This document shows, one piece after another, positions 1 to 64,000 of a stretch of 64,000 bases of DNA (position 1 is the stretch's first letter; each line of letters opens with the position of its first letter). A model generated the notes under the pieces. It worked only from the letters and a program-made list of their open reading frames with translations. It was not told the origin of the DNA and ran no database searches. The DNA lies in NCBI GenBank assembly GCA_949152475.1, contig OX424568.1, positions 19,195,667-19,259,666 of the forward strand. Direction: 5' to 3'. Both the position numbers and the translations under genes were made by a program. The DNA comes from Terebella lapidaria. Its lineage: Eukaryota > Annelida > Polychaeta > Terebellida > Terebellidae.

Positions 1-471
1 GCGTTTGTGTTAACTCCATTCTTCATAGCCTTAAAATATGACCTAATTACAACTGTTTGTTAATATAAAAACATTGATAAAAAGAAGACAAGCAATTATT
101 AGGTCATATTTTAGGGCTGTGCAATCGCCACATGTCTAAGCCTCTCTATTTGTTTTGTTTACTTGTTGTCAATGTAATTTCATATCTGTGCGGGAATATT
201 TGCTGTTTGTTATTCGCTCATTTTTAGGCTATCGATATTTGTTTTTGGATTTTTGTAATTTTGATATATTTTAGGTTTTTTAGTAGTGGCATCATCAAAA
301 TTTTGTGCCGTTAGCATGGTTAGAGGTAATATATTATGTTGATACATACGCAAACTAGATGTTTCAAATGGTTCAGTTTCCAATGCTATATGTTGTCAGG
401 GGATGCCATAAATGTGTAAATAATGAGTAAATGTTTTGAATGTAAACAAATGTGTAGATTTTCGTCAAGTG
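1..471. other. Unique-looking left flank
   Basis: I see no gene and no match to the repeat modules that follow. The stretch is AT-rich and broken by stops. It carries one inverted repeat near its left end, listed separately. It ends where the first stem-loop leader and GTTT tract of the repeat block begin. Confidence 0.6.
32..114. repeat. Inverted repeat with 16-bp perfect arms
   Basis: The arm TAAAATATGACCTAAT (32-47) is the exact reverse complement of 99-114, with about 50 bp between them. It could be the end of a small foldback element or a chance hairpin. No target-site duplication was recognised. Confidence 0.6.
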
Positions 472-524
472 TTGGCCTATGGCCGATTTTTTGTATGTTT
501 GTTTGTTTGTTTGTTTGTTTGTTT
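464..524 (+). repeat. Stem-loop leader (type H5) plus GTTT microsatellite heading array A
   Basis: TTGGCC (472-477) pairs with GGCCGA (481-486) around the loop TAT, with one G-T wobble. Just upstream is a TTTCGTCAAGT block resembling those before the leaders near 28600 and 50390. A run of GTTT then joins directly to the first S copy. This leader differs from those of arrays B and C although the S units are the same, so leader and body appear exchangeable at the microsatellite. Confidence 0.6.
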
Positions 525-3500
525 GTGTGCGCTCTACAGGCCACAGTTCTCATTGGAAATTCATGAAATCTGGTAGAAAGTTTCTGGGCTGAAAAAGAAA
601 GGTCGCTAGTTCTTTGTTAAGCTCAAGGTCAAATAACAAGGTCAAGGTCACGCAAAACGTCGAAAACACATAAGTGCTCATTATTCCAGTTCTAATCATC
701 GTAGAGACTTCAAATCAAGTTCATATTGTAGATATACTCGAATTCTGTCTTCTGTGACCATGACCTTGACATTTGACCTTGACCTTGAGAAGTATGCCAT
801 GAGGTGAATATCAAGGTCAAGTACGAAGGTCAGCGCACTATATCGAGTAGTACATTGTTGGAAAGGTCTTGAGTCCCTGATTCCAGTGATATCTCATTTT
901 TGGCGCTGCGACATAAACTGACGTCATAATGACGTCATAAACGTCAAAAATCCGAAATTTCAAAGGGCCATAACACCGTCAATAGTGAATGGAATCCTTT
1001 GAAATTTGATATGCACTTTGAAAGCATTGACTTCTACGAATTTAAGTGCAAAGGTCAAAGGTCAAGGTCAAGGTCATCGAAATCCCAGAAAAACACGTTT
1101 CCGGTAATAACATCTGTTTGAATCATTGTGGGCTCATGAAATTTGAACCATGTCATTTAGAAGGGGTATGGCAATCAGATAAATATGTCAATTCCATGAT
1201 TTACCTCGAACTTTGTCTATAATCTGACAAAACTTAATCAGAATCCCATGAGTTTTTGGGATTTTACAGATATTTTTTTATGTTTTCATGGCTCCAATTT
1301 TCACACATTTACTGAACATTAATTTTAAAGAATTTCCTTGCAGTCAGTTGCAGTGTTATTTCTAGTTTATGGTCCACTTTTCACATTTGGAATAACTTGA
1401 AAACTCGCCGAGATATCAAAGTAGAAAGAGCAGTGGGGTGAATTTGATTCTCAATCCGTTCAGATGCTAATAAGCTGTAGAAACGATTACCCCCTGTGGA
1501 CATGTCCCCTTCTAAATATACACACTCGGTTGCGAAGTAGTACAGTATATCATATATGTATCCAAGTGCACATCTCAAACAACATTTCTTTTGTTTTTTG
1601 ACTCAGAGGTGTCCAATTGGTATGATAAAGTCTAAAACTCATGTCTAAATACAGTCTGGGTCAAGCGACAGGCCACTTTATATCACAACTTTTGGGCATG
1701 ACGAACAGGGGTTTGTGAGCACCAGGTTTGTGAGCATTGTGAGCACTGTTACAGGTTTATAGTACATGTAGGGCATTGCCTAAGGCCCAATAGCTTGTAT
1801 ATATGCACCGGATATTATTACTTGACGAAATCAAAGATTTTGTCAAGTATGTTGATCGGTTCCGTTTGTTTGTATGTTTGTTTGTTTGTTTGTTTGTTTG
1901 TTTGTGTGCGCTCTACAGGCCACAGTTCTCATTGGAAATTCATGAAATCTGGTAGAAAGTTTCTGGGCTGAAAAAGAAAGGTCGCTAGTTCTTTGTTAAG
2001 CTCAAGGTCAAATAACAAGGTCAAGGTCACGCAAAACGTCGAAAACACATAAGTGCTCATTATTCCAGTTCTAATCATCGTAGAGACTTCAAATCAAGTT
2101 CATATTGTAGATATACTCGAATTCTGTCTTCTGTGACCATGACCTTGACATTTGACCTTGACCTTGAGAAGTATGCCATGAGGTGAATATCAAGGTCAAG
2201 TACGAAGGTCAGCGCACTATATCGAGTAGTACATTGTTGGAAAGGTCTTGAGTCCCTGATTCCAGTGATATCTCATTTTTGGCGCTGCGACATAAACTGA
2301 CGTCATAATGACGTCATAAACGTCAAAAATCCGAAATTTCAAAGGGCCATAACACCGTCAATAGTGAATGGAATCCTTTGAAATTTGATATGCACTTTGA
2401 AAGCATTGACTTCTACGAATTTAAGTGCAAAGGTCAAAGGTCAAGGTCATCGAAATCCCAGAAAAACACGTTTCCGGTAATAACATCTGTTTGAATCATT
2501 GTGGGCTCATGAAATTTGAACCATGTCATTTAGAAGGGGTATGGCAATCAGATAAATATGTCAATTCCATGATTTACCTCGAACTTTGTCTATAATCTGA
2601 CAAAACTTAATCAGAATCCCATGAGTTTTTGGGATTTTACAGATATTTTTTTATGTTTTCATGGCTCCAATATTCACACATTTACTGAACATTAATTTTA
2701 AAGAATTTCCTTGCAGTCAGTTGCAGTGTTATTTCTAGTTTATGGTCCACTTTTCACATTTGGAATAACTTGAAAACTCGCCGAGATATCAAAGTAGAAA
2801 GAGCAGTGGGGTGAATTTGATTCTCAATCCGTTCAGATGCTAATAAGCTGTAGAAACGATTACCCCCTGTGGACATGTCCCCTTCTAAATATACACACTC
2901 GGTTGCGAAGTAGTACAGTATATCATATATGTATCCAAGTGCACATCTCAAACAACATTTCTTTTGTTTTTTGACTCAGAGGTGTCCAATTGGTATGATA
3001 AAGTCTAAAACTCATGTCTAAATACAGTCTGGGTCAAGCGACAGGCCACTTTATATCACAACTTTTGGGCATGACGAACAGGGGTTTGTGAGCACCAGGT
3101 TTGTGAGCATTGTGAGCACTGTTACAGGTTTATAGTACATGTAGGGCATTGCCTAAGGCCCAATAGCTTGTATATATGCACCGGATATTATTACTTGACG
3201 AAATCAAAGATTTTGTCAAGTATGTTGATCGGTTCCGTTTGTTTGTATGTTTGTTTGTTTGTTTGTTTGTTTGTTTGTGTGCGCTCTACAGGCCACAGTT
3301 CTCATTGGAAATTCATGAAATCTGGTAGAAAGTTTCTGGGCTGAAAAAGAAAGGTCGCTAGTTCTTTGTTAAGCTCAAGGTCAAATAACAAGGTCAAGGT
3401 CACGCAAAACGTCGAAAACACATAAGTGCTCATTATTCCAGTTCTAATCATCGTAGAGACTTCAAATCAAGTTCATATTGTAGATATACTCGAATTCTGT

Positions 3501-6500
3501 CTTCTGTGACCATGACCTTGACATTTGACCTTGACCTTGAGAAGTATGCCATGAGGTGAATATCAAGGTCAAGTACGAAGGTCAGCGCACTATATCGAGT
3601 AGTACATTGTTGGAAAGGTCTTGAGTCCCTGATTCCAGTGATATCTCATTTTTGGCGCTGCGACATAAACTGACGTCATAATGACGTCATAAACGTCAAA
3701 AATCCGAAATTTCAAAGGGCCATAACACCGTCAATAGTGAATGGAATCCTTTGAAATTTGATATGCACTTTGAAAGCATTGACTTCTACGAATTTAAGTG
3801 CAAAGGTCAAAGGTCAAGGTCAAGGTCATCGAAATCCCAGAAAAACACGTTTCCGGTAATAACATCTGTTTGAATCATTGTGGGCTCATGAAATTTGAAC
3901 CATGTCATTTAGAAGGGGTATGGCAATCAGATAAATATGTCAATTCCATGATTTACCTCGAACTTTGTCTATAATCTGACAAAACTTAATCAGAATCCCA
4001 TGAGTTTTTGGGATTTTACAGATATTTTTTTATGTTTTCATGGCTCCAATTTTCACACATTTACTGAACATTAATTTTAAAGAATTTCCTTGCAGTCAGT
4101 TGCAGTGTTATTTCTAGTTTATGGTCCACTTTTCACATTTGGAATAACTTGAAAACTCGCCGAGATATCAAAGTAGAAAGAGCAGTGGGGTGAATTTGAT
4201 TCTCAATCCGTTCAGATGCTAATAAGCTGTAGAAACGATTACCCCCTGTGGACATGTCCCCTTCTAAATATACACACTCGGTTGCGAAGTAGTACAGTAT
4301 ATCATATATGTATCCAAGTGCACATCTCAAACAACATTTCTTTTGTTTTTTGACTCAGAGGTGTCCAATTGGTATGATAAAGTCTAAAACTCATGTCTAA
4401 ATACAGTCTGGGTAGGCCACTTTATATCACAACTTTTGGGCATGACGAACAGGGGTTTGTGAGCACCAGGTTTGTGAGCATTGTGAGCACTGTTACAGGT
4501 TTATAGTACATGTAGGGCATTGCCTAAGGCCCAATAGCTTGTATATATGCACCGGATATTATTACTTGACGAAATCAAAGATTTTGTCAAGTATGTTGAT
4601 CGGTTCCGTTTGTTTGTATGTTTGTTTGTTTGTTTGTTTGTTTGTTTGTGTGCGCTCTACAGGCCACAGTTCTCATTGGAAATTCATGAAATCTGGTAGA
4701 AAGTTTCTGGGCTGAAAAAGAAAGGTCGCTAGTTCTTTGTTAAGCTCAAGGTCAAATAACAAGGTCAAGGTCACGCAAAACGTCGAAAACACATAAGTGC
4801 TCATTATTCCAGTTCTAATCATCGTAGAGACTTCAAATCAAGTTCATATTGTAGATATACTCGAATTCTGTCTTCTGTGACCATGACCTTGACATTTGAC
4901 CTTGACCTTGAGAAGTATGCCATGAGGTGAATATCAAGGTCAAGTACGAAGGTCAGCGCACTATATCGAGTAGTACATTGTTGGAAAGGTCTTGAGTCCC
5001 TGATTCCAGTGATATCTCATTTTTGGCGCTGCGACATAAACTGACGTCATAATGACGTCATAAACGTCAAAAATCCGAAATTTCAAAGGGCCATAACACC
5101 GTCAATAGTGAATGGAATCCTTTGAAATTTGATATGCACTTTGAAAGCATTGACTTCTACGAATTTAAGTGCAAAGGTCAAAGGTCAAGGTCAAGGTCAT
5201 CGAAATCCCAGAAAAACACGTTTCCGGTAATAACATCTGTTTGAATCATTGTGGGCTCATGAAATTTGAACCATGTCATTTAGAAGGGGTATGGCAATCA
5301 GATAAATATGTCAATTCCATGATTTACCTCGAACTTTGTCTATAATCTGACAAAACTTAATCAGAATCCCATGAGTTTTTGGGATTTTACAGATATTTTT
5401 TTATGTTTTCATGGCTCCAATTTTCACACATTTACTGAACATTAATTTTAAAGAATTTCCTTGCAGTCAGTTGCAGTGTTATTTCTAGTTTATGGTCCAC
5501 TTTTCACATTTGGAATAACTTGAAAACTCGCCGAGATATCAAAGTAGAAAGAGCAGTGGGGTGAATTTGATTCTCAATCCGTTCAGATGCTAATAAGCTG
5601 TAGAAACGATTACCCCCTGTGGACATGTCCCCTTCTAAATATACACACTCGGTTGCGAAGTAGTACAGTATATCATATATGTATCCAAGTGCACATCTCA
5701 AACAACATTTCTTTTGTTTTTTGACTCAGAGGTGTCCAATTGGTATGATAAAGTCTAAAACTCATGTCTAAATACAGTCTGGGTCAAGCGACAGGCCACT
5801 TTATATCACAACTTTTGGGCATGACGAACAGGGGTTTGTGAGCACCAGGTTTGTGAGCATTGTGAGCACTGTTACAGGTTTATAGTACATGTAGGGCATT
5901 GCCTAAGGCCCAATAGCTTGTATATATGCACCGGATATTATTACTTGACGAAATCAAAGATTTTGTCAAGTATGTTGATCGGTTCCGTTTGTTTGTATGT
6001 TTGTTTGTTTGTTTGTTTGTTTGTTTGTGTGCGCTCTACAGGCCACAGTTCTCATTGGAAATTCATGAAATCTGGTAGAAAGTTTCTGGGCTGAAAAAGA
6101 AAGGTCGCTAGTTCTTTGTTAAGCTCAAGGTCAAATAACAAGGTCAAGGTCACGCAAAACGTCGAAAACACATAAGTGCTCATTATTCCAGTTCTAATCA
6201 TCGTAGAGACTTCAAATCAAGTTCATATTGTAGATATACTCGAATTCTGTCTTCTGTGACCATGACCTTGACATTTGACCTTGACCTTGAGAAGTATGCC
6301 ATGAGGTGAATATCAAGGTCAAGTACGAAGGTCAGCGCACTATATCGAGTAGTACATTGTTGGAAAGGTCTTGAGTCCCTGATTCCAGTGATATCTCATT
6401 TTTGGCGCTGCGACATAAACTGACGTCATAATGACGTCATAAACGTCAAAAATCCGAAATTTCAAAGGGCCATAACACCGTCAATAGTGAATGGAATCCT

Positions 6501-8770
6501 TTGAAATTTGATATGCACTTTGAAAGCATTGACTTCTACGAATTTAAGTGCAAAGGTCAAAGGTCAAGGTCAAGGTCATCGAAATCCCAGAAAAACACGT
6601 TTCCGGTAATAACATCTGTTTGAATCATTGTGGGCTCATGAAATTTGAACCATGTCATTTAGAAGGGGTATGGCAATCAGATAAATATGTCAATTCCATG
6701 ATTTACCTCGAACTTTGTCTATAATCTGACAAAACTTAATCAGAATCCCATGAGTTTTTGGGATTTTACAGATATTTTTTTATGTTTTCATGGCTCCAAT
6801 TTTCACACATTTACTGAACATTAATTTTAAAGAATTTCCTTGCAGTCAGTTGCAGTGTTATTTCTAGTTTATGGTCCACTTTTCACATTTGGAATAACTT
6901 GAAAACTCGCCGAGATATCAAAGTAGAAAGAGCAGTGGGGTGAATTTGATTCTCAATCCGTTCAGATGCTAATAAGCTGTAGAAACGATTACCCCCTGTG
7001 GACATGTCCCCTTCTAAATATACACACTCGGTTGCGAAGTAGTACAGTATATCATATATGTATCCAAGTGCACATCTCAAACAACATTTCTTTTGTTTTT
7101 TGACTCAGAGGTGTCCAATTGGTATGATAAAGTCTAAAACTCATGTCTAAATACAGTCTGGGTCAAGCGACAGGCCACTTTATATCACAACTTTTGGGCA
7201 TGACGAACAGGGGTTTGTGAGCACCAGGTTTGTGAGCATTGTGAGCACTGTTACAGGTTTATAGTACATGTAGGGCATTGCCTAAGGCCCAATAGCTTGT
7301 ATATATGCACCGGATATTATTACTTGACGAAATCAAAGATTTTGTCAAGTATGTTGATCGGTTCCGTTTGTTTGTATGTTTGTTTGTTTGTTTGTTTGTT
7401 TGTTTGTGTGCGCTCTACAGGCCACAGTTCTCATTGGAAATTCATGAAATCTGGTAGAAAGTTTCTGGGCTGAAAAAGAAAGGTCGCTAGTTCTTTGTTA
7501 AGCTCAAGGTCAAATAACAAGGTCAAGGTCACGCAAAACGTCGAAAACACATAAGTGCTCATTATTCCAGTTCTAATCATCGTAGAGACTTCAAATCAAG
7601 TTCATATTGTAGATATACTCGAATTCTGTCTTCTGTGACCATGACCTTGACATTTGACCTTGACCTTGAGAAGTATGCCATGAGGTGAATATCAAGGTCA
7701 AGTACGAAGGTCAGCGCACTATATCGAGTAGTACATTGTTGGAAAGGTCTTGAGTCCCTGATTCCAGTGATATCTCATTTTTGGCGCTGCGACATAAACT
7801 GACGTCATAATGACGTCATAAACGTCAAAAATCCGAAATTTCAAAGGGCCATAACACCGTCAATAGTGAATGGAATCCTTTGAAATTTGATATGCACTTT
7901 GAAAGCATTGACTTCTACGAATTTAAGTGCAAAGGTCAAAGGTCAAGGTCAAGGTCATCGAAATCCCAGAAAAACACGTTTCCGGTAATAACATCTGTTT
8001 GAATCATTGTGGGCTCATGAAATTTGAACCATGTCATTTAGAAGGGGTATGGCAATCAGATAAATATGTCAATTCCATGATTTACCTCGAACTTTGTCTA
8101 TAATCTGACAAAACTTAATCAGAATCCCATGAGTTTTTGGGATTTTACAGATATTTTTTTATGTTTTCATGGCTCCAATTTTCACACATTTACTGAACAT
8201 TAATTTTAAAGAATTTCCTTGCAGTCAGTTGCAGTGTTATTTCTAGTTTATGGTCCACTTTTCACATTTGGAATAACTTGAAAACTCGCCGAGATATCAA
8301 AGTAGAAAGAGCAGTGGGGTGAATTTGATTCTCAATCCGTTCAGATGCTAATAAGCTGTAGAAACGATTACCCCCTGTGGACATGTCCCCTTCTAAATAT
8401 ACACACTCGGTTGCGAAGTAGTACAGTATATCATATATGTATCCAAGTGCACATCTCAAACAACATTTCTTTTGTTTTTTGACTCAGAGGTGTCCAATTG
8501 GTATGATAAAGTCTAAAACTCATGTCTAAATACAGTCTGGGTCAAGCGACAGGCCACTTTATATCACAACTTTTGGGCATGACGAACAGGGGTTTGTGAG
8601 CACCAGGTTTGTGAGCATTGTGAGCACTGTTACAGGTTTATAGTACATGTAGGGCATTGCCTAAGGCCCAATAGCTTGTATATATGCACCGGATATTATT
8701 ACTTGACGAAATCAAAGATTTTGTCAAGTATGTTGATCGGTTCCGTTTGTTTGTATGTTTGTTTGTTTGT
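525..8770 (+). repeat. Tandem array A: six copies of the 1379-bp S unit
   Basis: Taking GTGTGCGCTCTACAGG as the anchor, copies start at 525, 1904, 3277, 4648, 6027 and 7406. Lengths are 1379, 1373, 1371, 1379, 1379, and a last copy cut at 8770 inside its GTTT tract. Copy 2 lacks one 6-bp AAGGTC step in the GGTCA run (near 2440) and has A for T in the CCAAT(T/A)TTCAC stretch. Copy 3 lacks 8 bp (CAAGCGAC) near 4414. Otherwise the copies look identical by eye. Each unit holds nine AGGTCA and three TGACCT half-sites, two TGACGTCA palindromes 11 bp apart, a hairpin near its end and a GTTT tract. A 65-codon minus-strand frame recurs in each copy but is judged non-coding. Confidence 0.93.
1819..1903 (+). 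repeat. Stem-loop H2 plus GTTT tract at the S-unit boundary (representative)
   Basis: TACTTGACGAAATC (1819-1832) pairs with GATTTTGTCAAGTA (1836-1849) around the loop AAA. This gives 14 pairs, one of them G-T. The GTTT run that follows leads into the next S copy. The same hairpin sits at every S-S junction in arrays A, B and C. It is related to the H1 hairpin of the L modules and to the H6 hairpin at 47436, with compensating changes in the stem. Confidence 0.8.
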
Positions 8771-11219
8771 TACTTGGCCAAATGAAATTTGGTCAAGTAT
8801 GTTGGTCGGTTGCGTTTGTTTGTTTGTTTGTTTGTCAGTAAGCACTCTAGCGTCCACAATTCCAGTTCTATCCTTCCCAAACTTGGTCGGAATATTCTGT
8901 AGGACAATGGCTCGGACGAGTTCGAAGATGGGCATTCAAGGTCAAATATTGAGGTCAAGGTCATGCAAAATGTCGAAAACACATAAATGGCCATAACACC
9001 GGTTCTAATTGTCCTAGAAACTTCAAACTAAGTTCATATTTTAGACAAACTCGAGTTCTATCTTCCGTGACCTTGACCTTGACATTTGACCTTGACCTTG
9101 AGAAGTTCGCCTGAGGTCGAAGTCAAGGTCAAATACAAAGGTCGGCGCAGTATATCGAGTAGTATATCGTTGGAAAGGTCTTGAGCCCCTGATTCCAGTG
9201 ATATCTTATTTTTGGCGCTGAGACGTAAACTGACGTCACAATGACGTCATAAACGTCGAAAAGCCGAAATTTCAAAGGGTCATAACATCGTTAATAGTGT
9301 ATGGAATCCCTTGGAATTTGATATGCATTTTGACAGCATTGACCTCTACGAATTAAAGTACAAAGGTCAAAGGTCAAGGTCAAGGTTACCGATATCCCAG
9401 AAAAACATGTTTTCGGTTATAACATCTGCTTGAATCGCAGCAGACTCCTGAAATTTGATCCATATGATTCAGAAGAGATATGGCAATCAGACGTGTATGA
9501 CAAGTTCATGATTGGTTTTGAACTTGGTCGGCAAAATGAGGTCACATGAGCAAAACTTGAAGGTCAAATTTTCAAACTTACTGATACTTATCAAATAGTA
9601 CATCAAATGGAAGGTATCAGTCCCCTGATACATACTGTTCCATGCTTTTTCAGATGTGACGTCTACTGACGTCACAGTGACGTCATAAACGTCAATTTTT
9701 CAAAATTTCAAAAGGCCATAGTGTCCGTAATTCTTTTTTGATTCTGATTAAATTATTCAAGTATAATCTGTATGTCCATACACAGGCAGTGCACAACTTT
9801 CGTGACCCAAAGTCACAGGTCAAAGCCAAGGTCAAGGAATAGGTCAAAATCACATAAATGGCCATAACTTCAGTTCTATATGTCAGGAAGATTTTAAATT
9901 AAATGCATACTGTAAAAAAAATCAAAGTCTATCTTCAGTGACCTTGACCGTGACCTTTGACCATGACCTTGACCCAACCGCTCAAGGTCAAACTTTCATG
10001 AGAAAACAAAATTATCTCTGACTCTCAATTTGATGCTTGAATACGATGTATTGTTGGTCCCTTATGCTCCACGTCAATTTTGAGTCTGATCGGATAAGCC
10101 ATTGGGACGAAATTGACGTTCTTATGGCAACAAAGCTGGTCCCATTATAAGCAAAATCGCATATCCCGAGCTATCTATACTGATAACTGCCTGAATGATG
10201 ATTGTGAAAATCTGTCAGTAGACTGTCTTATAAGTGAGGTCAAGTTCTTCCAGTTAAAAAAATTTCAAGGTCAAATGTCAAAGCCCGAGGTCAATATTGA
10301 CCTTCAATTGAAAATCGTGTAGGTCACTATATCTCAACTGTTAACGAAAACAGGAACGCAAAAGTAAAACCAGAATGTTGTCTTCACCTAGCCTAGAAAC
10401 ATTTGTATTTACACCTAAGGCCTACGACCCATAGCCTTTCAAGTGCCTTGGTAAAATTTTACCTTAAAAATGACCTTGACCTTCACTTTTTAAAAATTTT
10501 GAAAGGTCTTCAAGAGTACTTTCCGAATCTGTTGCCATTTTAAAAATATGATGATATTTCACGACACTATGACGTCAAACGTGATTTTAATTTGAATTAG
10601 AACCTGTCGGTTCCCATAGTCATGTTGGAGTGTGCAGGTTGCATGCACCGCAAGCGCCCACCACGACTCCGTCATTGTGAATATCTACGAGGAAACAATG
10701 TGTTCAATAACAGTATTATTCCTAGTTTATGATGCACTTTTCATATTTGCAATACATTGAAAACTCACCGAGATATCTTCATGGAAAGAGCAGTGGGGGT
10801 AAATCTGGTCCCCAGACCGTTTATACACCAATAAGTTGTGGAAACGATTACCCCCTGTGCACGAGTCCCATTCTAACTATAATGATTCGGTCGTGTAGTA
10901 ACACAATATACCTCGAATAATCTAAATATTTACTTCAAAACAACGTTGCTGTTGTTTTCTAACTCAGTGATGTCCAGATGACACAAAGCCTAAAAGCCAT
11001 GATGTATTTACTACAATTTCAGGCACGAAACACTCCTTATTATTCATACTATTGGCGATGACGAACCGGGTTCGAACCGGGTTTTTATAAATATCTTGTA
11101 TATATGCATAGGATATTGTTACTTGACGAAATCAAACATTTAGTCAAGTATGTTGATCGGTTCTGTTTGTTACTTGGCCAAATGAAATTTGGTCAAGTAT
11201 GTTGGTCGGTTGCGTTTGT
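8771..11219 (+). repeat. Long module L1 (2449 bp)
   Basis: L1 begins inside the GTTT tract of the last S copy with hairpin H1 (arms TACTTGGCCAAAT and ATTTGGTCAAGTA, loop GAA, 8771-8799), then GTTT and CAGTAAGCACTCTAGCG. Its first 650 bp and last 500 bp are homologous to S. The middle holds further GGTCA/TGACC clusters and a second pair of TGACGTCA sites (9667-9685) that S lacks. The module ends with a tandem CGAACCGGGTT pair, a TTGTATATATGCA stretch, an H2-like hairpin at 11120 and an extra H1 at 11171. I see no gene. Confidence 0.88.
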
Positions 11220-13619
11220 TACTTGGCCAAATGAAATTTGGTCAAGTATGTTGGTCGGTTGCGTTTGTTTGTTTGTTTGTTTGTCAGTAAGCACTCTAGC
11301 GTCCACAATTCCAGTTCTATCCTTCCCAAACTTGGTCGGAATATTCTGTAGGACAATGGCTCGGACGAGTTCGAAGATGGGCATTCAAGGTCAAATATTG
11401 AGGTCAAGGTCATGCAAAATGTCGAAAACACATAAATGGCCATAACACCGGTTCTAATTGTCCTAGAAACTTCAAACTAAGTTCATATTTTAGACAAACT
11501 CGAGTTCTATCTTCCGTGACCTTGACCTTGACATTTGACCTTGACCTTGAGAAGTTCGCCTGAGGTCGAAGTCAAGGTCAAATACAAAGGTCGGCGCAGT
11601 ATATCGAGTAGTATATCGTTGGAAAGGTCTTGAGCCCCTGATTCCAGTGATATCTTATTTTTGGCGCTGAGACGTAAACTGACGTCACAATGACGTCATA
11701 AACGTCGAAAAGCCGAAATTTCAAAGGGTCATAACATCGTTAATAGTGTATGGAATCCCTTGGAATTTGATATGCATTTTGACAGCATTGACCTCTACGA
11801 ATTAAAGTACAAAGGTCAAAGGTCAAGGTCAAGGTTACCGATATCCCAGAAAAACATGTTTTCGGTTATAACATCTGCTTGAATCGCAGCAGACTCCTGA
11901 AATTTGATCCATATGATTCAGAAGAGATATGGCAATCAGACGTGTATGACAAGTTCATGATTGGTTTTGAACTTGGTCGGCAAAATGAGGTCACATGAGC
12001 AAAACTTGAAGGTCAAATTTTCAAACTTACTGATACTTATCAAATAGTACATCAAATGGAAGGTATCAGTCCCCTGATACATACTGTTCCATGCTTTTTC
12101 AGATGTGACGTCTACTGACGTCACAGTGACGTCATAAACGTCAATTTTTCAAAATTTCAAAAGGCCATAGTGTCCGTAATTCTTTTTTGATTCTGATTAA
12201 ATTATTCAAGTATAATCTGTATGTCCATACACAGGCAGTGCACAACTTTCGTGACCCAAAGTCACAGGTCAAAGCCAAGGTCAAGGAATAGGTCAAAATC
12301 ACATAAATGGCCATAACTTCAGTTCTATATGTCAGGAAGATTTTAAATTAAATGCATACTGTAAAAAAAATCAAAGTCTATCTTCAGTGACCTTGACCGT
12401 GACCTTTGACCATGACCTTGACCCAACCGCTCAAGGTCAAACTTTCATGAGAAAACAAAATTATCTCTGACTCTCAATTTGATGCTTGAATACGATGTAT
12501 TGTTGGTCCCTTATGCTCCACGTCAATTTTGAGTCTGATCGGATAAGCCATTGGGACGAAATTGACGTTCTTATGGCAACAAAGCTGGTCCCATTATAAG
12601 CAAAATCGCATATCCCGAGCTATCTATACTGATAACTGCCTGAATGATGATTGTGAAAATCTGTCAGTAGACTGTCTTATAAGTGAGGTCAAGTTCTTCC
12701 AGTTAAAAAAATTTCAAGGTCAAATGTCAAAGCCCGAGGTCAATATTGACCTTCAATTGAAAATCGTGTAGGTCACTATATCTCAACTGTTAACGAAAAC
12801 AGGAACGCAAAAGTAAAACCAGAATGTTGTCTTCACCTAGCCTAGAAACATTTGTATTTACACCTAAGGCCTACGACCCATAGCCTTTCAAGTGCCTTGG
12901 TAAAATTTTACCTTAAAAATGACCTTGACCTTCACTTTTTAAAAATTTTGAAAGGTCTTCAAGAGTACTTTCCGAATCTGTTGCCATTTCAAAAATATGA
13001 TGATATTTCACGACACTATGACGTCAAACGTGATTTTAATTTGAATTAGAACCTGTCGGTTCCCATAGTCATGTTGGAGTGTGCAGGTTGCATGCACCGC
13101 AAGCGCCCACCACGACTCCGTCATTGTGAATATCTACGAGGAAACAATGTGTTCAATAACAGTATTATTCCTAGTTTATGATGCACTTTTCATATTTGCA
13201 ATACATTGAAAACTCACCGAGATATCTTCATGGAAAGAGCAGTGGGGGTAAATCTGGTCCCCAGACCGTTTATACACCAATAAGTTGTGGAAACGATTAC
13301 CCCCTGTGCACGAGTCCCATTCTAACTATAATGATTCGGTCGTGTAGTAACACAATATACCTCGAATAATCTAAATATTTACTTCAAAACAACGTTGCTG
13401 TTGTTTTCTAACTCAGTGATGTCCAGATGACACAAAGCCTAAAAGCCATGATGTATTTACTACAATTTCAGGCACGAAACACTCCTTATTATTCATACTA
13501 TTGGCGATGACGAACCGGGTTCGAACCGGGTTTTTATAAATATCTTGTATATATGCATAGGATGTTGTTACTTGACGAAATCAAACATTTAGTCAAGTAT
13601 GTTGATCGGTTCTGTTTGT
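11220..13619 (+). repeat. Long module L2 (2400 bp)
   Basis: L2 is a near-identical tandem copy of L1 at 2449-bp offset through most of its length. Its right part instead shares variants with the following LX modules: CCATTTCAAAA near 12985 where L1 has CCATTTTAAAA, and GGATGTTG near 13561 where L1 has GGATATTG. L2 therefore looks like a mosaic, left part from the L1 duplication and right part from the LX amplification. Confidence 0.87.
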
Positions 13620-16600
13620 TACTTGGCCAAATTAAATTTGGTCAAGTATGTTGGTCGGTTGCGTTTGTTTGTTTGTTTGTTTGTTTGTTTGTTTGTCAGT
13701 AAGCACTCTAGCGTCCACAATTCCAGTTCTATCCTTCCCAAACTTGGTCGGAATATTCTGTAGGACAATGGCTCGGACGAGTTCGAAGATGGGCATTCAA
13801 GGTCAGATTTTTATGAAAGCATATATCAATGTAAGTATCAATCTATTACCACCAATACATCCAGATTTTGATTATGTTAATAACAAACGTAAAGTACAAC
13901 ATTTTGCAATAGAAACAAAGCCTGACCAAATATTTTATCCAAAGACACACTGGCGTCATCAGGGGCAGACAATGTGTTAAATGTAGTTGTTCCTACTGTA
14001 CACCTGATAGAATTAGTATACAACTGCCCGACAACCTATGAAAAAAAATATATAAATCCAAAACGAACCCCATGCAATAGATATATGACAAGTACATAAG
14101 TACCTAATCATAAGCCAAAAGGCTCCTGAGTTGATGGTATCCTCGGAGACAAATTTTTAACGTCCGCCAGCAGTGACACCAACTCAGTGGTATCAATGTA
14201 AGTATCAATCTTTTACCACCAATATACAGCCAAATTTTGATGATGGTAATAACAAACGTAAAGTACAACATTTCGCAATAGAAACAAAGCCCGACCAAAT
14301 AGTTTATCCAAAGACACACTGGCGTCATCAGGGGCAGACAGTGTGTTAAATGTAGTTGTTTCTACTGTACACCTGATGGAATTAGTACACAACTGCCCAA
14401 CAACCTATGAAAAACATTAATATATAAATCCAATACAAACCCCAAGCCAAAAGGCTACTGAATTGATGGTATCCTCGGGGACAGATTTAACATCCGCCAG
14501 CAGTGACACCTACTCAGTGGTATGAATGTGAGTATCGATCTATTCCTACCAATACATCCAGATTTTGATGATGTTAATAACAAACGTAAAGTACAACATT
14601 TTGGAATAGGAACAAAGCCCGACCAAATATGTGACCTTGACCTTTGACCTTGATTTAGTATTTAAAGGTCAAATGTTCGAAAATATGCGAATGCGTTTTC
14701 ACAATTTTTCTGGCTAAAATTCATAACGAAATGTTTGCAGAATGTACCAGAGTATCCAGTAAGTAGACATGGTTAACAGATCAGAAAATTTGGGTCAACG
14801 TTTTAAGTCAAGGTCAAATACAAAGGTCGGCGCAGTATATCGAGTAGTATATCGTTGGAAAGGTCTTGAGCCCCTGATTCCAGTGATATCTTATTTTTGG
14901 CGCTGAGACGTAAACTGACGTCACAATGACGTCATAAACGTCGAAAAGCCGAAATTTCAAAGGGTCATAACATCGTTAATAGTGTATGGAATCCCTTGGA
15001 ATTTGATATGCATTTTGACAGCATTGACCTCTACGAATTAAAGTACAAAGGTCAAAGGTCAAGGTCAAGGTTACCGATATCCCAGAAAAACATGTTTTCG
15101 GTTATAACATCTGCTTGAATCGCAGCAGACTCCTGAAATTTGATCCATATGATTCAGAAGAGATATGGCAATCAGACGTGTATGACAAGTTCATGATTGG
15201 TTTTGAACTTGGTCGGCAAAATGAGGTCACATGAGCAAAACTTGAAGGTCAAATTTTCAAACTTACTGATACTTATCAAATAGTACATCAAATGGAAGGT
15301 ATCAGTCCCCTGATACATACTGTTCCATGCTTTTTCAGATGTGACGTCTACTGACGTCACAGTGACGTCATAAACGTCAATTTTTCAAAATTTCAAAAGG
15401 CCATAGTGTCCGTAATTCTTTTTTGATTCTGATTAAATTATTCAAGTATAATCTGTATGTCCATACACAGGCAGTGCACAACTTTCGTGACCCAAAGTCA
15501 CAGGTCAAAGCCAAGGTCAAGGAATAGGTCAAAATCACATAAATGGCCATAACTTCAGTTCTATATGTCAGGAAGATTTTAAATTAAATGCATACTGTAA
15601 AAAAAATCAAAGTCTATCTTCAGTGACCTTGACCGTGACCTTTGACCATGACCTTGACCCAACCGCTCAAGGTCAAACTTTCATGAGAAAACAAAATTAT
15701 CTCTGACTCTCAATTTGATGCTTGAATACGATGTATTGTTGGTCCCTTATGCTCCACGTCAATTTTGAGTCTGATCGGATAAGCCATTGGGACGAAATTG
15801 ACGTTCTTATGGCAACAAAGCTGGTCCCATTATAAGCAAAATCGCATATCCCGAGCTATCTATACTGATAACTGCCTGAATGATGATTGTGAAAATCTGT
15901 CAGTAGACTGTCTTATAAGTGAGGTCAAGTTCTTCCAGTTAAAAAAATTTCAAGGTCAAATGTCAAAGCCCGAGGTCAATATTGACCTTCAATTGAAAAT
16001 CGTGTAGGTCACTATATCTCAACTGTTAACGAAAACAGGAACGCAAAAGTAAAACCAGAATGTTGTCTTCACCTAGCCTAGAAACATTTGTATTTACACC
16101 TAAGGCCTACGACCCATAGCCTTTCAAGTGCCTTGGTAAAATTTTACCTTAAAAATGACCTTGACCTTCACTTTTTAAAAATTTTGAAAGGTCTTCAAGA
16201 GTACTTTCCGAATCTGTTGCCATTTCAAAAATATGATGATATTTCACGACACTATGACGTCAAACGTGATTTTAATTTGAATTAGAACCTGTCGGTTCCC
16301 ATAGTCATGTTGGAGTGTGCAGGTTGCATGCACCGCAAGCGCCCACCACGACTCCGTCATTGTGAATATCTACGAGGAAACAATGTGTTCAATAACAGTA
16401 TTATTCCTAGTTTATGATGCACTTTTCATATTTGCAATACATTGAAAACTCACCGAGATATCTTCATGGAAAGAGCAGTGGGGGTAAATCTGGTCCCCAG
16501 ACCGTTTATACACCAATAAGTTGTGGAAACGATTACCCCCTGTGCACGAGTCCCATTCTAACTATAATGATTCGGTCGTGTAGTAACACAATATACCTCG

Positions 16601-16855
16601 AATAATCTAAATATTTACTTCAAAACAACGTTGCTGTTGTTTTCTAACTCAGTGATGTCCAGATGACACAAAGCCTAAAAGCCATGATGTATTTACTACA
16701 ATTTCAGGCACGAAACACTCCTTATTATTCATACTATTGGCGATGACGAACCGGGTTCGAACCGGGTTTTTATAAATATCTTGTATATATGCATAGGATG
16801 TTGTTACTTGACGAAATCAAACATTTAGTCAAGTATGTTGATCGGTTCTGTTTGT
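13620..16855 (+). repeat. Chimeric module LX1 (3236 bp)
   Basis: It starts with H1 (loop TAA variant) and an L head. After CAAGGTCA at 13805 it switches to the X core (13806-14804). At about 14804-14815 it switches back to L sequence inside a shared GTCAAGGTCA. Relative to L2, 175 bp of L (11394-11568) are replaced by about 999 bp of X. With three extra GTTT steps this accounts exactly for the 836-bp length difference. The right-hand switch looks like a recombination junction because X1, X2 and X3 continue differently at that point. Confidence 0.87.
13806..14804 (+). repeat. X core with three roughly 330-370-bp sub-repeats
   Basis: Sub-repeats are marked by AATGT(A/G)AGTATC(A/G)ATC at 13831, 14198 and 14528. 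Each carries the ACACACTG / CAGTGTGT inverted pair, a CCAAAAGGCT motif and a CAGTGACACC motif. A TGACCTTGACCTTTGACC run near 14632 follows the last sub-repeat. The same core recurs at 17042-18040, from 20282, from 26807 and from 31125 with different sub-repeat numbers. No coding potential is recognised. Confidence 0.8.
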
Positions 16856-19800
16856 TACTTGGCCAAATTAAATTTGGTCAAGTATGTTGGTCGGTTGCGT
16901 TTGTTTGTTTGTTTGTTTGTTTGTTTGTTTGTCAGTAAGCACTCTAGCGTCCACAATTCCAGTTCTATCCTTCCCAAACTTGGTCGGAATATTCTGTAGG
17001 ACAATGGCTCGGACGAGTTCGAAGATGGGCATTCAAGGTCAGATTTTTATGAAAGCATATATCAATGTAAGTATCAATCTATTACCACCAATACATCCAG
17101 ATTTTGATTATGTTAATAACAAACGTAAAGTACAACATTTTGCAATAGAAACAAAGCCTGACCAAATATTTTATCCAAAGACACACTGGCGTCATCAGGG
17201 GCAGACAATGTGTTAAATGTAGTTGTTCCTACTGTACACCTGATAGAATTAGTATACAACTGCCCGACAACCTATGAAAAAAAATATATAAATCCAAAAC
17301 GAACCCCATGCAATAGATATATGACAAGTACATAAGTACCTAATCATAAGCCAAAAGGCTCCTGAGTTGATGGTATCCTCGGAGACAAATTTTTAACGTC
17401 CGCCAGCAGTGACACCAACTCAGTGGTATCAATGTAAGTATCAATCTTTTACCACCAATATACAGCCAAATTTTGATGATGGTAATAACAAACGTAAAGT
17501 ACAACATTTCGCAATAGAAACAAAGCCCGACCAAATAGTTTATCCAAAGACACACTGGCGTCATCAGGGGCAGACAGTGTGTTAAATGTAGTTGTTTCTA
17601 CTGTACACCTGATGGAATTAGTACACAACTGCCCAACAACCTATGAAAAACATTAATATATAAATCCAATACAAACCCCAAGCCAAAAGGCTACTGAATT
17701 GATGGTATCCTCGGGGACAGATTTAACATCCGCCAGCAGTGACACCTACTCAGTGGTATGAATGTGAGTATCGATCTATTCCTACCAATACATCCAGATT
17801 TTGATGATGTTAATAACAAACGTAAAGTACAACATTTTGGAATAGGAACAAAGCCCGACCAAATATGTGACCTTGACCTTTGACCTTGATTTAGTATTTA
17901 AAGGTCAAATGTTCGAAAATATGCGAATGCGTTTTCACAATTTTTCTGGCTAAAATTCATAACGAAATGTTTGCAGAATGTACCAGAGTATCCAGTAAGT
18001 AGACATGGTTAACAGATCAGAAAATTTGGGTCAACGTTTTAAGTCAAGGTCAAATACAAAGGTCGGCGCAGTATATCGAGTAGTATATCGTTGGAAAGGT
18101 CTTGAGCCCCTGATTCCAGTGATATCTTATTTTTGGCGCTGAGACGTAAACTGACGTCACAATGACGTCATAAACGTCGAAAAGCCGAAATTTCAAAGGG
18201 TCATAACATCGTTAATAGTGTATGGAATCCCTTGGAATTTGATATGCATTTTGACAGCATTGACCTCTACGAATTAAAGTACAAAGGTCAAAGGTCAAGG
18301 TCAAGGTTACCGATATCCCAGAAAAACATGTTTTCGGTTATAACATCTGCTTGAATCGCAGCAGACTCCTGAAATTTGATCCATATGATTCAGAAGAGAT
18401 ATGGCAATCAGACGTGTATGACAAGTTCATGATTGGTTTTGAACTTGGTCGGCAAAATGAGGTCACATGAGCAAAACTTGAAGGTCAAATTTTCAAACTT
18501 ACTGATACTTATCAAATAGTACATCAAATGGAAGGTATCAGTCCCCTGATACATACTGTTCCATGCTTTTTCAGATGTGACGTCTACTGACGTCACAGTG
18601 ACGTCATAAACGTCAATTTTTCAAAATTTCAAAAGGCCATAGTGTCCGTAATTCTTTTTTGATTCTGATTAAATTATTCAAGTATAATCTGTATGTCCAT
18701 ACACAGGCAGTGCACAACTTTCGTGACCCAAAGTCACAGGTCAAAGCCAAGGTCAAGGAATAGGTCAAAATCACATAAATGGCCATAACTTCAGTTCTAT
18801 ATGTCAGGAAGATTTTAAATTAAATGCATACTGTAAAAAAAATCAAAGTCTATCTTCAGTGACCTTGACCGTGACCTTTGACCATGACCTTGACCCAACC
18901 GCTCAAGGTCAAACTTTCATGAGAAAACAAAATTATCTCTGACTCTCAATTTGATGCTTGAATACGATGTATTGTTGGTCCCTTATGCTCCACGTCAATT
19001 TTGAGTCTGATCGGATAAGCCATTGGGACGAAATTGACGTTCTTATGGCAACAAAGCTGGTCCCATTATAAGCAAAATCGCATATCCCGAGCTATCTATA
19101 CTGATAACTGCCTGAATGATGATTGTGAAAATCTGTCAGTAGACTGTCTTATAAGTGAGGTCAAGTTCTTCCAGTTAAAAAAATTTCAAGGTCAAATGTC
19201 AAAGCCCGAGGTCAATATTGACCTTCAATTGAAAATCGTGTAGGTCACTATATCTCAACTGTTAACGAAAACAGGAACGCAAAAGTAAAACCAGAATGTT
19301 GTCTTCACCTAGCCTAGAAACATTTGTATTTACACCTAAGGCCTACGACCCATAGCCTTTCAAGTGCCTTGGTAAAATTTTACCTTAAAAATGACCTTGA
19401 CCTTCACTTTTTAAAAATTTTGAAAGGTCTTCAAGAGTACTTTCCGAATCTGTTGCCATTTCAAAAATATGATGATATTTCACGACACTATGACGTCAAA
19501 CGTGATTTTAATTTGAATTAGAACCTGTCGGTTCCCATAGTCATGTTGGAGTGTGCAGGTTGCATGCACCGCAAGCGCCCACCACGACTCCGTCATTGTG
19601 AATATCTACGAGGAAACAATGTGTTCAATAACAGTATTATTCCTAGTTTATGATGCACTTTTCATATTTGCAATACATTGAAAACTCACCGAGATATCTT
19701 CATGGAAAGAGCAGTGGGGGTAAATCTGGTCCCCAGACCGTTTATACACCAATAAGTTGTGGAAACGATTACCCCCTGTGCACGAGTCCCATTCTAACTA

Positions 19801-20091
19801 TAATGATTCGGTCGTGTAGTAACACAATATACCTCGAATAATCTAAATATTTACTTCAAAACAACGTTGCTGTTGTTTTCTAACTCAGTGATGTCCAGAT
19901 GACACAAAGCCTAAAAGCCATGATGTATTTACTACAATTTCAGGCACGAAACACTCCTTATTATTCATACTATTGGCGATGACGAACCGGGTTCGAACCG
20001 GGTTTTTATAAATATCTTGTATATATGCATAGGATGTTGTTACTTGACGAAATCAAACATTTAGTCAAGTATGTTGATCGGTTCTGTTTGT
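16856..20091 (+). repeat. Chimeric module LX2 (3236 bp), tandem duplicate of LX1
   Basis: It has the same length and the same L-to-X and X-to-L switch points as LX1, shifted by exactly 3236 bp, with X core at 17042-18040. The GTTT tract after the head has the same eight steps. The fusion therefore formed once and was duplicated in tandem afterwards. Confidence 0.88.
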
Positions 20092-21754
20092 TACTTGGCC
20101 AAATTAAATTTGGTCAAGTATGTTGGTCGGTTGCGTTTGTTTGTTTGTTTGTTTGTTTGTTTGTTTGTTTGTCAGTAAGCACTCTAGCGTCCACAATTCC
20201 AGTTCTATCCTTCCCAAACTTGGTCGGAATATTCTGTAGGACAATGGCTCGGACGAGTTCGAAGATGGGCATTCAAGGTCAGATTTTTATGAAAGCATAT
20301 ATCAATGTAAGTATCAATCTATTACCACCAATACATCCAGATTTTGATTATGTTAATAACAAACGTAAAGTACAACATTTTGCAATAGAAACAAAGCCTG
20401 ACCAAATATTTTATCCAAAGACACACTGGCGTCATCAGGGGCAGACAATGTGTTAAATGTAGTTGTTCCTACTGTACACCTGATAGAATTAGTATACAAC
20501 TGCCCGACAACCTATGAAAAAAAATATATAAATCCAAAACGAACCCCATGCAATAGATATATGACAAGTACATAAGTACCTAATCATAAGCCAAAAGGCT
20601 CCTGAGTTGATGGTATCCTCGGAGACAAATTTTTAACGTCCGCCAGCAGTGACACCAACTCAGTGGTATCAATGTAAGTATCAATCTTTTACCACCAATA
20701 TACAGCCAAATTTTGATGATGGTAATAACAAACGTAAAGTACAACATTTCGCAATAGAAACAAAGCCCGACCAAATAGTTTATCCAAAGACACACTGGCG
20801 TCATCAGGGGCAGACAGTGTGTTAAATGTAGTTGTTTCTACTGTACACCTGATGGAATTAGTACACAACTGCCCAACAACCTATGAAAAACATTAATATA
20901 TAAATCCAATACAAACCCCAAGCCAAAAGGCTACTGAATTGATGGTATCCTCGGGGACAGATTTAACATCCGCCAGCAGTGACACCTACTCAGTGGTATG
21001 AATGTGAGTATCGATCTATTCCTACCAATACATCCAGATTTTGATGATGTTAATAACAAACGTAAAGTACAACATTTTGGAATAGGAACAAAGCCCGACC
21101 AAATATGTGACCTTGACCTTTGACCTTGATTTAGTATTTAAAGGTCAAATGTTCGAAAATATGCGAATGCGTTTTCACAATTTTTCTGGCTAAAATTCAT
21201 AACGAAATGTTTGCAGAATGTACCAGAGTATCCAGTAAGTAGACATGGTTAACAGATCAGAAAATTTGGGTCAACGTTTTAATGTCGAGGTCACAAATTA
21301 GATTATGAACACATAACTTGCCATAACTTCGGTTCTAACACACATATGGACTTCAAATTAGGTTCACATTGTACCAAGCGCCAATGCAGATCTTCTGTGA
21401 TCTTTGCCTCCGACCTTTGACCTTAACCTTTGAAAGGTCATCCAAGATCAACTTTTTGCATAAAATCACATTTCATGCAAATCTATAGAGCATCATATCA
21501 AATCAGAGGACTTGAAGACACAAATTGTCCATAAGACGTTATTGGACGTCATAGTGACGTCATGAATGACCTGAAAACACATTTCATCATATCTTCAGTT
21601 CAAATTACTGGAGAGACCTCGAATTAGATTCATATGAATGAACTCGTAATATGTGACCTAATATGTGATCTTTTGACCTAGACGGTGATCTGGTACTGGC
21701 TTTATTTCTATTTGGCCAAGTGTCGCGCTATGCGCGACAGGCCTCGGGCTCTCG
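20092..21754 (+). repeat. Module X1: L-type head joined to complete X body
   Basis: The head and X core (from 20282, three sub-repeats) match LX1 and LX2, with nine GTTT steps instead of eight. Where the LX modules jump back to L, this copy continues (about 21280 onward) with its own GGTCA/TGACC block. It has a CRE-like pair (21544-21562, the first site changed to GGACGTCA) and ends in the GTCGCGC hairpin and CTCG before a new GTTT tract. It represents the unfused X form. Confidence 0.85.
21722..21738 (+). repeat. Stem-loop leader H3
   Basis: GTCGCGC and GCGCGAC are perfect complementary arms around the loop TAT, preceded by TTTGGCCAAGT and followed by a GC-rich spacer ending CTCG and a GTTT tract. 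The same hairpin occurs at 28613-28629 and 32241-32257. Here it leads into module L3, at 28646 into L5, and at 32274 into array B, so one leader serves different bodies. Confidence 0.8.
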
Positions 21755-24163
21755 TTTGTTTGTTTGTTTGTTTGTTTGTCAGTACGCACTCTAGCGTCCA
21801 CAATTCCAGTTCTATCGTTCCCAAACTAGGTCGGAATATTCTGTAGGACAATGGCTCGGACGAGTTCGAAGATGGGCATTCAAGGTCAAATATTGAGATC
21901 AAGGTCATGCAAAATGTCGAAAACACATAAATAACCATAACACCGGTTCTAATCGTCCTAGAAACGTCAAACTAAGTTCATATTGTAGACAAACTCGAGT
22001 TCTATCTTCCGTGACCTTGACCTTGACATTTGACCTTGACCTTGAGAAGTTCGCCTGAGGTCGAAGTCAAGGTCAAGTACAAAGGTCGGCGCAGCATATC
22101 GAGTAGTATATCGTTGGAAAGGTCTTGAGCCCCTTATTCCAGCGATATCTTATTTTTGGCGCTGCGACGTAAACTGACGTCACAATGACGTCATAAACGT
22201 CGAAAATCCGAAATTTCAAAGGGTCACAACATCGTCAATAGTGTATGGAATCCCTTGGAATTTGATATGCATTTTGACAGCATTGACCTCTACGAACTGA
22301 AGTACAAAGGTCAAAGGTCAAGGTCAAGGTTACCGAAATCCCAGAAAAACATGTTTTCGGTTATAACATCTGCTTGAATCGCAGCAGACTCCTGAAATTT
22401 GATCCATATGATTCAGAAGAGATATGACAATCAGACGTGTATGGCAATTTCATGATTGGTTTTGAACTTGGTCGGCAAAATGAGGTCACATGAGCAAAAC
22501 TTGAAGGTCAAATTTTCAAACTTACTGATACCTATCAAATAGTACATCAAATGGAAGGTATCAGTCCCCTGATACATACTGTTCCATGCTTTTTCAGATG
22601 TGACGTCTACTGACGTCACAGTGACGTCATAAACGTCAATTTTTCAAAATTTCAAAAGGCCATAGTGTCCGTAATTCTTTTTTGATTCTGATTAAATTAT
22701 TCAAGTATAATCTGTATGTCCATACACAGGCAGTGCACAACTTTCGTGACCCAAAGTCACAGGTCAAAGCCAAGGTCAAGGAATAGGTCAAAATCACATA
22801 AATGGCAATAACTTCAGTTCTATATGTCAGGAAGATTTTAAATTAAATGCATACTGTAAATAAACTCAAAGTCTATCTTCAGTGACCTTGACCGTGACCT
22901 TTGACCATGACCTTGACCCAACCGCTCAAGGTCAAACTTTCATGAGAAAACAATATTATCTCTGACTCTCAATTTGATGCTTGAATACGATGTATTGTTG
23001 GTCCCTTATGCTCCACGTCAATTTTGAGTCTGATCGGATAAGCCATTGGGACGAAATTGACGTTCTTATGGCAACAAAGCTGGTCCCATTATAAGCAAAA
23101 TCGCATATCCCGAGCTATCTATACTGATAACTGCCTGAATGATGATTGTGAAAATCTGTCAGTAGACTGTCTTATAAGTGAGGTCAAGTTCTTCCAGTTA
23201 AAAAAATTTCAAGGTCAAATGTCAAAACCCGAGGTCAATATTGACCTTCAATGGAAAATCGTGTAGGTCACTATATCTCAACTGTTAATGAAAACAGGAA
23301 CGCAAAAGTAAAACCAGAATGTTGTCTTCACCTAGCCTAGAAACATTTGTATTTACACCTAAGGCCTACGACCCATAGCCTTTCAAGTGCCTTGGTCGAA
23401 TTTGACCTTAAAAATGACCTTGACCTTCACTTTTTAAAAATTTTGAAAGGTCTTCAAGGGTACTTTCCGAATCTGTTGCCATTTTAAAAATATGACGATA
23501 TTTCACGTCACTATGACGTCAAACGTGATTTTAATTTGAATTAGAACCTGTCGGTTCCCATAGTCATGTTGGAGTGTGCAGGTTGCATGCACCGCAAGCG
23601 CCAACCACGACTCCGTCATTGTGAATATCTGCGAGGAAACAATGTGTTCAATAACAGTATTATTCCTAGTTTATGATGCACTTTTCATATTTGTAATACA
23701 TTGAAAACTCACCGAGATATCTTCATGGAAAGAGCAGTGGGGGTAAATCTGGTCCTCAGACCGTTTATACACCAATAAGTTGTGGAAACGATTATCCCCT
23801 GTGCACGAGTCCCATTCTAACTATAATGATTCGGTCGTGTAGTAACACAATATACCTCGAATAATCTAAATATTTACTTCAAAACAACGTTGCTGTTGTT
23901 TTCTAACTCAGTGATGTCCAGATGACACAAAGCCTAAAAGCCATGATGTATTTACTACAATTTCAGGCACGAAACACTCCTTATTATTCAAACTATTGGC
24001 GATGACGAACCGGGTTCGAACCGGGTTTTTATAAATATCTTGTATATATGCACAGGATATTGTTACTTGACGAAATCAAGCATTTTGTCAAGTATGTTGA
24101 TCGGTTCTGTTTGTTACTTGGCCAAATGAAATTTGGTCAAGTATGTTGGTCGGTTGCGTTTGT
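21755..24163 (+). repeat. Long module L3
   Basis: This is an L-type body entered through the H3 leader rather than H1. It carries variants shared only with L4, such as GAACTGAAGTAC near 22295 and GGTCCTCAGACC near 23752. It ends with an H2-like hairpin near 24063 and an extra H1 copy at 24115. Its right part has diverged slightly from L1 and L2, so it belongs to a separate duplication group. Confidence 0.85.
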
Positions 24164-26620
24164 TACTTGGCCAAATGAAATTTGGTCAAGTATGTTGGTC
24201 GGTTGCGTTTGTTTGTTTGTTTGTTTGTTTGTTTGTCAGTACGCACTCTAGCGTCCACAATTCCAGTTCTATCGTTCCCAAACTAGGTCGGAATATTCTG
24301 TAGGACAATGGCTCGGACGAGTTCGAAGATGGGCATTCAAGGTCAAATATTGAGATCAAGGTCATGCAAAATGTCGAAAACACATAAATAACCATAACAC
24401 CGGTTCTAATCGTCCTAGAAACGTCAAACTAAGTTCATATTGTAGACAAACTCGAGTTCTATCTTCCGTGACCTTGACCTTGACATTTGACCTTGACCTT
24501 GAGAAGTTCGCCTGAGGTCGAAGTCAAGGTCAAGTACAAAGGTCGGCGCAGCATATCGAGTAGTATATCGTTGGAAAGGTCTTGAGCCCCTTATTCCAGC
24601 GATATCTTATTTTTGGCGCTGCGACGTAAACTGACGTCACAATGACGTCATAAACGTCGAAAATCCGAAATTTCAAAGGGTCACAACATCGTCAATAGTG
24701 TATGGAATCCCTTGGAATTTGATATGCATTTTGACAGCATTGACCTCTACGAACTGAAGTACAAAGGTCAAAGGTCAAGGTCAAGGTTACCGAAATCCCA
24801 GAAAAACATGTTTTCGGTTATAACATCTGCTTGAATCGCAGCAGACTCCTGAAATTTGATCCATATGATTCAGAAGAGATATGACAATCAGACGTGTATG
24901 GCAATTTCATGATTGGTTTTGAACTTGGTCGGCAAAATGAGGTCACATGAGCAAAACTTGAAGGTCAAATTTTCAAACTTACTGATACCTATCAAATAGT
25001 ACATCAAATGGAAGGTATCAGTCCCCTGATACATACTGTTCCATGCTTTTTCAGATGTGACGTCTACTGACGTCACAGTGACGTCATAAACGTCAATTTT
25101 TCAAAATTTCAAAAGGCCATAGTGTCCGTAATTCTTTTTTGATTCTGATTAAATTATTCAAGTATAATCTGTATGTCCATACACAGGCAGTGCACAACTT
25201 TCGTGACCCAAAGTCACAGGTCAAAGCCAAGGTCAAGGAATAGGTCAAAATCACATAAATGGCAATAACTTCAGTTCTATATGTCAGGAAGATTTTAAAT
25301 TAAATGCATACTGTAAATAAACTCAAAGTCTATCTTCAGTGACCTTGACCGTGACCTTTGACCATGACCTTGACCCAACCGCTCAAGGTCAAACTTTCAT
25401 GAGAAAACAATATTATCTCTGACTCTCAATTTGATGCTTGAATACGATGTATTGTTGGTCCCTTATGCTCCACGTCAATTTTGAGTCTGATCGGATAAGC
25501 CATTGGGACGAAATTGACGTTCTTATGGCAACAAAGCTGGTCCCATTATAAGCAAAATCGCATATCCCGAGCTATCTATACTGATAACTGCCTGAATGAT
25601 GATTGTGAAAATCTGTCAGTAGACTGTCTTATAAGTGAGGTCAAGTTCTTCCAGTTAAAAAAATTTCAAGGTCAAATGTCAAAACCCGAGGTCAATATTG
25701 ACCTTCAATGGAAAATCGTGTAGGTCACTATATCTCAACTGTTAATGAAAACAGGAACGCAAAAGTAAAACCAGAATGTTGTCTTCACCTAGCCTAGAAA
25801 CATTTGTATTTACACCTAAGGCCTACGACCCATAGCCTTTCAAGTGCCTTGGTCGAATTTGACCTTAAAAATGACCTTGACCTTCACTTTTTAAAAATTT
25901 TGAAAGGTCTTCAAGGGTACTTTCCGAATCTGTTGCCATTTTAAAAATATGACGATATTTCACGTCACTATGACGTCAAACGTGATTTTAATTTGAATTA
26001 GAACCTGTCGGTTCCCATAGTCATGTTGGAGTGTGCAGGTTGCATGCACCGCAAGCGCCAACCACGACTCCGTCATTGTGAATATCTGCGAGGAAACAAT
26101 GTGTTCAATAACAGTATTATTCCTAGTTTATGATGCACTTTTCATATTTGTAATACATTGAAAACTCACCGAGATATCTTCATGGAAAGAGCAGTGGGGG
26201 TAAATCTGGTCCTCAGACCGTTTATACACCAATAAGTTGTGGAAACGATTATCCCCTGTGCACGAGTCCCATTCTAACTATAATGATTCGGTCGTGTAGT
26301 AACACAATATACCTCGAATAATCTAAATATTTACTTCAAAACAACGTTGCTGTTGTTTTCTAACTCAGTGATGTCCAGATGACACAAAGCCTAAAAGCCA
26401 TGATGTATTTACTACAATTTCAGGCACGAAACACTCCTTATTATTCAAACTATTGGCGATGACGAACCGGGTTCGAACCGGGTTTTTATAAATATCTTGT
26501 ATATATGCACAGGATATTGTTACTTGACGAAATCAAGCATTTTGTCAAGTATGTTGATCGGTTCTGTTTGTTACTTGGCCAAATGAAATTTGGTCAAGTA
26601 TGTTGGTCGGTTGCGTTTGT
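24164..26620 (+). repeat. Long module L4 (2457 bp), tandem duplicate of L3
   Basis: L4 matches L3 at 2457-bp offset, including L3's private variants, but has the H1 leader instead of H3. It ends with an extra H1 at 26572, giving three hairpins about 50 bp apart across the L4/X2 boundary. Confidence 0.86.
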
Positions 26621-28645
26621 TACTTCGCCAAATGAAATTTGGTCAAGTATGTTGGTCGGTTGCGTTTGTTTGTTTGTTTGTTTGTTTGTTTGTTTGTCAG
26701 TAAGCACTCTAGCGTCCACAATTCCAGTTCTGTCGTTCCCAAACTTGGTCGGAATATTCTGTAGGACAATGGCTCGGACGAGTTTGAAGATGGGCATTCA
26801 AGGTCAGATTTTTATGAAAGCATATATCATTGTAAGTATCAATCTATTACCACCAATACATCCAGATTTTGATGATGTTAATAACAAACGTAAAGTACAA
26901 CATTTTGCAATAGAAACAAAACCTGACCAAATATTTTATCCAAAGACACACTGGCGTCATCAGTGGCAGACAGTGTGTTAAATGTAGTTGTTCCTACTGT
27001 ACACCTGATAGAATTAGTATACAACTGCCCAACAACCTATGAAAAAAAATATATAAATCCAATACGAACCCCATGCAATAGATATATGACAAGTACATAA
27101 GTACCTAATCACAAGCCAAAAGGCTACTGAGTTGATGGTATCCTCGGGGACAAATTTAACGTCCGCCAGCAGTGAAACTGTCTCAGGGGTATCAATGTAA
27201 GTATCAATCTATTATCACCAATACATCCAGATTTTGATGATGGTAATAACAAACGTAAAGTACAAGATTTTGCAATAGAAACAAAGCCCGACCAAATAGT
27301 TTATCCAAAGACACACTGGCCTCATCAGGGGCAGACAGTGTGTTAAATGTAGTTGTTTCTACTGTACACATGATGGAATTAGTATACAACTGCCCAACAA
27401 CCTATGAAAAAAAAAATATATAAATCCAATACGAACCCCATGCAATAGATATATGACAAGTACATAAGTACCTAATCACAAGCCAAAAGGCTCCTGAGTT
27501 GATGTTATCCTCGGAGACAAATTTTTAACGTCCGCCAGCAGTGACACCGACTCAGTGGTATCAATGTAAGTATCAATCTTTTACCACCAATACATCCAGA
27601 TTTTGATGATGGTAATAACAAACGTAAAGCACAACATTTCGCAATAGAAACAAAGCCCGACCAAATAGTTTATCCAAAGACACACTGGTGTCATCAGGGG
27701 CAGACAGTGTGTTAAATGTAGTGGTTTCTACTGTACACCTGATGGAATTAGTATACAACGGCCCAACAACCTATGAAAAACATTAATTATATAAATCTAA
27801 TACAAACCCCAAGCCAAAAGGCTACTGAATTGATGGTATCCTCGGGGACAGATTTAACATCCGCCAGCAGTGACACCTACTCAGTTTTATGAATGTGAGT
27901 ATCGATCTATTCCTACCAATACATCCAGATTTTGATGATGTTAATAACAAACGTAAAGTACAACATTTTGCAATAGGAACAAAGCCCGACCAAATATGTG
28001 ACCTTCACCTTTGACCTTGATTTAGTATTTAAAGGTCAAATGTTCGAAAATATGCGAATGCGTTTTCACAATTTTTCTGGCTAAAATTCATAACAAAATG
28101 TTTGCAGAATGTACCAGAGTATCCAGTAAGTAGACATGGTTAACAGATCAGAAAATTTGGGTCAACGTTTTAATGTCGAGGTCACAAATTAGATTATGAA
28201 CACATAACTTGCCATAACTTCGGTTCTAACACACATATGGACTTCAAATTAGGTTCACATTGTACCAAGCGCCAATGCAGATCTTCTGTGATCTTTGCCT
28301 CCGACCTTTGACCTTGACCTTTGAAAGGTCAGCCAAGATCAACTTTTTGCATAAAATCACATTTCATGCAAATCTATAGAGCATCATATCAAATCAGAGG
28401 ACTTGAAGACACAAATTGTCCATAAGACGTTATTGGACGTCATAGTGACGTCATGAATGACCTGAAAACACATTTCGTCATATCTTCAGTTCAAATTACT
28501 GGAGAGACCTCGAATTAGATTCATATGAATGAACTCGTAATATGTGACCTAATATGTGATCTTTTGACCTTGACGGTGATCTGGTACTGGCTTTATTTCC
28601 ATTTGGCCAAGTGTCGCGCTATGCGCGACAGGCCCCGGGCTCTCG
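26621..28645 (+). repeat. Module X2 with four core sub-repeats
   Basis: The L-type head has a stem-damaging change (TACTTCGCC instead of TACTTGGCC). The X core begins at 26807 with sub-repeat markers at 26832, 27197, 27567 and 27895 (spacings 365, 370, 328), one more than X1. The module then has the X tail with its GGTCA block and ends in hairpin H3 (28613-28629). Confidence 0.85.
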
Positions 28646-30958
28646 TTTGTTTGTTTGTCAGTAAGCACTCTAGCGTCCACAATTCCAGTTCTATCGTTCC
28701 CAAACTTGGTCGGAATATTCTGTAGGACAATGGCTCGGACAAGTTCGAAGATGGGCATCCAAGGTCAAATAACAAGGTCAAGGTCACGCAAAACGTTGAA
28801 AATACATAAGTGGCCATAACTGCGGTTCTAATTGTCGTAGAGACTTCAAACCAAGTTCATAGTGTAGATAAACTCGAGTTATATCTTCCGTGACCTTGAC
28901 CTTGACATTTGACCTTGATCTTGAGAAGTTCGCCTCTGGTGAATTTCAAGGTCAAGTACGAAGGTCAGCGCACCATATCGAGTAGTATATTGTTAGAAAG
29001 GTCTTCGGCCCCTGATTCCAGTGATATCTTATTTTTGGCGCTGCGACGTATACTGACGTCACAATGACGTCATAAACGTCAAATTTCCGAAATTTCAAAA
29101 GGCCATAAAAGCGTTAATATTGTATGGAATCTCTTTGAAGTTGATATGCATTTTGACAGCATTGACCTCTACGAATTGGAGTACAAAGGTCAAAGGTCAA
29201 GGTCAAGGTCACCGAAATCCCAGAAAAACACGTTTTCGGTTATAGCATCTGCTTGAATCGCGGCAGACTCTTGAAATTTGATCCATATGATTCAGAAGAG
29301 ATATGGCAATCAGACGTGTATGACAATTTCATGATTGATTTGAACTTGCTTGGCAAAATGAGGTTACATGAGCAAAACTTGAAGGTCAAATTTTCAAACT
29401 GACTGAAACCTATCAAATAGTACATCAAATGGAAGGTATCGATCCCCTGATACATACTGTTCCATGCCTTTTCAGATGTGACATTTACTGACGTCACAGT
29501 GACGTCATAAACGTCAATTTTTCAAAATTTCAACATTCCATAGTGTCCGTAATTCTTGTTCGATTCTGATTAAATTATTCAAGTATAATCTGTATGTCCA
29601 TACACAAGCAGTGTACAACTTTCGTAACCCAAAGTCACAGGTCAAAGCCAAGGTCAAGGAATAGGTTAAAATCACATAAATGGCCATAACTTCGGTTCTA
29701 TATGTCACCGAGACTTAAAACCAAATGCATACTGTAAATAAACTCAAAGTCTATCTTCAGTGACCTTGACCGTGACCTTTGACCATGACCTTGACCCAAC
29801 CGCTCAAGGTCAAACTTTCATGAGAAAACAATATTATCTCTGACTCTCAATTTGATGCTTGAATACGATGTATTGCTGGTCCCTTATGTCCCACGTCAAT
29901 TTTGAGTCTGATCAGATAAGCCATTGTGACGAAATTGACGTTCTTATGGCAACAAAGTCGGTCCCATTATAAGCAAAATCGCATATTCCGAGCTATCTAT
30001 ACTGATAACTGCCTGAATAATGATTTTGAAACTCTGTCAGTAGATTGTCTTATAAGTGAGGTCGAGTTCTTACAGCTAAAAAAATTTCAAGGTCAATTGT
30101 CAAAGCCCGAGGTCAATATTGACCTTCAATGGAAATTCGTGTAGGTCACTATGTCTCAACTGTTAATGAAAATAGGAACGCAAAAGTAAAGCCAGAATGT
30201 TGTCTTCACCTAGCTTAGAAACATTTGTATTTACACCTAAGGCCTACCACCCACAGCCTTTCCAAGTGGCTTGGTCGAATTTGACCTTGAAAATGACTTT
30301 GACCTTGAAAGGTCTTCAAGAGTGCTTTCTGAATCTGTTACCATTTTAAAATGGTCAAACACAGTAATTTGGATTAGAACCTGTCGGTTCCCATAGTCAT
30401 GTTGGTGTGTGCAGGCTGCATGCACCGCAAGCGCCCACCACTACTCCTTCATTGTGAATATTTACAAGGAAACAATGTGTTCAATAACAGTATTAGTCCT
30501 AGTTTATGATGCACTTTTCATATTTGCAATACATTGAAAACTCACCGAGATATCTTTATGGAAAGAGGAGTGGGGGTAAATCTGTTCCTCAACCCGTTTA
30601 TACAGCAATAAGTTGTGTTAAGGATTACCCCCTGTGTCCCATTCTAACTATGATGATTTGGTCGATTAGTAACACAATATACCTCGATAAATCTAAATAT
30701 TTACTTCAAAACAACACTGCTGCTGTTTTCTAACTCAGTGATGTCCAGATCACACAAAGCCTAAAAGCCATGATGTATTTACTACAATTTGAGACACGAA
30801 ACACTCCTTACTATTCAAACTATTGGCGATGACGAACCGGGTTCGAACCGGGTTTGTGAGCACTGTGACAGTTTATAAATATCTTGTATATATGCATAGG
30901 ATATTGTTACTTGACGGAATCAAACATTTTGTCAAGTATGTTGATCGGTTCTGTTTGT
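28646..30958 (+). repeat. Long module L5, more diverged
   Basis: L5 is homologous to the other L modules throughout but carries many more substitutions and small deletions, for example around 30290-30370 and 30620-30670. It keeps a fuller tail near 30830-30880 in which the CCGGGTT pair is followed by TTTGTGAGCACTGTGACAG. That tail resembles the S tail and is shortened in L1-L4. It is probably an older or less homogenised member. Confidence 0.83.
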
Positions 30959-32273
30959 TACTTGGCCAAATGAAATTTGGTCAAGTATGTTGGTCGGTTG
31001 CGTTTGTTTGTTTGTCAGTAAGCACTCTAGCGTCCACAATTCCAGTTCTATCGTTCCCAAACTTGGTCGGAATATTCCGTAGGACAATGGCTTGGACGAG
31101 TTCGAAGATGGGCATTCAAGGTCAGATTTTTATGAAAGCATATATCAATGTAAGTATCAATCTATTACCACCAATACATCCAGATTTTGATGATGTTAAT
31201 AACAAACGTAAAGTACAACATTTTGCAATAGAAACAAAGCCTGACCAAGTAGTTTATCCGTAGACACACTGGCGTCATCAGGGGCAGACAGTGTGTTAAA
31301 TGTAGTTGTTTCTACTGTACACCTGATGGAATTAGTATACAACTGCCCAACAACCTTTGAAAAATATATATATATAAATCCAATACGAACCCCATGCAAT
31401 AGATATATGACAAGTACATAAGTACCTAATCACAAGCCAAAAGGCTACTGAGTTGATGGTATCCTCGGGGACAGATTTAACGTCCGCCAGCAGTGACACC
31501 GACTCAGTGGTATGAATGTAAGTATCAATCTATTACCACCAATACATCCAGATTTTGATGATGTTAATAATAAACGTAAAGTACAACATTTTGCAATAGA
31601 AACAAAGCCCGGCCAAATATGTGACCTTGACCTTTGACCTTGACCTTGATTTAGTATTCAAAGGTCAAATGTTCGAAAATATGCGAATGCGTTTTCACAA
31701 TTTTTCTGGCTAAAATTCATAACGAAATGTTTGCAGAATGTACCAGAGTATCCAGTAAGTAGACATGGTTAACAGATCAAAAAATTTGGGTCAACGTTTT
31801 AACGTCAAGGTCACAAATTAGATTATGAACACATAACTTGCCATAACTTCGGTTCTATAACACATATGGACTTCAAATTAGGTTCACATTGTACCAAGCG
31901 CCAATGCAGATCTTCTGTGATCTTTGCCTTCGACCTTTGACCTTGACCTTTGAAAGGTCAGCCAAGGTCAACTTTTTGCATAAAATCAAATTTCATGCAA
32001 ATCTATAGAGTATCATATCAAATCAGGACTTGAAGACACAAATTTGGTCCATAAGACGTTATTGGACCTCATAGTGACGTCATGAATGACCTAAAAACAC
32101 ATTTCGTCATATCTTCAGTTCAAATTACTGGAGAGACCTCGAATTAGATTCATATGAAAGAACTCGTAATATGTGACCTTCACATTACCTTTTGACCTCG
32201 ACGGTGATCGGGTACTGGCTTTATTTCCATTTGGCCAAGTGTCGCGCTATGCGCGACAGCCCTCGGGCTCTCG
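30959..32273 (+). repeat. Module X3 with two core sub-repeats
   Basis: An H1 leader and short L head are followed by the X core from 31125, with sub-repeat markers only at 31150 and 31518. The X tail ends in hairpin H3 at 32241-32257. The GTTT tract after CTCG runs straight into the first S copy of array B. Confidence 0.84.
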
Positions 32274-35200
32274 TTTGTTTGTTTGTTTGTGTGCGCTCTA
32301 CAGGCCACAGTTCTCATTGGAAATTCATGAAATCTGGTAGAAAGTTTCTGGGCTGAAAAAGAAAGGTCGCTAGTTCTTTGTTAAGCTCAAGGTCAAATAA
32401 CAAGGTCAAGGTCACGCAAAACGTCGAAAACACATAAGTGCTCATTATTCCAGTTCTAATCATCGTAGAGACTTCAAATCAAGTTCATATTGTAGATATA
32501 CTCGAATTCTGTCTTCTGTGACCATGACCTTGACATTTGACCTTGACCTTGAGAAGTATGCCATGAGGTGAATATCAAGGTCAAGTACGAAGGTCAGCGC
32601 ACTATATCGAGTAGTACATTGTTGGAAAGGTCTTGAGTCCCTGATTCCAGTGATATCTCATTTTTGGCGCTGCGACATAAACTGACGTCATAATGACGTC
32701 ATAAACGTCAAAAATCCGAAATTTCAAAGGGCCATAACACCGTCAATAGTGAATGGAATCCTTTGAAATTTGATATGCACTTTGAAAGCATTGACTTCTA
32801 CGAATTTAAGTGCAAAGGTCAAAGGTCAAGGTCAAGGTCATCGAAATCCCAGAAAAACACGTTTCCGGTAATAACATCTGTTTGAATCATTGTGGGCTCA
32901 TGAAATTTGAACCATGTCATTTAGAAGGGGTATGGCAATCAGATAAATATGTCAATTCCATGATTTACCTCGAACTTTGTCTATAATCTGACAAAACTTA
33001 ATCAGAATCCCATGAGTTTTTGGGATTTTACAGATATTTTTTTATGTTTTCATGGCTCCAATTTTCACACATTTACTGAACATTAATTTTAAAGAATTTC
33101 CTTGCAGTCAGTTGCAGTGTTATTTCTAGTTTATGGTCCACTTTTCACATTTGGAATAACTTGAAAACTCGCCGAGATATCAAAGTAGAAAGAGCAGTGG
33201 GGTGAATTTGATTCTCAATCCGTTCAGATGCTAATAAGCTGTAGAAACGATTACCCCCTGTGGACATGTCCCCTTCTAAATATACACACTCGGTTGCGAA
33301 GTAGTACAGTATATCATATATGTATCCAAGTGCACATCTCAAACAACATTTCTTTTGTTTTTTGACTCAGAGGTGTCCAATTGGTATGATAAAGTCTAAA
33401 ACTCATGTCTAAATACAGTCTGGGTCAAGCGACAGGCCACTTTATATCACAACTTTTGGGCATGACGAACAGGGGTTTGTGAGCACCAGGTTTGTGAGCA
33501 TTGTGAGCACTGTTACAGGTTTATAGTACATGTAGGGCATTGCCTAAGGCCCAATAGCTTGTATATATGCACCGGATATTATTACTTGACGAAATCAAAG
33601 ATTTTGTCAAGTATGTTGATCGGTTCCGTTTGTTTGTATGTTTGTTTGTTTGTTTGTTTGTTTGTTTGTGTGCGCTCTACAGGCCACAGTTCTCATTGGA
33701 AATTCATGAAATCTGGTAGAAAGTTTCTGGGCTGAAAAAGAAAGGTCGCTAGTTCTTTGTTAAGCTCAAGGTCAAATAACAAGGTCAAGGTCACGCAAAA
33801 CGTCGAAAACACATAAGTGCTCATTATTCCAGTTCTAATCATCGTAGAGACTTCAAATCAAGTTCATATTGTAGATATACTCGAATTCTGTCTTCTGTGA
33901 CCATGACCTTGACATTTGACCTTGACCTTGAGAAGTATGCCATGAGGTGAATATCAAGGTCAAGTACGAAGGTCAGCGCACTATATCGAGTAGTACATTG
34001 TTGGAAAGGTCTTGAGTCCCTGATTCCAGTGATATCTCATTTTTGGCGCTGCGACATAAACTGACGTCATAATGACGTCATAAACGTCAAAAATCCGAAA
34101 TTTCAAAGGGCCATAACACCGTCAATAGTGAATGGAATCCTTTGAAATTTGATATGCACTTTGAAAGCATTGACTTCTACGAATTTAAGTGCAAAGGTCA
34201 AAGGTCAAGGTCAAGGTCATCGAAATCCCAGAAAAACACGTTTCCGGTAATAACATCTGTTTGAATCATTGTGGGCTCATGAAATTTGAACCATGTCATT
34301 TAGAAGGGGTATGGCAATCAGATAAATATGTCAATTCCATGATTTACCTCGAACTTTGTCTATAATCTGACAAAACTTAATCAGAATCCCATGAGTTTTT
34401 GGGATTTTACAGATATTTTTTTATGTTTTCATGGCTCCAATTTTCACACATTTACTGAACATTAATTTTAAAGAATTTCCTTGCAGTCAGTTGCAGTGTT
34501 ATTTCTAGTTTATGGTCCACTTTTCACATTTGGAATAACTTGAAAACTCGCCGAGATATCAAAGTAGAAAGAGCAGTGGGGTGAATTTGATTCTCAATCC
34601 GTTCAGATGCTAATAAGCTGTAGAAACGATTACCCCCTGTGGACATGTCCCCTTCTAAATATACACACTCGGTTGCGAAGTAGTACAGTATATCATATAT
34701 GTATCCAAGTGCACATCTCAAACAACATTTCTTTTGTTTTTTGACTCAGAGGTGTCCAATTGGTATGATAAAGTCTAAAACTCATGTCTAAATACAGTCT
34801 GGGTCAAGCGACAGGCCACTTTATATCACAACTTTTGGGCATGACGAACAGGGGTTTGTGAGCACCAGGTTTGTGAGCATTGTGAGCACTGTTACAGGTT
34901 TATAGTACATGTAGGGCATTGCCTAAGGCCCAATAGCTTGTATATATGCACCGGATATTATTACTTGACGAAATCAAAGATTTTGTCAAGTATGTTGATC
35001 GGTTCCGTTTGTTTGTATGTTTGTTTGTTTGTTTGTTTGTTTGTTTGTGTGCGCTCTACAGGCCACAGTTCTCATTGGAAATTCATGAAATCTGGTAGAA
35101 AGTTTCTGGGCTGAAAAAGAAAGGTCGCTAGTTCTTTGTTAAGCTCAAGGTCAAATAACAAGGTCAAGGTCACGCAAAACGTCGAAAACACATAAGTGCT

Positions 35201-38200
35201 CATTATTCCAGTTCTAATCATCGTAGAGACTTCAAATCAAGTTCATATTGTAGATATACTCGAATTCTGTCTTCTGTGACCATGACCTTGACATTTGACC
35301 TTGACCTTGAGAAGTATGCCATGAGGTGAATATCAAGGTCAAGTACGAAGGTCAGCGCACTATATCGAGTAGTACATTGTTGGAAAGGTCTTGAGTCCCT
35401 GATTCCAGTGATATCTCATTTTTGGCGCTGCGACATAAACTGACGTCATAATGACGTCATAAACGTCAAAAATCCGAAATTTCAAAGGGCCATAACACCG
35501 TCAATAGTGAATGGAATCCTTTGAAATTTGATATGCACTTTGAAAGCATTGACTTCTACGAATTTAAGTGCAAAGGTCAAAGGTCAAGGTCAAGGTCATC
35601 GAAATCCCAGAAAAACACGTTTCCGGTAATAACATCTGTTTGAATCATTGTGGGCTCATGAAATTTGAACCATGTCATTTAGAAGGGGTATGGCAATCAG
35701 ATAAATATGTCAATTCCATGATTTACCTCGAACTTTGTCTATAATCTGACAAAACTTAATCAGAATCCCATGAGTTTTTGGGATTTTACAGATATTTTTT
35801 TATGTTTTCATGGCTCCAATTTTCACACATTTACTGAACATTAATTTTAAAGAATTTCCTTGCAGTCAGTTGCAGTGTTATTTCTAGTTTATGGTCCACT
35901 TTTCACATTTGGAATAACTTGAAAACTCGCCGAGATATCAAAGTAGAAAGAGCAGTGGGGTGAATTTGATTCTCAATCCGTTCAGATGCTAATAAGCTGT
36001 AGAAACGATTACCCCCTGTGGACATGTCCCCTTCTAAATATACACACTCGGTTGCGAAGTAGTACAGTATATCATATATGTATCCAAGTGCACATCTCAA
36101 ACAACATTTCTTTTGTTTTTTGACTCAGAGGTGTCCAATTGGTATGATAAAGTCTAAAACTCATGTCTAAATACAGTCTGGGTCAAGCGACAGGCCACTT
36201 TATATCACAACTTTTGGGCATGACGAACAGGGGTTTGTGAGCACCAGGTTTGTGAGCATTGTGAGCACTGTTACAGGTTTATAGTACATGTAGGGCATTG
36301 CCTAAGGCCCAATAGCTTGTATATATGCACCGGATATTATTACTTGACGAAATCAAAGATTTTGTCAAGTATGTTGATCGGTTCCGTTTGTTTGTATGTT
36401 TGTTTGTTTGTTTGTTTGTTTGTTTGTGTGCGCTCTACAGGCCACAGTTCTCATTGGAAATTCATGAAATCTGGTAGAAAGTTTCTGGGCTGAAAAAGAA
36501 AGGTCGCTAGTTCTTTGTTAAGCTCAAGGTCAAATAACAAGGTCAAGGTCACGCAAAACGTCGAAAACACATAAGTGCTCATTATTCCAGTTCTAATCAT
36601 CGTAGAGACTTCAAATCAAGTTCATATTGTAGATATACTCGAATTCTGTCTTCTGTGACCATGACCTTGACATTTGACCTTGACCTTGAGAAGTATGCCA
36701 TGAGGTGAATATCAAGGTCAAGTACGAAGGTCAGCGCACTATATCGAGTAGTACATTGTTGGAAAGGTCTTGAGTCCCTGATTCCAGTGATATCTCATTT
36801 TTGGCGCTGCGACATAAACTGACGTCATAATGACGTCATAAACGTCAAAAATCCGAAATTTCAAAGGGCCATAACACCGTCAATAGTGAATGGAATCCTT
36901 TGAAATTTGATATGCACTTTGAAAGCATTGACTTCTACGAATTTAAGTGCAAAGGTCAAAGGTCAAGGTCAAGGTCATCGAAATCCCAGAAAAACACGTT
37001 TCCGGTAATAACATCTGTTTGAATCATTGTGGGCTCATGAAATTTGAACCATGTCATTTAGAAGGGGTATGGCAATCAGATAAATATGTCAATTCCATGA
37101 TTTACCTCGAACTTTGTCTATAATCTGACAAAACTTAATCAGAATCCCATGAGTTTTTGGGATTTTACAGATATTTTTTTATGTTTTCATGGCTCCAATT
37201 TTCACACATTTACTGAACATTAATTTTAAAGAATTTCCTTGCAGTCAGTTGCAGTGTTATTTCTAGTTTATGGTCCACTTTTCACATTTGGAATAACTTG
37301 AAAACTCGCCGAGATATCAAAGTAGAAAGAGCAGTGGGGTGAATTTGATTCTCAATCCGTTCAGATGCTAATAAGCTGTAGAAACGATTACCCCCTGTGG
37401 ACATGTCCCCTTCTAAATATACACACTCGGTTGCGAAGTAGTACAGTATATCATATATGTATCCAAGTGCACATCTCAAACAACATTTCTTTTGTTTTTT
37501 GACTCAGAGGTGTCCAATTGGTATGATAAAGTCTAAAACTCATGTCTAAATACAGTCTGGGTCAAGCGACAGGCCACTTTATATCACAACTTTTGGGCAT
37601 GACGAACAGGGGTTTGTGAGCACCAGGTTTGTGAGCATTGTGAGCACTGTTACAGGTTTATAGTACATGTAGGGCATTGCCTAAGGCCCAATAGCTTGTA
37701 TATATGCACCGGATATTATTACTTGACGAAATCAAAGATTTTGTCAAGTATGTTGATCGGTTCCGTTTGTTTGTATGTTTGTTTGTTTGTTTGTTTGTTT
37801 GTTTGTGTGCGCTCTACAGGCCACAGTTCTCATTGGAAATTCATGAAATCTGGTAGAAAGTTTCTGGGCTGAAAAAGAAAGGTCGCTAGTTCTTTGTTAA
37901 GCTCAAGGTCAAATAACAAGGTCAAGGTCACGCAAAACGTCGAAAACACATAAGTGCTCATTATTCCAGTTCTAATCATCGTAGAGACTTCAAATCAAGT
38001 TCATATTGTAGATATACTCGAATTCTGTCTTCTGTGACCATGACCTTGACATTTGACCTTGACCTTGAGAAGTATGCCATGAGGTGAATATCAAGGTCAA
38101 GTACGAAGGTCAGCGCACTATATCGAGTAGTACATTGTTGGAAAGGTCTTGAGTCCCTGATTCCAGTGATATCTCATTTTTGGCGCTGCGACATAAACTG

Positions 38201-41200
38201 ACGTCATAATGACGTCATAAACGTCAAAAATCCGAAATTTCAAAGGGCCATAACACCGTCAATAGTGAATGGAATCCTTTGAAATTTGATATGCACTTTG
38301 AAAGCATTGACTTCTACGAATTTAAGTGCAAAGGTCAAAGGTCAAGGTCAAGGTCATCGAAATCCCAGAAAAACACGTTTCCGGTAATAACATCTGTTTG
38401 AATCATTGTGGGCTCATGAAATTTGAACCATGTCATTTAGAAGGGGTATGGCAATCAGATAAATATGTCAATTCCATGATTTACCTCGAACTTTGTCTAT
38501 AATCTGACAAAACTTAATCAGAATCCCATGAGTTTTTGGGATTTTACAGATATTTTTTTATGTTTTCATGGCTCCAATTTTCACACATTTACTGAACATT
38601 AATTTTAAAGAATTTCCTTGCAGTCAGTTGCAGTGTTATTTCTAGTTTATGGTCCACTTTTCACATTTGGAATAACTTGAAAACTCGCCGAGATATCAAA
38701 GTAGAAAGAGCAGTGGGGTGAATTTGATTCTCAATCCGTTCAGATGCTAATAAGCTGTAGAAACGATTACCCCCTGTGGACATGTCCCCTTCTAAATATA
38801 CACACTCGGTTGCGAAGTAGTACAGTATATCATATATGTATCCAAGTGCACATCTCAAACAACATTTCTTTTGTTTTTTGACTCAGAGGTGTCCAATTGG
38901 TATGATAAAGTCTAAAACTCATGTCTAAATACAGTCTGGGTCAAGCGACAGGCCACTTTATATCACAACTTTTGGGCATGACGAACAGGGGTTTGTGAGC
39001 ACCAGGTTTGTGAGCATTGTGAGCACTGTTACAGGTTTATAGTACATGTAGGGCATTGCCTAAGGCCCAATAGCTTGTATATATGCACCGGATATTATTA
39101 CTTGACGAAATCAAAGATTTTGTCAAGTATGTTGATCGGTTCCGTTTGTTTGTATGTTTGTTTGTTTGTTTGTTTGTTTGTTTGTGTGCGCTCTACAGGC
39201 CACAGTTCTCATTGGAAATTCATGAAATCTGGTAGAAAGTTTCTGGGCTGAAAAAGAAAGGTCGCTAGTTCTTTGTTAAGCTCAAGGTCAAATAACAAGG
39301 TCAAGGTCACGCAAAACGTCGAAAACACATAAGTGCTCATTATTCCAGTTCTAATCATCGTAGAGACTTCAAATCAAGTTCATATTGTAGATATACTCGA
39401 ATTCTGTCTTCTGTGACCATGACCTTGACATTTGACCTTGACCTTGAGAAGTATGCCATGAGGTGAATATCAAGGTCAAGTACGAAGGTCAGCGCACTAT
39501 ATCGAGTAGTACATTGTTGGAAAGGTCTTGAGTCCCTGATTCCAGTGATATCTCATTTTTGGCGCTGCGACATAAACTGACGTCATAATGACGTCATAAA
39601 CGTCAAAAATCCGAAATTTCAAAGGGCCATAACACCGTCAATAGTGAATGGAATCCTTTGAAATTTGATATGCACTTTGAAAGCATTGACTTCTACGAAT
39701 TTAAGTGCAAAGGTCAAAGGTCAAGGTCAAGGTCATCGAAATCCCAGAAAAACACGTTTCCGGTAATAACATCTGTTTGAATCATTGTGGGCTCATGAAA
39801 TTTGAACCATGTCATTTAGAAGGGGTATGGCAATCAGATAAATATGTCAATTCCATGATTTACCTCGAACTTTGTCTATAATCTGACAAAACTTAATCAG
39901 AATCCCATGAGTTTTTGGGATTTTACAGATATTTTTTTATGTTTTCATGGCTCCAATTTTCACACATTTACTGAACATTAATTTTAAAGAATTTCCTTGC
40001 AGTCAGTTGCAGTGTTATTTCTAGTTTATGGTCCACTTTTCACATTTGGAATAACTTGAAAACTCGCCGAGATATCAAAGTAGAAAGAGCAGTGGGGTGA
40101 ATTTGATTCTCAATCCGTTCAGATGCTAATAAGCTGTAGAAACGATTACCCCCTGTGGACATGTCCCCTTCTAAATATACACACTCGGTTGCGAAGTAGT
40201 ACAGTATATCATATATGTATCCAAGTGCACATCTCAAACAACATTTCTTTTGTTTTTTGACTCAGAGGTGTCCAATTGGTATGATAAAGTCTAAAACTCA
40301 TGTCTAAATACAGTCTGGGTCAAGCGACAGGCCACTTTATATCACAACTTTTGGGCATGACGAACAGGGGTTTGTGAGCACCAGGTTTGTGAGCATTGTG
40401 AGCACTGTTACAGGTTTATAGTACATGTAGGGCATTGCCTAAGGCCCAATAGCTTGTATATATGCACCGGATATTATTACTTGACGAAATCAAAGATTTT
40501 GTCAAGTATGTTGATCGGTTCCGTTTGTTTGTATGTTTGTTTGTTTGTTTGTTTGTTTGTTTGTGTGCGCTCTACAGGCCACAGTTCTCATTGGAAATTC
40601 ATGAAATCTGGTAGAAAGTTTCTGGGCTGAAAAAGAAAGGTCGCTAGTTCTTTGTTAAGCTCAAGGTCAAATAACAAGGTCAAGGTCACGCAAAACGTCG
40701 AAAACACATAAGTGCTCATTATTCCAGTTCTAATCATCGTAGAGACTTCAAATCAAGTTCATATTGTAGATATACTCGAATTCTGTCTTCTGTGACCATG
40801 ACCTTGACATTTGACCTTGACCTTGAGAAGTATGCCATGAGGTGAATATCAAGGTCAAGTACGAAGGTCAGCGCACTATATCGAGTAGTACATTGTTGGA
40901 AAGGTCTTGAGTCCCTGATTCCAGTGATATCTCATTTTTGGCGCTGCGACATAAACTGACGTCATAATGACGTCATAAACGTCAAAAATCCGAAATTTCA
41001 AAGGGCCATAACACCGTCAATAGTGAATGGAATCCTTTGAAATTTGATATGCACTTTGAAAGCATTGACTTCTACGAATTTAAGTGCAAAGGTCAAAGGT
41101 CAAGGTCAAGGTCATCGAAATCCCAGAAAAACACGTTTCCGGTAATAACATCTGTTTGAATCATTGTGGGCTCATGAAATTTGAACCATGTCATTTAGAA

Positions 41201-44200
41201 GGGGTATGGCAATCAGATAAATATGTCAATTCCATGATTTACCTCGAACTTTGTCTATAATCTGACAAAACTTAATCAGAATCCCATGAGTTTTTGGGAT
41301 TTTACAGATATTTTTTTATGTTTTCATGGCTCCAATTTTCACACATTTACTGAACATTAATTTTAAAGAATTTCCTTGCAGTCAGTTGCAGTGTTATTTC
41401 TAGTTTATGGTCCACTTTTCACATTTGGAATAACTTGAAAACTCGCCGAGATATCAAAGTAGAAAGAGCAGTGGGGTGAATTTGATTCTCAATCCGTTCA
41501 GATGCTAATAAGCTGTAGAAACGATTACCCCCTGTGGACATGTCCCCTTCTAAATATACACACTCGGTTGCGAAGTAGTACAGTATATCATATATGTATC
41601 CAAGTGCACATCTCAAACAACATTTCTTTTGTTTTTTGACTCAGAGGTGTCCAATTGGTATGATAAAGTCTAAAACTCATGTCTAAATACAGTCTGGGTC
41701 AAGCGACAGGCCACTTTATATCACAACTTTTGGGCATGACGAACAGGGGTTTGTGAGCACCAGGTTTGTGAGCATTGTGAGCACTGTTACAGGTTTATAG
41801 TACATGTAGGGCATTGCCTAAGGCCCAATAGCTTGTATATATGCACCGGATATTATTACTTGACGAAATCAAAGATTTTGTCAAGTATGTTGATCGGTTC
41901 CGTTTGTTTGTATGTTTGTTTGTTTGTTTGTTTGTTTGTTTGTGTGCGCTCTACAGGCCACAGTTCTCATTGGAAATTCATGAAATCTGGTAGAAAGTTT
42001 CTGGGCTGAAAAAGAAAGGTCGCTAGTTCTTTGTTAAGCTCAAGGTCAAATAACAAGGTCAAGGTCACGCAAAACGTCGAAAACACATAAGTGCTCATTA
42101 TTCCAGTTCTAATCATCGTAGAGACTTCAAATCAAGTTCATATTGTAGATATACTCGAATTCTGTCTTCTGTGACCATGACCTTGACATTTGACCTTGAC
42201 CTTGAGAAGTATGCCATGAGGTGAATATCAAGGTCAAGTACGAAGGTCAGCGCACTATATCGAGTAGTACATTGTTGGAAAGGTCTTGAGTCCCTGATTC
42301 CAGTGATATCTCATTTTTGGCGCTGCGACATAAACTGACGTCATAATGACGTCATAAACGTCAAAAATCCGAAATTTCAAAGGGCCATAACACCGTCAAT
42401 AGTGAATGGAATCCTTTGAAATTTGATATGCACTTTGAAAGCATTGACTTCTACGAATTTAAGTGCAAAGGTCAAAGGTCAAGGTCAAGGTCATCGAAAT
42501 CCCAGAAAAACACGTTTCCGGTAATAACATCTGTTTGAATCATTGTGGGCTCATGAAATTTGAACCATGTCATTTAGAAGGGGTATGGCAATCAGATAAA
42601 TATGTCAATTCCATGATTTACCTCGAACTTTGTCTATAATCTGACAAAACTTAATCAGAATCCCATGAGTTTTTGGGATTTTACAGATATTTTTTTATGT
42701 TTTCATGGCTCCAATTTTCACACATTTACTGAACATTAATTTTAAAGAATTTCCTTGCAGTCAGTTGCAGTGTTATTTCTAGTTTATGGTCCACTTTTCA
42801 CATTTGGAATAACTTGAAAACTCGCCGAGATATCAAAGTAGAAAGAGCAGTGGGGTGAATTTGATTCTCAATCCGTTCAGATGCTAATAAGCTGTAGAAA
42901 CGATTACCCCCTGTGGACATGTCCCCTTCTAAATATACACACTCGGTTGCGAAGTAGTACAGTATATCATATATGTATCCAAGTGCACATCTCAAACAAC
43001 ATTTCTTTTGTTTTTTGACTCAGAGGTGTCCAATTGGTATGATAAAGTCTAAAACTCATGTCTAAATACAGTCTGGGTCAAGCGACAGGCCACTTTATAT
43101 CACAACTTTTGGGCATGACGAACAGGGGTTTGTGAGCACCAGGTTTGTGAGCATTGTGAGCACTGTTACAGGTTTATAGTACATGTAGGGCATTGCCTAA
43201 GGCCCAATAGCTTGTATATATGCACCGGATATTATTACTTGACGAAATCAAAGATTTTGTCAAGTATGTTGATCGGTTCCGTTTGTTTGTATGTTTGTTT
43301 GTTTGTTTGTTTGTTTGTTTGTGTGCGCTCTACAGGCCACAGTTCTCATTGGAAATTCATGAAATCTGGTAGAAAGTTTCTGGGCTGAAAAAGAAAGGTC
43401 GCTAGTTCTTTGTTAAGCTCAAGGTCAAATAACAAGGTCAAGGTCACGCAAAACGTCGAAAACACATAAGTGCTCATTATTCCAGTTCTAATCATCGTAG
43501 AGACTTCAAATCAAGTTCATATTGTAGATATACTCGAATTCTGTCTTCTGTGACCATGACCTTGACATTTGACCTTGACCTTGAGAAGTATGCCATGAGG
43601 TGAATATCAAGGTCAAGTACGAAGGTCAGCGCACTATATCGAGTAGTACATTGTTGGAAAGGTCTTGAGTCCCTGATTCCAGTGATATCTCATTTTTGGC
43701 GCTGCGACATAAACTGACGTCATAATGACGTCATAAACGTCAAAAATCCGAAATTTCAAAGGGCCATAACACCGTCAATAGTGAATGGAATCCTTTGAAA
43801 TTTGATATGCACTTTGAAAGCATTGACTTCTACGAATTTAAGTGCAAAGGTCAAAGGTCAAGGTCAAGGTCATCGAAATCCCAGAAAAACACGTTTCCGG
43901 TAATAACATCTGTTTGAATCATTGTGGGCTCATGAAATTTGAACCATGTCATTTAGAAGGGGTATGGCAATCAGATAAATATGTCAATTCCATGATTTAC
44001 CTCGAACTTTGTCTATAATCTGACAAAACTTAATCAGAATCCCATGAGTTTTTGGGATTTTACAGATATTTTTTTATGTTTTCATGGCTCCAATTTTCAC
44101 ACATTTACTGAACATTAATTTTAAAGAATTTCCTTGCAGTCAGTTGCAGTGTTATTTCTAGTTTATGGTCCACTTTTCACATTTGGAATAACTTGAAAAC

Positions 44201-47200
44201 TCGCCGAGATATCAAAGTAGAAAGAGCAGTGGGGTGAATTTGATTCTCAATCCGTTCAGATGCTAATAAGCTGTAGAAACGATTACCCCCTGTGGACATG
44301 TCCCCTTCTAAATATACACACTCGGTTGCGAAGTAGTACAGTATATCATATATGTATCCAAGTGCACATCTCAAACAACATTTCTTTTGTTTTTTGACTC
44401 AGAGGTGTCCAATTGGTATGATAAAGTCTAAAACTCATGTCTAAATACAGTCTGGGTCAAGCGACAGGCCACTTTATATCACAACTTTTGGGCATGACGA
44501 ACAGGGGTTTGTGAGCACCAGGTTTGTGAGCATTGTGAGCACTGTTACAGGTTTATAGTACATGTAGGGCATTGCCTAAGGCCCAATAGCTTGTATATAT
44601 GCACCGGATATTATTACTTGACGAAATCAAAGATTTTGTCAAGTATGTTGATCGGTTCCGTTTGTTTGTATGTTTGTTTGTTTGTTTGTTTGTTTGTTTG
44701 TGTGCGCTCTACAGGCCACAGTTCTCATTGGAAATTCATGAAATCTGGTAGAAAGTTTCTGGGCTGAAAAAGAAAGGTCGCTAGTTCTTTGTTAAGCTCA
44801 AGGTCAAATAACAAGGTCAAGGTCACGCAAAACGTCGAAAACACATAAGTGCTCATTATTCCAGTTCTAATCATCGTAGAGACTTCAAATCAAGTTCATA
44901 TTGTAGATATACTCGAATTCTGTCTTCTGTGACCATGACCTTGACATTTGACCTTGACCTTGAGAAGTATGCCATGAGGTGAATATCAAGGTCAAGTACG
45001 AAGGTCAGCGCACTATATCGAGTAGTACATTGTTGGAAAGGTCTTGAGTCCCTGATTCCAGTGATATCTCATTTTTGGCGCTGCGACATAAACTGACGTC
45101 ATAATGACGTCATAAACGTCAAAAATCCGAAATTTCAAAGGGCCATAACACCGTCAATAGTGAATGGAATCCTTTGAAATTTGATATGCACTTTGAAAGC
45201 ATTGACTTCTACGAATTTAAGTGCAAAGGTCAAAGGTCAAGGTCAAGGTCATCGAAATCCCAGAAAAACACGTTTCCGGTAATAACATCTGTTTGAATCA
45301 TTGTGGGCTCATGAAATTTGAACCATGTCATTTAGAAGGGGTATGGCAATCAGATAAATATGTCAATTCCATGATTTACCTCGAACTTTGTCTATAATCT
45401 GACAAAACTTAATCAGAATCCCATGAGTTTTTGGGATTTTACAGATATTTTTTTATGTTTTCATGGCTCCAATTTTCACACATTTACTGAACATTAATTT
45501 TAAAGAATTTCCTTGCAGTCAGTTGCAGTGTTATTTCTAGTTTATGGTCCACTTTTCACATTTGGAATAACTTGAAAACTCGCCGAGATATCAAAGTAGA
45601 AAGAGCAGTGGGGTGAATTTGATTCTCAATCCGTTCAGATGCTAATAAGCTGTAGAAACGATTACCCCCTGTGGACATGTCCCCTTCTAAATATACACAC
45701 TCGGTTGCGAAGTAGTACAGTATATCATATATGTATCCAAGTGCACATCTCAAACAACATTTCTTTTGTTTTTTGACTCAGAGGTGTCCAATTGGTATGA
45801 TAAAGTCTAAAACTCATGTCTAAATACAGTCTGGGTCAAGCGACAGGCCACTTTATATCACAACTTTTGGGCATGACGAACAGGGGTTTGTGAGCACCAG
45901 GTTTGTGAGCATTGTGAGCACTGTTACAGGTTTATAGTACATGTAGGGCATTGCCTAAGGCCCAATAGCTTGTATATATGCACCGGATATTATTACTTGA
46001 CGAAATCAAAGATTTTGTCAAGTATGTTGATCGGTTCCGTTTGTTTGTATGTTTGTTTGTTTGTTTGTTTGTTTGTTTGTGTGCGCTCTACAGGCCACAG
46101 TTCTCATTGGAAATTCATGAAATCTGGTAGAAAGTTTCTGGGCTGAAAAAGAAAGGTCGCTAGTTCTTTGTTAAGCTCAAGGTCAAATAACAAGGTCAAG
46201 GTCACGCAAAACGTCGAAAACACATAAGTGCTCATTATTCCAGTTCTAATCATCGTAGAGACTTCAAATCAAGTTCATATTGTAGATATACTCGAATTCT
46301 GTCTTCTGTGACCATGACCTTGACATTTGACCTTGACCTTGAGAAGTATGCCATGAGGTGAATATCAAGGTCAAGTACGAAGGTCAGCGCACTATATCGA
46401 GTAGTACATTGTTGGAAAGGTCTTGAGTCCCTGATTCCAGTGATATCTCATTTTTGGCGCTGCGACATAAACTGACGTCATAATGACGTCATAAACGTCA
46501 AAAATCCGAAATTTCAAAGGGCCATAACACCGTCAATAGTGAATGGAATCCTTTGAAATTTGATATGCACTTTGAAAGCATTGACTTCTACGAATTTAAG
46601 TGCAAAGGTCAAAGGTCAAGGTCAAGGTCATCGAAATCCCAGAAAAACACGTTTCCGGTAATAACATCTGTTTGAATCATTGTGGGCTCATGAAATTTGA
46701 ACCATGTCATTTAGAAGGGGTATGGCAATCAGATAAATATGTCAATTCCATGATTTACCTCGAACTTTGTCTATAATCTGACAAAACTTAATCAGAATCC
46801 CATGAGTTTTTGGGATTTTACAGATATTTTTTTATGTTTTCATGGCTCCAATTTTCACACATTTACTGAACATTAATTTTAAAGAATTTCCTTGCAGTCA
46901 GTTGCAGTGTTATTTCTAGTTTATGGTCCACTTTTCACATTTGGAATAACTTGAAAACTCGCCGAGATATCAAAGTAGAAAGAGCAGTGGGGTGAATTTG
47001 ATTCTCAATCCGTTCAGATGCTAATAAGCTGTAGAAACGATTACCCCCTGTGGACATGTCCCCTTCTAAATATACACACTCGGTTGCGAAGTAGTACAGT
47101 ATATCATATATGTATCCAAGTGCACATCTCAAACAACATTTCTTTTGTTTTTTGACTCAGAGGTGTCCAATTGGTATGATAAAGTCTAAAACTCATGTCT

Positions 47201-47435
47201 AAATACAGTCTGGGTCAAGCGACAGGCCACTTTATATCACAACTTTTGGGCATGACGAACAGGGGTTTGTGAGCACCAGGTTTGTGAGCATTGTGAGCAC
47301 TGTTACAGGTTTATAGTACATGTAGGGCATTGCCTAAGGCCCAATAGCTTGTATATATGCACCGGATATTATTACTTGACGAAATCAAAGATTTTGTCAA
47401 GTATGTTGATCGGTTCCGTTTGTTTGTATGTTTGT
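32274..47435 (+). repeat. Tandem array B: eleven copies of the 1379-bp S unit
   Basis: Anchors fall at 32289, 33668, 35047, 36426, 37805, 39184, 40563, 41942, 43321, 44700 and 46079, every interval exactly 1379 bp. By eye the copies are identical, including a constant seven-step GTTT tract, which is unusual because microsatellites normally change length quickly. The first copy is entered from hairpin H3. The last is cut in its GTTT tract by hairpin H6 at 47436. No copy carries the 6-bp or 8-bp deletions seen in array A. The array is either very recently amplified or homogenised, or partly an assembly product. Confidence 0.93.
32811..32845 (+). promoter_or_regulatory. Nuclear-receptor-type half-site cluster in the S unit (representative)
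   Basis: The first array B copy shows four AGGTCA half-sites in succession, two separated by one A (AGGTCA-A-AGGTCA, the DR1 arrangement) and two in TCAAGGTCA context. DR1 is the known arrangement for RXR, HNF4 and COUP-TF type receptors, and TCAAGGTCA for ERR and NR5A type receptors. Binding here is inference only. The pattern repeats in every S copy except array A copy 2, which has one fewer half-site. Confidence 0.4.
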
Positions 47436-47690
47436 TACTTGGCGAAATCTTCGATTTTGCCAAGTATGTTGGTCACTAGAGTTTGTCTGTCCGTCTGTCT
47501 GTCTGTTTGTTTGTTTGTTCGCATCGTACAGGCCACAGTTCTCGTGTGATCTAAACCAAACTTGCCACACATAACAGCCATAGGCTAACTTAGATCAGCC
47601 CAACTTTTCAAGGTCAAAGGTCAAAGGTCAAGGTCACAGGAATAGTTAGAATCTTTTCTGCCATTTAAGCCAATGTTAAATTCAAAACTG
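47436..47690 (+). repeat. Stem-loop leader H6, mixed microsatellite and GGTCA-bearing lead segment
   Basis: TACTTGGCGAAATC (47436-47449) pairs with GATTTTGCCAAGTA (47453-47466) around TTC, 14 pairs with one G-T. A GTCTG/GTTTG tract and GTACAGGCCACAGTTCTC follow, the latter shared with the S head. A short run of AGGTCA sites near 47610-47635 precedes the satellite. The leader interrupts the last S copy of array B inside its GTTT tract. Confidence 0.72.
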
Positions 47691-50340
47691 TATATCTCAG
47701 TAAATATTGATCGTAGAGCAAAAAGGACGTTATTTTCAGACCCAGAGGGCTTTATACCAGTATACTAGGGATGGTTTGGTATCAGATTACACCTGTGGTG
47801 TCAAATTACACAAAACCGGAAATAGAATTATTTTAGAAGCAAATGAGTTCAGAATGTCCACATTTCAGTTATAATGCCATTCTGGTGTGTTATGAGGCCA
47901 AAAATTGACATTTTCCCCTATTATCGCCCATTTCCCCCTATTATCGCCCATTTTACATTGAAATCAGTATATCTCAGTAAATATTGATCGTAGAGCAAAA
48001 AGGACGTTATTTTCGGACCCAAAGGGCTATACTCCATTATACTAGGGATGGTTTGGTATCAGATTACACCTGTGGTGTCAAATTACACAAAACCGGAAGT
48101 AGAATTATTTTTGATGCAAATGAGTTCAGAATGCCCACAGTTCAGTTATCCTGTCATTCTGGTGTGTTTTAAGGCCAAAAAGTGACATTTTCCCCTATTA
48201 TCACCCATTCAACACTGAAATCAGTATATCTCAGTAAATATTGATCGTATAGCAAAAAGGACGTTATTTTCGGACCCAGAGGGCTATAATCCAGTATAAT
48301 AGGAATGGTTTTGTATCAGATTACACCTGTGGTGTCAAGTTACACAAAACCGGAAGTAGAATTCTTTTAGAAGAAAATGAGTTAAGAATGTCCATATTTC
48401 AGCTATAATGACATTCTGGTGTGTTATAAGGCCAAACATTGACATTTTCCCCTATTATCGCCCATTTTACATTGAAATCAGTATATCTCAGTAAATATTG
48501 ATCGTAGAGCAAAAAGGACGCTATTTTCGGACCCAAAGGGCTTTATACCAGTATACTAGGGATGGTTTGGTATCAGATTACACCTGTGGTATCAAATTAC
48601 ACAAAACCGGAAGTAGAATTATTTTAGAAGCAAATGAATTCAGAATGTCCACATTTCAGTTATAATGCCATTCTGTTGTGTTATTAGGCCAAAAGTTGAC
48701 ATTTTCCCCTATTATCGCCCATTTCCCCCTATTATCGCCCAGTTTACATTGAAATCAGTATATCTCAGTAAATATTGATTGTAGAGCAAAAAGGACGTTA
48801 TTTTCGGACCCAAAGGGCTATACTCTATTTTACTAGGGATGGTTTGGTATCAGATTACACCTGTGGTGTCAAAATTACACAAAACCGGAATTATAATTAT
48901 TTTTGATGCAAATGAGTTCAGAATGCCCACAGTTCATTTATCCTGTCATTCTGGTGTGTTTTAAGGCCAAAAAGTGACATTTTCCCCTATTATCGCCCAT
49001 TCAACACTGAAATCAGTATATCTCAGTAAATATTGATCGTAGAGCAAAATGGACGTTATTTTCGGACCCAGAGGGCTATAATCCAGTATAATAGGAATGG
49101 TTTTGTATCAGATTACACCTGTGGTGTCAAGTTACACAAAACCGGAAGTAGAATTATTTTAGAAGAAAATGAGTTAAGAATGTACACATTTCAGCTATAA
49201 GGCCATTCTGGTGTGTTATAAGGCCAAGAAGTGACATTTTCCCCTATTATGGCCCATTTAACACTGAAATCAGTATATCTCAGTAAATATTGATCGTAGA
49301 GCAAAAAGAACGCTATTTTCGGACCCAAAGGGCTTTATACCAGTATACTAGGGATGGTTTGGTATCAGATTACACCTGTGGTGTCAAATTACACAAAACC
49401 GGAAGTAGAATTATTTTAGAAGCAAATGAATTCAGAATGTCCACATTTCAGTTATAATGCCATTCTGGTGTGTTATAAGGCCAAAAATTGACATTTTCCC
49501 CTATTATCGCCCATTTCCCCCTATTATCGCCCATTTTACATTGAAATCAGTATATCTCAGTAAATATTGATCGTAGAGCAAAAAGGACGTTATTTTCGGA
49601 CCCAAAGGGCTATACTCCATTACACTAGGGATGGTTTGGTATCAGATTACACCTGTGGTGTCAAATTACACAAAACCGGAAGTAGAATTTTTTTTTAAGC
49701 AAGTGAGTTCAGAATGCTCACAGTTCAGTTATCGTGCTATTCTGGTTTGTTTTAAGGCCAGAAAGTGACATTCCCCCCTATTATCGCCCATTCAACATTG
49801 AAATCAGTATATCTCAGTAAATATTGATCGTAGAGCAAAAAGAGCGTTATTTTCAGACCCAGAGGGTTATATTCCACTATGGTATGGATGGTTTGGTATC
49901 AGATTGCACCTGTGGTGTCAAATTACACAAAACCGGAAGTAAAATTTTTTTTCAAGCGAATGAGTTCAGAATGCCCATGGTTCAGTTATCATGTTATTCT
50001 GGTGTGTTTTAAGGCCAAAAAGTTACATTCTTAACATTGAAATCAGTATATCTCAGTAAATATTGATCGTAGAACAAAACACGCTAGATTATACTTGTGG
50101 TGTCAAATTACACCAAACCAAAAGTAGAATTATTTTTCAAGCAAATGTATTCAGCATGACCACACTTCAGTTACGGTGCCATTATTATGTGTTTAAAGGC
50201 CAAAAAGTGACCATGTCGGCTATTATTGTCCATTGGACATAAAGATTACTACATTTCAGTAAATATTGCTCATAGAGAAAAACAGATATCATATTTTGAC
50301 CGGGATCACAACTTACTGATATAATCATGATAATGGTACA
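47691..50340 (+). repeat. Satellite with 257/277-bp monomers in a three-monomer higher-order repeat
   Basis: Monomers marked by TATATCTCAGTAAATATTGA start at 47691, 47968, 48225, 48482, 48759, 49017, 49274, 49551, 49808 and 50047, with a decayed one near 50248. Spacings are 277, 257, 257, 277, 258, 257, 277, 257, 239. The long form contains an extra 20 bp from doubling of CCCCTATTATCGCCCATTT. The period of three (791, 792, 773 bp) is a higher-order repeat, and the right end degenerates. Frames of about 60 codons inside monomers are not conserved from copy to copy. Confidence 0.88.
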
Positions 50341-50379
50341 TATGTGTTAGCATAGATATGGTATGGATATTATACAAGT

Positions 50380-50441
50380 ATTTCGCCAAGTTTTGGCCTA
50401 CTGGCCAATGTTTTCTCGTTTGTTTGTTTGTTTGTTTGTTT
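50380..50441 (+). repeat. Stem-loop leader H4 plus GTTT tract heading array C
   Basis: TTGGCC (50393-50398) and GGCCAA (50403-50408) are perfect arms around TACT. They are preceded by TTTCGCCAAGT and followed by TTTTCTCG and GTTT repeats. The layout matches H3 and H5 but the stem sequence differs. The S unit begins directly after the microsatellite. Confidence 0.72.
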
Positions 50442-52988
50442 GTGTGCGCTCTACAGGCCACAGTTCTCATTGGAAATTCATGAAATCTGGTAGAAAGTTT
50501 CTGGGCTGAAAAAGAAAGGTCGCTAGTTCTTTGTTAAGCTCAAGGTCAAATAACAAGGTCAAGGTCACGCAAAACGTCGAAAACACATAAGTGCTCATTA
50601 TTCCAGTTCTAATCATCGTAGAGACTTCAAATCAAGTTCATATTGTAGATATACTCGAATTCTGTCTTCTGTGACCATGACCTTGACATTTGACCTTGAC
50701 CTTGAGAAGTATGCCATGAGGTGAATATCAAGGTCAAGTACGAAGGTCAGCGCACTATATCGAGTAGTACATTGTTGGAAAGGTCTTGAGTCCCTGATTC
50801 CAGTGATATCTCATTTTTGGCGCTGCGACATAAACTGACGTCATAATGACGTCATAAACGTCAAAAATCCGAAATTTCAAAGGGCCATAACACCGTCAAT
50901 AGTGAATGGAATCCTTTGAAATTTGATATGCACTTTGAAAGCATTGACTTCTACGAATTTAAGTGCAAAGGTCAAAGGTCAAGGTCAAGGTCATCGAAAT
51001 CCCAGAAAAACACGTTTCCGGTAATAACATCTGTTTGAATCATTGTGGGCTCATGAAATTTGAACCATGTCATTTAGAAGGGGTATGGCAATCAGATAAA
51101 TATGTCAATTCCATGATTTACCTCGAACTTTGTCTATAATCTGACAAAACTTAATCAGAATCCCATGAGTTTTTGGGATTTTACAGATATTTTTTTATGT
51201 TTTCATGGCTCCAATTTTCACACATTTACTGAACATTAATTTTAAAGAATTTCCTTGCAGTCAGTTGCAGTGTTATTTCTAGTTTATGGTCCACTTTTCA
51301 CATTTGGAATAACTTGAAAACTCGCCGAGATATCAAAGTAGAAAGAGCAGTGGGGTGAATTTGATTCTCAATCCGTTCAGATGCTAATAAGCTGTAGAAA
51401 CGATTACCCCCTGTGGACATGTCCCCTTCTAAATATACACACTCGGTTGCGAAGTAGTACAGTATATCATATATGTATCCAAGTGCACATCTCAAACAAC
51501 ATTTCTTTTGTTTTTTGACTCAGAGGTGTCCAATTGGTATGATAAAGTCTAAAACTCATGTCTAAATACAGTCTGGGTCAAGCGACAGGCCACTTTATAT
51601 CACAACTTTTGGGCATGACGAACAGGGGTTTGTGAGCACCAGGTTTGTGAGCATTGTGAGCACTGTTACAGGTTTATAGTACATGTAGGGCATTGCCTAA
51701 GGCCCAATAGCTTGTATATATGCACCGGATATTATTACTTGACGAAATCAAAGATTTTGTCAAGTATGTTGATCGGTTCCGTTTGTTTGTATGTTTGTTT
51801 GTTTGTTTGTTTGTGTGCGCTCTACAGGCCACAGTTCTCATTGGAAATTCATGAAATCTGGTAGAAAGTTTCTGGGCTGAAAAAGAAAGGTCGCTAGTTC
51901 TTTGTTAAGCTCAAGGTCAAATAACAAGGTCAAGGTCACGCAAAACGTCGAAAACACATAAGTGCTCATTATTCCAGTTCTAATCATCGTAGAGACTTCA
52001 AATCAAGTTCATATTGTAGATATACTCGAATTCTGTCTTCTGTGACCATGACCTTGACATTTGACCTTGACCTTGAGAAGTATGCCATGAGGTGAATATC
52101 AAGGTCAAGTACGAAGGTCAGCGCACTATATCGAGTAGTACATTGTTGGAAAGGTCTTGAGTCCCTGATTCCAGTGATATCTCATTTTTGGCGCTGCGAC
52201 ATAAACTGACGTCATAATGACGTCATAAACGTCAAAAATCCGAAATTTCAAAGGGCCATAACACCGTCAATAGTGAATGGAATCCTTTGAAATTTGATAT
52301 GCACTTTGAAAGCATTGACTTCTACGAATTTAAGTGCAAAGGTCAAAGGTCAAGGTCAAGGTCATCGAAATCCCAGAAAAACACGTTTCCGGTAATAACA
52401 TCTGTTTGAATCATTGTGGGCTCATGAAATTTGAACCATGTCATTTAGAAGGGGTATGGCAATCAGATAAATATGTCAATTCCATGATTTACCTCGAACT
52501 TTGTCTATAATCTGACAAAACTTAATCAGAATCCCATGAGTTTTTGGGATTTTACAGATATTTTTTTATGTTTTCATGGCTCCAATTTTCACACATTTAC
52601 TGAACATTAATTTTAAAGAATTTCCTTGCAGTCAGTTGCAGTGTTATTTCTAGTTTATGGTCCACTTTTCACATTTGGAATAACTTGAAAACTCGCCGAG
52701 ATATCAAAGTAGAAAGAGCAGTGGGGTGAATTTGATTCTCAATCCGTTCAGATGCTAATAAGCTGTAGAAACGATTACCCCCTGTGGACATGTCCCCTTC
52801 TAAATATACACACTCGGTTGCGAAGTAGTACAGTATATCATATATGTATCCAAGTGCACATCTCAAACAACATTTCTTTTGTTTTTTGACTCAGAGGTGT
52901 CCAATTGGTATGATAAAGTCTAAAACTCATGTCTAAATACAGTCTGGGTCAAGCGACAGGCCACTTTATATCACAACTTTTGGGCATG
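50442..52988 (+). repeat. Tandem array C: two copies of the S unit, the second truncated
   Basis: Copies start at 50442 and 51813. The first is 1371 bp because its GTTT tract has five steps instead of seven. The second runs only to GGGCATGACG at about 52988, then gives way to diverged sequence, so its closing hairpin and GTTT tract are missing. The bodies match arrays A and B by eye despite lying across an unrelated satellite. Confidence 0.9.
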
Positions 52989-53890
52989 ACGTACCGGCAT
53001 AGCAACCGGCCCCATTCCCGGTTTTTAGCAGTAATTTGTACCGAGACCAAAGGTCCTGTGCATGCACCAAATATGCCTGGCAACAAAATCGCTCCCATCA
53101 TAAGCAAAATTGCATGCTTCACTCTTTTGTATTTTCGCACTCTAGCGTCCACAATTTTTGCGCTAGCATCCCCAAACTTTTTTGATATACAGCTATCCGC
53201 ACTGTAACGGCACTGCACGTTTTTGAAGAAAGTTAGTTCATTGATAACGTCACTAAAAATTCTTGAAAATTCGTAAAATCCCTATCTTTAACAACGGGCA
53301 AATTTTCAAAAATTCACACAGTCAATTTTATAGCTGTACCTCTGAAATTCATTTCATTAATATATGTTGATATTGTCCATCAAATTGCAAAATTTTATTT
53401 AGATCGGTTGAACGTCAATGACGTCACGACGTAAAACGTCAATTTTGGAAATAGGGCAATAAATCGGAAAGTATTTGTCGTACAGAGAAGCGGATTGCAC
53501 CTTTGGAAAGCTCGTTGAATTCTGGTTTAGGAGGGTGCTGTCCGATACTTTTCCGCCAGGATAGATTTTTTGCTATGACGTCATAAACGTAACGCCGGTC
53601 ATATCAATTTTTCGACATTTCAGCAAACATTCAAACCTACACCGTGCACTCAAATTTGAAGGTATTAGACTCTGATTATGAGAACATATGTGGCATTTTA
53701 ATACCCAGCCATATGCCGAGTTTCAACATGCTACGTGCAACGTCAATGACGTCATGACGTAAAACGTCAATTTTCAAAATGGAGCTATATATTGGAAAGT
53801 ATTCGTCATACAGAGAAGCGGATTGTGTGGGAAGATTCATGGCTGGCAGAGGATGATCCCGTACTCTTTATTGAGCTGAAGGTCACATCT
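52989..53890. repeat. Diverged repeat segment with a 328-bp direct duplication
   Basis: The segment beginning AACGTCAATGACGTCA at 53411 recurs at 53739, about 85 bp each, ending in CAGAGAAGCGGATTG. Both copies hold ACGTCA-type half-sites. The surroundings resemble neither S nor L closely. An open frame at 52929-53207 spans the array C boundary and is not credible as a gene. Confidence 0.65.
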
Positions 53891-53901
53891 CAAAGGCCAG
53901 T

Positions 53902-55645
53902 TTGTTTGTGTGCCATCTACAGGCCATAGTTATCAATGGAATTCCATGAAATTTGGTAGAAAGCTTTTAGGATGAAAAAGGAAGGTCCCAGACTCTTTAT
54001 TAAGCTCAAGGTCAAATAACAAGGTCAAGGTCATGCTAAACGTTGGAAATACATAATTGGCCATAACTGTGGTTCTAATCGTCGTGGAGACTTCAAACCA
54101 AGTGCATATTGTAGATACACTCGAGTTCTATCTTCCGTGACCTTGACCTTGACCTTTGACCTTGACCTTGAGGATTTCGCCAAGAGGTCAATGTCAAAGT
54201 CAAGTACGAACTTCAATGGACCATGTTGAGTAGTATATCGTTGGAAAGGTCTTGAGCTCCCGATTGCAGTGATACCTTAATTTCGGATATGCGACGTACA
54301 CTGACGTCATAATGACGTCATAAACGTCAAATTGCCAAAATTTCAAAAAGGCATACCATTGTCAATACTGTATGGAATCTCTTGAAACTTGATATGTTTA
54401 TTTATAGCATTGTCATCTACGAATTGAAGGTGAAAGGTCGAAGGTCAAGGTCAAGGTCACCAGAATCCTAGAAAATCGTCATAGATGAAGAAAATTTGAA
54501 CCGTACCATTCAGAAGAGGTAAATGACAATGACACATATATGTCAATTTTATGATTGACCCTGAACTTGGTCGAGGAAATGAGGTCACATCAGCAGAACT
54601 TCAAGGTCAAATTTTCAAACTAAATGAAACCTATCAAGTAGTATGTCAAATGGAAGATGTTGGTCCCTTGATACATACTATTCCATCAGTTTTGAACTGC
54701 GACGTTAACTGATGTCACAGTGACGTCATAATTTCTGTGACCCAAGGTCAAAGGTCAAAGTCAAGGGCGCACTAAACTTGAAAATCTTGAAAATGGCTGT
54801 AGATTCGATTCTATTTGACATAGAAACTTCAGACTTGGTCCATTGGATAGCTACTCAGAAGGTTTATCATGTGTGACCATTGATCTTGACCTTTGACTTT
54901 GAGATTTTGACTACCACTCAAAATGGTGCATTGATCTTCATACTTGACGTCATTATGACGTCAAATATGATTTTTTTCAAATTGATAATCTGTCTTTTAG
55001 GCTGGGTTTTTTTTTCTTTGTTTCCCGTCAGCGGGCGGGTGAAAATAGCAATTATTTTGAGAAAAAAAACAGACCTTTTTGACTTTTTTCCCCTCAAAAA
55101 TGATGTTTTCCTGCCCCAAAAACACAGAACTTCGTGGAGGATAGTAAATGGTCTCCATTTTGTTCTCGTTGTAGTCTCATAAAACTTGAATCATGCCATT
55201 CAGAAGAGGTCTGGCAATCAGATGTATATGTCGATTCCATGATGGACTTCGAACTTGGTCAGAAAACTGAGGTCACATGAGCAAAACTTCCAGGTCAAAT
55301 GTTCAAACTACCCGAAAACTGTCAAGTAGTATATCAAATGGAAGGTCTTGATCTCCCGATACTTACTATTCATTAGTGACGTCATAAACGTCAATTTTTT
55401 TTAATTTAAAAAAGCCATAGTGTCCACAATTGAATTCTTGTTCGATTTTGATGAAATTATTCAAGTATAATCTATAGCTCCATGCGTCATCATGTACAAT
55501 TTTCGAGACCCAAGGTCAAAGGTCAAGGTCATATAAAAAACGGTCAAAATAACATAAATGACCATAACTTCGGAACTAATCGTCGTAGAGAGTTCGGATC
55601 TATTCATCATAGAGACTTCGAACTAAGTGCATTTTATTGTACATA
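53902..55645 (+). repeat. Decayed relatives of the S and L modules
   Basis: 53902-54480 follows the order of S: GTTTGTGTGCCATCTACAGG, the AAGGTCA run, the TGACCTTGACC run, GTTGGAAAGGTCTTGAG, and two TGACGTCA sites 11 bp apart (54302, 54313). It has many substitutions. 54480-54760 and 55190-55645 resemble the middle of L, including GTGACGTCATAAACGTCAA and GGTCAAAGGTCAAGGTCA. No leader hairpin is recognisable. These look like older family copies that escaped homogenisation. Confidence 0.75.
55010..55185. other. Possible insertion inside a decayed module
   Basis: A T-rich stretch with CCCGTCAGCGGGCGGGTG and homopolymer A and T runs interrupts sequence that otherwise resembles L on both sides. 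I could not define terminal repeats or a target duplication, so an unalignable decayed segment is equally possible. Confidence 0.3.
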
Positions 55646-56510
55646 CAGCCGGGGTCCATCTTAGGCCTACTTGACTCACACCTGGTATTCCTCCGATGAA
55701 CACCCGTGTAGGCCTGTGAATAATGCATATACTATTGGTGTTTGGCAGCTGAAAAGCTTCAAGTATTGCCGTACATGTCGTTTTGACAAAACATTGAATG
55801 TCTGGTATTCCTACGTCGAGCACACATGCTTCGAGGGTGACGTCGGCTGTAAGACGCTCGTCGTCAAAACGGCCTGAAACTGGTGATTTTTATCATTTTG
55901 ACATACATGTAGCGAAAAATTGAGCGTGTGACCATATGACGAAATGGCATTCTTATAACTGCCAAGTGATGTAGCTGTCGGAGAGAATGAACAAAATGTT
56001 TAGTTTCTCCCCATTTCATAAAGATAAAAGGGTCCGAAGTGGGACAATTTACATTGACTTATATAGAGCCTTGAGTGTGCAGCCTTTAGAGCGCAGTCGT
56101 TTTCAGAGCCGAATTTCAGTTTGTCCCAAAACCGCTTGGCTTCAGAGGAAGATTTGATTTCCCGAATTCGTACAAATTGTGGAAGCAAAGTCAATATCGA
56201 GTTGTGTAAGTGTACAAGTGTGTAAGTTAAGCAAATGATATACAGTTTAACCGAATGTACGCGTTTGTTCCAAGCCAGATCACACCCAAAACTTGGCTAA
56301 AGTTAGATCTAGATCTACCCGCAATCGCAAAAAGTTTTTAGCGGACCCGAATCATGGTTACAATGGGCTTTAGCTTATTTGTTACGGGTTGGCGAACAGA
56401 TATCGACCAGATCTTTTGTTGACCACTAGCCGACGAAAACATTGCACTCCGGAGAACAGGATAAGAAAATTAAAGTCCCAGTTATGGTCCATTGGCCACT
56501 CGAACCGCTT
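55646..56510. other. Unique-looking stretch without a supported gene
   Basis: It matches none of the repeat families here. Open frames of 60-70 codons exist on both strands (for example 55671-55877 plus and 56000-56194 minus), but I recognise no domain. A GGTATTCCT(C/A)CG(A/T)(T/C)GA motif occurs twice (near 55684 and 55803), suggesting a weak internal duplication. Confidence 0.5.
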
Positions 56511-56628
56511 GAGACTAGCCCCAAAAGTGGCTCTCAACCTGGTGATCGAAATGGACGGTTGATGCCGCCCATATCAACCGCCCATAACAATCACCAGGTT
56601 GAGGAGCCACGTTTGGGGCTAGCCTGAG
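56511..56628. repeat. Long near-perfect hairpin (miniature inverted-repeat element or hairpin RNA)
   Basis: Left arm 56515-56563 pairs with right arm 56571-56622 over about 48 bp with a handful of mismatches and one single-base bulge, leaving a loop of about 7 nt. Recognisable arm pieces are AGCCCCAAA, TCAACCTGGTGAT and CGGTTGAT, each with its complement on the right. A near-complete palindrome of this size suggests a foldback MITE, or if transcribed a Dicer-type hairpin. I see no target duplication. Confidence 0.75.
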
Positions 56629-56639
56629 CCCTGAGACTA

Positions 56640-57010
56640 GTGTGCCTATTCAGCATGTTCATAGATTGCAGCGCAATGCAGCATTGATATGTACGTTAAT
56701 CAAGTTGCCATGATACCGCAGTTTACGGATTTGTTCACTAAAAATCGATACTTTTCATAAGAGCATTGTACTAGAAATGATCTGTTGTTTGTACACTGCA
56801 AATTTTGCAATGGTTTCCTCGGAAGGTAAATATCAGGTCTATTTCTTGAAGGATTAAAGCTGCTGCCTTTGAATGTATGCAATATTTTTTCAAAACCAAT
56901 TTTTCGTCAAACACATCTAATGCAATCTAACAAAAGGTGTGCTCAATGATTTTGACGATTACAGTCCGTCCCAGTTGTCTTTTCCTCCAGTTTTAGTGCC
57001 CATTTTGTAC
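56640..57010. other. Unique-looking stretch without a supported gene
   Basis: This AT-rich interval lies between the long hairpin and the foldback element. A 60-codon minus-strand frame (56700-56882) has no recognisable features. An imprecise inverted similarity exists between about 56858-56875 and 57383-57400, too weak to call an element. Confidence 0.45.
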
Positions 57011-57033
57011 CGATTTTGTAAATAAACAAACGA

Positions 57034-57232
57034 AGTGTATCCATCAGACCCGAATGTAAACAAATGCTCAAATCGCGCTTAACAGTCCACATCGAGTACA
57101 ATTTCCAGTTCGTATGTGCATATATAGTGTAGTTGTGATGAAATAATCAGTGATATGCCATGATGAGCGTGGAATTTTCAGTCTATTTCGCACTTCTCTG
57201 CTTTGTTTACATCTGTGTGTGATGGATACAGT
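57034..57232. mobile_element. Possible foldback element with imperfect roughly 31-bp inverted ends
   Basis: TGTATCCATCA...ATGTAAACAAA (57036-57066) is the reverse complement, with several mismatches, of TTTGTTTACAT...TGATGGATACA (57201-57231). Weaker similarity continues outward (GTAAATA) and inward. The roughly 200-bp size suits a non-autonomous DNA element. No clear target-site duplication was found, so an inverted duplication is also possible. Confidence 0.45.
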
Positions 57233-57529
57233 TCCTGTATTTACGCGAGAACCGCCTGTTAAACGAGCAAAATTTCCCCGAGGACTGGTTATTTTCATTA
57301 CATTTGATGTGAGTGTATTTCATTCAGTTAGATTAGCATGTTTAATATGAAATATAGTTTTCAAGAAATATTGACTGGTTTTGAAGGCAGCTGCTTTGAG
57401 TGTCAATGTATAACTGTAATCTAGGTACGAGCAAGTCAGGTTCTACTCATAGTTTAGTTTGCATACCGACTGGTATGTTGACAGAATCAAAAAGCTCCCC
57501 ATTTCAGCACAAAATTTCCTCCTTTTGTA

Positions 57530-57720
57530 GGTTACCGGACATCGGTTTGATAGCCCATTGCCGTGGTGTTGCGTCTGTCCTCGTCCGTCTACATTTTTAT
57601 CGTACTGGCCCATAAGGGCCGATAAGCTATTGTCGTGGTTTTTCGTCCGTCGTCGTCCGCCACATCATCTATTAACATTTTTTATCTTTTTTTCGGGCTG
57701 ATACATTTGTCCATAAGTTT
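57530..57720 (+). repeat. G1 leader: two stem-loop leaders with GTCC/GTC microsatellites
   Basis: The first hairpin (57530-57555) has arms GGTTACCGGAC and a decayed partner with G-T wobbles, then GTGGTGTTGCGTC and a short GTC tract. A second leader follows immediately: GGCCC (57607-57611) and GGGCC (57616-57620), then GATAAGCTATTGTCGTGG and another GTCC/GTC tract. Two related leaders in a row recall the doubled H1 leaders of the L modules. Confidence 0.65.
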
Positions 57721-58397
57721 CAGGGCTCCCAATAGCGTAAAATTATGCGTAATTACGCATGACTTTTTGAAATTTACGCAGTGCTATCACGGCCAGTGCG
57801 TATGATTACGCACTCGAAAGATTTGGGGAAACTAATTTAAAACAAGGACATCGATTTATTAGCTCAAAAAACGAAGTTCTAGAAAATAATCAAACAATGT
57901 CAATTTCCGCCAAAGAGACGCATGCGCAATGCACTCGCTGGCGAATAAGTTGTGGGACACGTCATCAAAATTCGAGCATAACAAACTGCAGCGCCCTCGT
58001 GCGAATGGCTGCAACATCGAAAGCCTATGTGTGCGCCCCCTTGCGAATATAAATTTAAGGATTTCCCCATTTTCGTTTCTTCAACATGACTCGACAATGA
58101 ATCGACGAACTATTCCAGAGCAAAACAAGTGCGTTTTCTGCAATAGAAGACCTTCAGAAAGCTACTATGGGCAAGGGCTATCATTGACTATTAGGATTGT
58201 GCTGAAATTTTGAGAAAAAACCTAGAGGATATGCGAGATTTGTAAACATAATGGAAGCTGTCACTTTGACTGAAAAAAATTAAATAAAAATCACTGTACA
58301 TCCTTTTTTGAAAATTACCCCTTCATTTTAAAATTTACCCCTGTAATTCACCCATGGGGTACGGTACTCCTTCGAAAAAATCCTACCGGGAGCCCTG
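57721..58397. mobile_element. 677-bp non-autonomous DNA transposon, TIR CAGGGCTCCC, 5-bp target duplication
   Basis: The left end CAGGGCTCCC (57721-57730) and right end GGGAGCCCTG (58388-58397) are perfect inverted repeats, with TAG shared a little further in. AGTTT flanks both sides (57716-57720 and 58398-58402). The sister module near 59180-59210 reads straight through the corresponding place (CCATAAATTTGTCAGAACATA), giving an empty site. Subterminal left sequence has a small palindrome (ATGCGTAATTACGCAT). The interior has a 94-codon frame at 57929-58213 without recognisable transposase motifs. The superfamily is not assigned. Confidence 0.82.
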
Positions 58398-58402
58398 AGT
58401 TT

Positions 58403-58990
58403 GTGTGAATATGTATTGGGTCAATACCCCCAGACTTTTTTTTTCATTTCTTTTATTGAATCAATTATGCAGATTTGGCAACCATTTTCATGCTGAAAAT
58501 GGCCGTTTTTGCATGTTTTCAACTTTAAAAATTATCTTCTCAAAAACTGTATGAACATTTTTGAGATTTTAGTTTCAAAATGGTCCCCTCATGTATCCTT
58601 ATAATGTGTAGAAGTTTTGATGCTCTTGAATCACCGGTCTGCCTGTGGCGGCCATTCTGAGGTTTTTCACGGGGCCCAAGTAGGACTCTCCCATGTTAAA
58701 TTCTCCTATGCTTTATAATGGGCCACAATAAATGCAATATTCTTTATATCTCACTTAATATTGAGATTAGAGACTTGGAATCAATTGTGGACATATAAGA
58801 AATGATATGAGCTGAATACTCTCGTGACCTTGAATTTGACCTTTGAACTCATTTCCAAGGTCAGCACAAAATGGCCAATATCTTGCTTATTATTGACTTT
58901 ACAGCTTAGGAATCAATTGTGGACATATAGGAAGTGATATATGCTCAATATTCTCGTCCGTCCGTCTGTCCGTCCAGGGACGACAGTATG
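58403..58990 (+). repeat. G1 module body with roughly 132-bp tandem units
   Basis: It holds the GGCGGCCATT segment (one copy, CCGGTC anchor at 58634). Then come two tandem units of about 132 bp marked GGAATCAATTGTGGACATAT at 58777 and 58909, each with a TATATCTC or similar start. TGACCTTGAATTTGACC precedes AAGGTCA in inverted order. It ends in a GTCCGTCCGTCTG tract near 58960. No gene is seen. Confidence 0.75.
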
Positions 58991-59001
58991 CTCGTGTGAC
59001 T

Positions 59002-59078
59002 AGAAAAGGCACACAACCATAAGTTGTGAGGAAATTTCTTCTTGTGTGCCTATTTTGGGGAGTTGTGTGCCTAATTTT
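59002..59078. repeat. Short inverted repeat around GGCACACAA
   Basis: AAAAGGCACACAAC (near 59006-59019) is complementary to two nearby copies on the right, TTGTGTGCCTATTTT (near 59043) and GTTGTGTGCCTAATTTT (near 59063). It sits immediately before the G2 leader. It may be the degenerate end of an inserted element. Confidence 0.5.
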
Positions 59079-59157
59079 AGCTTGCCGGCCCTTTGGGCCG
59101 ATAAGCTATTGTCGTGGTATTTCGTCCGTCGTCCGTCCGTCGTCCGTCCGGGTCTGT
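59079..59157 (+). repeat. G2 stem-loop leader and GTCC microsatellite
   Basis: AGCTTGCCGGCCC (59079-59091) pairs with GGGCCGATAAGCT (59095-59107) around TTT: eleven Watson-Crick pairs, one G-T and one C-A mismatch. ATTGTCGTGGTATTTCGTCC and a GTCCGTC tract follow. The C-A mismatch is at the position where the leader at 61866 also has C-A. Confidence 0.78.
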
Positions 59158-59228
59158 AACTTTTTTTTGACATGATGAATTTCCCCATAAATTTGTCAGA
59201 ACATACCTTGGGCCAGTATCTAAAGACG

Positions 59229-60150
59229 TTTTTTAAATTTTTTAGATTGAATCGTTTTTGCCTATTTGGCGGCCATTTTTGACGAAAAATTGCCAATTTT
59301 GGACTTTGGAGGCCATTTTCTCAAAAACTGTCTGATCAGTTTTGAGATTTTTGTTTCAAAACATTCCTCTTATGTACCTTTATGATGTGTATAAGTTTCA
59401 TTGCCCTTGAATCGCCGGTCTGCGTGTGGCGGCCATTTTGATTTTTTGACGGGTAGGCGAAAAAAAAATTTTTTGTCCCAAATCAAGTCACTATTCGTTT
59501 TGAGCCATTTCCAGCAAAAAAAATAAAAAATTTTTTTTTTGGACATTGAAAATTTTTTTGGACTTAGAGAATTTCACCCAATTTTCCTTCATAATGGGAG
59601 CTGTGCAGAGTAAACTCATAGAACACTTGAAGATAGAGCCTAAGTATTGGCACATTCAAATGGGAAATCATATATTACGGTTTGAGTGATGACCTTGAAT
59701 TTGACCTTCAATGACCTTGGAAGGTCAAACGACCTTTTTTGTCGAAAAATGGCCAATTTTGGATTGTTGATGGCCATTTTCTCATAAACTGTCTGATCAG
59801 TTTTGAGATTTTTGTTTTAAAACATTCCCCTCATGTACCTCTATGATGTATATGAGTTTTGATGCCTTTGAATCGCCGGTCTGCCTGTGGCGGCCATTTT
59901 GATTTTTTGACGGGTCGGCAAAAAATTTTTTTTTTTTCCAAAATCAAGTCACTATTCGTTTTGAGCCATTTCCAGCAAATAAAAACAAATTTTTTTTTTT
60001 GGCCATTGAAAATTTTTTTGGAATTTCACCCAATTTTCCTTCATAATGGGAGCTGTGCGGAGTAAACTCATAGAAGACTTCAAAATAGAGCCTAAGTATT
60101 GGCACATTCAAATGGGAAATCATATGCATGACCATGAAAGGTCAAAAACG
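59229..60150 (+). repeat. G2 body: two tandem copies of a 461-bp unit
   Basis: The CCGGTCTGC(G/C)TGTGGCGGCC anchors lie at 59415 and 59876. Both copies run through GGCCATTTT, ACTGTCTGATCAGTTTTGAG, CTTCATAATGGGAGCTG, GAGCCTAAGTATTGGCAC and a TGACC/AAGGTCA inverted pair. Long A and T runs near 59460-59560 and 59920-60020 make these spots prone to slippage and assembly error. No gene is seen. Confidence 0.75.
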
Positions 60151-60562
60151 ATGAATTTTGTCTTTGGTGGCCATTTTGTGAAAATCTATTCAGACAGTTT
60201 TTCTCAATATAATGTATAAGATTCTCTTTATGTACCTTTGTGATGTGTAATTTGATTTCGTATTTGGTCCATGCAGAAAATGTGTTTCCATCAACATTTA
60301 CGAACATGTTTTGACAATTAGAGTTCAAGATCCGTGTAACAATTTATATGTTGGAAAATCAATACTCTGCGTTTCTCATGATTGCCGGTAAGCTACAGCA
60401 CCCTTGGTGTTATGTTTGTGATTTTCACAAAATTGCGGCCACTTCGGCGAAAATCGGCATATTTGGAATGTTGGGGGCCATTTAATCAAAATCTGTCAAG
60501 TAACTTTCTTTCTTACTGATGCATAACACTCCTCTGTGACATATATATCCTTGTGCTGTGTG
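60151..60562. repeat. Diverged G2 segment
   Basis: GGTGGCCATTTTG, GGGGGCCATTTAATC and similar motifs show further degraded units of the same body, ending at the TA-flanked element. A 78-codon minus-strand frame at 60092-60328 overlaps repeat sequence and is not supported. Confidence 0.55.
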
Positions 60563-60564
60563 TA

Positions 60565-61407
60565 CCATATTATCCCGCATATAGGCGCATGCGCCTATAA
60601 GTGAAACAGCGCCTTTTGAGAAGTTGTGAAAATGTTCATTTATAGGCGCATGCGCCTATAACTGAAACTAGGCACATGCGCCTATAAGTGAATCATGCTT
60701 TATAAGCATTTATATAGGCCGTAGGCTCATGAGGCTAGGTACAGACCTACACATCTCCTGATTTTGACGCGGACTTGAAATATATAGTCTAATATAAACT
60801 GTACATAGGCCTACGTAACGTAAACTTTGACACACAATCCGTTCTGAAAGCCTTAAAGTAGATCTAATCCCAAGATAATATTAGTTATCCCACGTATATA
60901 TTTCAGTATTACATGAACAGATATGTGGTAACGAATTTATCACTGACTGAAAACGAAACTCGCAAGGGATACGGGAATTCGTATCTTAGGTGGCGCATGC
61001 CAAATTAGATATTCAGGATACAGGTTTATATCACCGTTGTGGGTGGCCAATCACAGTCTCGGCTTTGTGTTAAGTCATTGATAATACTATATTTTCCCGT
61101 TCATACAGTCCAACATACTTTAACGTAGGCATGGTATGGAGTTGAGGGTATCTGTGATTATGTTAACTCCCCTGATTGTGCTTTAATTAATACGTGACCA
61201 TGGAAAACTCAACTTCGAACAATCTCAGGGTTTTGCATATCTTTCGGTTGCACGCACACTGGTCAACAGCATGAAACAAGTTTCATTTATAGGCGCACCA
61301 GCTCATGCAAAATTTAACCAACTTCATGTACAGGCACATGCGCCTATAAATGAAGCTAGGCGCACCTTCACTTATAGGCACATGCGCCTATATGCGGGGT
61401 AATACGG
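60565..61407. mobile_element. 843-bp non-autonomous DNA transposon flanked by TA
   Basis: The ends read CC(A/G)TATTA(T/C)CCCGCATATA on the left and as the reverse complement on the right, about 40 bp of inverted repeat. They contain the self-complementary 20-mer TATAGGCGCATGCGCCTATA. Close variants of the palindrome recur inside both ends (near 60640, 60668, 61330 and 61372). TA lies on each side (60563-60564, 61408-61409). The sister module near 62190 reads through the matching position, giving an empty site. No transposase frame is present. TA duplication fits Tc1/mariner-like and some other superfamilies, so I leave it unassigned. Confidence 0.82.
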
Positions 61408-61409
61408 TA

Positions 61410-61860
61410 AGTTTCAATGCCCGTGGAACGCTCGGAATGGGCCTGTTTTTGCCCAAACGTGGCCCAAATGACACTTTCCCATGTTATTTCTCTTATGCTC
61501 TATAATGCGACACTGTATGACTAATTTCTTACTTAATATTGAGATAAGAGACTAGGAATCAATTGTGGACATATAGGAAACCATATATGATGAAGATTAT
61601 CATGACCTTGAATTTGACCTCTGACCTGATTTTCAAGGTCACAGGACAGAATGGCTAATATCTAATTTAATATCGACTTTACAGCTTAGGAATCAATTGT
61701 GAACATATCGGAAATGATATATTGTGAATATTGTGATGACCTTTGATTGGACCTTAGACCTAATTTTCAAGGTCACAGGACAAAATGGCTAATATCTCGC
61801 TTATTATTAGGGCATTTCGGCACGAAATGTCCTTATGGTTTTGTCAGAATTTTTTTTCCT
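61410..61860 (+). repeat. G2 tail with roughly 130-bp tandem units
   Basis: GGCCCAAATG, CCCATGTTA and TTCTCTTATGCTCTATAATG lead into units marked by GGAATCAATTGTGGACATAT near 61556 and 61689. Each has TGACCT followed by AAGGTCACAGGAC. The arrangement repeats that of G1 and G3. Confidence 0.72.
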
Positions 61861-61865
61861 TTTTA

Positions 61866-61950
61866 GGTTACCGGACCTATGGTCCGATAACCTATTGGCA
61901 TGGCGTTGCGTCCGTCGTCGTCGTCCGTCGTCGTCGTCGTCCACATTTTT
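61866..61950 (+). repeat. G3 stem-loop leader and GTC/GTCC microsatellite
   Basis: GGTTACCGGACC (61866-61877) pairs with GGTCCGATAACC (61881-61892) around TAT: eleven Watson-Crick pairs and one C-A mismatch. A TATTGGCATGGCGTTGCGTCC spacer, here split by the wobble-free TGG, and a run of GTC/GTCC follow. Compared with the leader at 59079 several pairs are changed on both sides at once. Confidence 0.8.
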
Positions 61951-63392
61951 ATCTTTTTTGTTTACGGGCGAATTTTTCTGAAATTTTGCAGAAAAATACT
62001 TAAAAATAATTCAAGAAGGAGGTATTTTTTAGTTTTTTGATTTTCGCTTTTTCTTCAAAATGGCGGCTGTTTTCGACGAAAAATGCCTGATTTTGGACTT
62101 TGGCGGCCATTTTCTCAAAATCTTATCAGTAACTTCTTTTCTTTTTGATACATAAGACTCCTCATATGTACTTTTATGATGTCTATAAATTTCGTTGCGC
62201 TTGAATCGCTCGAAGTGGGCCATTTTGGCCCAAACTCGGCCCAAATGGGACTTTCCCATGTTAAATTCTCCTATGCTTTATAATGGGACACATTATGCCT
62301 AATATCTCACTTGATATTGAGATTAGAGACTAGGAATCAATCGTGGACATATAGGAAATGATATATGCTGAATATTCTCGTGACCTTGAATTTGACCTCT
62401 GACCTCAGTTTCAAGGTCAGAGCACAAAATGGCTTATATCTCGCTTATTATCGACTCTACAGCTTAGGAATCAATCGTGGACATATAGGAAATGATATAT
62501 GCTGAATATTCTGATGACCTTGAATTTGACCTTCGAACTCATTTTCAAGGTCACAGGACAAAATGGCTAATATCTCGCTTGTTATCGACTTATAGCTTAG
62601 CAATCAATTATGAACAAATATGATCGAATCTTCCTGATTTTGCACAAAAATGCTTAAAAATATTTCGAGAGGGAGGTATTTTTTAGTTTTTTGATTTTCG
62701 GATTATTTTCAAAATGACGGTCATTTTTGACGAAAAACAGCTAATTTTGGACTTTGACGGTCGTTTTCTCAAAAACTGTCTGATCAGATTTGAGATTTTT
62801 GTTTCAAAAGATTCCTCTAATGTACCTCTGTGATGTGTATAAGTTTGGTTGCCCTTGAATCGCCGGTCTGCGTATGGCGGCCATTTTGAATTTTCGACGG
62901 GTTGACGAAAAAAAAATTTTCCGGCCCAAATCGCATTACTATCCATTTTGGGCCATTTCTAGACCAACAAAATTTTTTCACCCTTTGAAAAAAATTTTGG
63001 ACTCAGAAAAATTTCGGCACTTTTTTCCTTCATAATGGGAGCTGCCAGGACTGTACTCCTAGAACGCCTGATGATAGAGCTTAGAAATTGGCACTTTCAA
63101 ATGGAAATTCATATATGGCGACTTGTGTGGTGACCTTGAATTTGAGCTTGGATGACCTTGAAAGGTCAAAACAGCAATTTTTGGGTCAAAACATGCTCAA
63201 ATTTACACCTTGTCTGTTTTATCTCGAAAACTGTCTGATCAGTTTTGAGATTTTTGTTTCAAAATATTCCCCTTATGTACCTTTATGATGTGTATAAGTT
63301 TTGTTGCCCTTGAAGCGCCGATCTCCGTGTGGCGGCCATTTTGAATTTTTGACGAGTCATAATGGGAGCTGCCAGGACTGTACTCATAGTAC
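61951..63392 (+). repeat. G3 module body
   Basis: The order matches G1 and G2: GGCCATTTTCTC, CCCATGTTAAATTCTCC, then units of about 133 bp marked near 62333, 62467 and 62600, then two copies of the 455-bp GGCGGCC unit (anchors 62863 and 63318). The second unit has lost about 145 bp between GACGAGT and CATAATGGGAGCTG (near 63357). The body stops abruptly near 63392. No gene is supported. Confidence 0.75.
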
Positions 63393-63416
63393 TATCAGAA
63401 CGTGGGTGTTCTGATA
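63393..63416. repeat. Perfect 9-bp hairpin at the end of the repeat family
   Basis: TATCAGAAC (63393-63401) and GTTCTGATA (63408-63416) are perfect complements with a 6-nt loop. It lies exactly where similarity to the G module ends, so it may be the 3' terminal hairpin of the element or of an insertion. Confidence 0.55.
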
Positions 63417-64000
63417 TTTGATATTGTAGAATTTAAATTGGGGTTAATCCAGTTTATTTTATCCAGTTATTAGGCTTAGTCCGAGAAACATACAAAACGC
63501 CGTGTCCAGTTCGATCTTAATTTATTGATAGTCCGACTTCGTTATTATTGATGGTGAAATTATGGTTAATACAGTACAAATATTGAGACACTGATCTTTT
63601 GTGTCCAGTCCTGATTGTGCCGCCAGCCGAACTGACGCTACAAAGATTTTTGGCGGTCGTTTCAGAAACAAAGAATTCGTGTGCCAGCCAATCAGATTAT
63701 CGCGGGGACCAGTGAGATATGGATCAGCCAATGATCACCTATTGTTTTAAATTCTGGAGTACTGAGTCGAACGCTTACAACAAATATGGACATGGAAATA
63801 AGTGTTACCATGGAAACATCGGGTGACTGGGTCTGGCTGGTACTAGGTAGTACCAGGCACAGCTCACACACAGAGATTAGAGTACTAGTAGTAAAATACA
63901 TGCTATGGGGGGGGTGAGATACAAGTTGAAAACACTAGTAGATTCAAATATGTTTGACTGGCCCCGCGATATAAAACATTGATGGAATTGTTGTTTGGCA
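63417..64000. other. Unique-looking right flank
   Basis: I see no similarity to the repeat families and no convincing gene. Two overlapping minus-strand frames of 69 codons (63522-63731 and 63692-63901) show no recognisable domain. An eight-G run at about 63906 and a near-palindrome TGGTACTAGGTAGTACCA near 63838 are the only notable marks. Confidence 0.5.

Follow-up and report, generated by a model that had tools for sequence, protein, structure and literature searches.

The hairpin leaders H1, H2 and H6 of Terebella lapidaria are most likely the 5' termini of non-autonomous Helentrons (HINEs), whose movement probably depends on autonomous Helentrons with like termini in the same genome. Elements of this kind run from TT through a left arm, a loop and a right arm to ATGTTG(G/A)TC, a (TTTG)n tract, the body, a 3' copy of the arm, a palindrome and the element end. 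They thus show the features by which HINEs and Helentrons are recognised, namely subterminal inverted repeats (subTIRs), close to the 5' end and some tens of bases in from the 3' end, an inverted repeat (IR) complementary to the 5' subTIR, and a 3' palindrome. The three leaders lie in the 64,000-nucleotide stretch of DNA that was analysed (the window), as follows.

1819..1849, forward strand: H2 leader hairpin, comprising the 5' subTIR as left arm, loop AAA and right arm; 18 identical copies in the window.
8771..8799, forward strand: H1 leader hairpin, at the 5' boundary of the H1 block.
47436..47466, forward strand: H6 leader hairpin, at the 5' boundary of the H6 element.

These positions are the ones given in the preliminary description, and the base pairs it reported were read again in the sequence. 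With the outer T-A taken as pair 1, H1, H2 and H6 have G-T, A-T and G-C, respectively, at pair 7 and C-G, G-T and G-T at pair 9. Loops also differ as described (GAA and TAA in H1 variants, AAA in H2, TTC in H6). Hereafter, pair numbers begin one later, at the A-T of ACTTG, such that the earlier 7 and 9 become 6 and 8. Folding energies of the hairpins as single-stranded DNA were -9.1, -9.5 and -10.8 kcal/mol (z -7.65, -6.87 and -7.06), with 0 of 200 shuffles folding as well in each case. Because three hairpins with three variable pairs, partly G.T, are thin evidence for covariation, it was tested genome-wide.

The 761.6-Mb eukaryotic genome contained 1276 matches to a leader pattern of H2/H6 length (five bases between the arms, H1 not counted) versus 0 in the control, and 7103 matches to the looser pattern CAACATASTTGN{12,22}CAASTAA versus 1 in the control. 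Every genome pattern required both outer arm ends and therefore saw only leaders that retain them. These totals are genome-wide, whereas type frequencies hold among the matches listed (the first 100 places, on contig 1, and one listing of contigs 1-4). Among the 7103 TT-flanked leaders, arm pair 2 was C-G in 5814, G-C in 1272 and mismatched in 17. We aligned 23 leader types over 12 pairs: 13 seen at least twice in the first 100 listed places, four from a second listing, and six from the window or the H2/H6-length listing. Left aside were 10 types seen once, two single matches of the contigs 1-4 listing, and two types from the window, namely an ACTTGACGG type and that of the mutated leader at 26622. 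In this alignment 98.6% of stem cells were paired (87.7% when shuffled) and 25 cells had both sides changed (6.6 when shuffled), neither value being reached in 500 shuffles. Shifting the partner by one column lowered pairing to 43-49%. Less striking were the number of pairs with both sides changed (5 of 12 versus 3.3 shuffled; 60 of 500 shuffles as high) and of further pair types (10 versus 6.9; 6 of 500 as high). When whole right arms were re-dealt among all 100 first listed places, none of 20000 trials reached the observed 7 broken pairs, which comprise 1 of 156 cells in the 13 repeated types and 6 of 120 in the 10 singleton types. Repeated leaders that break a pair carry A.A in AGTTGACGAATTGAAAATTCGACAACT (arrays among the matches listed for contigs 1-4, and locus L052), C.C in a lineage of 13 places on C4 and C5, or T.T in the ACTTGGCGAAATCTTCG.. 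type. Leader copies are not independent, and independent double-change events are few; a tree-aware count gave 4-5 double changes against a null mean of 1.3-1.7 (P 0.026 and 0.011). The covariation noted earlier in three hairpins thus extends genome-wide as change of the arms in pairs, with modest tree-aware support.

The window also allows leader position to be compared with the edges of insertions and tandem units, listed here in order.

494..8769, forward strand: H2 tandem array, with units of 1371-1379 bp and junctions of GGATATTA with the TT-leader.
1864..1905, forward strand: (TTTG)n tract behind a leader, an example of 16 intact tracts and the kind of place where relatives sit.
8770..32273, forward strand: H1 block, comprising H1-type elements both nested and in tandem, which divides an H2 unit's (TTTG)7 tract into 3 TTTG on the left and 4 on the right.
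11172..11247, forward strand: stacked H1 leaders with a 49-bp step, being two successive 5' termini.
32274..47434, forward strand: H2 tandem array, continued.
47435..50418, forward strand: H6 element, a HINE whose centre holds 257-bp tandem repeats; it divides an H2 unit's (TTTG)7 tract into 1 TTTG on the left and 6 on the right.
50419..52990, forward strand: H2 tandem array, continued, the last unit diverging near 52990.

TTTG repeats flanking the H1 block (3+4) and H6 (1+6) sum to seven, as in 15 of 16 intact tracts; by repeat counts, neither insertion gained or lost anything except an ambiguous TT. At a third insertion, L043, the flanks line up by eye without gaps with window position 62010. 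The hairpin is therefore the 5' edge in three checkable insertions, two by repeat counts and one by eye, and so marks an insertion boundary, as had been proposed for checking. In all three the target is TT or T-rich without a longer TSD, a 2-bp TT duplication being indistinguishable from a TT owned by the element. TT precedes 37 of 37 window leaders found with a pattern that did not require it; 25 lie at unit junctions between GGATRTTR and TT, and 12 follow TTTG. Genome-wide, TTTG stands immediately before 2448 of the 7103 leaders. The 5' edge of the leader is likewise the joining point in tandem units and in leader stacks, the latter met in the window and at L042, L053, L057 and L059. Collectively, paired arm changes and boundary position support the earlier suggestion that the stem has a role of its own, as single-stranded DNA or as RNA, like those at rolling-circle or Helentron-type termini.

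The 3' ends of such elements consist of a subTIR, a palindrome and a family-specific end. Those identified in the window are as follows.

459..493, forward strand: 3' end of an upstream element, with subTIR, GGCC palindrome and end GATTTTTTG; it borders directly on the H2 array, at the array's first (TTTG)7 tract.
21710..21754, forward strand: 3' end of an H1 element led by the hairpin at 20093, with subTIR ATTTGGCCAAGT, palindromes and CTCG.
28601..28645, forward strand: 3' end of an H1 element holding 369-bp central repeats, its leader (at 26622) being mutated.
32229..32273, forward strand: 3' end of a further H1 element, the leader of which lies at 30960.
50380..50418, forward strand: 3' end of the H6 element, with subTIR ATTTCGCCAAGT, palindrome and CTCG.

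Both ends were found in 12 elements, all of which end in CTCG, 19-33 nt beyond the 3' subTIR. Among 12 fetched single loci, 5 showed both ends; both ends were not found in the approximately 3.5-4 kb read at each of L044, L045, L046, L047, L049, L051 and L054. The left arm has two complementary partners, the neighbour arm, with which it forms the hairpin, and the distant 3' subTIR. Over ten distinct triples, mismatches numbered 3 in 120 between left arm and 3' subTIR (shuffled mean 21.5; 1/50000) and 7 in 120 between left arm and neighbour arm. At L052 the hairpin is mismatched, yet left arm and 3' subTIR match exactly. Palindrome folds at 50391-50417 (z -4.72, 0 of 200 shuffles as good) and 32240-32275 (z -2.75, 3 of 200 as good) were scored; the remaining 3' palindromes are known as exact inverted repeats in scans or by eye. 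Joint change of both arms and the 3' copy suggests that pairing is needed for transposition.

Judged by sequence, the genome also harbours autonomous Helentrons bounded by such termini. Two open frames encode DUF6570, OTU, Helitron_like_N, PIF1 and Exo_endo_phos domains. One of them, on C1, sits between leader AGTTGACGAATT and 3' end AATTCGTCAACT, and the same ends occur beside Rep frames on C14 and C4. Rep, helicase and endonuclease together with shared termini, the properties of an autonomous partner, were found in the AGTTG type (about 22 kb; Rep, PIF1, endonuclease). The AGTTG-type arm and a near-identical 3' end also occur in a short element, L052. A second type, ACTTGACGAAAT (C1:46.37-46.40 Mb, read except for about 4.7 kb), has an open stretch, termini and a Rep domain, the only domain tested. 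In the autonomous elements, frame and leader have opposite sense. Genome searches found no autonomous element of exact H1, H2 or H6 type.

From these data we infer that Rep would recognise the leader strand and nick it at TT/ACTTG, the arm pair there being folded as single-stranded DNA, and that strand displacement would then proceed to the 3' subTIR and palindrome. Read-through with re-joining at the leader would yield tandem arrays of 3'-truncated units, and a start at an outer leader with a stop at an inner 3' end would yield leader stacks. Selection for a folded leader and a matching 3' end would cause the three arm copies to change together.

The same concert might arise without a hairpin if the arm copies were three binding sites, read in double-stranded DNA by one family-specific Rep or other protein whose preference shifts, the hairpin being a by-product of facing sites. 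This explanation is possible, although we doubt it. The 3' subTIR, which is unable to form a local hairpin, fits the left arm at least as well as the neighbour arm does, and L052 has a broken hairpin pair with an exact left arm/3' subTIR match. Against this, non-Watson-Crick cells in the 13 repeated types among the matches listed are G.T, which pairing tolerates and a duplex site need not, in eight cases and another mismatch in one. Only a few bases separate the arms of the leaders seen, although this spacing was demanded by the search patterns. Extending the preferred reading of single-stranded folding, the left arm could act as a pairing switch that joins either the neighbour arm, marking and nicking the 5' end, or the 3' copy kilobases off, bringing the ends together. 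The (TTTG)n behind leaders would be a favoured landing site for relatives, whereby leaders pile up, many share one 3' end, and elements mobilise each other's bodies. We regard this extension as speculative and rather unlikely to hold in full.

Mutational palindrome correction, in which template switching during replication copies arm onto arm without selection, is already disfavoured and very improbable. Inverted repeats with short loops are known substrates of this process, and several leader types are perfect palindromes. However, the 3' subTIR, at distances ranging from over 1 kb to about 22 kb, is out of its reach yet changes in step, and uncorrected G.T pairs persist in repeated families (H2, H1 and the CCGG type). 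Least probable is a hairpin acting in a transcript, by processing, stability or translation: the leader strand carries the G.T pairs (G on the left, T on the right), such that same-sense RNA would fold as well as DNA, but insertions and tandem junctions have the hairpin at their DNA boundary, the frame of autonomous copies is antisense to it, and Rfam returned no family at gathering score in the window.

The element plan is already published for oyster Cg_HINE and for Helentrons. As described for Crassostrea gigas (PMC7492417), Cg_HINE has a 5' subTIR with a complementary IR a few bases off, a tetranucleotide microsatellite, central tandem repeats, a 3' subTIR followed by a palindrome, and a TT or T-rich target without TSD, all of which are common to the T. 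lapidaria HINEs. Its authors report that they could not relate autonomous Helentrons to HINEs, whereas two autonomous types with like termini occur here. Insect and mite Helentrons and DINE-1/HINE, as presented in PMC4067079, have Rep/Helicase with a fused endonuclease, palindromic subTIRs or a subTIR with IR, a 3' palindrome (38-60 bp from 3' subTIR to end in mites) and a TT target, and their tandem copies are attributed to a bypassed termination signal. The elements here share the Rep/Helicase-endonuclease, termini plan, TT target and tandem copies, a likeness of description; they differ in reaching about 22 kb and in having a frame opposite in sense to the leader, which that account treats as exceptional. 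FoHeli of Fusarium oxysporum, a Helitron2-type element, is described (PMC5148889) with asymmetric inverted repeats bearing hairpins, some reversed frames, and several short 5' termini with one 3' terminus, explained by self-insertion. Hairpin repeats, stacked 5' termini and reversed frames are thus shared, whereas FoHeli is described without an endonuclease domain and leaders here form the stacks named above and often stand behind TTTG. Canonical Helitrons (Helitron1), by the accounts in PMC4067079 and PMC5148889, likewise encode a rolling-circle Rep/Helicase and form a hairpin close to the 3' end, but have 5' TC, 3' CTRR and insertion between A and T. The ends here are TTA[CG]TTG and CTCG (or GATTTTTTG), with a hairpin at the 5' end and TT as target.

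New here, and beyond the Cg_HINE account, are the measured covariation and three-way concert, the autonomous partners, and frequent insertion behind TTTG (2448 of 7103 leaders). The Helentron-type 5' hairpin was previously described as a structural feature; here pairing is kept while sequence changes, in step with the 3' subTIR, among thousands of copies and alongside open autonomous frames in one genome. These data open the role of the Helentron/Helitron2 5' hairpin to direct testing with swap and compensatory mutants. The window itself supplies base-exact nested insertions and illustrates how elements may grow into satellite-like arrays.

A tRNA search of the window found none. Stop-to-stop frames of at least 110 aa number eight in the window, seven within repeats and one at 52949-53281 on the minus strand. 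A Helentron frame at C15:19281509, 22 kb downstream of the window, was rejected as a partner since the 20 kb read around it revealed no intact leader; a 3' end of the leader-family kind is present there and was not used as termini evidence. The upstream element end at 459..493 is of the same 3' type as the ACTTGACGAAAT autonomous element.

Positions, pairs and loops of the leader hairpins H1, H2 and H6 (window positions 8771, 1819 and 47436), which the preliminary description had proposed to covary and perhaps to be rolling-circle or Helentron ends, were all confirmed, and as single-stranded DNA they fold far beyond shuffled sequences (z -6.9 to -7.7). On sequence grounds we regard them as HINE (non-autonomous Helentron) or Helentron termini, ordinary in kind. 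Up to ~53 kb, the window is mainly a tandem array of H2-headed units of 1371-1379 bp, broken by one H1 block and one H6 element.

Window 8770-32273: H1 block, flanked by three TTTG repeats (left) and four (right)
Window 47435-50418: H6 element, with one TTTG repeat on its left and six on its right
Window 21710, 28601, 32229, 50380 and 459: 3' ends
Window 11121-11247, and loci L042, L053, L057 and L059 of the same genome: leader stacks

Intact H2 tracts carry seven TTTG after GTATG in 15 of 16 cases and five in the other; with flanking counts of 3+4 and 1+6, the H1 block and H6 therefore each lie inside a (TTTG)7 tract. Neither insertion site shows loss or gain apart from the ambiguous TT. In a third boundary case, locus L043, the flanks match related sequence at window 62010 without gaps in a by-eye alignment. 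Thus hairpins mark insertion edges at all three sites (L043 by eye). TT precedes 37 of 37 leaders matched in the window (25 at unit junctions, 12 after TTTG), and TTTG stands immediately before 2448 of 7103 TT-flanked leaders genome-wide. At L001, L002 and L042 a leader directly follows another element's 3' end (..GATTGCTTCA, then TT and leader); elements are thus also arranged head-to-tail, each joined to the 3' end of the one before. At window 52990-54999 the last H2 unit passes into other sequence, of which 54504-54729 (93%) and 54723-54999 (88%) resemble stretches just before a 3' end at C15:19290435; this is perhaps the fuller 3' part missing from the array units.

Leaders were sought across the 761.6-Mb genome with a loose pattern fixed on linker, outer arm bases and TT, yielding 5481 GG-linker leaders (control, 0) and, when both linkers were allowed, 7103 (control, 1). 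Numbering takes the A-T of ACTTG as pair 1, so each number is one lower than in the preliminary description. Over 12 stem pairs in 23 leader types, 98.6% of cells were paired versus 87.7 +/- 1.2 when 3' letters were re-dealt 500 times, 25 cells were changed on both sides versus 6.6, and the covariation score was 0.313 versus 0.104 (each 0/500 as high). Less strikingly, five stem pairs (2, 6, 8, 9 and 11) were changed on both sides versus 3.3 (60/500 as high), and 10 further pair types were seen versus 6.9 (6/500), weaker signals than the other measures. Among the first 100 listed of the 5481 GG-linker leaders, non-pairs occupied 1 of 156 cells in 13 repeated types and 6 of 120 in 10 singleton types. 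On the strand of the pattern, pair 2 was C..G in 5814 of the 7103 leaders (7103 - 1288 - 1), G..C in 1272 (1288 - 16), G..G in 16 and C..C in 1, counts of copies and not of independent events; a single lineage in arrays on contigs C4 and C5 contributed 13 of the 16 G..G leaders. FastTree trees built with and without the right arm placed 4-5 double changes on single branches, all pair-keeping, while single changes were retained as G.T in 9-11 cases and broke the pair in 4-5; the probability of as many coincident branches was 0.026 and 0.011. Paired change of the arms thus holds genome-wide, and copy counts together with tree-aware counts indicate covariation that is strong across copies, modest across independent events.

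Elements that could be read through to their 3' terminus carry there a reverse-complement copy of the left arm (the subTIR) and, after it, a palindrome; CTCG terminates all 12 elements tabulated with both ends. The 3' type ending GATTTTTTG occurs at window 459-493 and in the second autonomous type described below; other types end in GCTTCA or GGTTCA (L001, L002, L042, L007). The same terminal plan, subTIR-IR-microsatellite at one end and subTIR-palindrome at the other, has been published for oyster Cg_HINE (PMC7492417) and for Helentrons/DINE-1 (PMC4067079). The arms do change in pairs, and this change is tied to the third arm copy. Over 120 positions in ten distinct elements read at both ends, mismatches numbered 3 between left arm and 3' subTIR, 7 between left and right arm, and 8 between right arm and 3' subTIR; shuffles averaged ~21-22 per comparison, and 1-2 in 50000 were as low as the observed value. 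The right arms of H1, H6 and L043 each carry one C-to-T change producing a G.T pair, its position differing among them, and their left arms exactly match the 3' end; L052 has an A.A hairpin mismatch, yet its ends are exact. The hairpin is therefore not the sole feature kept.

Helitron_like_N gave 150 scored matches in the genome (234 candidates), with open frames of up to 2866 aa. Two frames, each read in two parts, carry the Helentron set of domains: DUF6570, OTU, Rep, PIF1 and Exo_endo_phos.

C1:47135225-47157259: first autonomous type, leader AGTTGACGAATT-AAA-AATTCGTCAACT, 3' end AATTCGTCAACT-GCCGGGCCTATGGCCCCTCG, enclosing one full-set frame
C1:46396051 (ACTTGACGAAAT leader) to 46374338 (3' end): second autonomous type, Rep frame between, read except for ~4.7 kb

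No further leader or 3' end was seen on that strand between the ends of the first. With 40 of 1712 candidates scored, a 1.5-kb stretch of it had near-whole copies (99%) on C14 and C4, the remaining listed matches being short; both copies adjoin Rep frames in the C1 layout, with the C1 element's leader and 3' end at the expected places. TTTG tracts flank this type, replaced on the right at C1 by another leader. For the second type, the stretch within L035 has one frame open throughout. Both types have the coding frame antisense to the leader, known earlier as an exception from passages of PMC4067079 and PMC5148889. No autonomous element with exact H1, H2 or H6 arms was found among the Helitron_like_N loci examined.

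Beyond the observed ends, target at the checked insertions, complementarity and concert of the arms, Rep would nick the leader strand at TT/ACTTG while the leader is folded, and strand displacement would halt at the 3' subTIR and palindrome. On the leader strand, mismatches lean towards G.T rather than other kinds, which is compatible with that strand folding, whether as DNA or as RNA. Read-through and re-joining would generate arrays whose units lack their 3' part and meet at leaders, consistent with 25 such junctions in the window. Leader stacks fit a start at the outer leader and an end at the inner 3' end, resembling in proposed origin the stacked termini of Fusarium, for which PMC5148889 (section 16) proposes the same course. 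The literature searched contained no paper with both 'Helentron' and 'compensatory', and in two main papers, PMC7492417 and PMC4067079, no word starts with 'covari'.

On contig C3 (24913977-24979038), a long array of AGTTG leaders, spaced mostly ~908 bp apart and many with a broken pair 6, is a leader family that has become a satellite. A second, double-stem hairpin family is represented by TAGCTTGCCGGCCCTTTGGGCCGATAAGCTA at window 59078-59108 (z -3.83) and TAGGTTACCGGACCTATGGTCCGATAACCTA at 61864-61894 (z -5.49), with similar sequence near window 57608 and near 200 in L039; a CGTC-rich microsatellite comes next, and outer and inner stems vary by paired changes. These hairpins may represent 5' termini of a further Helentron-like family. 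The window also contains 272 copies of TCAAGGTCA/TGACCTTGA (1.1 expected) and 84 of TGACGTCA (1.0 expected), many of them inside repeated units; sites of this kind are recognised by nuclear receptors and by factors of the CREB/AP-1 type. An inverted repeat at window 60563-61409 has 52-nt arms separated by 743 nt, with several TAGGCGCATGCGCCTATA-like palindromes within and next to the arms.
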